A stretch of DNA of 64,000 nucleotides. It comes from Capitulum mitella (lineage: Eukaryota; Arthropoda; Thecostraca; Pollicipedomorpha; Pollicipedidae). Location of the stretch: positions 39,977,891-40,041,890 of the forward strand of contig CP099839.1 of the NCBI GenBank assembly GCA_030062745.1, read 5' to 3'. The position numbers and the translations under genes were made by a program. The notes beneath the pieces are model-generated. The model saw only the letters and a list, made by a program, of their open reading frames with translations, ran no database searches and was not told where the DNA came from. Below are positions 1-64,000 of this stretch, in pieces. Every line of letters starts with the position of its first letter. Within the stretch, counting starts at the first letter, position 1.

Positions 1-1155
1 ACATACCTTTCATTTGCATATGCCAATTTTGTGTTCATCTCACATATTGCACTGTTTCGATTTTCTTCCGTCCCGAAAATGCACCCGAGACGTTGATAAT
101 AAAAGGTAAATAATGTTTGGCGTGTATTCAGCGAGCGGCGTGTGCTTGGACGACAATTCAGGGATCACGACCAAAATATTGCCTTATGACAAAAGTGCCG
201 TTGGTCTTACATTCAACAAATAAGTGGAAACGTAAACGCACATGACATTTGCAACTGAAAACGTTTTTTTGTAGTCCTTATATGACACCGTCAACGTGCC
301 CAAATGCTTATTTGATCTGGAAAAATGTGCGACCTGAACCAAGTCCGAGAGTCACCAATGATTAGTGTTCTCAAATTAAATAACAGTTAATGTGAGCTTT
401 GTTTCCTAGCCTTCATTTGCAGTCGATGAGGCTGTTTTGAGCCATTTCGCCATGTAACCGAGTCTTAAGGCGGAACGTGTCGGACTGCAGTGTAGACACA
501 ACATGACCGTCCCGAAATCGGACGTGAGCTCGCTGTTGTACGGTGCTCCGTAAAACTGCAGTCTGAAGAGCTACGACTGCGCTGTCCCATAGCAACAGAA
601 ACGCATCTGGGCCCGGATATCTGTACGACTCTGAGCAGAAAGTGGGAACGTCTTATTGCGAGCCGGGCTCAGGCTGTCTCTAAAGCCCCATGAGCTTTAT
701 TTCATTTTCCGGTTTCCGCCGTCGCGGACTTCATTTCGTGCTTTTCCGCACCGCCGTATCTGGCCGAGCCGCTGTACTGCTCGAGGCAGCAGAGCCCGGA
801 AGGTTACCCCCGTCCCAGCACAAGAAGGAGAGAGAGAGAGAGAACGCAGAACACGGAACGACGCCCAGTTCTCCGTTGCGTTCGCGTGTAATTGCCAATC
901 ACACGCGTTGGTAAGACCGCCGCGGGGTAGACAAGGTTGCCTACCTGCCTACCCTGCCTGCCCTATGGGCTGCTTCACACATAGCACCATATATTAATTC
1001 GTGAAACGTCACCGCAAGTTTTGGGAATGGACGTGCATTCCCAACGTTAGGAAACAAATGACATGAAGGCAATAGCCTAATTTGGAAAAACGACGTTCCA
1101 AATGTTATCTGGATCCCAAAGATCTGGGAAAAGTTCTGCGTTTGCGGAAGTCTAA
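1..1155. other. Non-coding flank, nothing recognised
   Basis: No reading frame in this stretch resembles a known protein. The open frames are short and carry no recognisable motifs. A short GA run lies near 828-842. I see no RNA gene or mobile-element terminus here. Confidence 0.6.
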
Positions 1156-1159
1156 CCGG

Positions 1160-1375
1160 AGGTGGAACCGAGTGACCTGTCGAAACATGCCATGGGTTGG
1201 AGAGTCGAGTGACCTGCTGCACATGCCTCATGGGAGGTGTAACCGAATGACCTGCCCCACATGTCCCATGGCAAGCGGAGCAGGCTGGCCTGTGTTCCAC
1301 GTGCGTCATGAATTGGGAGGCCGGGTGATCCTTCCCACGTATTTTACCAGCGGGGAGCCGGGTGGCCTGTGCTCG
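1160..1375. repeat. Degenerate minisatellite, period about 37-40 bp, six units
   Basis: A core resembling GAGTGACCTG followed by a CACATGCC(T/C)CATGG-like segment recurs with starts near 1171, 1208, 1246, 1283, 1324 and 1361. The units are diverged by substitution but keep nearly constant spacing. The array produces the open frame that runs through this region, so that frame should not be read as a gene. Confidence 0.7.
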
Positions 1376-1616
1376 TACGCTGTATCTGCAGGTGCGCGGC
1401 GACTGACATCATCTCGCCAAATGTTGGGGCAGACGTGTGAGTTGCCTTATCTTAACGTCAGCCTCCGGCCGGAGCCAGTGCTGCTCTCCCGAGGGCCGCC
1501 GGTAAGCTACCTCAGCCATCCACAGCGGAGGGCAGGGGGATCACAGATGGACACCCTCCGGCGCATCCGGCTCACTTAGAGGCATAGAAGTCACGCATGT
1601 CCTGATCGACAGAGCA

Positions 1617-1620
<4 letters not shown>

Positions 1621-1653
<33 letters not shown>
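1621..1653. repeat. (TA)n microsatellite
   Basis: About 16 uninterrupted TA dinucleotides are visible directly in the sequence. Confidence 0.97.
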
Positions 1654-1655
<2 letters not shown>

Positions 1656-1689
1656 CTCAATGAGACCTAAAAGCACGACAGAGCGTCAT

Positions 1690-2560
1690 TACGTACTTGC
1701 CTCGGTGCCGGAGCACGTCCCAGACCGTCGCGACCGTCAGCCGGGCCCTGACTCGCCCGCGCCGGCGTGACTCGGACGCCGGCGACGCCTCGAACGCCGT
1801 GGGTGGCGGCGGCGCCTCCGCCGGCCCCGTAACGACGCCGCCGTGCCGGCGAGGGCAACAAGCTGGAGTCGGTCTGGCCAGATCCGGGAGGCGGCAGCGG
1901 TTTCGCCGGGTCAGGGGTCGCCGCCGCGGCCGTCCGGTGACGCCGATGACGCCGGCCGGCCGGCAGTCGAGCCGCGGCGCTCCAGTGGCGAGGGCGGACG
2001 GCGCGCGCTCCCCGGCCGGCCGCCGACCGTCCGACGGCAGACTGGCAGCGCGCTGACGGCAGACTGCGGGCAGACTGACTGAAGAATCGCGACAGACCGA
2101 CACAGGGCCGGTCTGTCAGCAGAACAACAGAACAGCGGTCGACCAACCGAAGGGCGACGGCAGACTGCGGCAGAGCAGCCGCAGACTGACGGCATGGTGG
2201 CAGCCCGCCGGCGGCAGACGTGCTGCAGACCGGTAGCTGACTGACAGCGCACCGGTAGCTGAGCTGCCCACGGCAGAGGTAAGACGGCGTCGGCGGGGAC
2301 GGCGGCCGAGCCCGGAGTCGGCCGGGGCGTGCACCGCTGGCGGCGAGGGGCGCCCCGCCGCGGTCCATCGCTGGCGGCCGAACCTGTGCATCCTCTCGCA
2401 CCGTCCCTCTCGTGGGCTCAGTCACAGCTCCCGGCGGAAGAGGCAGGGGCGACATGCTCTGCATGCGCGCCGTCCGGGATGGAGCCGCCGGCCCGTTGCG
2501 TGTCTGTGCAGAGTTCGTCAGAAAGAAGAGTCTTTTATCCGACATGCGATGTCTTCGGAC
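1690..2560. other. GC/CpG-rich patch
   Basis: This block is visibly CpG-dense compared with the AT-rich flanks. Between about 2030 and 2250 a short motif, (G)ACGGCAGACTG, recurs irregularly. Several long overlapping frames exist on both strands, which is expected at this base composition; none resembles a protein family I know. It could be a CpG island with a promoter or first exon, but no transcript signal can be shown. Confidence 0.45.
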
Positions 2561-5137
2561 ACGTTTGGTGTCCATTCTAACAGTTATGATGAAAAGTCAT
2601 AGTATCGTAAAACCCGTAACGCTGCTATATATGGCTGATGGGATTACCATGCGGCCAGTCATATGCAAATGCCAGCTTTCTTTAGAGCCGTGCCGTGTCT
2701 CGGTGACGTCGGGAACCTCCGGACCTCCGTACACCGGTAAAGTTCCCACGGCTGGGGGGGGGGGACGTACGCACTTCGCTGCTGCCGCGAGGTCTCCGTG
2801 GCAGAAATGTGTCTCCGATTAGTTGAGGACTTTGAATTGGTATTGGAATTTGGTGGCTTTCTATCTTTGCGACGTGGAATGGTCGCGGTATGGTTTTGAC
2901 GACAATGATTGTGAAGTTTTAGTGAGTTGAGCTGAAGATCCCTGTGTTGTAGACATGGCCGGGGGCCTTGGAGGATTTAGGAGAGCTTGGAGTCTAGCCC
3001 CATACGTTCCTGGATTTTAAGATTAGGCTTAAGACAACGACTGGAAAGAGACGGTTTGAAATCCTATTCAGGCTCTCAACAGTTTTCGGAAACCTCCAGC
3101 CACGGTCGTGGAGGACTGGAGAGGAGCACTTCGGCATCTGATCAGAGGCGGCGTTCAAGAAAATCAGTCCGAGTGTAGTTCTTGTTGAGGCGATTGGGAT
3201 ATTTCCTAACTTGTTACGTATCTCTTGATCATATGGGCTTTGCTGCTCTGCAGAGGATTGTCGCAAATAGTATCGGATGATTACGTGCATTTTTAGCATG
3301 CTGTATGTGTTTCTGCATGAAGCTGCTCCTTGCGTGTTGCTTATTCATATGCCGTGCAAAAAATGAGACAGATGAAAATTTCTTCCGTTTACTGCGTCCA
3401 ATCATCGTGCAGAAATCATACTGTCACTATGGAAACAAAACAAACACAACTTTGTCTGCTCATTATTACCATACAGTTCCTAGGTACAGTTATACGAGGT
3501 ACGAGGTTGTGACGCATAATGATAACGTGTCTTGGGCTGGATGCATATCGTATGGTGTGCAATGCGCACTAAAGCACACGCCGGCCGGATCTAAATGGAA
3601 TTGCCAGGGTCCTGTCAGCAGGAACGATTTGGCTATTACGAGGCTGACATTTGTGAAGACAACCTCTTCAGCACTGTTATCAGTTTTCATACGTCATCTG
3701 CGCTCGCATACTGCTGTAATAAAAACCCATTGCACGGTAATGATACGCCATCCACGCTCGCATACTGCTTTCATGATAGCGATTGCGTGGTAATTAGACG
3801 GCTGAAGTCGGCCACTACGCCAAGGCGTAGATTATTGTGTTGCGTGATGGACGCAACTAACGACCTTCAAATTCACTGGGCTGCAGCAAATGTTTGATTC
3901 CATGAACGCCCTTTTTGACAAGTTAAAACAGACGCGCTCATTAGAGGGGGACGTCCCTGAATGCCGGCTTTTGCATGAATTACAGTCGACTCTGAACCCG
4001 ATTTAGAAAAAACTCACTTGGCTGTAAATGGTAATACAAATCAGTCCCTAAATGGCTAGGTGTGTGCCAATCATACCAGAATATTGCGTGACTTACAATA
4101 CCCCAAAATCCACCCGATACGAAATTTAATGATATCAGAAATTATGTTAACGATACCCATGACATGTTTGCTTGCCATTTAATCTTCAATTTAAACATAT
4201 ATACTACTTAACCGACGACTGCTAATCGCTACTAGTTTCAAATAATGTTACTGTTAATCGTGATCTTCAGGTGAGAACAAGTATTCATGGCAAGATGACA
4301 AGATCCGCTCATGAGGGAGTAGACGTGAAAACAATGAAGTCTGAACCAGTAAATCTGCGCCTCCAGGTCATTTTGTTTCGGGATGAAATAAAATTTATCC
4401 CAGTGTTGAATCACATCGTTGCTTAACCGTAGGCAAAAAATAAACACGAACGTTACGCTGCTGCTACTGGTTCCTGTCCTGTTTCGGCTAGTTCCACTCC
4501 AAGCATCTGATATTCAATGCAGTCGATGCCGGTATGCACCGTTTTATGCTCCCTTTCACTCCAATGCCACAAAGGACCATTATCAGTCGTGATCGTGACC
4601 AGATACGGAGGCTCACTGGTGTGCGATGGTGGTGCTGGAAATATAAAGATAAGGGGAGTCAGTGCACTTCCCCACATGTCGTCGGCCGACCCACGTGCTC
4701 CCCAGTGAAGTTACCGACTTGAGTTAGCCTAGCTGAGGTCTCACGGGCGACTTTGCAAAACCAGTAGCCGCACGAATTCCAGTGTTCAGAATGCGTCGGT
4801 CAGAAAGTTATATCAGTAAGCTGAGCAGATTAAATTTTGGTGGAAAGAGCTAAACTTTTTTTTCGTTTTCGACTCTTGTTATTCAGTCTACGAATTTACC
4901 ACAGTTTCGAGCGATGGCTTGGGTTCGACAGTTTAGGCCGAGAATTCTTCAAGGCAACAGTCTGCCTGAGATTTGATAGTTACGTAGTGGGACAAAAATG
5001 GGTAGTTTCGATTGGATGTGAGTTTTGTCTGCTACGGGAAAGTAATCATTGTTCGAGTATTGATCTTGTGGTTTTATATGTACCAAAGGTGACCCACTGA
5101 AAATGGTGAAGTCATCGTTGGCTGAGTGAAATGTCAC
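2561..5137. other. Non-coding stretch
   Basis: No recognisable gene. An 11-base G run lies at 2754-2764. A 27-base segment containing CGCTCGCATACTGCT is present twice about 53 bp apart (near 3689 and 3742), a small local duplication. Confidence 0.5.
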
Positions 5138-5790
5138 TTAACCCTCGCCGGGGCGACCTCCAGATGCACCTTCGCCGGGCCCTGGAGCTGACAATCACCA
5201 CACCATTTCCCCGAGATCTCGAGAACCATAAGTCCCAGAATAAAAGAAAAAAAACACCGTTGGCGTCAGAGAGATGGGAAAGGGCGTTTGAGGCCAGATG
5301 AACCATTTCAAGAAAAGCGGAAAATGAAGGAAGACATCGTCTTTTTCTGTGGACAAGAGTCTTGTTTTTCTGAATGTATTAGTATGTGCTTTGGGTGGAA
5401 TACGCCGCAAATGTGTCTTACACGCATATGAAGACCACAACTTATGACACTGAAGCCAAACAAGGTGAGACTGGGTCGAGGTAATAACGCCTATACGTCG
5501 GCTGATGCTTTCCTGGTGTCTGTCGCGTCATCCGCCACATTAACATTGGTCATATACAATGCAGCATAACATTCTATAACATTTGTTTTGGAACATGGTC
5601 TTAACTGATTTGTCAATGGAGATAAGGAAGGACAATGACCTACAAATTTACGCAAGGTGTAAAAGTGACGTATAAGAAAGTACTTCAGGTTTTGCCCTAT
5701 CTTTGCGCCTTTTTCTTTTTTAGCTATCCTCAAAAAAATTGAGAAGGGTGCTCAACCACCCCCCGCCCCCTCCGGCCCGCGGAAGGTTAA
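5138..5790. mobile_element. TTAA-flanked non-autonomous element, family D (piggyBac-like MITE)
   Basis: The element is bounded by TTAA at 5138-5141 and 5787-5790. The left end begins TTAACCCTCGCCGG; the right end, reverse-complemented, begins TTAACCTTCCGCGGG. At the left end the motif TCGCCGGG occurs twice, 27 bp apart; at the right end its counterpart occurs once, next to the terminus. This is the asymmetric arrangement seen in families A-C. A GAGATCTCGAGAAC motif lies about 75 bp inside the left end, as in family A. There is no transposase frame. It is a single copy with imperfect termini, so confidence is moderate. Confidence 0.5.
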
Positions 5791-6589
5791 GCTGGAAAAG
5801 AACGTTTCCCAGTGAAATGCAGGGATGTACCGGATCGAGTTTTACCTGCAAAGTACCGGAAAGCAGTATTTCGGATAATGCGGCGAAATGACAGGATAAT
5901 ACAATATGCATAGAAGCGAATGAAAAATCAGTGCCAATTAAACGCATGAGAAAATGCAATGACAATGAATCACTTAGTCCCTAACACACAATGATACTGC
6001 CCGAAACTTCATGCTGGAAATGGCTAAACTTCTATGAGACTGACGGGAAATGTTTTCCTCTACCTTTCATGAACATCTGCCGGATATTTCCCTTTTTAAT
6101 TGGCATGTCAGTTCCTCTAAAAACCCAGCTCGTTCCCTGGATACCGACGAGAAATCTCACGAATGAAACACTTGTCCATTAGATATTGTTGTTACAAATA
6201 ATGTGCATATTTGTTGCAAGTATCCTATTTTACCAGATGCGTTTTAGGATGAGTTGGTCTGTGGGAACGCTAGTTCCTTTTGCCGATGTTTTCCGGTAGA
6301 TTTCCAAAAAAAAAATATTCATTTTCACCAGGGAGTTTGAGTTTAGCTTTTCGAGGCCATGCACCACATTTTTAGATCGCTCCCCTCTTCCATAGTTCTG
6401 CATCCACGACTGCTTCGATCCAAATTTTGTCGTCGAAACTAGCAGAAAAATTAGACAAAGACGTAATATGCCAGTATTATTATATCTGCCTTCTTGACAA
6501 CTACTTGTACCAACTGTGTGGATACTGCTATGTGCGCAAGAGCTCCCCAGCAGTATTGCCAGCAGCCACTCTTTGGTGGAGAGAGCTAC
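5791..6589. other. Non-coding stretch
   Basis: AT-rich sequence with no recognisable coding, RNA or element signature. Confidence 0.5.
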
Positions 6590-7110
6590 GATGGGCGCGC
6601 AGGAGGCTACTCTCCGTCGGTCTCGATCTCAGTTCCGGCGGGGGGCAGTGATCAAGCCTCCCACCCACTTGATCACCACCAATTTACGCGCGTTATCGCG
6701 TCTGGGTGCTCCGGTTGTCAGCAGATCGCTCAGTGTGCGGGCCGTCTGTCGCCGGGCGGCCGTCAGTCTCCGAGGAGCTGTCTCTTTGGCGTCCATCGTC
6801 AGGCTCCGAGGAGCCGCCTCCTCGGCGTCCATCCGTCAGCGCAGCCTCGCCTCCCGCGCGCCGATCGCCGACCGTCAGCGCGCCGACGTGGCAGCGCCGC
6901 TGCGCCGGCTTCGCGTGTCCGGGAGCCAGCTGACTGCGCCCGCCCGGCCGCTGAGGAAACGCCGCGGGGGGCGCGGCGGACGCGGCGCAGTAATAAATAC
7001 GCGCCGTAATGGCATCGCCAGGGGCTGCCAGTTCAATCGACTGCTCGCTGCTCGGTCGGACACGAGCGCCACGCGCCGGACGCGGGCTCGAAACGACCGT
7101 CTGGGGATCC
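6590..7110. other. GC/CpG-rich patch
   Basis: CpG-dense block with local near-repeats such as GCTCCGAGGAGC around 6770-6830. Frames are open on both strands because of composition. No protein similarity recognised. Confidence 0.4.
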
Positions 7111-8210
7111 ACCTTTCGTCTTCAATGTGAGCGATCGATCCACTTTTCCTAGGTTAATTCACAAGAGAACTATTTCAATATGAAAACGTAATATTTCATA
7201 GATTGGTATATAATCAAAATGAGTTGTCTAGCTTTTTTTGGGGAGGGGTAAATTGACCCTTTACCACCCGAGCGTGTGTATACACAAATGATACAACAAA
7301 GCAATACCTCAACTGTGAATGTAAAGTTCGAAGAATCCTCTAGTCAGCAAATCCTGCACCATAAACACAGTGTATGTACTCGTAGGAGTGTGCATAACTG
7401 TAGAGTTGTAAGCAGGAATAATGTTTCTGAGTATTCGCCCACTGATTTCCTCATGTACCTGCCCCAACAAACGTGTTCAGGCTATGTAAAATAAGGCGTG
7501 CCCTTCTGCGGCACCGTCACCGCCTCAGGCCCCCATTTGGTCGTCAGGAATTTCTGAAAGTCAGAATTTGTACTGATCTCCTCCCAATGCGGCACACTGC
7601 AGTTAGTGACCGCGCAACCTTTGACACATTTAAGCTGGTTTCAGCTCATCCTGAAGATTAAGGTATTTGAACTTCGTTGAGACATTTGCAGCCAAGTCCC
7701 ACCAGCACGGTCTCCAAGGAAACAGGTCTCTGTTTCTGTTTTAGCCAAGTGACTTAACCCACTGTTGTGGCTTATCGAGATTGTCCCTGGAAACAGAGCC
7801 ACAGAAAATGACGCCAAGGTATCCCACTAAATGATGCAAGCCAAACGATGTTTTCCGTGGACTAAAGTCCGGACGTATTCTTTGGCTGGTCACGATCGCT
7901 GTCCGATTGCTATGCACAATAATCATAACACCGAGAAGCAGTGGAACGTTTTGAAAGCTACACCGGGTCGTCGCCCCTCATGATAGCCAACGCACCACTC
8001 CCGAAAGCCAACGTTAGCCATGTGGTGGAAAAGCCCACTGAGGAAGTCTTCGTTTAGTCGGCAGGGAACCTAAGGTAGCCTCAATGCCATCCGCTCAATG
8101 AGCCTTGGGCGTTCGACCATGCGTCGCACAGACTCAAATATGCAGATATGCTCAAATATGCAAATTAAGATGCACCGGGCCAAGAGCACGCGCTCGGCCC
8201 CTCCCGCACT
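7111..8210. other. Non-coding stretch
   Basis: No recognisable gene or element. Short open frames only. Confidence 0.5.
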
Positions 8211-8214
8211 CACT

Positions 8215-8480
8215 GAGATGCGCTGATGCGCCCCCGGCTGAGAGCACCGTCAGCTCAGCACAGCGGCCCGCGGCTGGCCCGCGCCGGCCCAAGCTCGCCT
8301 GCGCGGCCGCCTCACGGCTCGGCGTGCGGCGCTGACGGGACGGGCTGGAGTCTCGCTGAGCTCGGCACGATGGCGTCCCCCGGCGGCCACTCGAGCCGGC
8401 CGGACCTGACCGAGAGCACTGCTCTTCTCTGGCCAGCACCGCGAAACACCGCACAGCCGCGCTGGCACCGGCTCGCCGTC
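8215..8480. other. GC/CpG-rich patch
   Basis: CpG-dense segment between AT-rich flanks. Possible promoter-type island; no transcript or protein can be supported. Confidence 0.35.
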
Positions 8481-8601
8481 CTCCGCTTGGTCCAGTCGTG
8501 AATAATTCACTGCTGCGAAGCGTATTGTTACCCCACACCTCTTCAGCGTGAAGTGCCTTGTACGTCAGGCAGGCAGAGAAAGAGTCGAAACTATTCCCCC
8601 T

Positions 8602-8675
8602 CGTGGTCAGGCGCAGACGCCGGACGGCGAAATTCGGAGTGTGCAGATACTGGGTTCAAGTCCCAAACCCGGCAC
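8602..8675 (+). other. tRNA-like segment with Pol III A and B boxes (SINE head or tRNA relic)
   Basis: GGTTCAAGTCC at 8653-8663 matches the B-box consensus perfectly. AGGCGCAG starting at 8609 fits an A box except for its first base. The start-to-start distance is 44 bases, as in a tRNA without extra bases. The T stem pairs at four of five positions and an anticodon-like stem CCGGA/TTCGG is possible, but the loop is one base long and the acceptor stem does not pair. It is therefore unlikely to be a working tRNA; a tRNA-derived SINE head or decayed tRNA is more plausible. Confidence 0.35.
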
Positions 8676-9627
8676 TTGTATTTAGCCGGAGACCGAAAGC
8701 GTCAGTGCAGGGCACGGTCATATCTTCCGCGGGAAATCATTACACAAATAAAGTGTTGTCGGTGAATCAACCACTACTTGAACTTAAATTCAACAGCAAA
8801 TTCCCCTCCCCAAAAAAGCGTTTTTGTTTTGCCAGTCTTTTTTGCGTCTTGCCCTGTATAAAAATGGCCTAAACATCCATCTGTTTCGTTGAGCCCGATA
8901 CTTTTTTACAGTATGTTCCTGGCCCTTTTCACGTCCTGCTGGCTTTTGTGGGATGAAATGAACGAAATCTATCTGGGAATCTATCAGGATTTTTACCTCA
9001 TGCCAATGCCGTTATTTCAGTCGCAATTTGTGACTTGAGTGCGGCAGTTAAACTGATGCTGCGTGTCTCAGCAGGCGATATATTCCAGAAGAGCTGTACC
9101 AATGGGCCGGAGGCAGGAGCGATCGACCAAGGCACGGAACAGAGGGATTACGGACCGGCAAGATTCTAGAGAGGAATGCTGCCCAAATCGATATCGTTAG
9201 CCAAGGAGAAATTTGCATCGCAGCGAGTGGGGCTGACAAACAGAGCGGCGCAGTGCACACGGCAGACCAAGAAGGCTGTATGCCTGGTCGGGCAGAAAAA
9301 CGAGGATAAATGCGGCGCAAGTAATAAACTGTTAAACAATTGCATCCATCTTTTGATTCCGATTGGAAGGAAACATGCTCATTGTCATTAGCTACTTTGC
9401 CGAGTCTTGTGTAAACTTGTCAGGCCTGTATTGTCAAAACAGATCCTCCAAAACGAGGTCCTGGCATCCCTTAATTTGTTTGTTAAAGTCAGCTTCTAAA
9501 GGGCATATATACATGTATATGTGTATATGCATGTGAAGGTGCATTTATTCTACATTAAATGTATTGCTGAGATATATAGACCTAAAAAGGCAGCGAGGTG
9601 TCGGCGTGTTCTGACATTAAGTTTAAT
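8676..9627. other. Non-coding stretch
   Basis: No gene recognised. AT-rich sequence with a short TATA/TGTA-rich segment near 9500-9540. Confidence 0.5.
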
Positions 9628-10637
9628 TTCATACGCGCACTGGAAGGGGGTCTTTTTGTGCCCCCACCTGTTTTTTAATATCTCGAGAACGGACCGGAGC
9701 TGGTTGCCGCTACTTCGTGAAAATTATGACAATTGAATAACTCGTCAAATAGCGCAGAAGAATTGGAAATCGGCCAGAAATTTTTGAAGTGTCAAGCATT
9801 TGAAGTCAGGCAAGCATGATGAAAACGACGGTTGTCGCTGACAAATGGTATCTTTGTGAAAGGACCAGCGTTCTATCTAAGATCACCGTTTGAACACAAT
9901 CACGCGACGTCATTTGGGCATAAGTGATGGATGTACTAAGACCAAAGTCAGGGTCAATAACGGTTAAGGTCATCAAAGATCAAGGTCGAACAGTTTGTGA
10001 CCTGATCCAGATTTGCTTTGCAATATGTCGATTTGTATGAAATATGCATTCAAAAACCCTAGTAAAAACACGTTGACACACTGATAGTTAAGTATATACA
10101 TATATACTTATACACACACACAAATAGAAATGCTGGAAATGACAAAATGTATCGATGTTGACTACCTTCACTGAAAATACGCCAAAAGATACGTGTTCCG
10201 CCCTCATTTACACTCAAGCTGCCCCGTGTTGCTCGAAGTCTGGTCTCAAAAGATGAAAAAATGACGCCATACATCAATGATCTGACATGACCTCGCCCCG
10301 AAATCCGCATTCAAGACGCCAGATGGATGGAACTTGTCGCATTCCTGGTTTTAACGGCCAAACAAACATTCTTTTCCCGTTTCGTTCGAAAAGTTGTACG
10401 GAATGGCTTGTACGGGCCGAGAAAGTGTCAAAAGTTGTCTTTTTCAGCCCCATTTGACCTTGAACATATTAATCTAGGGTAATAAAAATTGCACACAATG
10501 TAAACCGTTGTCGTCCCACCCTGTCCATAAAATTTCATGTCTCTAGCTCTTTCCGTTTCCGAGGCCAAACGAGGGCACTTTTTGACCTCCCTTCCAGTGC
10601 GCGTTAACACGAAATCCCCTTCCACTGCGCGTGTTAA
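9628..10637 (+). mobile_element. TTAA-type non-autonomous element, family B, copy 1 (near full length)
   Basis: The right end terminates at TTAA (10634-10637). Reverse-complemented it reads TTAACACGCGCAGTGG, with a second copy of the motif (CGCGCACTGGAAGG) 28 bp further in. The left end has the motif once (9634 onward), with a degraded TTAA (TTCA at 9628). The left half is repeated in inverse orientation at 28030-28553 and the right half in direct orientation at about 40480-40999. ATCTCGAGAACGG lies about 50 bp inside the left end. No transposase frame is present. AGGTCA-like half-sites occur near 9966 and 9982. Confidence 0.7.
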
Positions 10638-10959
10638 CGCATGCATTAATCACCATATTAGGAGACAATCTGTGGCAGCTCCTGCTCATAGACGTTTACT
10701 GCGTATACTGAGGTGGCCGGTGATGGTCAGTTCTGTAATCTGGCCTCAACCTCAGGAGGAGCTTGACTTTTGAGGGCTCTTTGGACTGGTTGAATTGCAC
10801 GGTAGCTTTGTTTCAACGAAACTTACACTCAATTCTCGTCCCAATTTGTGTCACGCAAGTTACGTTAGCCATTCATTCCTAACATTTAGATGTATCAGAT
10901 GGCTTTTTTGGCTGACATTCCCAAGATTTCGTTGCACTATTTTCGGACATTCTGGAGAG

Positions 10960-12160
10960 CGCTCTTGGCCCGCGCTACCGTCCCCCGTCACGGTACAGAT
11001 TCAGCCGGAGACGTTGATGACCGACCTCAGAAGCCCCGGCCGATCGTACGGCGCGGCTATGAGGCCGTCCGTCTCTCCCTGAGCCCAATCGGAGCCCTCC
11101 GATCGGCCTGTAGGTCTCCGATTCCCAATTGTCTGCGCCGTCGATTCCGTGCGGCCGGCGCCGACCAGTGCGGCCCGCCGCCGCCGAACTGTTCGATTAC
11201 CGAGCGGCACGGGACGCAGCGGCCCGGGACCCGCTGTCCCGTGCACGGCTCGGACGTGGACCCCGTTCGACGGCTGACTGGCCCGGCCTACCCCGTGTCG
11301 TTTGCAGTCCAAATGGGGCTCGACGGCAGCTCATTTCTCACCTTGCTAACAGGGTTTTGCTGTTGACCGCCTCTCAGGAGCATGTGGAAACCGGGCAAGC
11401 CAGTCCAGTCAGTGGTCGAACGTGACAGCGCTGGGCATCATCCGCGCGCTTGCGCGGCGGCCAGGCTCGCGTCACGGCGTAACGGCGAGAGAAGGCGTCC
11501 GATGAGCTGGCGTGGAAACGTGACGGTGCCGCAAGCACGCATAATCGACCAGGCAGCGGTCGTAGACAGATCTCTGCGCATGGCTTGGCTGAGCTCAGTT
11601 TCTTGGCATCGGTCCACTCGATTTTCTTCGCCAGCACTGCGCGGGCCGTCTCGCATATATATGCCGTACAATCGCGGTCATGGCGGGTGTATTAAACTGA
11701 CATTACCTCGCTAGCTGCACGTTGACAGCCCTCTTTTATCAGCCAGATGCGAGGGGCCACTCCCGGGGTCGACGCCAACCATCCTGAGCTCGGGACTGGG
11801 AGCGAGTGCCTCTCAAATCTGACCGGTTTTATGAATGTCAGTTGGATGGTGAGCGGGCGGCGATGCCCGCAGACAGACAGACGACTCGGCAGTCTGCCTG
11901 GCAGGGACCTACTGCACGACAGGGACGAATGGCGTGTAACCGGCGCCGTGCCAGGCACTGCTAACAAGGCGTGCGCTCCGCCTCCTGTTGACGTCAGTGT
12001 TAACCCGCAGCGAGAGTTGATTTGGCAATTTCACGCGCGGCGGGCCATCCGAAGCACGGGCGTGTACAGCGCTACCATTCTCGATATCAATCACCACTTT
12101 GGTGCCCTCGATACAGCATCGCTGCGCGGTTCGGCCTGATCGGCAGGTCAGGCCTAACCG
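10960..12160. other. GC/CpG-rich patch
   Basis: An extended CpG-rich block with frames open on both strands. No protein domain is recognisable in any frame. A perfect TGACGTCA octamer lies at 11989-11996. Confidence 0.4.
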
Positions 12161-12162
12161 TG

Positions 12163-12224
12163 CCATCCAAAGGTACAAGGGTGCTGGATAACGAACCTGG
12201 CCATTCAAAGGTACAAAGGTGCTT
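12163..12224. repeat. Two-unit 38-bp direct repeat
   Basis: CCAT(C/T)CAAAGGTACAA(G/A)GG and a few following bases occur at 12163 and 12201, a period of 38 bp. Confidence 0.65.
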
Positions 12225-12229
12225 CGGTA

Positions 12230-15200
12230 TTCACGGCCTCTGTTGAGCGCAGCAATCTTAAGTTAAGTTCAAAATAATCGTCTAGTCTCAACCCTGTTCC
12301 GTGCTTCTGTCCGGTAAGTACGATTCCGTGCTGGGGAGGAGGGGGGGGGGCATATTCTATCTCCCGATCTAAAAAACTATCGTTCTGTTTTCTTAGCGAT
12401 AAACGTCGTGGGATAGCCTGTAGCGAGTTCTACATTTCTGAAAAAATCGTAAATTTTGAAACGGGAGAGAGGGCCAAAATAAGGATATACTGGTTTACGT
12501 AACCGAGCTTTTTGATCATATCTGACCAACTGTTTTATTCCACTTCATTTCGTTCTACCGGTAATTGATAGCTCTATCCCATACGCTAGGAAGAAGTTGA
12601 TTCTCAAAATCCATAGGTGTATCCAGGACACATAAAAATAATTCAGAGTTTGGGGGAAATGTGAATTTATTCTACAACATATCTTGAGTCTGGCGAGATC
12701 ATTTTTGTTCGGGAAACATTTCCATATATGTCACATGCGAAATTATATACATATGGTAAATGATCATAGGCGGGCCGAGGTACCAGTAAAGGACTGGTCA
12801 ACAACTATATAGTGACGGCTATATTTTATTCCGTAAATCGAGCCATAATTTCTCAGGAATACGACTAAATAAAATACCTCATTTACATTACCCTAGACCC
12901 GCCTCAAATTTTTATTTTCACAGAAGCATATCACATTTGATTGTGGTATATGTGGGGCTAACAAAACCAATCACACGGATCCAGATGTCTGTTAGGCCCA
13001 CTGAACGTGTCATTGGACGAAATATGCACCAGAAAACCGATCACAGCAGATACTCCGAGCAGTATATACAGGCGAATTATATGCGCAAATTACGATAAGG
13101 ATGTCTATTTCAAACGTTAGCTTTGTTTTATACGTACGATGAATCATAAATTCTTAGAAGTAAGAAAACATAAACACCCCCCCTTTTTACATGCCCCTTG
13201 ATCTTCCACTGACCAACGTTGTTCAGAAAAATATTTGGAAGTGTGCAGGTTGTAAATATGTCGATCATTTCAGCTGTTCGTGACGTCATAAAGGACATCA
13301 AAATAGCACATGACCACGCAAAAGTAAGCGATCTCGAGAAAGCGCCATATTCCTCAAACATGCCTCCCAAAAACTTGTCCTGGAACCACCTCTGGCGGAG
13401 GTAAAGTTTTGAGACTTTGTCATAGCTTGTGACAAAGTCTCAGGAAATTCCGTTTAACAAAATCTGTTCAGAAAAAGTCACCAGTGGAAATAGGCTGGGT
13501 GGAGGAAAGGGGTCAGAGTCACTAGCACTCTCTAGCACGGAATAAGGTTGGAGAGAATGTTCCACCTCAATCACATATCTTGAACTGACATAGCCAAGCT
13601 GTAATACGTATTACAGGATGTCTCTTCCGAGGACACATGATGTCTCAAAGGCTGTATGTACGGTTTCAAAGCGGTTTCTGACGATGTTTTTGTGTGTCCT
13701 ATTCGGCCGTGGCCTATGTATAGCTGTTGTACGGCGTCACTGACGGCCGCAGGCCAGTGAACGTTTGCAGGAGGTCCGTATTGCGTCATTCGAGCTGATT
13801 AATTACTTTTTGTGTTTTCTGTATCATTACTGATACGTAATTACTTTTTAATGAGTTACAGTTTTCAAAGAAAACCCGTTGAAAAGAGTTATCAGCAACA
13901 TATTTGACACATCAAGTCATTTTATGAAAACTCGACTAGGATTGATCACTCGTACATTCCTTGATTTCGCAATTTACTGCAAATCAGGCATTTCCGTTTC
14001 TATTTTAGTGATGTCAAATTGCGTTAGGGTGAAAAAGAAGATAAAAATAGGTCTTGGCTTACAAAAGGGAGGTATCGGTGGAGACTGATGCGGAGAGCTG
14101 ACTCCGGTGGGTGTTAAAAGCAAAAAAAAAACAACTCCTTTTCTCCTGTGGTTAAGCCATGTTCCGCTCTGAAGCGCGAAGTATGGGATGGTAGCCAGCG
14201 AAATGCTCTGATCAGGTTATGTATCCTTTGAGCCATTTGTGTGATTCCTCCTTTGACTGTGCAACTGTGTGGTAGCCGGAGCCGCAAGAGAATATTAACA
14301 CTTTGTCTAGCGCCGTGAATCTCGGGCGTTACCATGCCGCCTCACTGGATGAATTGAGAAACTGGTTTTAAAGAGTCAAACGAGACGTTTTAACGACCTT
14401 GGTATGGGTGTAGACCCTTTACCAGGAAGTCCCTGTTGTGTTGTGTCCCCGGCGCACGACAAGGTCACGTCAGCTGACGTCGCGGGACATAGGAGTCGTT
14501 TAACCTCATTTAAAATCTCATGAAGGATTAAAAACAAGATATGCCCTACGTCGTAAACCAAGGAACGGCCCATTGCGTTCTTAGTCTGTCTGTTCCGTTT
14601 AGCAAGCCGGCCGTCCTGAATCCTTTCCAGTTTACGGTCTGGTTTTAGTTTGCGCTCTTGCACATATCATTCCGAAGCAAAGCGATAAACTGCAATGCCA
14701 TCATTTATTGAATCAACTTACGTCTCAGTTTCACAGCGGGGCAATGTGCAACTGGCCGGAGTCCAGGACGGGGCGAGTGTGAAGCACTGGCGGTGGCTTA
14801 CAACGGACAGGCCTAATAGAGGGGCGGTGCCGAACGATGATTTATCGGCCGGGGGACTACAAATACGGTGCTAATAGATACCTGTAGGGGCGCTGTAATA
14901 AATTAGGCCTCATCAATCAACAATGGACTCATAATACGCGAGGCTGTTTGTCGTAAATATGTGGTGATTCAGTTGAAGGTTTTAGAGAATCATCTTGCCA
15001 TACTACACATTTTACTCTTGGTAGTCTCAGTAGTCTTAGTAATCCTTAGTAATCTTAGTAATCCAGGCGGAGGGGCATATATAATTGGGTTCACCATCGC
15101 CAAGAACTATAAATGGACAGTGAGAAACAGCAAAACGGTCACAAAGGAAGTACGAGGCTGGAGCCTCTACTTTCTGTAGCTTATGCAAGTGATTCATGTT

Positions 15201-16180
15201 ACGAGACGTGGTAAACTGTTTTGGATAACACATGACGTAAACCATGCAAAATTCAAGTTATTTTTAAGTCTCTATTCTCAGTTTGTGTCTACAAGGTGAA
15301 GCACATGACGACGCATCAGGAAGTTCCACTTAAAGCACGACATCCATTACTCGGAGACGGTACATCATTGAAACAATATCAAACACGGCGCATCATTTAT
15401 TCGGGCTCTTACAGTCAATGTGGAGCGTGCAGGGCCTCCCAAACACTCATCCGATATCAGGCAGCAATGGCTTATCAAAACTCGATGCCCATGGTGTGTC
15501 GTAATAAAACTGTAATCCATCGTGGCGACTGGGGACAAAATGGGACGATAAATCATCGCGGATATCGATCAAGAAAACGAAATTTAATCCCGCTGAGAGT
15601 GGATATCCCGCCCCGATGGGCAAACAATGTTGATGGAGGTGTAGCCGGATGAGGGTGTTTGCGGCGGCTAAGTGTGGCTAAGGCGGCACCACGCCGCTTC
15701 TTTGGTTCTCATCGTCTTAACCGCATTCTGAATCTCACACCTCGGTTGCCCACCTCCCGAACTCATGGAATGCTAAATGACCAGCTGTCGTTTGGCGACC
15801 GGCATGGTGCCTGTGGTAGATTCGGAATGGCTGAGCGTTCTGGGTCTGATATGTGTGGACTGTCCCTCTTAATGGCGTGAGTCGGCCGCTGAGTGCTCGG
15901 TCCGTCTTCAATGAAACGTCTACATGTGGAACCACCTGCCCATACGACGGTTGCCTGAACGCCGATAGCTGTTTTTCTTCAGACAGATGCTATCTGGAAA
16001 CCTGTGGTAGAGCTATTCCTATTTTAGTCTTCTGCCTTAACCGTATTCCCGTTCCCATAATGTTAAAGCGCATTTTCATAGCCCACCCCCCTTCACCCCC
16101 ACCATGACAACTACCATGACATTAGCCACACCAGCGCTGTCATGATTAAACCTCATGATAAGCCTTAAAAATGTTTACAT
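12230..16180. other. Non-coding stretch, AT-rich
   Basis: No recognisable gene across nearly 4 kb. A G-run lies near 12340. A perfect hairpin is listed separately (13411-13441). A segment near 13670-13760 (around CCTATTCGGCCGTG) resembles 34275-34365 and may be a minor dispersed repeat. Confidence 0.45.
13411..13441. repeat. Perfect 12-bp inverted repeat, 7-base loop
   Basis: GAGACTTTGTCA at 13411-13422 is the exact reverse complement of 13430-13441. A smaller hairpin, ACCTC/GAGGT, lies just upstream around 13387-13401. No element boundary was identified around the pair. Confidence 0.85.
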
Positions 16181-16189
16181 AAAAGTAAA

Positions 16190-16480
16190 TGTTAATTCTT
16201 GACCTTGACTCGACCTTTTGAAATAGTCCCATGTTAACAATTTTTTATGTTTGCCCAATTATTTACCTATGCGCTCACATAAAATTTCAAGTTCTATCTT
16301 AAATTCCAGAACTCCAGATTAGATTGCAGGAACTCCATTTTTGACACCCGTTTTCCTTTTACCCCCATCACTGCCGAAAACGGTCTTCGAAAAACTTGGC
16401 TAGCTCGGCGTCGGGGCAAAATAAAACTATAAAAAATTGGCATAATACGTAGGGACAATAGATAGGCTAAGTCAGTAACT
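16190..16480 (-). mobile_element. Diverged fragment related to family A element
   Basis: Successive blocks match the family A copy at 32470-32720 in the same order: a CTTGAC(C)TGACCTT-like block, TTTGCCCAA(T/C)TATTTA, AGTTCTATCTTAAA, ACCCGTTTTCCTTTTACCC versus CATTTTCCTTTTACCC, and GGGGCAAAATA(A)AA. Similarity is well below that among the four full copies. No TTAA-bounded ends are found, so this is an old or truncated relative, in minus orientation relative to copy 1. Confidence 0.55.
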
Positions 16481-16489
16481 TCCATGCAG

Positions 16490-18855
16490 CTGCTTAAAAA
16501 AAATCCGTGAAGTGATGAGGTAAAAACAGAGGGTGCTTTTAAAGCCCATCCACATACAGGACTAGTGTTATCCGAAACTTTCTATCGTGTGCTATTGTTC
16601 AAGGTTATATGTAATTCGTTATCTACAATATTTCGCCATTCACCGTTGCTAAGCTCTGTTCTAAAGGCAAGTAGCCATAGGATATATATTTTTTAGCGTG
16701 ATTAGCTGAGTTTGGATAGAATTCTTGTTTTTCGGATTCTGTAGTCGTTATTGTTTTGATATTACATCGGGCGAGTTTTAATCGTGACCTTGCGCGAATT
16801 CCAAGTTAGGGGAACGGAAACAGTCGTTTTGGTGACAAATTTTCTGATTTTCACCATCTGGCTATTGGCTGCGTTAAAAAGTAAACGGAGCGCCTCCTAA
16901 CGACTCCCTGGAGCTTCGCCTGACGTCTGTTTACGATGTAGAGGCATCTGACTCCAGGCAACTGACGCTTTGTCGTGGGACATCAGAGGAAGGCCTCGCT
17001 CAGAAGGTGCGCGTGAAACGGCCGTATTTGTTGGGAACAGTGTTGTTTGCTGCGCCGTGTACACCCCCTGACAATGGGGCCCGTGCACAGCTTTCGAATG
17101 GCTTCAGTCGACTTCATCTCTTACGACGTTCACATTGTCCTAAAGTGACCCTCGACTGATTTCGTAATCAGACTTCTGGCCCGTTGCGACACGATTCCTA
17201 GGAAGTGGCTTCTGGCGTGAATTTGGCCGAGATCGGATTGTAAAGGAGCATGTGGTCATAATTCAAGAGACAACAATATTTTTCCCCATACCGCCTAAGG
17301 ATGTATTAAAAAATGACGGCTCATGGACGTGGATGCTAGGTGCAGATCCCCGAATGAAAAAGCGTACACTATGTTCCCAAGAAAATCTACTCAAAATGGT
17401 GATCAGTTACTGTTCGGAGTCCGGCTGCATGGGTTAAAAATCCCCTCAACCTTACGCGAGCGATGGACGTTCGTCGTGATTTTTTCCTTTTTTGGGATTG
17501 CCATCTACGAGTGCGGGTCTGCGCAACATTTCTTTACAGTCCATCGAGTGGTAGTCTGGGAAACGTTGGACAGTCGGCAGCCCAGAGGCCATAACGGACT
17601 TTATAATGCTGCCCCATTGGGGGCGATGGAAATGGATGCAGAGATCGCTTTGTAGTAACGATGCACTATCTGTGCGACGGGCTACCATAAGTAGGTTACA
17701 AAACCTCGACAACGCAGACGGAGGTGTGGTAGAAATTACCTTGGACGAAGAGAACAGCGAACTAATATACCAGAAAAACTAATCATATGCTATTTTGCGC
17801 ATTTTCTGCTTAAATATGACGCCATAGTTTTTGGAAACGGTATTCTGTGCGTTAATGTGTGATACAAACCCGCATGTTTGAGTTCATGCATTAAAGTCCT
17901 AATGAAAGTACCAATGAGAGCGTATTCCAAATCTGTGGATCAAAAAAACTGAGCATCATTATTTTAGTCTATTGTTATTTCCACACCAGCAGTCCATTAG
18001 TTGAACATCACCGCCAGCCACTTTGAAGAACCTCTCATATTTCAGACCCGGACTTCGCAGGATCACTTTTCACCGGCAAAAACATTCCCTTATGGATCCA
18101 CAATGCTACCGTGGCACCCCTGAAACGACCGCGAACAATGGCGAAAGGAAGGGTCTAATATTCGATTACTCAGATGCTTCCTCAACAGGAACACCGGCTT
18201 TGGAAGGGGGCGTAACCGCGCAGTTGACACTCAGACACCCGTCCTGGGCACTGGAGAGGAATAACCAGCTCATGTTACGATGTGCTCGTAACATCGGAAC
18301 ATATCTGAATGCATTCCGAAAATGTCCGGGCATTCTGTGACTGGCTACCACCGAACTAAATGACCCAGAAAAGGCCAAAGATGGCATTGCTACAGCGATA
18401 CAGTTGACCAAGCACTTGGACATAGAAACCGTCCGTAACATTTCAAATTAATTCAGTTTTATTCCCATCCATCAAGCTTACGATAACTGTTCCAGCTAAA
18501 AATAAAACAGACGTTAGACGACGGTGACCCAGTTTTTCAGTAAGGATGCCAGTGCAACTGTAAATTATCCGAGTTTGTATCAGATGCAGGCTTCTGGCGT
18601 GGTCCACTAAATCAGCGCTGGTCCCGGAAAATTATCCGTCTTGAACTGGATTCAGCCTTGTCAGTGGGTCCCGAGCGGGCACGACGGCGCCGACTGTGCG
18701 GGGGCGCGCTTTCTTAAGCTCCGTTTTATGGACGAGCTGTCGGGGTTTTAAAGCTGCATGGCCTGACTTCGACTAGCACATGTGAGCTGCGGACACGGTA
18801 GGAAGGAACATGGTAAATGCCCATAAAGCTAGAGACTTCGTGCCACAGCGATATG
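16490..18855. other. Non-coding stretch
   Basis: No recognisable gene, RNA or element. The longest frames here show no motif. Confidence 0.45.
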
Positions 18856-18859
18856 AAGA

Positions 18860-19460
18860 CTTGCAGTGTTGACAGCGACAGCGCTTGCAGGGCAGACACT
18901 GGCGACGCACGCATTCGTGCCTGAATCAATACCCAGTCCGGACCGAGCCACGGCAGACCCCTGCTGCTCAGTTTCCCGCCAAAATTTCGGCACTCCCCCT
19001 GCTCGAGCCGGATCTGCGGACGTCTGGATTACTCCAGTGCCAGACTCAGCCACCCGTTGTTCGGCGGCACGTGGTACTTTATCCGTGGTGGCATCCTGGC
19101 GAATACACACCATGCGTTGCGACCAGCCATGACAGTCGAGACCACCACACGGAGGCCAGCAAGAGAGCACGGCCGCCGCGGGGGCTGTGCCCCCTCCCCC
19201 CGATGCCTGGCCGAGGTCGGCTGGATAAACGACCAGAGCGCTGCGTGGGCGGCCGCCTCCGCCCCGTAAACTGAGGCTCGCGCGGCGAGCGGGCATACCC
19301 CAGCTCGGCGTGTCGGGCTTCCGGGCATAACAGACGGCTAGGCCGGGCCACAAATCGCAGCCGAGTGGAGGCGCCCGCCTACAGGCAGCCCACGAACGCT
19401 GCCGCACACGCCCCGAAGCGGCCAATGTCCGCGCAGCTGTCTCAAGCTTCCTCAAGTGCT
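18860..19460. other. GC/CpG-rich patch
   Basis: CpG-dense segment with overlapping open frames on both strands, up to about 200 codons on minus. The protein composition is the Arg/Ala/Pro/Gly mixture expected from random GC-rich DNA, with no domain recognised. Confidence 0.4.
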
Positions 19461-20370
19461 CGCAAATAGCGGCTCCAAGGATGGAAACGGCCGTGCAATG
19501 ACAGCTTCAGTGGCTCAATTAACTCTGAAGAGGACCTAAATATCATAGATGAAACCTGTTAGATTGGTTCCACGCCAGGCCAATTTAAAAAAGAATGAGC
19601 ATCGGGTAACAAATAAGTCCCGCCAAGCATTGCGGCTGGCAGTACGTTTTACGTTCTTTTGCCCTTGCTACAATGGCTGATACACCAATGGTGCTCTTTC
19701 GGGGATCAGTGCGCTCCAGTGCGAGAAATAATTCCTCCGTCTGAATGCTTTTTTAATGCTTTCAGTTTTACTGCATTCACCAACGTCGTAGCAGTAAAAT
19801 GTAACGAGCATTAACTCGTACGGAAACAGCGACCAACTGCTGCATTGAGTCATTACACCTTTTCGTCATCTTCGTCATCCAGGGACACGCAAAGAATATT
19901 TTCATCTCACAAAAAAGCTGTCATGCAGGATTTTTGCTAGAGGACCTGATATCGAATGCCCTTATCATGGCAATCTTTGCAGATTCAGCCTGCGCGTAAT
20001 GCAACGCGTTACCCCGAAAGTGACGGTTTCGAAGGCACGAAAATCTGATGGTGGCTCATATCATTATTTGCCCGGCCCCCTGAAAGAGTCGGGGGGCCGA
20101 TGCGGCCGGCTGTCGTCGCAAATATTCCGCCATTTTGTTACGCGAAGAAAAATCGAGAACGCTGCGTCGCAGGATGTCCATTTGTATTCTTTTGAGAAGG
20201 TTCTGGCTCACCAAATGTTGATTTGGGCCCACCCAATGTTGGTATGGGCTCTCCAATATTTTCTGCCTTTTTTAAAGGGAAATGAAAAATAATAACAAAA
20301 AGAATAGCCGCAACAGATAAGAGATAGGTAGAACTTGCGGTACTGTGCTCTATTTATATATACATGTATA
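19461..20370. other. Non-coding stretch
   Basis: No recognisable gene or element. Confidence 0.45.
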
Positions 20371-20504
<134 letters not shown>

Positions 20505-20509
20505 CCTAA

Positions 20510-23170
20510 ATAATGGGGGTAATGCAATTTTTCATTTAATTAATAGTGACAGAAAAAAACTTGTAAATTTCCATTGGTCCAATTTAAGTGGGTTGAATCC
20601 GTTGAGAAGCCCACATTAGGACGAAGTTAGGTTGTCGGGCCCTCGGCTCGGCCCCCAATCATTTACAGAAATCGACGCCCCTGGTGCGACGTACCATGGT
20701 GTTGCTGGTGCTGCCGCAAAGCAGTATTTCATTCTGCAGTCCGCGACAGTCTGTTGAGTTTCCTGTTTTGTGACAGGACAGTGTTACGATGGCTGCTAAA
20801 GCACCGTGGATTTCGAACCGCGAGAATGACCGAATAAATCTCCCTGCAGGTGGTTCCTTTTGGCTGCGGAAGAACATCACCATGTAATGAAATTAAGGAC
20901 ATGGCCAGCACGTTATTTCGCGGGACGCTCTTCGTGTCGTGGTGCATATCTCAAAATCTATTCTACCTTTCGTCAGTTTAACGCCCTGCAGAGTGCATAC
21001 CGGCGAAGGCCACCAATATGGCAACTTGAAGTCGAAGGTCCGACGGACGCGGTGCTGGAACTAGAGGTACGACCGTCTTTACCCTTGTCACTGTCGTCTG
21101 CTTTTGTTGATTTTGTTGATAACTTTCAATGAAGCTGCGTCCAAGACAGCAACCAATCGCGTAATCGTATGAAGCCTGTCCACAACAGCAGGAATCTATA
21201 TCCACGTAATCCCATTACATTGACAGTTCGCAGAGCGCTCTTTGTGCCACAGTTGGAAGCCCTGAGGGTGACACTCGGGTAAGGATGTTCTCTGGCGTTT
21301 CAGTGGTGATATGGAGAGGAGGAGCTATTCTAGAGTCCATCTGTTACCGACCGGCCTCGCCAACGGCATCTGGCAGGTCTCATTGCTTTCATAACGATCT
21401 TGATCACCGCTTACTTTTGATTTCCAGCGAGCTGCCAGGTTCGACACCCTCAGGGCATGTTGTCTCAATGGTCTCTGAAACTGTCGTCGACCGTGTGGTG
21501 AGAGGAGTGCAGGGAAAGAGGCCATGTCCGCCTGTGTTCTTAACATCCGCGTCGTTCGCAAAAATGGGAAGGAACGCTGGCCCGGGTCGATTTGTTACCA
21601 CGGTATTCTTATTTTCCGACATCGTCGTCTTGTTTGCTTTCTGCCATCATCGACGTGCCAATGCTGTGGGACGTTCCGTCATCCACTACACGGAGGACGT
21701 ACGTTCATGTGTGGACCAATAACACCTCCAGGCTTCCACCCATCGTTTTTTTCTTAGCAAAGTTTTTTTCGCCGATTCCGTGGGTGCTTAACTCGTGCAG
21801 TGCAGTCTGTGACTCAGTAATTCTGCTCAGCGGTTTGCTGAAGGTACGACGACGGGATCACAAACTCTCCAGTTCGGAAAGGAATGTTTTTGTTGCTTCA
21901 TAGATGCGCTCCATTTTAACAGGCCTCGCCTTTAACGGATTCATAGACATGAATACTGGTTTGTTGCTCTTTGTTTCCCTCCCCCAAACACATTTGCTGT
22001 CAAGGCAAATGTGGTGCAACAAACTGTTTCTGGATGGACGAACTTAACTTAACACCTGGCAAGAACATAACACCTGGCTGCCGCCATGCCCTGTTGTGGT
22101 ATTGCGTGTGAAATCGTGAAAGAAAAAAAAAGAAAAAAGCACAAACAAGCCAAGTGAAAACAGGATTCTAGGAAGATTCCGACGATTCCATGGGACGGCT
22201 GTGAAAGGGGATATTCGACCTCGGTCGACTGTTCATAAACATGCTTGTTCATTCCAAGAAAAAATCCGGGTCACGTTCCCAGCACTCATTTTTTTCTGAA
22301 AAATTACTACAAGAGTAAAATGTAATTAATTAAAAACTATCTTCCGTAGCCACCCGCTGACGCAAATTGGGACCTTCTGCAAACGTGCGGCAAATATAGG
22401 CCCTCTCGTAACGCCACGCAACAGCTTAAAACAGGAGACAGTTGGAGAGGAAACGGAGGAGAGCATAGGAAAAACCGAGAAAAACCGCTTAAAAACACCG
22501 CAAATGTAGAGTTTTGAGGCAAGCCCTGTATTAGAGATCCCGAGTTAGACAAAAAAAGAAATAACGAAAATTTTAGACTACAAAGTACAGTCATCTCAAT
22601 GCAAAACACGTGCTAATTTGGAAAATTCCCTTCGAGGATCCTTGCTGAAAAGCTTGGAAACAGAGCAGAAAACTTTCCGGGGAGTCCACAAGGATTGACT
22701 GACGAACTAGGTCTTCCCGTCGTCTTTTGCATGACATTGATTCGGCAGGTGATTCGATATCAGCATGTGTCCTCTAACGAGCTGACCGGAAACCTGTGGG
22801 CGGCTACCCTGGCTGGGGTGGGGAGGCGGACAGGCCGACGGCCGCTTCCACATAGCGCAATCTGAAAGCCTGCACTGATGACTAGGCAGTTCCAAAGTTG
22901 GCCTGTCAGAGCATTAGCTGGTGTGGGGGCCAAACAAACATTCCAGGCATCGTTTTGATCTGTTGGAGCGAACCGTTTCACCAATGATCAAGCTGCTCCG
23001 CCTCTGAATCACCTACATGGGATGCTTTTAACTGGGTAGGATCAATTAAACGGGACGATTTGCCCACTGATAGGCCTAATATGACAGCCAATAGGCACAC
23101 AGGGCTCCACTAAAATTCTTCAGTTGAATGAAGACGTGAGTGTGGAGTCCGAATGTCTGGTCTCCCCGTT
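20510..23170. other. Non-coding stretch
   Basis: No recognisable gene. Open frames up to about 145 codons lack motifs and overlap frames of similar length on the other strand. Confidence 0.45.
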
Positions 23171-23179
23171 ATCAGCATT

Positions 23180-23530
23180 GTCGAGCCCGCAGTTGCAGAC
23201 TCCCGCATCTCTCCCCTCACGGTCCGATTTCCGCCTCCAGTCCCGCTGCTCGGAATCCTCAACACCCTGTCCGGTCCGACTTCTTGGACCACGGCTCGTG
23301 TTCATACACTGCATCAGGATGGCGCGGACCAGGGAAGACCTCAGATGCCGGACGGCTGCCCTCGGGCATCGTCACGACCCGCAGGCGGCCTCCGCGCAGC
23401 GCTGGGGTGCAATTATGACCGGCGCCGTGTGCTGAACAGGCTCTCCGCGGACCCCTACGACTGTCAAGCCGTGTTGGAGACGACTCGATTATTCTGCCGA
23501 TCCTCCTTGGGTTCTGGGGGTCATAGAGGG
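23180..23530. other. GC-rich patch
   Basis: Moderately CpG-rich block with overlapping frames on both strands. No domain recognised. Confidence 0.35.
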
Positions 23531-23539
23531 CCATGAGCT

Positions 23540-24825
23540 AGTGAACGATGAGCGTCACGAAAACAATGAAGGAAAGTGCAGGGAATTGGGCGCAGGTTTA
23601 CAATGGGTCTGAGTTTTCAGCACGGCATGTCACCAGGGATTTTAACTTCCTGCCAGCCCGGGGCGTTGGGTTTCCTCTTGAAATCCTTTATTTTAATGTA
23701 CATTTTTTACGATGATCGCTGCGCATAACATTCCCGATACTGAGATTGCGTGTGACGACTTTTTAAACACAGAGCTCTTTTCTATAATCGCCCACAAGTT
23801 TACGTCACGAAAGCAAAGGCCCTCGTCATCAGTTACTCGCATTTACCAGCAAATTAGGCCCGATTCGTCCTCCACCGTTCTCAGACTGAGCTATGCTTTG
23901 GGGAACTACTTGTGTGTGGTGACTTTCACGTTGACCGTTCCCTTTTTGTTCAACATTAACCATAAGCTTTCATTCAGTTACTTGTATAATATAGAGCGCA
24001 AGCAGTTACTTGTGGTATACATGTGCGAGCAGTTACTTATATGAAATTCCAAAAAGGCTGCCTGATGATGGTTCATTTTTATCCTTCTAAGAAATGTTTT
24101 ATATAATGCAAAACGATATGGGAGATGCGTTTGGACTTTTCTGCTGAATCCGGCGTTTTAACCAGAACTAAAATCTGCGCGTTAGTACTCAGAGTAGATG
24201 GTTCACTGTCACTTGTCAGAATAAGTCTGAGCTGTCTGCGGAATTGGCGACCCCGGTATTTGAGGTCAGTGACAGATGTCTCTGTTGTCAGCGACCTTGC
24301 CACCTACGCCTGGGGCTAATTGACGCCAAGGAGCGTCGTGGTGTTTCGGGAGATACGTCGGAATGTGAGGCGTTCAGTGCTGTTTTGCCTTGAGGCGTCT
24401 GGGCCTCCTGTGACACTTGTATTGTCGGCGCGTTACGGCCGACGAAATGGCGAAACACCGTCACTTTTTCATCACCTTTTCAGTAAAAAAAGCGTTGACA
24501 TCCGTGGAGGGCGATTGCAAGGTCAAGGAGCAGCGGGTGCGCCAAGAACATTTTTATAACATGCCAAACACTGAGCCATAATGCACAGTGATACACATGA
24601 TGGTATCACCTTAACCAGCCAAGAGGTGCTATGTTCAGGTACGCGTCTGATCATGTTGGAATGGAGAAGCGATTCTATAGAAACTGCGTGAGATGAAATA
24701 CAGTGGCTTTACTGCCTATGTACTGACAGCAGTTTCGGTATACTCGGTTAGTTGGTCTGCGAAATGTTGCATGCAGCGGACCAGAACACGTTTCTCTCGG
24801 TGTTCTATCTCAAAGAGGCACTGGG
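23540..24825. other. Non-coding stretch
   Basis: No recognisable gene or element. Confidence 0.45.
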
Positions 24826-24829
24826 ACGG

Positions 24830-25760
24830 CACTCCCAGTGCATCAGACGACGTCTGTGAAACTTGCGGCGGCGCCGGTGGATCCGAGCTGACTGAAGCAG
24901 CGGCGCTCCGCCGACAGAGCGGGGCCAACACAGCCGGACTCGCCGTACAGCTGAGCACATTTGAACACGAAAATCACGCCTGTCCATGCTGCGGTTGTTT
25001 CAGGACAACTGCCAGCCACTCGAGCCGTTCCCGATCGAACGATGAAAAACATTCAGCGAATACGATGTAACAAACAAAAAGCCGCGATGTCCAGGACGAA
25101 AAACGGCAAAGTACGGCGGAAAGTGAGCAAACGTCACGGTCTAAAAATATGACTCGTGGTGGCGATGGCCGCGCAATACGCCGTTTAAAAGTAGACAGGC
25201 CGGGGTAATGGCGTCATTGCGCCACGCACGGCTTCCTGCCGCGGTCGGACCCACGCGGTTCGCGTGGCACCGTGTCCGTGTGCAGTTCGCCGGACCAGTG
25301 GCGTCAGGCCGCTGGTGACGCCGAGCCGGCCGCCGCCGCCGCTGGACCGACCGGGACGCATCGGGCGCGGCTCGGGCGTGATTGCCGGCGCAGGCCGCGC
25401 CGGCCGTGATGGGAGCGCAGATGAATGGCGCTGGTCGCCGCCCGGCGCCATGTGTCCCGGCCGCAGATGCGGCCGCGGCCGGCCGTCAGCACTGGCCGGT
25501 CGATCGCCCTGTCCGCAGAGGCGGCCGCGACGGTCCGGTGGGCCGGCGACTGCTCGGTGGGCCGGCGGCTCGGTGGGCCGGCGGCTGCTCGGTGGGCCGG
25601 CGGCTCGGTGGACCGGTGGCTGCTCAGTGGGCCGGCGGCTCGGTGGGCCGGCGGCTGGGTGGATTGGCAGCGGCTCGGTGGACCGGCACTACCTCCCGGA
25701 ACGGACTTCTGTCCGGCCTCGCTGACTGTGAACTCTCTAGTCGTGATAGCCGGGCGTCCT
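24830..25760. other. GC/CpG-rich patch containing a minisatellite
   Basis: A CpG-dense block. Its 3' half is the GGTGGGCCGG-type minisatellite listed separately. Frames are open on both strands by composition and no protein family is recognisable. Confidence 0.45.
25533..25690. repeat. GC-rich minisatellite, CTCGGTGGGCCGGCGG-type units
   Basis: The 16-base unit CTCGGTGGGCCGGCGG and a 19-base variant with an extra CTG alternate about nine times, giving a higher-order unit near 35 bp. Variants (GGACCGG, GGATTGG) appear toward the 3' end. Confidence 0.85.
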
Positions 25761-26270
25761 CGGAGTTGAAAGTTTCGTAGTCGTTGGCCTTTGGGTTTCG
25801 AAATCAAAGCCATGATTAAGGGACATCATTCTGACGATCGGCCGTACAGGGTAACTCGCAAATTTAAATACGGAACGAAAATACTTAACAGGGTAACTGA
25901 CAAATTTGTGTCGACCTCTAGACGGACGGCAAATAAAGAAAAAAGATTAATCAAATTGCTGCGTCGCTGAATGTGTTTAAGAAAAATAGATGCTGTACAA
26001 CGTTCCGTAATCATCATTGCCAGCTATGGCCACTCCATCCGAATTGTGGGCGGCAAGCGGGGAGAAATGTCAATATATTTGAAGTGAACCCACATTTTTA
26101 CTAACTACGCCTAGTGGAGAATGACTGCAATTAATGGTTATTCGTACAAAACATTCTTGTTTTTCTCCTTTCAATGAAGCTGGCTGGTGAAAATTATTTT
26201 AAATTGTGGCATTTCTGACTGAGAGACTAAGGGAACCTAAAGCAGTTGGTTTGGGACATTGTAGGAATGC

Positions 26271-26298
26271 TGCCGTTGACGAGTCCTCGTCAACGGCA
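26271..26298. repeat. Perfect 13-bp inverted repeat, 2-base loop
   Basis: TGCCGTTGACGAG at 26271-26283 and its exact reverse complement at 26286-26298 are separated only by TC. It lies in otherwise featureless DNA and has no T-run, so it does not look like a bacterial-type terminator. Confidence 0.9.
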
Positions 26299-26299
26299 A

Positions 26300-27625
26300 C
26301 TGAAAGTCTAGATTAAATATAATTCATTCGTATTAGTGGCATCGTCCCATGGTACGGTCTCTGACAGTGTTTCTGACTGCTTTGTTTGAGAACAGTTTGT
26401 CTGCTGTAAAGTCATTGATGCTTGCCCGGAGAGTCGCAGGAATTGCCCTTGAATCTGAACAGCGTGAGCATATGGGTTCTGTGTTCTGTGCAGCCGCTCT
26501 GCGGGCCTCAGCATGATTCTCCGTCGACGCTCAGCAGCTGTCATTTGCGGGCCTTCGATACGAACTCTCCACTAACGGCATCCGACATTATTCAGCAGCA
26601 GGGCATACATCAACCGCCAGAACCATCTCATCGTTTCAAATCCGGACAACATACATCCAGAGAGAAAGGCCACTCGTCATCGGATGAAAGGCCCGCCATG
26701 GGGACGGGGCAGGCTCTGTCCGGGCATTTTCCAGCGGGGAGCTGTTTACTGCTGGTTGTGAACCCAGTGACCTTTCCTTAAGCCGGTGATGGACTGGATT
26801 TCCATCAGGCCGAGAGCTCAGTTTATTAAGGCTGCGGTAAGCGACAGTGGCCCTGCCCCCATTCAGTTGCTGGGATGTGAATGACTATAGCAGATAAACC
26901 CAATCCATGCTGACAAGGAACGTCGTGAATCTTACACATCTGGTTATAACACTTTACCTTTACGAAATATCTACCGCATACATCCATGTTTGCTCTGAAC
27001 AAGTGCAACAAGAAAGATTTAAATGCAACGCTGAAAGTGGGTCCCAAACTGCCAATGGTGCTAACAGACTTGTTTGAATATGTCCACAAACTCGTCACAT
27101 ATCTTGCATGAAAACGTCACATGGTTGCCATCACCTACAATTCCAGATGTGTACATGTACCCCCATGGTTACTCGTATTTACATGGTCATAGGAGTAAAT
27201 TTATTTTATATCCATCAGGCCGATTTTACTCCTATGTGCACATGGTCATACGAGTAAAATCGGCTTCGATGCAAGATTTGTTAAATGTGCAGCCGCAAAG
27301 TGGTTAATGAAACGTTCGTACTGCTTGAACAAAGCATGGCGATGGACATTGTTCAATATCGGCATTAAGCCTAAGTAACCAATGAGCTGTTCGTCGTGCA
27401 CGGCGCTTAAAACAATATCACGCTGACCTACCACAACAGCGGATTTCATAACAGCGAGTCTCTAAATATGACGTGATATGTTATGCGATACAACCTTGCA
27501 AACATTTACAGAGTATGCAGCTTAAAAGACACCGTGACATTTTCAGATAGACTCCATTGCTAAGGTATCTTAGGGAGTTCTCTATTTTCATGTCGGTGCT
27601 TTCGAAATGAAAGGACGGCCTGGGG
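26300..27625. other. Non-coding stretch
   Basis: No recognisable gene. Contains an inverted repeat at 27219-27264 and a nearby partial direct repeat (ACATGGTCATA(G/C)GAGTAAA) near 27181 and 27240. Confidence 0.45.
27219..27264. repeat. 13-bp inverted repeat with 20-base spacer
   Basis: GCCGATTTTACTC at 27219-27231 is the exact reverse complement of 27252-27264. Confidence 0.85.
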
Positions 27626-27626
27626 A

Positions 27627-27630
<4 letters not shown>

Positions 27631-27687
<57 letters not shown>

Positions 27688-27703
27688 ATATATATGTATA
27701 TAC
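27631..27703. repeat. (TA)n microsatellite with TATG variants
   Basis: About 24 uninterrupted TA units to 27679, then interrupted TATG/TATA repeats. Confidence 0.96.
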
Positions 27704-28029
27704 ACGTAACCAAAACACTCTTTTGCCGGCCTAACTATACGTTGTATGTACAGGTCGGCGGTGTTGCCATGGATTGCCGTTGGGATGTCTTCGTCAGCAT
27801 GTCCATACATGTGTCATCTGTAGAACCGCGTCTTGCTGGATGATGACTTCAGACCCTGTATCTTCTGTCGATATTCGGATAACATCTTTTTAGAGGTCAG
27901 GAACGCATGTCACTAGCAACAACTGAAAACAGCCGTAGAACAGGGGCCTTGCCTGCGATTCACAACCGAGCTGAAGGTCGAAAACTGCCTTTCATTTCCG
28001 GATTTCGACATCTCACAAGAAAATGACAA

Positions 28030-28553
28030 GCTGACCACCATGATAAACAGAAACCCACAAGTCCTGGTCGACAATCGAACGGTGAAAGTGAATGTCCCCC
28101 GCGATATCGAATGGAGGGTTGGGTCTTTGAATGCATATTTCATATAAATCGACGTATTGGCATGCAAATCTGACCAGGTCACAAAAAGTTACCCTTGACC
28201 TTTGATGACCTAGACCCGTTATGGCCCTGGCTTTGGTCTTGGTACATCCATCACTTATGCCCGAATGACGTCGCCTGATTGTGTTCAAGCGGTAATCTTA
28301 GGTAGAGCGCTGGTCCTTTCACAAAGTTCCCATTTGTCAGCGACAACGGTTATTTTCGTTATGTTTGTTTGACTTCAAATGCTTGAAACTTCGAAAACTT
28401 CCGGCCGGTTTTTGATTTGCTGCGTCAATCGACGAGTTATTCAATGACCATAAATATCACAAAGCAACAGCAACCAGCTTCAATCCGTTTTCGAGATTTT
28501 CAAGAAAAACAGGTGGGGGGTACAAAAAGACCCTCTTCCAGTGCTCGTGTTAC
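28030..28553 (-). mobile_element. Family B element, copy 2 (left half only)
   Basis: This is the reverse complement of roughly 9628-10100 in copy 1: the GTCAGCGACAACGGT block, CTGGTCCTTTCACAAAG, CATCACTTATGCCCGAATGACGTCG and TTGAATGCATATTTCAT all match in inverse order. The outer end reads (rc) G-TAACACGAGCACTGG, a mutated TTAACACGCGCACTGG, with the terminal motif present once, as expected for the left end. The other end is missing, so the copy is truncated. Confidence 0.7.
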
Positions 28554-28984
28554 TGAACCATGATCAAAAGAAGGCTTCAGGTTATCAAAACACGTCTCAT
28601 CCAGAGAAAAAATCTTCCTTTAGCAAACAAGTAAGGCTGTATATTATCTTGGAGGTCTTATGATTAAGCGTCGAATACGAACATGAGTCACAGAAGCAAT
28701 CACCAAACTGACAGTACGAAATTGGGTGGCGCATGTGATAACGATTCATGTCTTCAAATGTCGTATTGGAGAATCTGTATTCACCTTGAAAATGGGTTTA
28801 GATAACCCGAAACGTCAGTAATGGATATACTTTTGAAGAAACGGAATATCAGAAAGTTAGGAGACGTCTTTTACCACCAACCAAAGACCGAAAGGTACTT
28901 AATACAGAAACGAGAACGGACGGAAGAGAAGCTCATTGAATGCAGGATTGCCTTGGAATTTAATAAAACTTGTTTAATGAAAAT

Positions 28985-28988
<4 letters not shown>

Positions 28989-29023
<35 letters not shown>
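28989..29023. repeat. (TA)n microsatellite
   Basis: About 17 uninterrupted TA dinucleotides. Confidence 0.97.
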
Positions 29024-29025
<2 letters not shown>

Positions 29026-29029
29026 CATA

Positions 29030-29713
29030 CGAAAGGTGAAATTTACCAACTGTACTTGTAACTACCCTGGCTAGGCACGGTATGAACAGTATGAAGCAGA
29101 GTCGTGGTGACTGGCCTGGCACCTGTTAATACTGTAAACGTTGAGCCCACAAAGATGAACTGCGAATTTTGATAGGTGGCATAAGGTTCCATACGGAATG
29201 ATGTTCGCAAATCTACCTTTGTGAAAGTGGAGCAAGTACAGAGCTTGTCCATGCAACACGGTCCCAGTGTCTGTAAACCTTCCGTTATTTTTATGTTTCC
29301 AGCCGGCGTTCTTTCTCTGGTCACCAGTGAATTACCTGACTGCTGTTGATCTCTCAGGGAATACATGCGTTTAACGAACACAGCGATCTTTTGCTCTCGC
29401 TGAAGTGAGGATGTTCCGTTCGAATGAGTTCTCTGTAGACGTTCGAATCTCTAGGCTGCAATATTTAAATGCCGGCTGGGTTCAGGCGGCTGGAGCTTGT
29501 CTCGGCCCACTCAACACTGTCAGGCTGGCGCAGCGCAGACCGACTGCTTACTGTTTGTACAGCGGCAGTGGCGCCGATACGGGACGTTGAGGGCAGGATA
29601 AGAGGCGAGGCTTCCTGAGTATCGTTCAAACAGGAAATGCGACGTTTTCGGAATTTTTAAGGGAATGTTTCACCTTAAAACGTGTTTTGAACTGAAGTAA
29701 CGAAGTTGAAGCC
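29030..29713. other. Non-coding stretch
   Basis: No recognisable gene. Confidence 0.45.
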
Positions 29714-30949
29714 TTAACCCTATTCCCGGCAGGGGGGGGGGCGGAACCGCCCCCCCTCAGGTTTTTTGCTTGCCAATTCCAGGCTTTTTAACGCAGCTTC
29801 ACGAAACTTGGTGACTTTTCCTAGCTATTCTTTTGTACGTGCTGTGACAAAATTTCACAATTCTGTTTTGCTCAGGGGCGGAGCCAGGCAACGTTTTTGG
29901 GAGGCACTTCATGCCATTTTTGGCCATGTTGAGGGTAAAAGAAAAATGTCTGCCAAAAACAGTGTTTTAAAGCTAAAACTTAAAACCTTATATGGATGTA
30001 TAGCTAAATAGTTGGGCAATGTGCAGATATGATTTTGTTTATCTGAGGTCATTTTACAAGGTCAAGTCAAGGTCAAAAGTCAAAATTTGTTTTTTTTGCA
30101 ATAATTTCGGTGCCGTCTTCTTAAATGCCAAACCCGGAATATATATGACGTAGAAGGGTGCCTTCTGCTTGTGTACCAAGTTTCAGCTTGATATCAGGTC
30201 GGGTCACGGAGCTATGACCTAAAATGTCAGTGCGCGTACCCTATATCGCAATAGCCGTAAAATGAAATTTTTGAAATAGAGTGAATTCGAATGATTGAAA
30301 ACGTTTACAGATAATATTCAATGCACACGAGATCATTCCAAGTGACCCCAAGGCCACTGGAGGTCATTTAAGGTCAAAGGTCACAAGTTGATCTGAGAAA
30401 CGTGTGACCATGACAGTTCCCCTTTTTCATGTCCCTGGCACCGCCTATGCTAACATTATACAAACATTGTAATGCGATTTTTACTTCTTTAGTATAACAT
30501 GACTATCAGAAGCCAAAAAATGGTGTTTGCCTCTTTTGTTCATTCAGTTGTTAGAAAACTAATCCTCCTATTTTTGAAACCCTGTGAACGCCCATGAATT
30601 TTCTCAAAATTTCAGATTTGCGGACCCATGGTAAAAGCCCTATTCATATTCTATCGATTCATGCCAGTTTCATCGAAATCACAACGAAATCGAAAGGTCC
30701 ATAAACAACGGAGTTATAAGAAGTCCAAAAGTACCTCCCATTTTGACATTTTTGCCCCCCTGTATCCACAAATTTTAAAATTTTGAAAATTTGTTTTTAT
30801 AAAAATGTATTTCACGTCACGGCAAATCGATTGCCGTTTGTTGCAATGAAATCGGACAAGTAGTTCTCGAGATCTCAGGGGGGGGGGCCGAATCCGCCCC
30901 CCCTGCCGGGAATCGGACATACCGTCTAGCCCTCCGGGAATAGGGTTAA
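29714..30949 (+). mobile_element. Family A TTAA-flanked element, copy 1 (full length)
   Basis: TTAA at 29714-29717 and 30946-30949. Left end TTAACCCTATTCCCGG followed by CAGGGGG; right end (rc) begins with the same 16 bases, then AGGGCTAGACGG and so on, then repeats ATTCCCGGCAGGGG 28 bp further in. Both ends continue into a G-run/C-run palindrome around CGGAATCCG. GATCTCGAGAAC lies about 75 bp inside the right end. The internal ~1.1 kb has no transposase frame, so it is non-autonomous. It carries many AGGTCA half-sites, including TCAAGGTCA (30067-30075) and a perfect DR1, AGGTCAAAGGTCA (30371-30383). Confidence 0.85.
30371..30383 (+). promoter_or_regulatory. DR1 nuclear-receptor-type site in family A copy 1
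   Basis: AGGTCAAAGGTCA is two perfect AGGTCA half-sites in direct repeat with a 1-base spacer, the classic DR1 site for RXR/USP heterodimers and HNF4. The match is seen; any binding is inferred. Confidence 0.5.
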
Positions 30950-31299
30950 GAGCTCTTAAGAGCCAGTCTGAAATGAAGTCATATGATATATTTCGAGAAC
31001 CTCGTCCGCTTAAAGCAAAACTTTTCGGAAGTTTGCGTGATACAAATAAATTGCTCACAATATCACACTGAAGCATAAAACACACAGTTCAGCCACATAG
31101 ACACATTGCAAGACATGCCGAGATTTCGTGAGCCGCGAACACCATTTTCGCTCTTCAGACGAGCCCTAAAGAAATCTAAAGACGAGCACTGAAGACCGGC
31201 AGGAAACAGCCGGTGCCATGCACAGACGACACGGTACGAGACAGCACGCAGAGTGGCTGTCAGCCTGACTCTGAGCAGAGCAAGCTGGTCTAATCTGGC

Positions 31300-31581
31300 C
31301 TACTGAGTGTCTCGACGAGCCGTATCACGTTGCCGGTTGAAGAGGATTTGGACCGCCACTGGGACAATGACATCGTTTAGCGCTCTGTAAACCTTGATGC
31401 AGTCGCGCAATAAGTTTGGTAACTCTGGACCGCCCCGAGGGCCGGGGAACGGGTGAAATGCGTTCGGCGCGCCGCGTCCCGACACCACGCAGGCTGCAGA
31501 GTTTGCATCTTTAGATGCGCGCCAGCTGGCTGTCCACAGCGCCACCCCAGACTGGTAAGCAGTACAAGATTTAGGGAACAC
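31300..31581 (-). other. Unrecognised open frame of 93 codons between two family A copies
   Basis: A continuous minus-strand frame with a mixed, protein-like composition, including LPNLLRDCIKVYRALNDV. It lies between the inverted family A copies and downstream, in the minus direction, of the retrotransposon relic at 32860-34290. It could be a displaced retroelement fragment, a host exon or chance. I do not recognise it. Confidence 0.15.
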
Positions 31582-31616
31582 CTGAGGCTAGATGATAGTT
31601 AAGAGAGTTTTGGGTC

Positions 31617-32832
31617 TTAACCCTATTCCCGGAGGGCTAGACGGTATGGCCGATTCCCGGCAGGGGGGGCGGATTCGGCCCCCCCCCTGAGATCTCGAGA
31701 ACTACCTATCCGATTTCATTGCAACAAACGGCAATCGATTTGCCGTGACGTGAACTACATTTTTATAAAAAGAAATTTTCAAAATTTTGAAATTTGTGGA
31801 TACAGGGGGCCAAAAATGTCAAAATGGGGGGTACTTTTTGACTTCTTATAACTCCGTTGTTTATGGACCGATTGCAATGAAACTGGCATGAAACGAGAGA
31901 TTATGAATAAGGCTTTTACCATGGGTATGCAAATTTGAAATTTTGAGAAAATTCATGGGCCTTCACAGGGTTTCAAAAATAGGGGATTGGTTTTCTAATA
32001 ACGGAATGAACAAAAGAGGCCAAAACACTTTTTTAGCTTCTGCTAGTCATGTTATGCTAAAGAAGTACAAATCGCATTACAATGTTTGTATAATGTTAAC
32101 ATAGGCGGTGCCAAGGACATAAAAAAGGGGGAACTGTCATGGTCACACGTTCTTCAGATCAACTTGTGACCTTTGACCTTAAATGACCTCCAGTGACCTT
32201 GGGGTCACCTGGAATGATGCCGTGTGCATTCAATATTATCTGTAAACGTTTTTAATCGATTGAATTCATTCTATTCCAAAAAATTCATTTTTTGGCTTTT
32301 GCGATATAGGGTACGCGCACTGACATTTTAGGTCATATCTCCGTGACCCGACCTGATATCAAGCTGAAACTTGGTACACAAGTAGAGGGCGCCTTTCTAC
32401 GTCATGTATATTCCGGGTTTGGTATTTGAAAGAACGGCGCCGAAATTATTGCGAAAAAACAAATTTTGACTTTTGACCTTGACCTGACCTTGTAAAGTGA
32501 CCTCAGATAAACAAAATTACATATGCACATTGCCCAACTATTTAGCTATACATTCATATAAAGTTTTAGGTTCTATCTTAAAAACTCTGCTTTTGGCAGA
32601 CATTTTCCTTTTACCCTCAACATGGCCAAAAATGACCTGAGGTGCCTCCCAAAAACGTTGCCTGGCTCCGCCCCTGAGCAAAATAGAATTTCGAAATTTT
32701 GTCACGGCGCGTAGAAGGAATAGCTAGGAAAAGTCACCAAGTTTCGTGAAGCTGTGTTAAAAAGCCTGGAATTGGCAAGAAAAAAACCCGAGGGGTGGGC
32801 GGATTCCGCCCCCCTGCCGGGAATAGGATTAA
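31617..32832 (-). mobile_element. Family A element, copy 2 (inverted)
   Basis: TTAA at 31617-31620 and 32829-32832. It is the reverse complement of copy 1 over its whole length. The long end (TTAACCCTATTCCCGGAGGG..., inner ATTCCCGGCAGGGG 28 bp displaced) is on the left here, and the short end is GCCGGGAATAGGATTAA on the right. The DR1 is intact (rc, 32167-32179). No coding capacity. Its right end abuts the LINE relic at about 32860. Confidence 0.85.
32167..32179 (-). promoter_or_regulatory. DR1 nuclear-receptor-type site in family A copy 2
   Basis: TGACCTTTGACCT on the plus strand, i.e. a perfect AGGTCA-A-AGGTCA on minus, at the position homologous to the site in copy 1. Confidence 0.5.
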
Positions 32833-32859
32833 ATTACGTCTAAATCGATGAATGGAAAA

Positions 32860-34290
32860 AAATGAAATGAAAAATGAATGCCAATACACCGTCGTACCAC
32901 AAATGGCAAGTGGTTTTCGAAAGAGAACGATTGGTCCATGATGAGCCCTAGAACTTTGATTTTGATAGCGTTGATGTATGGCTGGACATTGCAAGGGAGA
33001 AAAATGCCTGCTCATGACAACACGCCTAGTACCTAACAGTGAGAAGGCAGTTTTTGATGGATTCATTTTGAAGGTATTCACTTCAAGCCGAAGTTGTCCG
33101 GAAGAAAGACATTCCTGGAGGCGAATTTTGAGCTGCGACATACACCGTCCTTTGCAGAACAGTGCAGCAGCTGAGAGTCGTCAGCATAGCTAGTGTGGCA
33201 GCCGTAGGGGGAAAGTTTTGGATTTCGTTAACCGTTAAACGACAGAAGATTGGGCCCACTATGGACCCCTGAGGAGCACCGCATGACACAGAACAGACCG
33301 CCACACCGCCGCGAACAACCTGCTTCCGGCCATCCAGATAGCTGGCAAACCAGTGATCGAGAATACCAACCATATCATCCCATTTTGTCGAGGAGGACGC
33401 CGTGGTCAACGTTGTCGAAGTCCTGGCTTAAATCAAGTGCCGTTATCGATACTAGAGGGCCGGCATCAATCTTAGAGGTGATCCACTCCACAGCGTCGAC
33501 CAGGGTCTCCTCCGTAGGGTGGTTGCTTTGGTAGGCATACTGATCAGAGCTCAGAATATTGTTTTCATGCAGATACGTGGTCAGCTGAGTAGAAACAACA
33601 CGTGCGGTCATTTTGGACATCATGGAAAACAAAGTGATTGGTCTAAAATTGCTGGCGCTGATGTTGCCGAACTTATGAACTGAGACCACGCTAGCCATTT
33701 TCCACTTGGCAGAGACTGTGGATGCGACTGAGACATTGATCAAATGCAGCAGCATGAGTCCAATGATCGGACAACATTGTCACACGGCACTTATCGGCAC
33801 TCCATCCAACGCAGCCGCCCTGGAGCTGCTCATGCGCCTAGCTTCGACAACCCTGGCAAAGTGGCTGGTTTCAGCTCAAAACTGGAAACGTACGCAGTCG
33901 TAGGACGAGGCAGTATGTGATCAGCGCCAAGGTCACAATTCAGATCAGCACGCAGCTCCTCTCCCACTCGGGCGCCAACCGACGTAAAACACTCGTTAAA
34001 CGCGCCAGCCTGCGTCGTGCTGATCAAGGTCTTTCTAGCCCTGACGGAGTCAGAGAACTGCTTGAGTCGCCCTCAGAAACAAACTACCATATTCGCTTCT
34101 GGCCAATGCGTGACACAGAAAATCTTTGCGTGAACCGATGAGTTGATTGGCTCTTAACATGACTTCGAAGTAGACGGTAGAGAGTGTGGTCTCGCTGTCT
34201 TCGATGGTTGATTTAGTCCAACGTAGAATAGTTCTCAAAACCCTACGTTTACGGAGGTTGAAAACGATTTCTGATAGTTTTCCCATACCT
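32860..34290 (-). pseudogene. Broken non-LTR retrotransposon, reverse transcriptase region (LINE relic 1)
   Basis: Minus-strand frames give, in order, a pre-RT linker (FNECFTSVG, about 34000), the RT finger motif NFRPITLFSMMSKM, motif A LDLSQDFDNVDH (about 33430), DHWFASYLDGRK and CGAPQGSIVGP (motif B), an intact YADDS catalytic box (33188-33174, another frame), NPSKTAF, and a MDQSFSFENHL-like segment (about 32940). This order is that of CR1/Jockey-type LINE reverse transcriptases. The protein is spread over several frames, so it is inactive. The endonuclease part and 3' end are missing. The 3' side is cut at the family A copy 2 boundary. Confidence 0.85.
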
Positions 34291-34299
34291 CCTATTCGG

Positions 34300-36560
34300 C
34301 CGTGTCCTGTTTACAGATGTTGCGTGACGCTGTGCCACAACAGTGACTGGGTGCCGGCCAAAGAGCGTTTACGTTTTTTGCCCGGCGCAAGTCTGTATTG
34401 GCTTCGCATCAATGTCATCATATCATATCAATTATCATATCATTACTACGGAGTACAGTTTTTAATTGATTACATTTTCTGAAGCGTGTAGACATCTTTC
34501 AGACAAATTATTACTAAAAGTGTCACTGGAAGCATTTTTCAGATCAGCCAAGTGTCTGCATGAAAGGTCGACGAGATGGAGCATTCCGTTCAATGTCGGA
34601 GCCGCCGGTGCTGACGCCACCGTTGTGCTGATGAGCAGAAGGACGAATGCGTTGTGTGTGCCCTCCAAAAATATGCAACATAACACCCCAGTTCCGTGCC
34701 CAACCAACTATTATGGATACCCAACTTAAAACTTGGTGCCATGGCACCCATCAAAAGATATGAAGCCACACTGCTGGCTTTGATCAGATGCAGTCATTAA
34801 ATAGTTCTTTTAAACCTATCACTATGCACGTTTGACCGGACAATCTGACACCATTTCTTTCCTAAACATTTATGACGCTTTATGCTCTTCCGTTACGTTA
34901 TTATATGCCTTCTGCCTAGAATAACTATGTGTTTCTTGAAATAACTATGAGAATGTGTTATCTGCCAGCAAGATGCCTTGCGAGGCGCATGACGAGCGAG
35001 ACCACTTGCCTGCAACATCACCTTCCCTTTACACATTTCGCAATACATGGGGATATTTATTTAAACATTATGCGCGCCTTGGATTTGGTTTCATGTCATA
35101 GATGCGCGGTTTAAAAACATGCAGGGAAAAATAGATGCAAGAACAAAAACATGACTTCTGAAATAGTTAGACGAAAGAACTCGCAAACTGACGCAATGCG
35201 AATGCAACCACACGGAAATAAAAAGAAACAAGCTATCTTCTGGTGGAAACTTCATGATTTCGTGCCGTGTAACCGCGAAATTGTTTACCCCAAGAAACCG
35301 TCATGGTCGGGCAGGTCTGCACAGTTTCATTCTTCCTATTGGTTTAAGTAAGACTCACCCGTCTTTCGATATCGGTAGCAATAACAGCAATTTATTTCAT
35401 CATTTTTCCTTAACCCACATTAAACTGACAGAAAATAATGGGGGGGGGGGACAAAACCATCCTGGGAGTCACCTAGATACCAACTGGAGGAGCCATGGCC
35501 CTTCCAAAACGAATATAATTCGCCACGCCTGTTCTCAGCCGGTCGTGCGATGCGTCTGAGAATGGTCCTCCATAATCTCATCGGTCTCAGCAGAGCTCTG
35601 TTGACAAGAGCGCGGACCAGCGGGCATGGACAATGGCCCGCGCTCTATGCATACGGTAAGCGCATGACCGTGTGCAGGTCATGGTCACGGTAAGCGCATG
35701 ACCGTCTCTCACTAGGGGCCGCGGCGTCGGCACGCGCTGCCGGGTGACGTGCCGTGCTCCGGCGACCTCTTGAGCTCTTCAGATCTCCGGCGCGGGCGGC
35801 GGCTAACCGACCGGTCGCGGCGGAGCAATCTCCCACCTGTTGCTCAATCGGGCTCATTTTACTGCACCCATAATACCAGGCCCAGGCCGCTTGCAACAGA
35901 GGAGTGATGCTCTACACGACAGTCATGCGCAGACGTAAAAAAAAAAAAACAGCGAATGAGCCCTGCTACTCGGTTTGTCGTTTTTATACAAGCGCACCGT
36001 GCAATAATAATGTTTTGTTTCAATGTCGTGTTTATGACCAAGGAGCCTGTTGGAGTCAGGATACCTGTTGGTTAAACTTGTGCATATTTCATCTTGGACA
36101 TTTGTATAAAAGGATGTTTTAGCTCCATTGTACTGAGCGTTGTGGCATAGCCATACGCCATGGTGCTAATACATACGTTTTTTTGCTATAGCTTCATTGT
36201 ACTCAAGTCTGCCGCATTATCCTGCACCATGGCGCAAACATCCGTTTTCGCTTTAAAAGTTCGTGGACCATTTAGGGCCATTAAATCTCGAGAGTTCCCA
36301 TTTTTGTGACAGCTATTGGCCTGCTGTCACCGAGGTCACCGATTTCAAATGCGAGCGATAAAAAAGGCTGCTCATGTGGATTCAGACTGAGCACGAAAAA
36401 GAAAAGCAGCGAAAACCGGCATGGGCTATCCACCACAAACGAAGAAGCCGAGTAAACGTTTGATGTATTCTCATCCTTAACGTTACTGTAACATAAACGA
36501 TAAATTTTCCATTTTATAGATTTCATAGATTTCGTAGATTCTTGTCCTAACCCTGACTTT
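34300..36560. other. Non-coding stretch
   Basis: No recognisable gene. A 19-base segment, ACGGTAAGCGCATGACCGT, is duplicated at 35653 and 35687. A short GC-rich patch follows at about 35700-35840. A G-run lies near 35441. The part just beyond the LINE relic (34275-34365) resembles 13670-13760. Confidence 0.45.
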
Positions 36561-36639
36561 AGTTCAGTGGATGACGCCATAAACAACAAAGTGGTAGAAA
36601 ATCTTCAAAAAGGCGAAAAACCTCATTGACACAAGCAAA

Positions 36640-37680
36640 AAAAAAACAGGTCTTCATCAATGGAACAAAGCATTGCTGAAAAAGCTGCAAAGTGAAACTG
36701 AGGTGCACTTGAAAGAGCCCTTTGCGATTTTGGGGATGAAAAGGAATACCCGCAATGCAGCACTATGTGGATATATGATGTCGATGAAAAGAGAAAATGG
36801 GGAGGAGTATGAAATTTCGAGCACTCACAACTTCCTTAGCATTATTAAGACTGAAGTGAGCACGGATATGGAGAGTGTCTCGAAGAGATGGACGTATTTA
36901 GGGGAGCGACCAAACCAAGGCTGAAAGGGCGAAATACATGAAACAGCTGGGTAAAGGCAACTGTCCATATAAGGCAGGCGCGGTCAGTTTCGATGAAGAG
37001 GATACGTGTTGGAAGTCAGGACAAATGGGGCGCGAGACGCTGTTGTCTCTAATTAGAACGATGTTCTAGAGTTCCTGCTCACTCTTCTTTTTGGATTACG
37101 TTGCCGGGAGGAAGTCAGACATGCGATGGAGAGATGTTTGTCTCAAGCTTGATGAAAAAGGCAATTCGTGTTCATAATTCAATGAGAGGATGACGAAGAC
37201 GAGGGATGTCTCAGCAGCCTCGTCTTCAAGAACATTGGTTCCCAAGGCCCTCTCAGACCCAAAGAAACCAGACGGATGTCCGATACATGCGTGTAAGCAG
37301 TTCCGTAAGCGGCGGCTTGAGTTTACGACAAGCTGTTAGTCAACCCCTTTCCTTGCCGTCAACCACAAGACGACTCCGGATGAAACAGTCTGATTCAGCA
37401 AGGCCCCATTTGGAATTGACAGATGGAGAAACTGCTGAAAACAGGATGCCAAATGGCCAGTGCTGAGGAAAAAAGACTAATCACTGCGTTAGAAAAACGA
37501 CAACAAAACTTATATTAGACTCAGGCTGTCCACCTGAATACTGCGCTCAGCTGACAGGCCGCAAGAACGAAGCGAGTGTACGTCAATATCCTAATACAGA
37601 TATGATGTCGAAAAGAGCATGGAGAGTTCGGCTCGCACCGGGGCTTTATTTGAAGTCTGAGTGGGCACTTCCGATACAGC
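36640..37680 (+). pseudogene. Broken Crypton-type tyrosine recombinase (KIAA1958/DUF3504-like)
   Basis: Translated pieces follow the order of the recombinase domain seen in Crypton DNA transposons and derived proteins (KIAA1958, QRICH1 and ZMYM relatives). Piece 1 (from 36673) has NGEEYEISSTHNFL, like the usual DG-x-EYEP-x-SL segment. Piece 2 has LGKGNCP and FDEEDTCWKSGQMG. Piece 3 has FGLRCREEVR, with the first catalytic Arg at 37099-37101. Piece 4 has MRWRDV, FNERMTKTRD and PFLAVNHK. Piece 5 has TNHCVRKTT, with the H-x-x-R pair (37482-37493), LTGRKN, and the nucleophile Tyr in RQYPNTD (37587-37589). At least four frame changes and several in-frame stops (e.g. 37067-37069) show it is dead. 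Cryptons lack terminal inverted repeats, so the borders are approximate. Confidence 0.8.
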
Positions 37681-37976
37681 AGAAGATCCACCGAAGATAA
37701 CTCAGGCCGTCTCTGGACTGAACACTTATTGTACTGGCGAAATATTATTGACGAACTCCACCAGTGCGACGACGAAATACTGCAATGTCAAAAAGGAGAA
37801 ATGGCCACGTTCAGCTCCAGTGCTGCCGTCAGGCTCTCGTTTTTTTTCTTTTCCGTTCTCTTTTCAAGTTATTAGATTTTAGTTATATAGGAGATTATTG
37901 ATCATGATTGTTATTGAACTACGTCTTTGGTAAAGAAATACATTTTCATGTCTACAGGGAAAGAGTTTGTAAAGCA

Positions 37977-39166
37977 TTAACCCGATTCCCGGCAGGGGGC
38001 TGAATCCGTCACCTCGCTCGTGTTTTTTTGCTTGCCAATTTCAGGGTTTGTGACACAGCTTTACGAAACTTGGTGACTTTTCCTAGCTATCCTTGCCACA
38101 TGTTGCAACAAAATTTCGTAACTCTATTTTGTTCAGGGGCGACGCCAAGCAACGTTTTTGGGAGGCACCTTAGGCCATTTTTGGCCCTGTTGAGGGTAAA
38201 AGGAAAATGTCTGCCAAAATAGCGTTTTTAAGACAGAACTTACAACTTCATATGCATGTATAGCTAAATATATGGGCAACATACAAATTTAATGTTGTAT
38301 GTGTGAGGGCACTTGGCAAATTCAAGTCAAGGTCAAAAGTCAAAATTTGGTTTTATGGTAATAATTTTGGCGCTTTCTTTTCAAATGAAAAACTCGAAAT
38401 ACACATGACAAAGAAGGGTGCCCTCTACTTCATGGAGCTATGACCTAGAATGCCAGTGCGCGCACGCTATATCACAACAGCCGTAAAATAGAATTTTAGA
38501 AACTGGGTGGATTTAAATGACTGTATACGTTTTCAAATAATGCAAAATGCTCACAAAATCATTCCAGGTGACTAAAAGGTCATTGGAGGTCATTTCAAGT
38601 CAAAGGTCGTAAGTTAACCTGAAAAACGTGTGACCATGACAGTCCCCCCTTTTCCATGTCCCTGGTACCGCCTTTGCTAACATTATACTAACATTGTAAT
38701 ACGATTTGTACGTCTTCAGCATAACATGACTATTAGAATTTTAAAACGTGTTTTTAACTTTTTTATTCAGTTTTTGGAAAAGGAATCCTCCTATTTTCGA
38801 AAATCTGTGAACGCCTATTAATTTTCCCAAAATTTCAGGTGTATGGGACAACGGTAAAAGTTGCATCCATATCATCCATATCATAATTTCCCGATTCATG
38901 CCAATTTCATCAAAATCGGTCCATAAACGACAAAGTTATAACAAGTCGAAAAATATCTCCCATTTTGACTTTTTTGCCCTCCTGTATCCACCTTTTTCAA
39001 CATTTTGAAAACCTCTTTTTTAAAGTGTAGTTTACGTCATAGGAAATCGATTGCCGTATGTTACGATGAAATCGTACGTGTGGTTCTCGAGCTCTCAGGG
39101 GGAGGCGGAATCCGCGCCCGTGCCGGGAATCGGCCATACCGTCTAGCCCTCCGGGAATAGAGTTAA
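37977..39166 (+). mobile_element. Family A element, copy 3 (full length, most diverged)
   Basis: TTAA at 37977-37980 and 39163-39166. Left end TTAACCCGATTCCCGGCAGGGGG; right end (rc) TTAACTCTATTCCCGG with the inner ATTCCCGG again 28 bp displaced. It aligns with copy 1 throughout, with more substitutions and small deletions. The DR1 position has decayed to AAGTCAAAGGTCG (near 38596-38608). Confidence 0.85.
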
Positions 39167-39169
39167 GCT

Positions 39170-40475
39170 AATAATAAATGCAAGAAGTTCCAAGTTACGA
39201 TACAACACTAAGTCTTTTGTTTCGCAATTTTTCGTATAGAATCGAAATTAAACACAAGCGATTCAGAAGGCATCCTCGTGCCAAGTTTCCTGCGCGGGAA
39301 GTTCCTATATCTTAACCGCAGTAAACATATAAAAAACAACCACCACTTTAATCACGAATGTCGTTCCACTGCCCGGAACGTAACGCTTGCTATTAATACA
39401 TAAGGGGTTGAAACGCGTTAGCAAGCTATGATATCGTTTCGTTTATCAAATGTTGACATGATTTCATTTTGATTTTGCTGACAAAATTTTAGTGATTTTT
39501 TTTTAACTATTTGATTTAAGACTGCACGGAAGTAATGCGTTTAAAACAATTTATTCAGCTTATTTCTACGTGTTGAGCATGGCGAATTGACTGAAGCGGT
39601 TGTTCTTTAAGTTCTCCACGATTCAGACTTGATCGAGCTCCTCAGTAAAGTTTATGGCTACCGGATGTGAAACAGGATACTTGCTTTTTCGGGAATAAAC
39701 GCCGACGCAGAACTACCTTTAGCGCCAACGTGCCTGGTTTCAGTCTTCATTGACCTAGATTCCCGTGCAACAGCATGATCATATTCTGGCGTCATTCCTG
39801 GGGATGGCTCGGCCGATGTTTCCTGGCGTGAGGTTGTCGTTAAAACGATGCTCAAAACGACGCCGAGGGGCCTGACCGGATTGGATGGTTCTATTTCTAG
39901 ACGGTGCGACATCGTGGGCTCCTGACCTACTCCGGGACAGCGCCGGCCTCTGGCAGGCTCGAGCGGACTACCGCTCTCATGCATTTCACAGTAGCGTGAT
40001 GTTTGTCACGTAAAATACAGTGACGTCACCGGCCAGTGGCGCAGCGGCCAGCCGGTGGGGGGTTTCGTTTCTCAAGGTCACCATGGGAATCTTGACAGGT
40101 TCACCATTTTGTTGAGGGGATGACAGGGCGAGGAGTATTTGACTATTTTGGGAATAATGTTCTTGCTCTTAAACTTTTTTAACCTTTGTTGAACCGATCA
40201 GTAATGACAGCGAGCAATGTCGTGGGTGCGCGTGGCTTTCAAATTTGCAGTTCCTGGGATGTCAAATGCTGACATAAGTCTTTAAATATTCAGGTTTGTC
40301 GCAAACCACATGAAGAGAAAACGATGTGCCTAACAGCATTTCAAAATATTCTTACAAATTTAACACGAAAACAAACAGGTCTGGCTTGTCATGCGCCCCA
40401 CCAAATGTCGTCTGCATTTTCTTTCAACTTCATCCCAGGTCACCGACCACGCCTCATTTCATTTGGTTCTGCGGA
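39170..40475. other. Non-coding stretch
   Basis: No recognisable gene. A perfect TGACGTCA lies at 40021-40028. TGGCGCAGCGG at 40037 resembles a Pol III A box but has no matching B box. Confidence 0.45.
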
Positions 40476-40479
40476 GGTC

Positions 40480-40999
40480 CGTGAACACTGAAAGTGACCA
40501 GATGTACCGATGTTGGCTATCTTCACTGAAAGTACACTGAATGATGCGTTTAGCGTCCGCATTTACACTCAAGGTACACCAGCATGCTGTGTTGCTCGAA
40601 GTCTGATCCGCAGAAATAAGAAATGGGATCATAGGTCAATACCATGGCATGACCTCGACCCGAAATCCTCACTTAAGACTTTAGATAAATGGAAGTTTGT
40701 CGTATTCTACGTATTTTGACGCTCTAACATTCGCACTTGTCCCGTTTCGTCCGAAACGCCGTACGGAAGGGCTGTACGGATCGAGAGTGTCCAAAATTGG
40801 TCTTTTCGACCCCATTTGACCTGAAAGATATTGACCTAGGGTTACGAAAGCTGCGCACAACGTCATTTTTTATGACCTTGCCCTACCCGGAAAATTCCGT
40901 ATTTCTAGCTCCTTCCGTTGACGAGTGGAGGACGAGTGGGCACAAAAGTGTCCTTCCAGTGCGCGTTAGCGTGAAACCCCTTTCCACTGTTCGTGTTAA
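40480..40999 (+). mobile_element. Family B element, copy 3 (right half)
   Basis: Matches about 10130-10637 of copy 1 in direct orientation, including CATTTACACTCAAG, GTTGCTCGAAGTCTG, CATGACCTCG(A/C)CCCGAAATCC and the doubled terminal motif with 28-bp spacing. The left half is missing. Its terminal TTAA (40996-40999) is also the left TTAA of family C. Confidence 0.75.
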
Positions 41000-41830
41000 C
41001 CCTCGGAGGACGAGGAGTGAATGCTACTTCCCAAAGGAGTGTTTCAGGGGCCACGGCAATGCGGCGCACGACAACGTCGTGAAATTTGGCATAGCTGACG
41101 ATACATTCATTGCGCATCTTTCGAAGAAAAGTGACCCCAGGTCCTCTTGGGCCATCGAGATATGGCGTCATTGTTGAAGGCTTGCAGAACGAATTTCGCG
41201 CCAAAAGTTTCTTTTTACTGATTTAGGGCAAAAGGTATCCATCAGCGGTAGATGATGGACATGAAATCAGTTCCAAATGGTAGTCCACATGCGAACGGGT
41301 CATTTAAGATAGGTCGATAAAGTAAAATACACGAAATATCTCACAATTTTTCCTCATAGCAATAAGTTTCAGCAGTAAAATGATGGAATCGCAAGACGGT
41401 AGTGTAAGCATTCCGTAAAACGTAAACAGCCATCTAAGCTGCTGTACGCCTATAAATCGAATATATGAAACTACTGACTTGAGACGACATTTTTGATCTT
41501 AAAACGTTCCCTTATTAAATTTTGGGATTGGATATGGTAAAGGAGACGATGCTGGCCCATTTGACTCAAAGACGTCGTTTTTAACGTTGGAAAATCAACT
41601 TATAGTTCCAGAGCATAAAGTTTTACCTGACCTAGAAGATCACCGGTTGACTGGTTGACCGAACGTGGTCCGACGGGATACCGTTAGATTCCTTGGGCAC
41701 ATATCTATCGACTGCTTTTTGCCCCGTGGGGCTAACTCAGTTGGGCGTCGAATGGCGAGGGAGAGTGCCTACCACCCCACCTCCTCGTCGTCGGTGTGAG
41801 TGAAGATCCCTCCCGTCCGGCGAGGGTTAA
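40996..41830. mobile_element. Family C TTAA-flanked non-autonomous element
   Basis: TTAA at 40996-40999 and 41827-41830, with a shared 10-base end, TTAACCCTCG. The inner motif GACGAGGAG begins at base 14 from the left end and at base 42 from the right end, a 28-bp displacement. 835 bp in total, with no transposase frame. It joins the end of family B copy 3 exactly at a TTAA, consistent with insertion into the TTAA flanking that element. Confidence 0.7.
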
Positions 41831-41834
41831 TCAT

Positions 41835-42465
41835 TCTTAGTCATGTATCATGTCGATTTAACTTATTACTAAGTGGTCATAGCAGAAGGCTTAAACAATT
41901 AATAGCATTCTAATTTCAGTAAACGAATTGCCATTGTGGGCAAATGTATTCGACTTATGAACGCATTGTAACTTAGACGGATGTTTTTAGGTCTAGGTCA
42001 ACTTTTTACGGTGTGCTTACACTCTCGTCTTGCGATTCAATCATTTAGCTGTTAAAACCTATTGCTATGAAGAAAAGCTATTGTCAGATATTTCGTGTAT
42101 CTTTACTTCATCCACGACAATGGAGAAGAACGCTACATCACGCACAACTGGGACCAGAAATTTGAGGCCAGGTTTCATTAATGGTCATTACATTGGACGG
42201 ATAGCTCATCTTGACAAGCGGAGTATAATGAATGAAACCGCAGTGCTCATGCCAAGTGAGCGGTACAAAAATGGAACACAGATTCCTAAAAGCTGCTGCT
42301 CTGGGTGGGCTCTAGCTCCCTCGTGCTCGGAGCCCGCACCCAAACATGGTCATTGAACCATCAGTCCTGCTCAGCACCATTTAGTATGCATTGGCAGCAC
42401 GATTAAATCAGCATATCCCGCGGATCATGTAAATTTCCGCCCGCGTGCGTCAGCTCACTTGAAGT
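41835..42465. other. Non-coding stretch
   Basis: No recognisable gene or element; AT-rich with short frames only. Confidence 0.4.
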
Positions 42466-42469
42466 GGTG

Positions 42470-43400
42470 AACAATAACCGGGGGCCGGCCGCGACCTCTG
42501 TCGTACAGCGGGGGCTGCGTGGGCCTACTGACACACGCGCGGCGCTCTCCCGCCAGACGTGCGTGGCGCCGCGGCCCGCTCTGCACATATTTGCGTTCTG
42601 CGCATGTGACCGGTAGACGAGAGCTGTCAATTTGGGCATCTTGAGACAACATCCTATGGTGCTGTGGTCGGTATGCTGCTCTGTGCACTTAGCTTTGTGT
42701 GGTATTTTGGATCATCGAAGCAATCGTCGTGTGGCCACAGAATGAACTCCCCAAAACTTCAAGAACCAAACAAGTTTTACTGATTCAAGTTTATCTCACT
42801 CTGTTCATGACAGCACAATGCGCAGCATGTGATGTGTGAGACATGCTCAAAGAAATGCTACATTTAATATCACATGAGACGGAAAATTTTTTCATATACT
42901 TCTAACCCAGCACAGGTAAGCGCACGGACCCAGGGAGGCGCACCACTTCCACTTCGGATCTAATCCTCTAGAACATCGCACCGCCAACCTGCGAACTAGC
43001 CTCCACTGCAGTGCGTCCCTGACCGTGGAGGGTGTTCCCGTGCCTCCCGTGGCTGACGGTGAGCCCCGCCTGTCGCCGTCTGAGCCGTCGTCTGGTACTG
43101 GGTCGCCGTCGGCGCCGTCGTCTGGTATCGCGCCACTGACGACTTGTGCGACGGGTATGAGTCGCGCGGGCGCCGTTAATGCCGCCCCGAGAGCCGAGCT
43201 CGGGCCGGTTCCTGGGGGCGGAGCGGCCGCGGCCATTTCCCCGGGGCGCAGTGACTCCAGTGCCGGCCGCGCCGCTCCGCCTGTTGAAAGCCCGGCTGGC
43301 GGCAGTCAGGGGTTTGCAGTGGCCATCTCCATCACGGATATTGGGCTGACGGGCGCTAGCGTCGGACGTGACGACAAGCGGGGCGAAATGCTCGGTTGAA
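42470..43400. other. Two GC/CpG-rich patches
   Basis: CpG-rich segments at about 42470-42620 and 42900-43400. The second contains a run of GCCGTCGTCTGGTA-type near-repeats around 43080-43130. Frames are open on both strands by composition. No protein recognised. Confidence 0.4.
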
Positions 43401-43404
43401 AGTG

Positions 43405-44376
43405 GTGGAAAAGTCGTGATCGTGGTTAAGGTTTCGTCAATGCGTGTGTCGCATGCACTGTGGACTTGTGTTGTTTATTGGTGTGACAACTTACGGAGGA
43501 ACATAATTGAACTTTCTTTGATCTCCGAATCTCTTTATTTCGGGCAAAACGAGGTAAAAACGGGTGAGGTTACATATGCCGATCCTTGCAAATGTAAAAT
43601 GTACGTGACGAGATGCGCCGCTACTTGAACATCACTAGACAAAAGCAAAGTTTCCTTTAATAAAAGCTCCGCACGAATAAGCCATTTTTAGTTCTAACAT
43701 TGAGGCTTGTCCCAGCTCGTCTGGTCATCACTATCACCTCAGGACACCTGCAGCACGCCATGGAGAATACGCTTAACATATAGCGCGCTGGAGATGAAGA
43801 ATTCGAGAAGACACTAAATTCATACAACACCTGGATGGTGAGAGGACGTAGGGAGGAGATGGCGTGTCGGTCTCGGAAATGCGTTGCTAACGGCCACGTT
43901 TCCAGAGTCTGTCGGAAATTGTTGTCCCACGTGCAGGCGCGCAGCACGAAATACACCACCGGAAATGGCCATCTTGGTGTGCAGCACTACACAGTGGCCA
44001 GTAATCTGTTGCGGCTGTCGTCAGTAAGTGCCTCTCCGTTGCAGAGCCAACTTCACCAAGGATGGAAGCTGTCCTTTTAATCTAAATTGGAGTGCAGTCG
44101 CTTCCTTGAAGTAGGATGTCCCTTGTTCGAGATAAAACGAATTCACATTAAATGAATGTGAGCAACGTTATGAAGCTAGCTCGGACCTAACCGTCAGAGA
44201 ACGCTGACACTGGAAAGATCGGGCCGAATTTCCAGCTCCTGATGCGACACTACGACATGTCTGTTCGGCACACTACGTCGATAAAACGTCGGAGGCGTTT
44301 TTTAGACAAACGCAGATAGTACTGGGGTATTCTGCCAACGCTTTAGTTTATCTGTCTTCTTCGCTACCATTTGCTT

Positions 44377-44413
<37 letters not shown>

Positions 44414-45185
44414 GTCTCACTCCCTCCCCCTCTCCCTCCCTATTTCTGGTTGCTGAATCAGCCGCGGATGACACCTGCAATGTCAGGTCGGTCTTGGCGT
44501 GGCGTGATCCATATCGTCATTCCACGGTCTAGCGCTCCTGACGTCACAGCCCATAACACGGCCAGCCGTCAGCAGGCGCCGTTTTTGACGTCATCGGAAG
44601 AGGGGGCGTCGTCCAGCGGCTCTTGATGTCACTTCAGAGGATCAGAACCGGCCCGTTTCAGGGAACGTGCTGACTCCTAACTTGATTTGGTTGAAGACCA
44701 GTATCTGCGTCCATCGCAAGGCCACTGTTCAATGACTGTACTGTTTTGTATTGTACTGTACTATACATCGTGGGACGTCCACGGTGATAAAACACATGCC
44801 GTGGCTGGTAAGTCCCTGAGTCAAAAACTAGGAAGTTTACACAGTTAAAACACGCATTCTGTCATTCATCACGTCATTGCCGGCAGCAAAAGCAAAGCGG
44901 AGGTTGGTGACGTGGACTTGAGATGGTAAATGACAATAACTCTGGACTGAGAAACAGAGAAAGAAACCGGGTCGGGATGAAGCAGGTTGAGACCAGCGCA
45001 GGCTCGGTAAGAAAACGTCCGTTTGCCTGCCTCTGTACGCAGGCGAAAGAGACGAAAATGTCGTCTCGATGGATGTGGCGAGCACGGGCTGCACTATTTC
45101 TGATGGAAAGCGAAAATCTTCGAAAGCGAAAAAAGCCAGCGGGCTAGCCACCAGAGAGCACCTGATGGACTGGTGTCAAGGTTCT
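43405..45185. other. Non-coding stretch
   Basis: No gene recognised. Contains a CT microsatellite and two perfect TGACGTCA octamers (44539-44546 and 44586-44593). Confidence 0.45.
44381..44409. repeat. (CT)n microsatellite
   Basis: About 14 uninterrupted TC dinucleotides, followed by an imperfect pyrimidine-rich tract. Confidence 0.96.
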
Positions 45186-45189
45186 TAGT

Positions 45190-46811
45190 ATCACCATGTC
45201 GCCCGCGGTGCACAAACCGAGGCGCTGCAGCAGGTCGGACGCATGGTCAATTTTTTGCGTCCAAAAATGACTTTTGCTGCAATTTTTTGTAGCCGAGACA
45301 GGTTTTTTTGAGCCACTGCCGTGAACGGCAAGACAGTACCGAATGTTGGGTGCACCAGGGCAGGAACGACACTGCGCAGCGTCCAGCGCGGAAGGTGATT
45401 TCGCAGGTGTACAAGGCCCGAAAGCAAGCCCGTACAGCGGTCAGTGATTGCCGAGACATGTGAGTGCTAAGAAAGAGAACGGTCGAAAATCAAGCCGAGA
45501 TTTTTGACAGTGGTATCAGGAGAAAGCAGTGCGTTTCTGAACGTCACATTAAAGAGAGGGAGGTCGCGCATATTTTGTTGGCTACGAAAGAGCGTCAACT
45601 GAGTTTTGCTTGCGTTCACTTTTAAGGAGTTCACGCGAAACCAGGAGTCCGGCGAGCAAAGGATGCTCTTCATGAGCAAAATAAGGTCCGGAAGAGAAGA
45701 TTTTTTTGTCGCTGACGAGCACTTGTGTGTCGTCCGCTTACTGAAGGATGTCAGCATTTTCGGTGAAAAGGCTGACATCATTCGCAAATATGCCGTGCAA
45801 AAGAGACCCCAGAGATGAGCCTTGAAACACACCCATGCTATTAGGCAGCTTTCTAGAGGTGGACTTCCTTCCAGAAGAGTCAGTGAAGCTGACGCTCTGG
45901 GTGTGACTGCGTGGGAAAGCAGAAAACCAGGAAACATTAACGCCGCACTGAGGAAGTCCAAAAATAATTTTAAGCGATCAATAACATCAAAGCATTTGCT
46001 GAGGTCCAGGAGGCACAGAAGAGAAATTCCGCTGTTGATGAGATCAGTGACGCTAGTCATACCATACGTCACTGATTTCATGTCAATATCAGCAAAACCA
46101 CCGTGGCGAACAGCGGGACGGCCATGTTTGTTTAAGTCTTTATAAAGGGTGGAACCGTGGCCGTGAGGGCAAAGGGCCTCTCGGCCGCGAGCCATCTAAG
46201 ACAGAGTGGGCTGGGAGATTGGTGGTGGGGTTGCGTTGTGGATTTTCTTAGACATGAGCGGAGCATTCTGGTCAAAAACTGGGAAGAAGGGAGGAAGGCA
46301 GACCACTTGCCAGGAACAGATGTAGATGAAAATACGCCGGATCAGTCGGCGAAATGGATATCACGGTGAAAGAAGTTAGAATCAATGCGATAGACAGAGC
46401 GCTGAAAAACACACTCTGGCGCCTGGCAGGGCGAGACACAGAACTGCTAACGTGAATGATGTTCTGAGGACTAAAATCTCAGTGCAAGGCAGTACGGTTC
46501 AGGACAGTGCAGCCACCTCCACTCAATATTACGTCCAGCGGCGAGGCGCTGGTAAAAGTGACGTCTTTGACATGTTGAGAGAGAATAAAACGCGATGCAT
46601 GCTCATTAACTCTAACAGGAAGAGGTGAGTCTTTCAAAACATTACAGCTGAAGTCGCCGCAAATGAAAACAGGGAGACCGGGGTGGGACTGACGTACCGA
46701 TTCTAACTGGCTCTCCAGCAGGCCGAAGTCTGCCTCCAAGGCAGAGACAGAAAGATGAGGGGGCCGGTACACTGCCGCCAGCACCGCTCGTCGCATATCT
46801 ATGCCGCTTTA
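45190..46811 (-). pseudogene. Broken non-LTR retrotransposon with endonuclease and reverse transcriptase (LINE relic 2)
   Basis: From 46811 toward lower coordinates: the C-terminal half of an APE-type endonuclease (VYRPP; GDFSCNVL at about 46658), a gap, the RT motif A LLDLSKCFDVIDR, motif B GVFQGSSLG (45833-45813), the FANDVSLF segment, and the catalytic box where YADD reads stop-ADD (45740-45729). Then come LKVNASKTQLTLF, VKNLGLIFDRSLS and, in another frame, the downstream LSRLQKIAAKVIFGRKK segment typical of CR1/Jockey-type elements. A stop precedes the endonuclease piece at 46809-46811. Multiple frame changes and the lost catalytic Tyr codon make it inactive. It differs in sequence from LINE relic 1. 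Confidence 0.85.
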
Positions 46812-46814
46812 CTG

Positions 46815-49070
46815 ATCACTCTATATTGGCGCACCCTGCCTGACATTCGTGACGCGCTGTGGTTTCGTGGCTCCAGGACGCTACAACGTCGACGGAACCG
46901 CCCTGTGCACTGACTGGCGTGACATTCCATGAGTGGGGTGCGTACGCTGTCATTACGACATGTTCGTTCTCCATGGGATCAGACGACCTTTATCGTATCA
47001 GATGACCTCGACCTTTATCTTGAAAACTTGCAACAGGTTCACTTTCGAAGGCCCACGCGTCCCTGACTCCCGTCTGGCCGCCGCGACCGTGCGCAGGTGA
47101 CCCCGCGGTGACCTTTCGCCTCGGGCGCGTGAGGCCGCCGCCGGAAGCCAGGTACCAGCCCGACGAGACCAACGAGAAACCAGACTGCCGCCGCCTGATC
47201 GCGTTTCATCTATTTTGGACGGCCCTCGCGTCTGAAGCTGCGTGGACGCCAGGGCCGGAAAGCGGCCCGGTCGGGGATTCACGCACTCGATTACCTAATA
47301 CACGCCGGAAGTGACGGTTATCTCAGAGCTGTATGCGCTAACAGCAGATGGCTGAGATGAAATGAAGAAGCACTTGACATGAAGCCGACCAAAAGACTAA
47401 TCTGGCTAGCTGAATGAACTATGAGTGGCGTTGGCTGTCACCAGCGTCGACAGTTTATTTTGAGCAGACGGTGTCAGCGCTTCTGTCAGGATTAAGCTCG
47501 ATTTTGTCGCTCCAGGAGGAATAAGGTTCTATTTTCTTCCGAGAGCGCATAGATTTGAAGGAGCCTTCGACAGCTTCTGAGGTCAGCGTGCCGTCATACA
47601 TGATCCGCACACCGCGCACCATTCCCCTGCTCCATATTTTCCGGTTCCCAATGGAAGACGGCATCGACATGCTAGACAGGATTACGTTCGGATTAGCTGC
47701 GACAGCCACCAGCCAGAGGCGACGTTTGGCCTCCGGCAGAGAGCACCTTTCACCTCGTCCGGGACAAGTCTCAGATTGTGCTCCGATGGCCCTCTCAGAA
47801 AGCTATCTCATGTGCTCCTCTCCGAAACCCAAAAATATATGCTCAAAATATGAAAATTCTATAAAATCGAAATCAAGATGTAGAATGGATATATATTTAT
47901 TTCATGTGTCACATGATTACATCCATATCCGAAGTTCCGTTAGTGCAAAACCATGTTGAAGCGAACAGTCCCATGACATTTACAAATAGCGTCCTATCTT
48001 CGTTATGCGTTGTTGTTATGGTGAACTTTCCGTATCCTAAAAACAGGTCTCCACCCAATCCAGGTCAGCCCGTTGTTCATGCATCCAGCTGTGACTGTCT
48101 GGTCCAACGAACACGTTGTTTCTTCCCGGCTCTGCTTCCCCTGTTAGGCACGAGCCATCACGGTCATCGCGTGGACCGCGCAGCAGTGATGTGTTTCTGT
48201 CAGTTATGTGATGTGGAATTCGGAACCAACAGGCCGCGTAACCCATCTCTGGCACTCTTGACGCTAAACATGCCAGTTTGGACACGAGCTAATAATAGTC
48301 GAATAGAATTACTCCGCTCCGAATAAACAATGCTTCGGAATATCCACGACGGGACGATGGCTATGTGCGACGTTCCAGGACACGTCGACCAGGCACCTAC
48401 CAAAATTTGCACACCGTATGATTTAGATTTTTTTCGAAATTTGGTCCGGTTAGCAATCTGTGGATGAGATGTCGTATTTCCACTTTTCATTTCGGTCTGA
48501 AAATCGGTTTCCGTGCTAGGGCAACTTAGAATTTAAAAATCCAATTATTTTTGGCCCAGTCCTTGTTGAAATAACGTGTGTTATTTCAGACACCGATGAC
48601 CGCATTTTCAGAAAACTGGGTATCGTTTTGATGAAGACAGAATGCTGCATCTTTCTCCTATTCGCATTTTACGAAATATTTTTTGCTTTTATTTTAATCT
48701 TAAAACCTATTTTCAAAGTCAGCTTTCAAAGGTGTGGCTAGCGATAAATATTGAAGCCTTTGACAGATGAAATGTTTTGAAAAGGTTTCCGATTGGTTTG
48801 AAATCAAGAAAAGTTCCCCATTCTTGGTTTTACTGTTGCAAATTGAACACTAAATTCGCGATATTTTCACCGACAACGTCCTTGTCGGGGATTTCCGACC
48901 TGGATCGGCAGAAAGTGAAGACCGAAAAAAATGGTTCTGGCCATCCGAGGTCAATATATCAATACGTCGTGAATTACGAGGGTATGCACAGTGTTAAATA
49001 TAAACATGGAGAACTTTGCTCGGTACAGAACGAATCAGAATCTTTAAGAAAACATCTCACCTGTGCACGA
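46815..49070. other. Non-coding stretch with a small GC-rich patch
   Basis: No gene recognised. A short CpG-rich patch lies at about 47040-47300. The rest is AT-rich with short frames. Confidence 0.45.
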
Positions 49071-49072
49071 CT

Positions 49073-50247
49073 TTAACCCACCAGGGGGAATCCGCCCCCC
49101 CCGGGTTTTTGCTGCCAATTCCAGGCTTTTGACGCAGCTTCACGAAACTGGTGACTTTCCTAGCTATCCTTCTACGCGCCGCACAAAATTTCGAAATTCT
49201 ATTTTGCTCAGGGCGGAGCCAGGCAACGTTTTTGGAGGCACCTCAGGTCATTTTGGCCATGTTGAGGGTAAAAGGAAAATGTCTGCCAAAAACAGAGTTT
49301 TTAAGATAGAACTTAAAACTTTATATGAATATATAGCTAAATGGTTGGCAATGTGCATAGTAATTTTGTTTATCTGAGGTCACTTTACAAGGTCAGGTCA
49401 AGGTCAAAAGTCAAAATTTGTTTTTTCGCAATAATTTCGGCGCCGTTTTTCCAATGTCAAACCCGGAAATATAGACGTAGAACGATGCCCTCTACTTGTG
49501 TACCAAGTTTCAGCTTGATATCAGGTCAGGCACGAAGCTATGACCAAAATGGCAGTGCGCGACCCTATATCGCAAAAGCCAAAAAATGAATTTTTGAAAT
49601 AGAGTGAATTTAATCGATTAAAAACGTTTACAGATAATATTGAATGCACACGACATCATTCCAGGTGACCCGAAGGTCACTGGAGGTCATTTAAGGTCAA
49701 AGGTCATAAGTTGATCTGAGAAACGTGTACCAACAGTTCCCCCTTTTTTATGTCCCTGGCACCGCCTATGCTAACATTATACAAACATTGCAATGCGATT
49801 TGAACTTCTTTAGCATAACATGACTAGCAGAAGCTAAAAAAGTGTTTTGGCTTCTTTGTCATTCCGTTATTGGAAAACTAATCCCCCTATTTTGAAACCC
49901 TGTAACGCCCATGAATTTTCTCAAAATTTCAAATTTGCATACCCATGGTAAAAGCCCTATCCATAATCTCTCGATTCATGCCAGTTTCATTGAAATCGGT
50001 CAATAAACAACGGAGTTATAAGAAGTCAAAAAGACCCCCCATTTGACATTTTTGCCCCCCTGTATCCACAAATTTCAAAATTTGAAAATTTCTTTTTATA
50101 AAAATGTAGTTCACGTGACGGCAAATCGATTGCCGTTTGTTGCGATAAAATCGGATAAGTAGTTCTCGAGATCTCAGGGGGGGGGCCGAATCCGCCCCCC
50201 CTGCCGGGAATCGGCCATACCGTCTAGCCCTCCGGGAATAGGGTTAA
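49073..50247 (+). mobile_element. Family A element, copy 4 (full length)
   Basis: TTAA at 49073-49076 and 50244-50247. The left end is slightly eroded (TTAACCCACCAGGGGG). The right end carries the doubled ATTCCCGG motif with 28-bp spacing. It closely resembles copies 1 and 2 but has many single-base deletions in homopolymer runs. The DR1 is perfect (49694-49706). No coding capacity. Confidence 0.85.
49694..49706 (+). promoter_or_regulatory. DR1 nuclear-receptor-type site in family A copy 4
   Basis: A perfect AGGTCA-A-AGGTCA at the homologous position to copies 1 and 2, despite frequent small deletions elsewhere in this copy. Confidence 0.5.
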
Positions 50248-50249
50248 TC

Positions 50250-52590
50250 GGCATCGCAAGCCACACCCTTAAAATTTGACTTAGAAGGAAGGTTTCAAGG
50301 TCAAATAAAAATCGCAGGAAATTTTGGAAAATGCCAACGGCTGGGCATCGAAGCATTGCTTCCTCATCACAACGATATCCAGTTTATGAAAATGTTATTG
50401 GCAACTGAAATAAAACATATTATTTCGCCAAGAGTTTGGCCAAAAATCATCAACTTTCAAAATTTCGAATTGTCTTAGCATAAAAACCGCTCGTCATACC
50501 GAGTTGAGAAGTGGAAATCTGACATCCCAGCCAACCAGAGATTATCCCCCGACAAAACTCCATCACAATTTGAGACTGCAGTGTGCAACCACGTGGTCGA
50601 TCTCGCGTGTCTCGCGTGGAATGCCGCATGCAAGAAAACTGCCTGACTGCGCCATTTTGAATCCACCGCATTATCGGCAATATTGACTATCCTCTATGAC
50701 TTTACAGGTGCGAAGCGTTTGGATTTTATTGAAATGTTGAACGCTGAAAGTCATTGAATGAATCTCGGGGGCGACGTCGACGTGCGGAATATCTCTTGGT
50801 AATCTGAATGAATAACGACACGTTCCACGTTTAGAGGGATGCCGTGAAATTATTAAGCACTCCCGCGCAGCTCAGTAGACGTTCACAAGAAAAGCCATGG
50901 AGTGACCAGACTGGCCAAGTTTCTCACACGTGCTGAGCAACTCCAGCACGTTATTTACGAAAGTTGGCGTCGAACGGACCGGGTATGTTCCTCAGCCATG
51001 TCTTGAAGCTCTGCGGTCAAGACAAGCTCGTCTGCGAGGGTTTCGTGCTAGAGACGTCCTGCGTCATTGTCTTGGTTGTGCATATGTGGAAGGCCATTCT
51101 CGCCTCAGATCGGGGTAATAATGATAGGGTCTCTCCATGTCAACTCTACCGGTTGAGTATGCACCACCATTTCAGATTTTTATGAAATGATGTGTATGCG
51201 GTTGTCTCACGCCCTGATCCGGATTCTGATGTTTAAAGACTTCTGCGATCAACCATTCGCCATCGACAGTGACGTCAAAATGTGACGTCACGCCATTCGG
51301 TGCACCTTAAAATGCACTATGTCTCAAGAGTCGTGTGAATTTTAGAAGTCTTAAAATGACGTCATTTAGACAAAACTTCGTGCTTTAAACTGTATGCAAG
51401 ACCATTAGTTTCCGAAAATAATTCAGCCCTGTTTTGTGTAGTTAGAATAAACATAGTGATTTCTGGAAAATGGTATCTTTTGACTTTCTTCATACCTCGA
51501 TATTTGTAATTTACTTGGAATTTTAATCCGGAATCATTGATAAGTATAGCAGATTGGTTACTATATGGTACTAAACAGCCCAGAAGCCGGCCGTTTCGAA
51601 CTCTTCGGGCGCTGTGGCCTGCATCGTCGGCGCCCGCTCTGCGGCCGGGCTGGTAATGCATCGTGTCCACCAGACGGCTGTTCTGTGAACAGGGCCGAAT
51701 AATACCAACCACATTGACCGTTCATTTGTGTAATAACGTCGTTTTCAGATGCGTAAAATTTGTCCTGACTCCGGAGAAACAGAGCAGTTTGAGATGCGCC
51801 GCATGCTGTGATGTCATATTTCGACGTCACTGTCCACGACGCATGATTGATCGGAGGGGCCAGCAAACATCAGAATCATGATTAGAGCATGGGACAATCC
51901 CATACACGTCATTTCATCAAATTCACAGTTGATGTGTACAGTTGGACCTTTCGCCGGTTGAGTTGGCATTGAAGGACCCAGTGATAAAGAATACTGATAT
52001 GGCTGGTGCCGATGTGAAATTATTTTCTGATGGTTGGCACTCCTCACCTGCTGTTAAATGACCGATAATTTTATGTCTGACACACCCACATGATAATCTA
52101 CAGTTTAACTGGACCGCGCTTTACAAGACAAAACCGGATACTATTTCTTATTCGATGGAATGGTATGTCACATGGGGGGCCGAATACCGTTCATAAAAAT
52201 TTAGATATGGTCGTTTCTGCCATTGCAATGACCAAACCAGACCATTTGCAATTTGTCCAACTGCAGCAAATCAGGTGTTTTTACGTGAGGATTTGCTCTC
52301 GACTTCCTTCACCACGATCACCACGTCACGGTCAGACGGTGCTCGGTCCTTTGGAAGGCGGGTTTGTTGCAACCGGTTACGGGACTACTAGGGTGTAGAC
52401 GGACAGTCTGGAAGCACGAACAGGCCCCAGTCGCTTAACATCACGGAAAACATACTTGTTTGGAAATTCGCGACAGGTCTCAGATTTACCTCGACCTGTA
52501 GGACAGGCCACAGGTTGAATTTAGACTGCCGAACAAACCAAAACCAATACCCCGACTAAAGAGAAGACACTGTGGGCTGCAGATGACGCC
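50250..52590. other. Non-coding stretch
   Basis: No gene recognised. Contains the CRE cluster listed separately. Confidence 0.45.
51270..51364. promoter_or_regulatory. Cluster of three perfect CRE octamers
   Basis: TGACGTCA occurs at 51270-51277, 51283-51290 and 51357-51364. TGACGTCA is the full palindromic CREB/ATF site. Start-to-start spacing of the first pair is 13 bases. No gene is recognisable next to it, so a regulatory role is only a possibility. Confidence 0.35.
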
Positions 52591-53290
52591 TCGAACTCCA
52601 TGATGGATCACGGACTGGTCCTAGAAGCCTGTCACCAGCTGGCCTCCGCGGCGGCCGCTGCCTGGGCCCGGCCCGGCCGCCGCAGGGCCGCCGACGGCCA
52701 CGAGCCGCCCGCTCCGCGACACGCATTGCCAGCGCGCGCCCTAATTGAGCTGGCAGCCCAAAAACGCCGCGTGCGTCGACAACGCCGCCGCCGGCTGCCA
52801 AGCGACGCGCATCAGCGTCACCAGTCGCCGCGGTCGCGGCCGGCGTGCGTCGTAAACGTCTCCCGGCGTGAATTTAGTCCCGCGCCAGACCCGGCCGCCG
52901 TCTGACGGACAAATTTGTTACACAAATATTGATGGCTGGTGACGGGCGGCGGCGGCGGCGGCGGGACGGGAGACAGCAGCCTGTCACCGGACGGCTCCGT
53001 GCCGCGCAGACGCCGCGACGGGCACGACCGTCGCGTGCAGCCGGCGCTGCGCCTGCAGCCAGCGTCCGTCCCGGGCTGGGAAGAGCCCGGCCGCGCCGCT
53101 GCTCCGTCCCGGGCTGGGAAGAGCCCGGTCGCGCCGCTGCTCCGTCCCGGGCTGGGAAGAGCCCGGTCGCGCCGCTGCGGAGGAGACGACGACGCACCGA
53201 CTCTGATTTCGGCCCCGGACAGGTTGAGTTCTGGGCTTGACCTCCGCGGGGGAGGGGTACCCATCCCCGTCGCGCTGCCCTCGAGAGTTG
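52590..53290. other. GC/CpG-rich patch
   Basis: CpG-dense block with GGC runs near 52950-52970 and a 38-bp tandem array. Frames of 100-150 codons are open on both strands; they follow the repeat and base composition and match no family I know. Confidence 0.45.
53067..53180. repeat. 38-bp tandem repeat, three units
   Basis: Units start at 53067, 53105 and 53143 with CGTCCCGGGCTGGG and are nearly identical (one C/T difference and a changed final two bases). Confidence 0.95.
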
Positions 53291-53324
53291 GCTAGATCTG
53301 TGCCGGTGATGCACTGTTGGACCC

Positions 53325-53490
53325 GTGACGTGGAAACGTCCCCTTATCTGGCTCTGTGACGCAGGGCAGAGTCGTGATTTAGACAGGTGACGCAGACTTC
53401 ACCTGTGATTTAGATAGATGACGCAGATCCGAAATAGGGTCTAGACTGGTGGCTCAACAGTAAACTGTGATCGATACCGATGACGCAGTG
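53325..53490. repeat. 31-bp degenerate tandem repeat, six units
   Basis: A (G/A)TGACGCAG-like start recurs at 53325, 53356, 53387, 53418, 53449 and 53480, exactly 31 bp apart. Parts of the unit body (CTGTGATTTAGA-like) are also shared. The units are diverged but the phase is kept perfectly. Confidence 0.8.
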
Positions 53491-53494
53491 CCCA

Positions 53495-54785
53495 GCCGCT
53501 TTCTAAAGTCTCTTGCGTCCTTGGATGGATTCTCCATCACGTTTGGCACAGGGTTCATTTCTGTTATTTCTGTACGTCCTTATCACGTCGTCATCGAACA
53601 CCTCTGTCTCCATCGAACATCTCAGAATGAAGTGGTTAAACGGCGCCTTGTGAAACGACGCGGCTCGGATGTTTTGTGTAACGTGTGTAACGTGACACTG
53701 AAATTTAACCGAAACTCTCGCTTCGCAAAACGATGCTGTAGCGTATGGAACACATAAAGCATGCACACTGTGGCTATCTTATTACCGGCTCGCTCCGGTT
53801 CGTTACAAGTGTGATTTATCATTTCACTGTACATGATAATAATTACGCTCAGTGTTGCTGAGACATTACTATTCGTTTTGCTGTTCCTGCGAGTTATTTG
53901 TCTGCAAAAGATGTAGATCAGTACTGACAGATGGAACTCGGAACGTTAGGCTGAAAGCACTTCTTTTCCCAAACCATAGGGAAGGGTCTGTGCTTCTGCG
54001 TCCGTACGCCCATATATCGGGAGCTGCCGTGGTGTCCGGAGCGGCGTTACCGGTTTCCATAACGCCGTCGGCCTCTCCATGGACAGTTTGCTCTTTCGCC
54101 CGACACCCGTCGTCGGTAACGAATCACGGCCGCCCAAGTTGTCGTTCCGAGCCGGTGACCGTAAAATCTCTTACAGTCGCGGCGAACAGTCAATTTCGGC
54201 CCGGCTGCCGGACGGAGAGGGTCGGCGAAATACGCCACGGACAGTGTTGCCGGCGTCCGCCGCAGGTTCGCTTTTCCTGATTCGCCCGAAGTTACGATGA
54301 CCGAAAGCTGCGGAGCCGTAATATAATGAGAAAAAGGTCTTTGGCGCTGTGACAATCGCGTCCTGAGGGCAGGATCATCTCTCCGTGACCTCGTCTTGAG
54401 AACGGGCCTCACAACCCGACATCCAGTAAACTGATAACTCCTGGACAAAATTTTAATAAACGTCTCCTTAATTCTGACCCTCCTGCGTTTGGCATTCGCC
54501 CGCGCATGACTATTTCTCCTTGCCTTATGTGCAACTGAAGAGCGTTTGAGCATTGGAAGCATTTCCCCAGGCCGTTGGTAGTAGTGGTAGAAGGCCATTT
54601 TCGAAAGACATTTTACCGTGTGAATGTTAAATAGTTTGCCCATTATGTCACCAAGTCTAAATTATTATGAAATGTGTGTCGCATATCTCACACACCCCAG
54701 ACATATTGTGACGTGGTAGACACACCGTGTAATGTATTTGACATAGGCAGATATCAGGCAAATGGACACACAGATTAACAGCAAG
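53495..54785. other. Non-coding stretch
   Basis: No gene recognised. Moderately GC-rich around 54080-54280. Confidence 0.4.
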
Positions 54786-54789
54786 GCAT

Positions 54790-55175
54790 TAATCTTCAGT
54801 AGGCCGCCTGAAAGCCGGCGGGGCCCGCTCGTTAGCCAGAGCTGGAGCCGGACGCCTCCCTGTCAGCGTCGACCTCGTCTGCGGACCGGACCTCCCGGCG
54901 GCAGGTCTGCTGACGGCGCACCGCCGTCGACGTCCTCTTTCCTCTGCGGGGTGCCGGCTGAATACCGGCCGGCCGCTCTGACCGCCCCCGCTCTGTTCCA
55001 GGCCCGACTGTGACGGCGGCAGTCGCCGGACGCAGAGCAGCGCCCTGACGCGGCGTCCGCCTCGACGCGTGCCGCTCGACGGCGCGTCGGCTGAGCCAGC
55101 GCGCGCCGCCGACGGAGCGTGACGACCGCAGCCCGGCGTGACGCCGGCCCGGGACGCGTTCTCGTCTCGCTGGTC
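54790..55175 (+). promoter_or_regulatory. CpG-rich 5' region of the GPCR gene
   Basis: CpG-dense DNA runs directly into the coding sequence. An in-frame TGA at 55092-55094 closes the reading frame upstream. Promoter elements and a transcription start cannot be pinpointed, and a 5'-UTR intron cannot be excluded. Confidence 0.4.
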
Positions 55176-57062
55176 ATGACGCCGCCGCTGCTGGCCCTCC
55201 TGCTGGTCGGCCTGGCCGGCGCCGCCTCCGCCGCCGTCGAGGAGGGCGAGATCTTCAACCGGATCCGGGACCTGCTGGAGCGGGCCGGCCCGCGGCAGCA
55301 GCGGCCGTCGACCAACTCCACGCCCATCTCGCGCGCCGCGCTCGAGAAGGTGATCCGGCTGCTACCCAACGTGTCGTGGGGTAACGGCAGCGGCGGCAAG
55401 CCGGACCTGTCGGACCTCATCGACAGCCGCGGCGAGGCGAGCCGCATCAGCGTCGTCATCCTGGCCTACTCGGTCATCATCGTGGTGTCGCTGTTCGGCA
55501 ACCTGCTCGTTTGCCAGGTGGTGGTGCGCAACAAACGCATGCACACCGTCACGAACACGTTCATCGCCAACCTGGCCGTCTCCGACGTGCTCATGACGTG
55601 TCTCAACATTCCGTTCAACATCAGCCGCATCCTGCTGGACGACTGGCCGTTCGGCGGCTTCATGTGCAGCGTGGTGCCGTACGTGCAGGTGTGCGCCGTC
55701 TACGTGAGCGCCTTCACCATGGCCGCCATCGCGCTCGACCGGTACCAGGTGATTGTGAAGCCGCTGAAGCCGCGGCTGGGTCCTCTGCACGGCTCGGCGA
55801 TCATCGCCGTCATCTGGCTGCTGGCCGCCGTAATCTCGCTCCCGCACGCCATCTACAACGAGGTCGTCGCCGTCTTCACCTACCGCATGCTGACGCGCTG
55901 CCAGACGCGCTACCCGAGCCCGTCGCGCCAGTTCCGCAAGTGGCTGACGCTGCTGACCAGCCTGACGCAGTACTACGTGCCGCTGACCATCACCGGCGTG
56001 GCGTACGGCATCATCACGCGGAAAGTGTGGAGTCGAGCCGTGCTCGGCGCCGCCACCGAGGAGCAGATGGTGTACCAGGCGCGCGCCAAGCGCAAGACCA
56101 TCAAGATGCTGATGGTGGTGGTCGTGCTGTTCGCCATTTGCTGGATGCCGCTGAACCTCTACCACCTGATCGTCGACTTCAGCGTGGAGACGAGTCCAAC
56201 GCGCCACAACTCGACGCTCTTCTTCTTCTGCCACTGGCTGGCCATGTCGAACGTTTGCTACAACCCGTTCATCTACTGCTGGCTCAACGAGCACTTTCGC
56301 GCCGGGGCGCTCGCCTGGTTCAAGTGCCTGGCACGCCGCTCCTCCAAGGTGCACCCGGCCATCGAGATCAACGGCATCCTAGTGCAGACGTCGCGCCGCC
56401 GCGGCGGCGACTCCACCTCCAACACGGTCTCGAGCAGCGTGCGCGCCGACTCGGTGCGCCGCCAGCTCTCGGCGCGGCACGAGGTCACGCTCAACGGCTA
56501 CGTGGAGATCCGCAGCCGGCGCGCGCTCGCCTCGCTGCTGGGCTCGAGTCGAGCCGCGGCCGAGGCAGACCCGCTGCCGGCCGCGCCCGACTCGCCGCCC
56601 GAGGCGCGCGAGAGCGGCTTCCCACTGCTGCCGCGACTCTGCGAGCAGGGCAAGGCCGACGCGTACGACGTCATCTGCCGCAATATCGAGATCGTGTACC
56701 GGCGCCGGGAGGGCGGCGCGGCGGCTCTGGTGCGCGGGCGCGCCGAGCCCGCCGCCGCCGCTGACCAGTTCAGCGTCAGCATCTTCGCTGGCGCCGAGGG
56801 CGGCGGCGGCGGCGGCGGCGGCGGCGACGGCGGCGGAGGCGGCGGAGGCGGCGGCGGCGGCGGCGGCGGCGGCGGAGGCGGCGGCGGCGAGTCGTCTCGG
56901 GAGCGGGTGTATCGCGGCCAGATCACCGGCCTGCTGCGCCAGCAGGTGCTGGCCGACGGCAGCGGCCAGCTGCGCGAGACCAGCTTCGCGCTGGTCGAAC
57001 CGGCCAGCAACGGCCGCCTGCCGGGCCGGCAGAGTTCCACTCGCTCGCGCCGCTCCGTCTGA
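55176..57062 (+). CDS. GPR83-like: GPR83-like class A G-protein-coupled receptor, single exon, 628 residues
   Basis: A plasma-membrane peptide-type receptor of the rhodopsin class. The start chosen is the first ATG after an in-frame stop (55092-55094), with G at -3. It begins a signal peptide (MTPPLLALLLVGLAG...) and the N-terminal domain has N-glycosylation sites (NST, NVS, NGS). Predicted membrane segments: about 92-116, 128-150, 165-189, 207-226, 256-280, 311-332 and 348-371. Class A hallmarks: Cys164-Cys242 for the TM3-ECL2 disulfide, DRY 188-190, CWMP 322-325, NPFIY 363-367. GPR83-type stretches recalled from the family: HPLKPR-like VKPLKPR, SLPHAI, TIKMLM-VVVLFA-CW, CYNPFIYCWLNE-FR. The roughly 257-residue tail is far longer than in vertebrate GPR83 and has poly-Gly (about 543-571). 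In mammals the ligand is reported as the peptide PEN; the invertebrate ligand is unknown. The receptor class is certain; the GPR83 assignment is probable. Confidence 0.88.
   Translation: MTPPLLALLLVGLAGAASAAVEEGEIFNRIRDLLERAGPRQQRPSTNSTPISRAALEKVIRLLPNVSWGNGSGGKPDLSDLIDSRGEASRISVVILAYSVIIVVSLFGNLLVCQVVVRNKRMHTVTNTFIANLAVSDVLMTCLNIPFNISRILLDDWPFGGFMCSVVPYVQVCAVYVSAFTMAAIALDRYQVIVKPLKPRLGPLHGSAIIAVIWLLAAVISLPHAIYNEVVAVFTYRMLTRCQTRYPSPSRQFRKWLTLLTSLTQYYVPLTITGVAYGIITRKVWSRAVLGAATEEQMVYQARAKRKTIKMLMVVVVLFAICWMPLNLYHLIVDFSVETSPTRHNSTLFFFCHWLAMSNVCYNPFIYCWLNEHFRAGALAWFKCLARRSSKVHPAIEINGILVQTSRRRGGDSTSNTVSSSVRADSVRRQLSARHEVTLNGYVEIRSRRALASLLGSSRAAAEADPLPAAPDSPPEARESGFPLLPRLCEQGKADAYDVICRNIEIVYRRREGGAAALVRGRAEPAAAADQFSVSIFAGAEGGGGGGGGGDGGGGGGGGGGGGGGGGGGGGESSRERVYRGQITGLLRQQVLADGSGQLRETSFALVEPASNGRLPGRQSSTRSRRSV
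56796..56889 (+). repeat. GGC/GGA trinucleotide repeat encoding poly-glycine
   Basis: About 29 glycine codons, mostly GGC with some GGA and one GAC, in frame inside the receptor tail. Length variation in multiples of three would leave the frame intact. Confidence 0.95.
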
Positions 57063-57171
57063 GCCGCCGCCGGCTGGGGCCGAGGCGCCGCTCCGTCTGA
57101 GCCGCCGCCGGCTGGGGCCGAGGCGCCGCTCCGTCTGAGCCACCGCCGGCTGGGGCCGAGGCGCCGCTCGG
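57058..57171 (+). repeat. 38-bp tandem repeat at the GPCR stop codon, three units
   Basis: Units start at 57058, 57096 and 57134 with TCTGAGCC(G/A)CCGCCGG. The TGA in the first unit (57060-57062) is the receptor stop codon. The last ten coding bases resemble the end of the unit, so the array seems to overlap the final codons. Confidence 0.93.
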
Positions 57172-60100
57172 TGTGAGGTGTCACTGCTGGCGCGGTGCTG
57201 AGTGCGAAGTGTCACTGCTGAGGGCCTTCTCTGCTGCGCAGCCACGCTGTTTCGACCGACGTAAACCAGGCCTCTGTCCGGACGTGGGCGTCCACGGAAC
57301 TCCCGACGTCCCAGATTCCATCAGTGTCGTCGCGCCGTTCGGGCGCACGGTATGTTAGAAATGCCGCCTTTGCAATTGCCGCGCGTCGCCAATTCGTCGC
57401 GACCTGTCGATGGACGCACACTCAGCAAGTGACGGACTGCTGCGGACTGTGCACCCAGGCTTAGATCCCTCGCTTGAGGATCTCGCTGATTCGGGCTGCC
57501 TCTGAAGACGCGTGGTGGGTTAAGCTGATCGGAGCCTCGTCCCACGCTAGGTTCTCGCCCAATTCACTGTCACAGATGAACCTGAGGGCCCGACTGGGAA
57601 CGGGGCAGTCTGCAGCGATATGGTTGTATTGCGGCTCGATCGAAATGCTGGGAGCCACGCTCTCAGGTCCGACTGCCCCATATTTTCCAATGCTGTGATG
57701 TCAAGCAGCGGCACTGGATGAAGGCAAAGGAGAAAAAAAACAAGACGAGCTATCTAGTATCAGAAGCGTTCGCTATCATAGCATCTCTGCGTATGTATTC
57801 TGTAGTTGTATCTATGGCTTTAAGGTATTTTTCCGGCCCAGTGCCCTTGTGCTATTATAAATCTGAGATGATTGTTACAACTGTGAACTAGTAATACTCA
57901 TTTATGTATAGGTTTAAATATTGTAGGGTTGGACTGCTTAGTTCGTATTTTGCCATACGTCAATTTCTACGCATCGCTTTTGCGATGCCGTACGGGAACG
58001 CGATCTGGCAGTGGTTAGCTGACCTAGTTCTCAGCTCATTTTTCCAACTGGCCTGACCACGTGACTTCTGAAGGTTCTAGACGCCATGACCATACGCTCA
58101 AGTGCAACGTCTGTCTACAGTTCCCTTTGTACAAAAAATGCTAGGACAAACAAGTGTCACTTCGTCACTCCTTTGCGTAGGCGTTAAGTAATCTCGCATA
58201 ATTCCGTGAAGTGCACGGGCGCAGCTGGCGCGCGTCGGCCGCTGCCAGACGATGTGTTTGTTGGCAGGGGCCGGCCCGGGGGCGCTGCCCAGGCGGGGGA
58301 TGCGCCGTCGCCCCGGCCGTCGCGTGGAGCGATGTGTTTCTCGCCGCGTGCTGAGTGAGGTTCGCGCGCCCTCGGAACGGCAGTGCGAGCCGTCAAAAGT
58401 TGTCGAGGTGTGGCGCTTGTTTCAGTCGGACAAAATGGCGGTCTGGAAACTTGGGCCTGTATGCGGCGGTGTGCGATAGAGTCTAGTGGGGGACAAGTCT
58501 GGGGACGCTGTGATAAATCACTTAAATCGGTGCCGCTGGTGCATGCATCGTTGGGGCAGAGGCCTTCGTTGTGATAAGTGTCGACTGATAGCATCTGGTG
58601 TTGTTGGCGGTTCAGGCTCGAGCTGGAGGGCATTGAGATAAGTCATGGTTCTGTATTCGTTGTGCAAGCAGTGCCGCGAGTTGAAATATTAAGACGGGTT
58701 CGGTCAAAAGCTAAAGTTAACCTCTAGTCAATTTTTTTTCGCACTCTCAGCTCGAATCAAACTTGGCTATCACATTCAACTTTCCTCTTTACCGTTTGCG
58801 AATTTACACTTTCAGTTTTGTGCCGTTAAGCTATTACTTTGAAGGCGTAAGTAACAGCGGTGCCACCAGGTCGTCGGTGAGCGGTTGTATGCATTTTTCC
58901 ATTTTTACCAGTCTCAGTATTGATTAGGCTGACAGACTCCTGCTGTCTTCGTTTCCGTAACTCCAACATAAAAGGACCGTTTGTAGATGACTGACCAGAC
59001 TGATGATTCGGGGACGACTGATTAAAAGTCTGTCGGCAGGAGGAAAACGCTAGTGGGTTGTGGTGTGGTTGTGAATCGTATGCGGCCCATTTTGTAAATT
59101 TCTTGTGGGCAACAAGCTCAAACACAGCACAGCATTTACGTAAAACTTTGTGCTGATCTGCTTGTCCACGGTCTGCATGTGTGGCTGCTGAACGTTCAAT
59201 GCTCGTTGCTCAGGCTCTGGGGCTTCTCTGACGCTTGGTGATTGGGTGGCGGAGCCGCTGTGCGCACGCTTACCGGCTCGTCCGGTCCTGCGAAATTTCA
59301 TGCGCGGCTTAGAAAATCCGGCGTTGATCGGACGAAAGAGCGGCCCATTGTGTGCACAGGTGCACAAGAATGTGTGATTCGGAGGACCTGGATGAGCGGT
59401 AGGTATAGGGACATTGCTAGATTCGGTAAGAATCACGCTTAGCTGTCGTGTGCGCATGCTCGCTTGTCGCCTTCCGGCCGCGCACTCTTTTTATTTCCGT
59501 TGGCGACACGGTTTTTGATAAATAAACGTTAGACTATAGTGTTTCCATGGTTTGCCCATCAGAGCTGCGACCGTCGGGCGGAGCTGATGCATCTGAAGGT
59601 CGACCCTCCGGACCGATAGGGTCCAATAACTCATGACGAGGAGCCGGACGAATGTTAACCAACGAATTTCACGGTGGGGCGTGATTTAACGCCCAGACCT
59701 GCGCTGATGCTAGCAATCTTTTCTGCTGTCACCATACCACGTGTGAGCAATCAGGCGAGTTAATTAAGCAAGCCTGGGCATAATATGCACCGTCAGTCAG
59801 CAGCACAGGCCGATATTACTACTGTCAGCCTGTAATGAACGCGAACGTGGCAAGAAGTTGCCTGGACAGTGTTGGTTTCCAGTACCGGATGTCTCCGTGC
59901 GCGAAGAGCACTCGTTCTCAGGCGAGATGACAATTTGTTCCGGTCGTTGGAGACACACTGACACTTGTATCAGATATTTTGGGCAGCGCGGCACAGGGCT
60001 GTGGCTGTTCGGCCGTAAATGCACTTCGCCGCGCCAGTCATGGTGCAAATACTTGATAACAGAGTGCCAAGGACTGAGGCCCCAGGCCAGGAGGAGAAAA

Positions 60101-61165
60101 ACGCGGCAAGAAAGATTCCCATTCACATTTATACAGATACAGACACTAAAGCGACGTAAGTACACGCCACTCACCGAGCTGTTCTGGTATGTCCCCAACT
60201 ACGCGTTCCTTGCAATAAAGTGCGGGGTTTCATATCCGGTTGAGAGTCATCCATCTCCACACACGTGCCTGCAGCCGGCAAGACGGCCGAACATGCAATA
60301 ATGCATCGACCGCGGCCCGAACTTGGCCGACTGTGTAATGCGAAATGACCAGAATCCAAAGGAGTGAAGTTCTGTGGAACGGCAGGACATACTCTCCAAG
60401 AGATCCCGTGCACCAGAGCCAGACCGGCAAAATTGCCTTTTCATGAGTCCCATCGCTGCTCCTGGAATCATCCAATGTTTTTCCCGGTCTTTAAATGAAA
60501 CTGAACTGTCTCTTAACTATAGCGTTGTTGAAAAGTGGCCTGAAAATTGTGTTGCATAAACAAATCTTGACAGAAGTATTTTGTACGGCAATTTCAGGTG
60601 ACAGACTACACATTCAGTCCTTTCTATTCACTGCGCGTGGACCCAAAACGACCATGGAATGTCCAAAGAGACTACTCGTATACGGAAATGCAGACGAAGC
60701 CAAGAACACGCCCTGGAGTTGGGCCTGGCTCTGTACATTCCGGGACCGCCGGATATTCCTTACCGGAAGCGCCAGAAAAGGGAACGGCATAAATATTTAT
60801 ATTTCTCGTATATGTGTTCGATCTGGTAATCTCCAGCGGTGCTCGTTAGGGCTGAACGCTTCGAGATGACCACAGCATTGCTGTCTTCGAACTCTCCTTA
60901 AAAAATTGGCGCTGGTGCCAAAGACGTAGAGTAATGAACCTATTCTCTTCCTGGGGAACCCATCTGTAGGGTGGACGCACCGCGTCAGCCGGCAGCAGTT
61001 ACGAAGCGCTTCCATTCAGGTCAGCCAGTGACAGCGTCATCCGGCTGAGTTCTGGGAGACGAGCTCTTGCGTTCACAACACAGACGGAGTTATTCATGGA
61101 AATTTCATTCACGCGGTCTCTGTGAAAACCTGATGGTTTTTTTTATGCAGTCAGGGTTATCCGGG
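57172..61165. other. Downstream non-coding stretch
   Basis: No second gene recognised. The start is presumably 3' UTR of the receptor, but the first clear AATAAA lies far away at 59521, so the transcript end is unknown. A small GC-rich patch lies at about 58200-58400. Confidence 0.4.
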
Positions 61166-61169
61166 AGGC

Positions 61170-61570
61170 TTAGATGGTCCTGAGGAATGAGGAAGATAGA
61201 AGGGCCCCTAAAACTCTCAATGGGCCCCTGAGACCGCAAGAGAGACCCAACTCGGCAGAGTGCCCCTGAGACCGCCAGAAAGGCCATAGGGCCCCTGAGG
61301 CGGCAAAGATGATGACTGAGTCCCTACGACAGCATGGCGGCCCTTGGAATTCCATGGGGGCTCCAAATAGGTTTTACTGGCCTGTGTGAAAAGCTGAAGA
61401 TGCCTGATGCAGCCACTCTTTCATCAATCCTCTCGGGTCCCCGAGAGGATTAATCAGACCCTGAAACGGTCCCTAAGATTGAAAGAATGGCCCCTAAAGC
61501 TCTCTTATAGCTTCTGGGACCGTTAGAGGGAACCAACACGGCAAAGGATCCATGAGACCGCGAGACTGAA
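61170..61570. repeat. Degenerate repeat region of GGCCCCTGAGACCGC-type modules
   Basis: Related modules begin near 61202, 61222, 61260, 61289 and 61318, and again near 61469 and 61492, at irregular 20-38 bp spacing. A perfect hairpin (61426-61451) sits inside the region. Confidence 0.55.
61426..61451. repeat. Perfect 12-bp inverted repeat, 2-base loop
   Basis: AATCCTCTCGGG at 61426-61437 is the exact reverse complement of 61440-61451, with TC as the loop, the same loop as the hairpin at 26271-26298. Confidence 0.9.
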
Positions 61571-61574
61571 AATG

Positions 61575-62855
61575 TATCTACATTGTAAATATCCGCGTGT
61601 AGATCTAGATGTAGATATGTACAGTGTAGATCTACGGCGCAAATACCGTCTTGACTATAGCTTCGTGGCTGTGGCTACGGTCCACCCTCGGCAGTCGCCG
61701 TGACTGGACGTCGTGACTAGTCGAAGAAGGTTCACAGCCGAAACGACTGCAAAATGCCCGGCTCTTGCCAGAGCCACCAAGTCTGCTGCACCATGCAATA
61801 CATCATGCCGCACGTCACCATCCAGCGGGCTGTCCGAGAATTTCAAAAGCATAGATAACTTAAAATGTACCATATCATTCAGACATACTGACATAATACG
61901 GAAACGTCTACACTGCTCAGCCGGCGCAATATTCACTAGTTACTCCTCACATGTTGCGCAGTTGCCGGCACCAGGCACCAGTGACGTCATCGCCCGGTGC
62001 TGAGCGTCTCGAAGATTAATGTAAAGCGCTGTGACGGTACTCCCATGATAACTGTCGATGTGCGGCTATCCTTTCTACCTACTCCCCTCATCACGAGCCA
62101 TGTGAGTCACGTGACCCGACAGCAGCGACAGGGACAGCGTTTGTCATCGAATACCCAAGACCGTTCTGCCTTCTCGAGACGTACGCAACCCAACCAGATT
62201 TCCAGCACCTGTTCATCATTCTGTTTTACATATTTTGACATCAAAACCATGCCCATGCTAGGTCAGGCCACGGGGATATGACGTCGTAAGTAAACACTTG
62301 CATGCATGTTTGCGCCTGTTCTGGCGGAGGCGCGAACGTGCTTCGTTTTTTGTTTTATAAAATTCGCGAATAGAATACATGAATTATTCGAAAATGCATG
62401 GAACACGGTCCCCTCCCCAAAAAAGCATACAATCGTGACACGTCAGCACTAGATATCATGCTAGGTCACATGCGTGTTGTCATCACATCGTGTTGTCATG
62501 ATGTCATCACAAGCGTGTTCTCGGTCACAGTTGGACTGATTTGCATTGTGGATGATAAAAGTGGTTACCGCTGACCTTCCCCATTCTTCAAGCCAGACAA
62601 GCAAATCTATATGCTCCTCTTAGCAAGGTTCGCCAAATGCAACGTGAGGTCATGTCAGGCCATATCATAAATAGATGTCAAAACGAAATGAAATGCAACA
62701 TTGCACGTGGACGCTCGTTCAGCAGTAGCAGAGAGCAATCATTTCTCCTAGCCAGAAAAAGAAAAATGACTGTCCTAACCTGGCCTGACCTTCAGTCGAT
62801 AAAGAACAGACAGCGCGGATTTAACTATCACAAAATGTCATTCCAGTTCTGTACT
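61575..62855. other. Non-coding stretch
   Basis: No gene recognised. TGTAGATCTA-like words recur at 61590-61635. A TGACGTCA octamer lies at 61982-61989. Confidence 0.4.
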
Positions 62856-62859
62856 TGAC

Positions 62860-63110
62860 GCAGTTAAGAATCTCAGCAAGTAATTATGGCCCTTTGTCAG
62901 GAAGAGTAATGCAACTTCATCTGACCTCACATAGACTGACCTTGACTGGATGAAAAGCAGGCAATGCAAAATTGATCATCAGAAGGTTTCACTTCCGTCC
63001 TTCTGTGACGTGGATCAAAATTGCAGCGAGTGAGTATCGACCTTTGGCATAAAGTACGACCAATATTTCACATCATCTAGGTTGACCTGGACCCGACCTT
63101 TTCTAATATA
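62860..63110. repeat. Possible diverged tandem duplication, unit about 150 bp
   Basis: The order CAGCAAGTAATTAT-GGCCCTTTG ... CATCTGACCT ... TGACCTTGACTGG near 62870-62955 is echoed by CAGCGAGTGAGTAT-CGACCTTTG ... CATCATCTAGG ... TGACCTGGACCC near 63022-63098. Similarity is weak and could be chance. Confidence 0.3.
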
Positions 63111-64000
63111 TTGGCATGCATCTGATGCAGAAAATCGTGACCTTTCGTCTGATAATCAGTTGAAACTGGAACACCAGTATTACCGATGATATGATGTACA
63201 AACGATGTCAGTTTTTCCGACGTCGTGTTATGCGTTTTACGTGACCTGTGACGTCATCATTCAAATGACCGGGACTAACATAGTACTTCCTGAATCGCAA
63301 GACTGAGGGTTATCGCATGGTGGTAAACCGGTTCATATACGACGGTTAGGTCCTGAGATAACAGGGGGGTGCCCTTTTCGACAGCCCTCAGGCGGGCTCA
63401 AGTATAAAAACACGTCAGGTGGTGCTGGTTTGATTTCAGAAAAATGCTTGGTATGTAAAATCACAATTTGAATGTCAAAATTTTCAGTTGGCTTTTGCAT
63501 GGAGTGCTCCGTACCAAAGTCATACGAAGCGACGGCCATGGTCATTCCAATATTTCATATAGGGCGAAACATTAAAAATATGGAAGATTGTAACAGCGAA
63601 AGTCTAAGCGATTCGCGCATACGTAGAAACAAAACACACGTCAAACAGTACCTGGAAAACCAAGTAACTTCCAATTATTTACTCTTCAAAACACAATTCT
63701 TTGCGCCTATGTATCTGGGCCTTGGCAATCAATCTAACCCTGATCTTGATCTTTATGTTTGTCCGATGGGCAGCCGGAGTTGAGGAATTGGATTTTGACA
63801 ACATTTAACCAGTAAAATAGAAAATTAAACATAAATAGAATCTATTCCCATAAAGGGATCCACAGGTTCAACGCAGTTTGCGCAACCTATCTTGACCTGA
63901 TCCCAGGTCATTTCACGGAGATCACCCAAGAGTTACGGAGACTGTCCCAGAAAAGTATATGTCTCCAAACAGCTTCGATCCCAATGTAAAACGAGCAAGT
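63111..64000. other. Non-coding flank
   Basis: No gene or element terminus recognised. A TGACGTCA octamer lies at 63249-63256, and AGGTCA-like words are frequent, as inside families A and B. Confidence 0.4.

What the first reader, a model, noticed from the sequence alone, without database searches (positions are those of the whole stretch)
5138..50247. Four sequence-distinct element families share a 28-bp end asymmetry typical of piggyBac
Families A (four copies), B, C and probably D are all bounded by TTAA, yet their internal sequences differ. In each, the inner terminal motif sits next to the terminus at one end and is displaced inward at the other. By direct counting the displacement is 28 bp for A (ATTCCCGG at base 9 versus 37), B (CGCGCACTGG at 7 versus 35) and C (GACGAGGAG at 14 versus 42), and 27 bp for D. 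In canonical piggyBac the internal repeat is separated from the terminal repeat by 3 bp at one end and 31 bp at the other, the same 28-bp difference. The displaced end usually also carries a second copy of the motif at the terminus. This suggests several non-autonomous families mobilised by one or more piggyBac-type transposases that recognise this geometry.
Basis: partly seen in the sequence, partly recalled or inferred. Interest (0 to 1): 0.85.

Follow-up and report, generated by a model that had tools for sequence, protein, structure and literature searches.

The report
Cut-down piggyBac-type jumping elements
This stretch of what is probably an animal genome holds several short, gene-less jumping elements whose two ends differ by a constant 27-28 base step, the same lopsided design as the moth transposon piggyBac, which suggests that this spacing, not the exact letters, is what the moving enzyme needs.

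Summary
Families A (3 of 4 copies measurable) and B give an unambiguous 28-bp displacement; C gives 28 and D gives 27 with weaker matches. A blind scan of TTAA pairs for an outer repeat plus a displaced copy at any offset from 8 to 45 returned six hits: five at 28, one at 23. Three of the five are A copies, one is C, one is probably chance; B and D miss its criteria. Recalled moth piggyBac ends show the same pattern (28, 0, 27). Kolobok is excluded by terminal bases. Corrections: C and D right ends share 14 bases, so there are three end types; A and D share a subterminal block whose 11-base core is also in B; a palindrome beside the inner motif is clear only in A, by a test that is itself insensitive. 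No transposase was found in the window and the host genome could not be searched. Best reading: non-autonomous piggyBac-type elements whose right end carries an extra 27-28 bp transposase-binding step. This is a new member of a known kind; the new point is that the spacing persists while the motifs differ.

The parts
29714..30949 (+). Family A copy 1 (LE left, RE right)
   Evidence: TTAA both sides; motif ATTCCCGG at 9 (LE) and 37 (RE)
31617..32832 (-). Family A copy 2 (RE left, LE right), 90.6% identical to copy 1
   Evidence: TTAA both sides, offset 28
37977..39166 (+). Family A copy 3, about 77-78% identical to the other copies
   Evidence: TTAA both sides, offset 28
49073..50247 (+). Family A copy 4; RE step intact, LE motif lost
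30906..30949 (-). A copy 1 right end: outer motif and inner motif 28 bp apart
   Evidence: ATTCCCGG on the minus strand at 30906 and 30934; same step in A2, A3, A4
9628..10637 (+). Family B full copy (left TTAA decayed to TTCA)
   Evidence: CGCGCACTGG at 7 (LE) and 35 (RE)
28121..28553 (-). Family B left-end fragment (TTAA decayed to GTAA), 83% identical
40488..40999 (+). Family B right-end fragment, 71% identical; shares its terminal TTAA with C
40996..41830 (+). Family C (LE left, RE right), single copy
   Evidence: TTAACCCTCG at both ends; displaced match at 28
5138..5790 (-). Family D (RE left, LE right), single copy
   Evidence: TTAACC at both ends; displaced match at 27; RE shares 14 bases with C RE
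5216..5226 (+). ATCTCGAGAAC subterminal block in D; also at 9680 (B1), 31692 (A2), 30863 (A1, minus) and 50162 (A4, minus)
   Evidence: 5 of 5 exact occurrences in the window lie in these elements

Best explanation
A, B, C and D are non-autonomous elements (about 650-1240 bp, no long reading frame) of the piggyBac superfamily, moved by cut-and-paste into TTAA by one or more transposases encoded elsewhere. Shown here: TTAA ends, short terminal repeats (weak in D), and a right end that carries an extra 27-28 bp step which shifts the inner motif inward; in A, B and D it also repeats the terminal motif. Inferred, by analogy with moth piggyBac and piggyBat: a catalytic transposase dimer binds the two tips, and a second, non-catalytic dimer binds the inner motif of the right end, 27-28 bp further in. 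The step therefore sets where the inner dimer sits and favours left-right over like-like end pairing. The step length is kept while the motif letters differ between the three end types, as expected if the shape of the protein complex, not the DNA letters, is constrained.
For: Displacements: A 28 (3 of 3 measurable copies), B 28, C 28, D 27. Blind scan: 28 five times, 23 once, none at the other 36 offsets. Recalled piggyBac LE35/RE63 through the same script: 28 (palindrome), 0 (TIR), 27 (inner core motif). PMC7351741 (passages): RE63 is LE35 with a 17-bp insertion and a duplicated segment; RE bp 34-63 are almost identical to LE bp 7-35; with native transposase in cells LE35/LE35 is inactive and RE63/RE63 excises but does not integrate; inserting 5 bp into RE, or randomising the duplicated box, each cuts activity by about half. 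PMC13405395 (preprint, passages): the piggyBat transpososome is an asymmetric tetramer with a catalytic outer and an inactive inner dimer. Termini of the CC[C/T]T type quoted in PMC2872659 in C, D and most A ends. In A a palindrome stands out in 5 of 7 ends scored.
Against: No piggyBac transposase found in the window with piggyBac and piggyBat core sequences (best tblastn E 2.7, best hmmsearch E 0.91). The palindrome is not above chance in B, C, D or A3, though the same test gives only p 0.12 for the true piggyBac left end. D is 27 not 28; C and D are single copies with short matches. B lacks CC[C/T]T; A2's left end (TCCT), A3's right end (CTCT) and A4's left end (CCCA) depart from it. With the hyperactive transposase, like-like end pairs do work to some degree (PMC7351741), so the asymmetry is not absolute. 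piggyBat and PGBD3/MER85 have other layouts (PMC11707139, PMC3459987, passages), so the step is not universal in the superfamily.
Confidence: 0.85

Rival explanations
1. The families are TTAA-targeting Kolobok-type elements, not piggyBac.
For: Kolobok also makes TTAA duplications and is widespread in animals (PMC9587614, passages).
Against: Kolobok termini are 5'-RR...YY-3'; every end read here begins with a pyrimidine after TTAA (CC, CT, TC, CA or TA). The displaced inner repeat matches piggyBac.
Confidence: 0.03
2. The shared step is mere common descent: all four derive from one ancestral element and have not lost its end layout, so it says nothing about constraint.
For: C and D right ends share TTAACCCTCGCCGG (1 of the 553 other TTAA ends does); D's left end differs from C's right end at 5 of 23 bases, although two other ends differ at only 6; A RE and D RE share 17 of 18 bases about 69-89 bp in (BLAST E about 0.08); ATCTCGAGAAC occurs 5 of 5 times inside these elements.
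Against: The motifs that carry the step (ATTCCCGG, CGCGCACTGG, CGCCGGG/GACGAGGAG) are unrelated by eye, so the letters turned over while the spacing did not.
Confidence: 0.3
3. A and B have the step, but C and D match 27-28 by chance after the reader searched for it.
For: At any offset, shuffles reach C's score 9 of 500 and D's 43 of 500 times; among 1306 TTAA pairs outside the elements, 8 reach 8 and 4 reach 9 at +/-27 or 28. A chance-looking ATAT pair beats C in the joint scan. C has no within-end repeat at 28.
Against: At the pre-set offsets 27/28 only 0 of 5000 (C) and 5 of 5000 (D) shuffles do; C is recovered by the blind scan that also asks for an outer TIR; C and D share a terminus, found independently of the step.
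Confidence: 0.2

Closest known systems
piggyBac (IFP2) of Trichoplusia ni, LE35/RE63
   Same: TTAA, CCCT terminus, short TIR, inner repeat displaced by 28 bp at one end, duplicated core motif at the displaced end at 27 (recalled ends; layout in PMC7351741)
   Different: Elements here are non-autonomous; motif letters unrelated; palindromic inner repeat clear only in A
CsuPLE1.1 of Chilo suppressalis (PMC4273485, passages)
   Different: Carries a 505-aa transposase frame; the offset is not stated in the passages seen
piggyBat (Myotis lucifugus)
   Same: TTAA, asymmetric ends, CAC-type start as in B (recalled), tetrameric synapse
   Different: LE motifs at bp 11, 55 and 99 (44 apart) and no such palindrome in RE (PMC11707139, PMC13405395, passages)
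MER85 / PGBD3 (human)
   Same: MER85s are short non-autonomous piggyBac-type elements in TTAA
   Different: MER85 has one palindrome, 3 bp from the 5' TIR and 96 bp from the 3' TIR (PMC3459987, passages)
CMITE of corals (PMC2872659, passages)
   Same: Several piggyBac-type MITE families in one genome that share internal sequence more than ends
   Different: About 100 bp; a 28-bp end step is not mentioned in the passages seen

Membership tests
piggyBac superfamily (non-autonomous) | TTAA target duplication at both ends | tested here: met
   A1-A4, C and D have TTAA at both ends; B1 has TTAA right and TTCA left, B2 GTAA left. No empty site could be examined.
piggyBac superfamily (non-autonomous) | Terminal CC[C/T]T motif (PMC2872659) | tested here: met
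   C and D at both ends and 5 of 8 A ends (not A2 LE, A3 RE, A4 LE); B begins CAC, which PMC10140906 reports for many bee piggyBacs
piggyBac superfamily (non-autonomous) | Short terminal inverted repeats | tested here: met
   Offset-0 matches: A1 12 bp, B1 17 bp with one mismatch, C 13 bp with two; none in the top four diagonals for D
piggyBac superfamily (non-autonomous) | DDD transposase in an autonomous partner | not testable with these tools
   None found in the window; the genome search answered none of 12 requests
T. ni-type piggyBac end architecture | Inner repeat displaced by 28 bp at one end | tested here: met
   A 28, B 28, C 28; D 27
T. ni-type piggyBac end architecture | Palindromic inner repeat (CRD site) beside the inner motif | tested here: inconclusive
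   Clear in 5 of 7 A ends; not above chance in A3, B, C, D; the positive control is weak (piggyBac LE p 0.12, RE 0.02)
Kolobok | Termini 5'-RR and YY-3' with TTAA duplication | tested here: not met
   Every end read begins with a pyrimidine after TTAA (rule from PMC9587614)

The most novel reading that the evidence does not exclude
The 27-28 bp left/right step is a pairing rule of the T. ni-like branch of piggyBac, comparable in logic to the 12/23 rule of V(D)J recombination: families whose end motifs have diverged beyond recognition, or that follow different transposases, keep the step because the outer and inner transposase dimers must sit at that spacing.
Probability: 0.35. Interest if true: 0.65.

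Novelty: new member of a known kind. Interest (0 to 1): 0.45.

Why it matters
The asymmetry of piggyBac ends is called puzzling and enigmatic in the structural paper (PMC7351741, passages). Natural families with unrelated motifs but the same 27-28 bp step would be independent evidence that spacing is what is selected, and they supply ready-made end pairs to test how the asymmetric transpososome forms.

Tried and rejected
Host genome: PF13843 in the window's own assembly was asked 11 times and never answered, so no autonomous partner and no genome-wide consensus could be sought. Exact patterns for A's right end found nothing in viral contigs or genome contigs. A 16-base B motif gave 5 viral-contig hits, none with TTAA in the 40 bases before it, taken as chance. 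The piggyBac left end is not in viral contigs; transposase relatives were not found there with one protein and one two-sequence alignment. A1 has no match in plasmids. Rfam: no match at gathering scores. Of six reading frames scanned against Pfam, two matched, none a transposase. First scans: a pair scan without the outer-repeat condition gave 17 TTAA hits at mixed offsets, and its control tetramers were swamped by the A1/A2 inverted pair, so I did not rely on it. A single-end scan gave 26 TTAA ends, 5 at 28 (A1-A4, B1) and D at 27; control tetramers showed small clusters too, for example ATTA 3 at 28 and TATA 3 at 27. Palindromes as a general signature are not supported for B, C and D. A within-end repeat at 28 is not found in C. 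A degenerate A relative at about 16.18-16.50 kb (minus) has no measurable ends. The fifth TTAA hit (22044/23696) looks like chance and is not counted as a family.
Full report
What was checked. The window is probably animal DNA: of six reading frames scanned against Pfam, 55095-57062 encodes a rhodopsin-type receptor (7tm_1, E 6.9e-66) and 33375-33779 a reverse-transcriptase fragment. The organism was not identified. The four claimed families were re-read from the sequence.

Measurements. Comparing each left end with its right end along all diagonals from -45 to +45, the best diagonal is 28 in A1, A2, A3, B1, the two mixed pairings with the B fragments, and C; it is 27 in D. The ordinary terminal repeat (diagonal 0) is second best in A3, B1, C and the B2-left/B1-right pairing, third in A1, A2 and the B3-right/B1-left pairing, and not in the top four for D. 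The recalled piggyBac LE35/RE63 ends, passed through the same script, give 28 for the palindrome, 0 for the TIR and 27 for the inner core motif, so a family at 27 is not outside the canonical pattern.

Chance. A1 and B1 are beyond doubt (0 of 1000 shuffles each at 27/28, 0 of 500 at any offset; A2 and A3 were not shuffled). C is 0 of 5000 at 27/28 and 9 of 500 at any offset; D is 5 of 5000 and 43 of 500. Among 1306 TTAA pairs outside the elements, 8 reach a score of 8 and 4 reach 9 at +/-27 or 28. The blind scan ran over 2732 TTAA pairs, less those joining the inside of A1 to the inside of A2, and asked for both an outer and a displaced repeat: offsets 28 (five) and 23 (one) out of 8-45. The five are A1, A2, A3, C and one probable chance pair. 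B is missed because its left TTAA is decayed; D apparently because its outer repeat is weak. Fifteen other palindromic tetramers gave 0-3 hits each at 27-29, 11 in all; two are family B itself, and one A/T-rich ATAT pair scored 19.0, above C's 17.5. So A carries the scan, and C is supported but not proven by it. A scan of 554 single TTAA ends for a repeat of the outer 18 bases (at least 12 of 18) gave 4 ends at 28 and 1 at 27, but also 3 at 18, 2 at 16 and singles at eight other offsets; by their scores the four at 28 are A1, A2, A4 and B1, while A3 (10), B3 (11) and D (11) fall below the cut, so the one at 27 is not D. The single-end signal alone is modest; an earlier version says the same.

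Corrections to the finding. A4 has lost its left motif, so three of four A copies carry the measurement. B's left boundary rests on a decayed TTAA, backed by a second left end (28553, GTAA) and a second right end (40999). C and D are not independent: their right ends share TTAACCCTCGCCGG, which 1 of the 553 other TTAA ends shares with C. D's left end differs from C's right end at 5 of 23 bases, but two further ends differ at 6, so that second resemblance is modest. A and D right ends share 17 of 18 bases 69-89 bp in (BLAST E about 0.08), and the 11-mer ATCTCGAGAAC occurs five times in the window, all five inside A1, A2, A4, B1 and D. By hand from those coordinates it lies 39-47 bp inside the inner motif in all three families, so it moves with the inner motif; in B it is on the left-end side, in A and D on the right-end side. 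AGGTCA half-sites are about seven times denser in the elements (46 in 8,280 bp against 44 in 55,720 bp), 44 of the 46 in A and B. The families look like relatives with three end types.

Mechanism. PMC7351741 (passages) describes RE63 as LE35 plus a 17-bp insertion and a duplicated segment, reports that LE35/LE35 does not move in cells with native transposase (with the hyperactive enzyme it does somewhat), and that a 5-bp insertion or loss of the duplicated box each lowers activity by about half. The authors propose a second, inner dimer on the right end. PMC13405395 (preprint, passages) shows for piggyBat an asymmetric tetramer with a catalytic outer and an inactive inner dimer. The elements here have the layout of the former, so such an assembly is the most likely mechanism; this is inference, as no transposase was found. 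A palindrome beside the inner motif, the expected site of the C-terminal zinc domain, is clear in A (5 of 7 ends) but not in A3, B, C or D. The test is insensitive: the true piggyBac ends score p 0.12 and 0.02. Their transposases may also use a different site, as piggyBat's zinc domain does (PMC11707139, passages).

Family. Kolobok is excluded by its RR/YY termini (PMC9587614, passages). The seven elements measured lack coding capacity (longest stop-free run 72-110 codons). They fit non-autonomous piggyBac elements. The geometry is that of the T. ni element, not that of piggyBat or MER85 (PMC11707139, PMC3459987, passages). In eight literature searches (one search listed 8 of 79 papers) I saw asymmetry reported for single elements. 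In the listings and passages that I saw, no paper states a constant 28-bp step across families; I read no paper whole, and the library lacks most subscription papers, including PMC9825180.

Verdict. The extra value is the comparison: three unrelated end motifs with one step length.

Noticed in passing
40996-40999: The right end of a B fragment and the left end of C share one TTAA, as if one element had inserted into the other's flanking TTAA.
   Followed up: partly
29714-32832: Two A copies (90.6% identical) lie in inverted orientation 667 bp apart.
   Followed up: no
A and B elements: AGGTCA half-sites, resembling nuclear-receptor sites (label recalled), are about seven times denser inside the elements than outside.
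   Followed up: partly
49073-50247: By eye A4 carries many short deletions relative to A2, which could be decay or long-read sequencing error.
   Followed up: no
16181-16500 and 16037: A diverged A relative (67-77% identity in short pieces, minus strand); TTAACCGTATTCCCG at 16037 resembles A's right terminus but I saw no inner motif.
   Followed up: partly
42001-42115: A fragment 83% identical to part of C's interior, inverted, just beyond C.
   Followed up: no
55095-57062: Stop-free frame for a rhodopsin-type GPCR with a long glycine run near its C-terminus (7tm_1, E 6.9e-66).
   Followed up: no
10060-10132: Fragment B2 stops at B1 position 432 and B3 starts at 506; the stretch between holds TA/CA simple repeats, so B interiors may break or be swapped there.
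   Followed up: no
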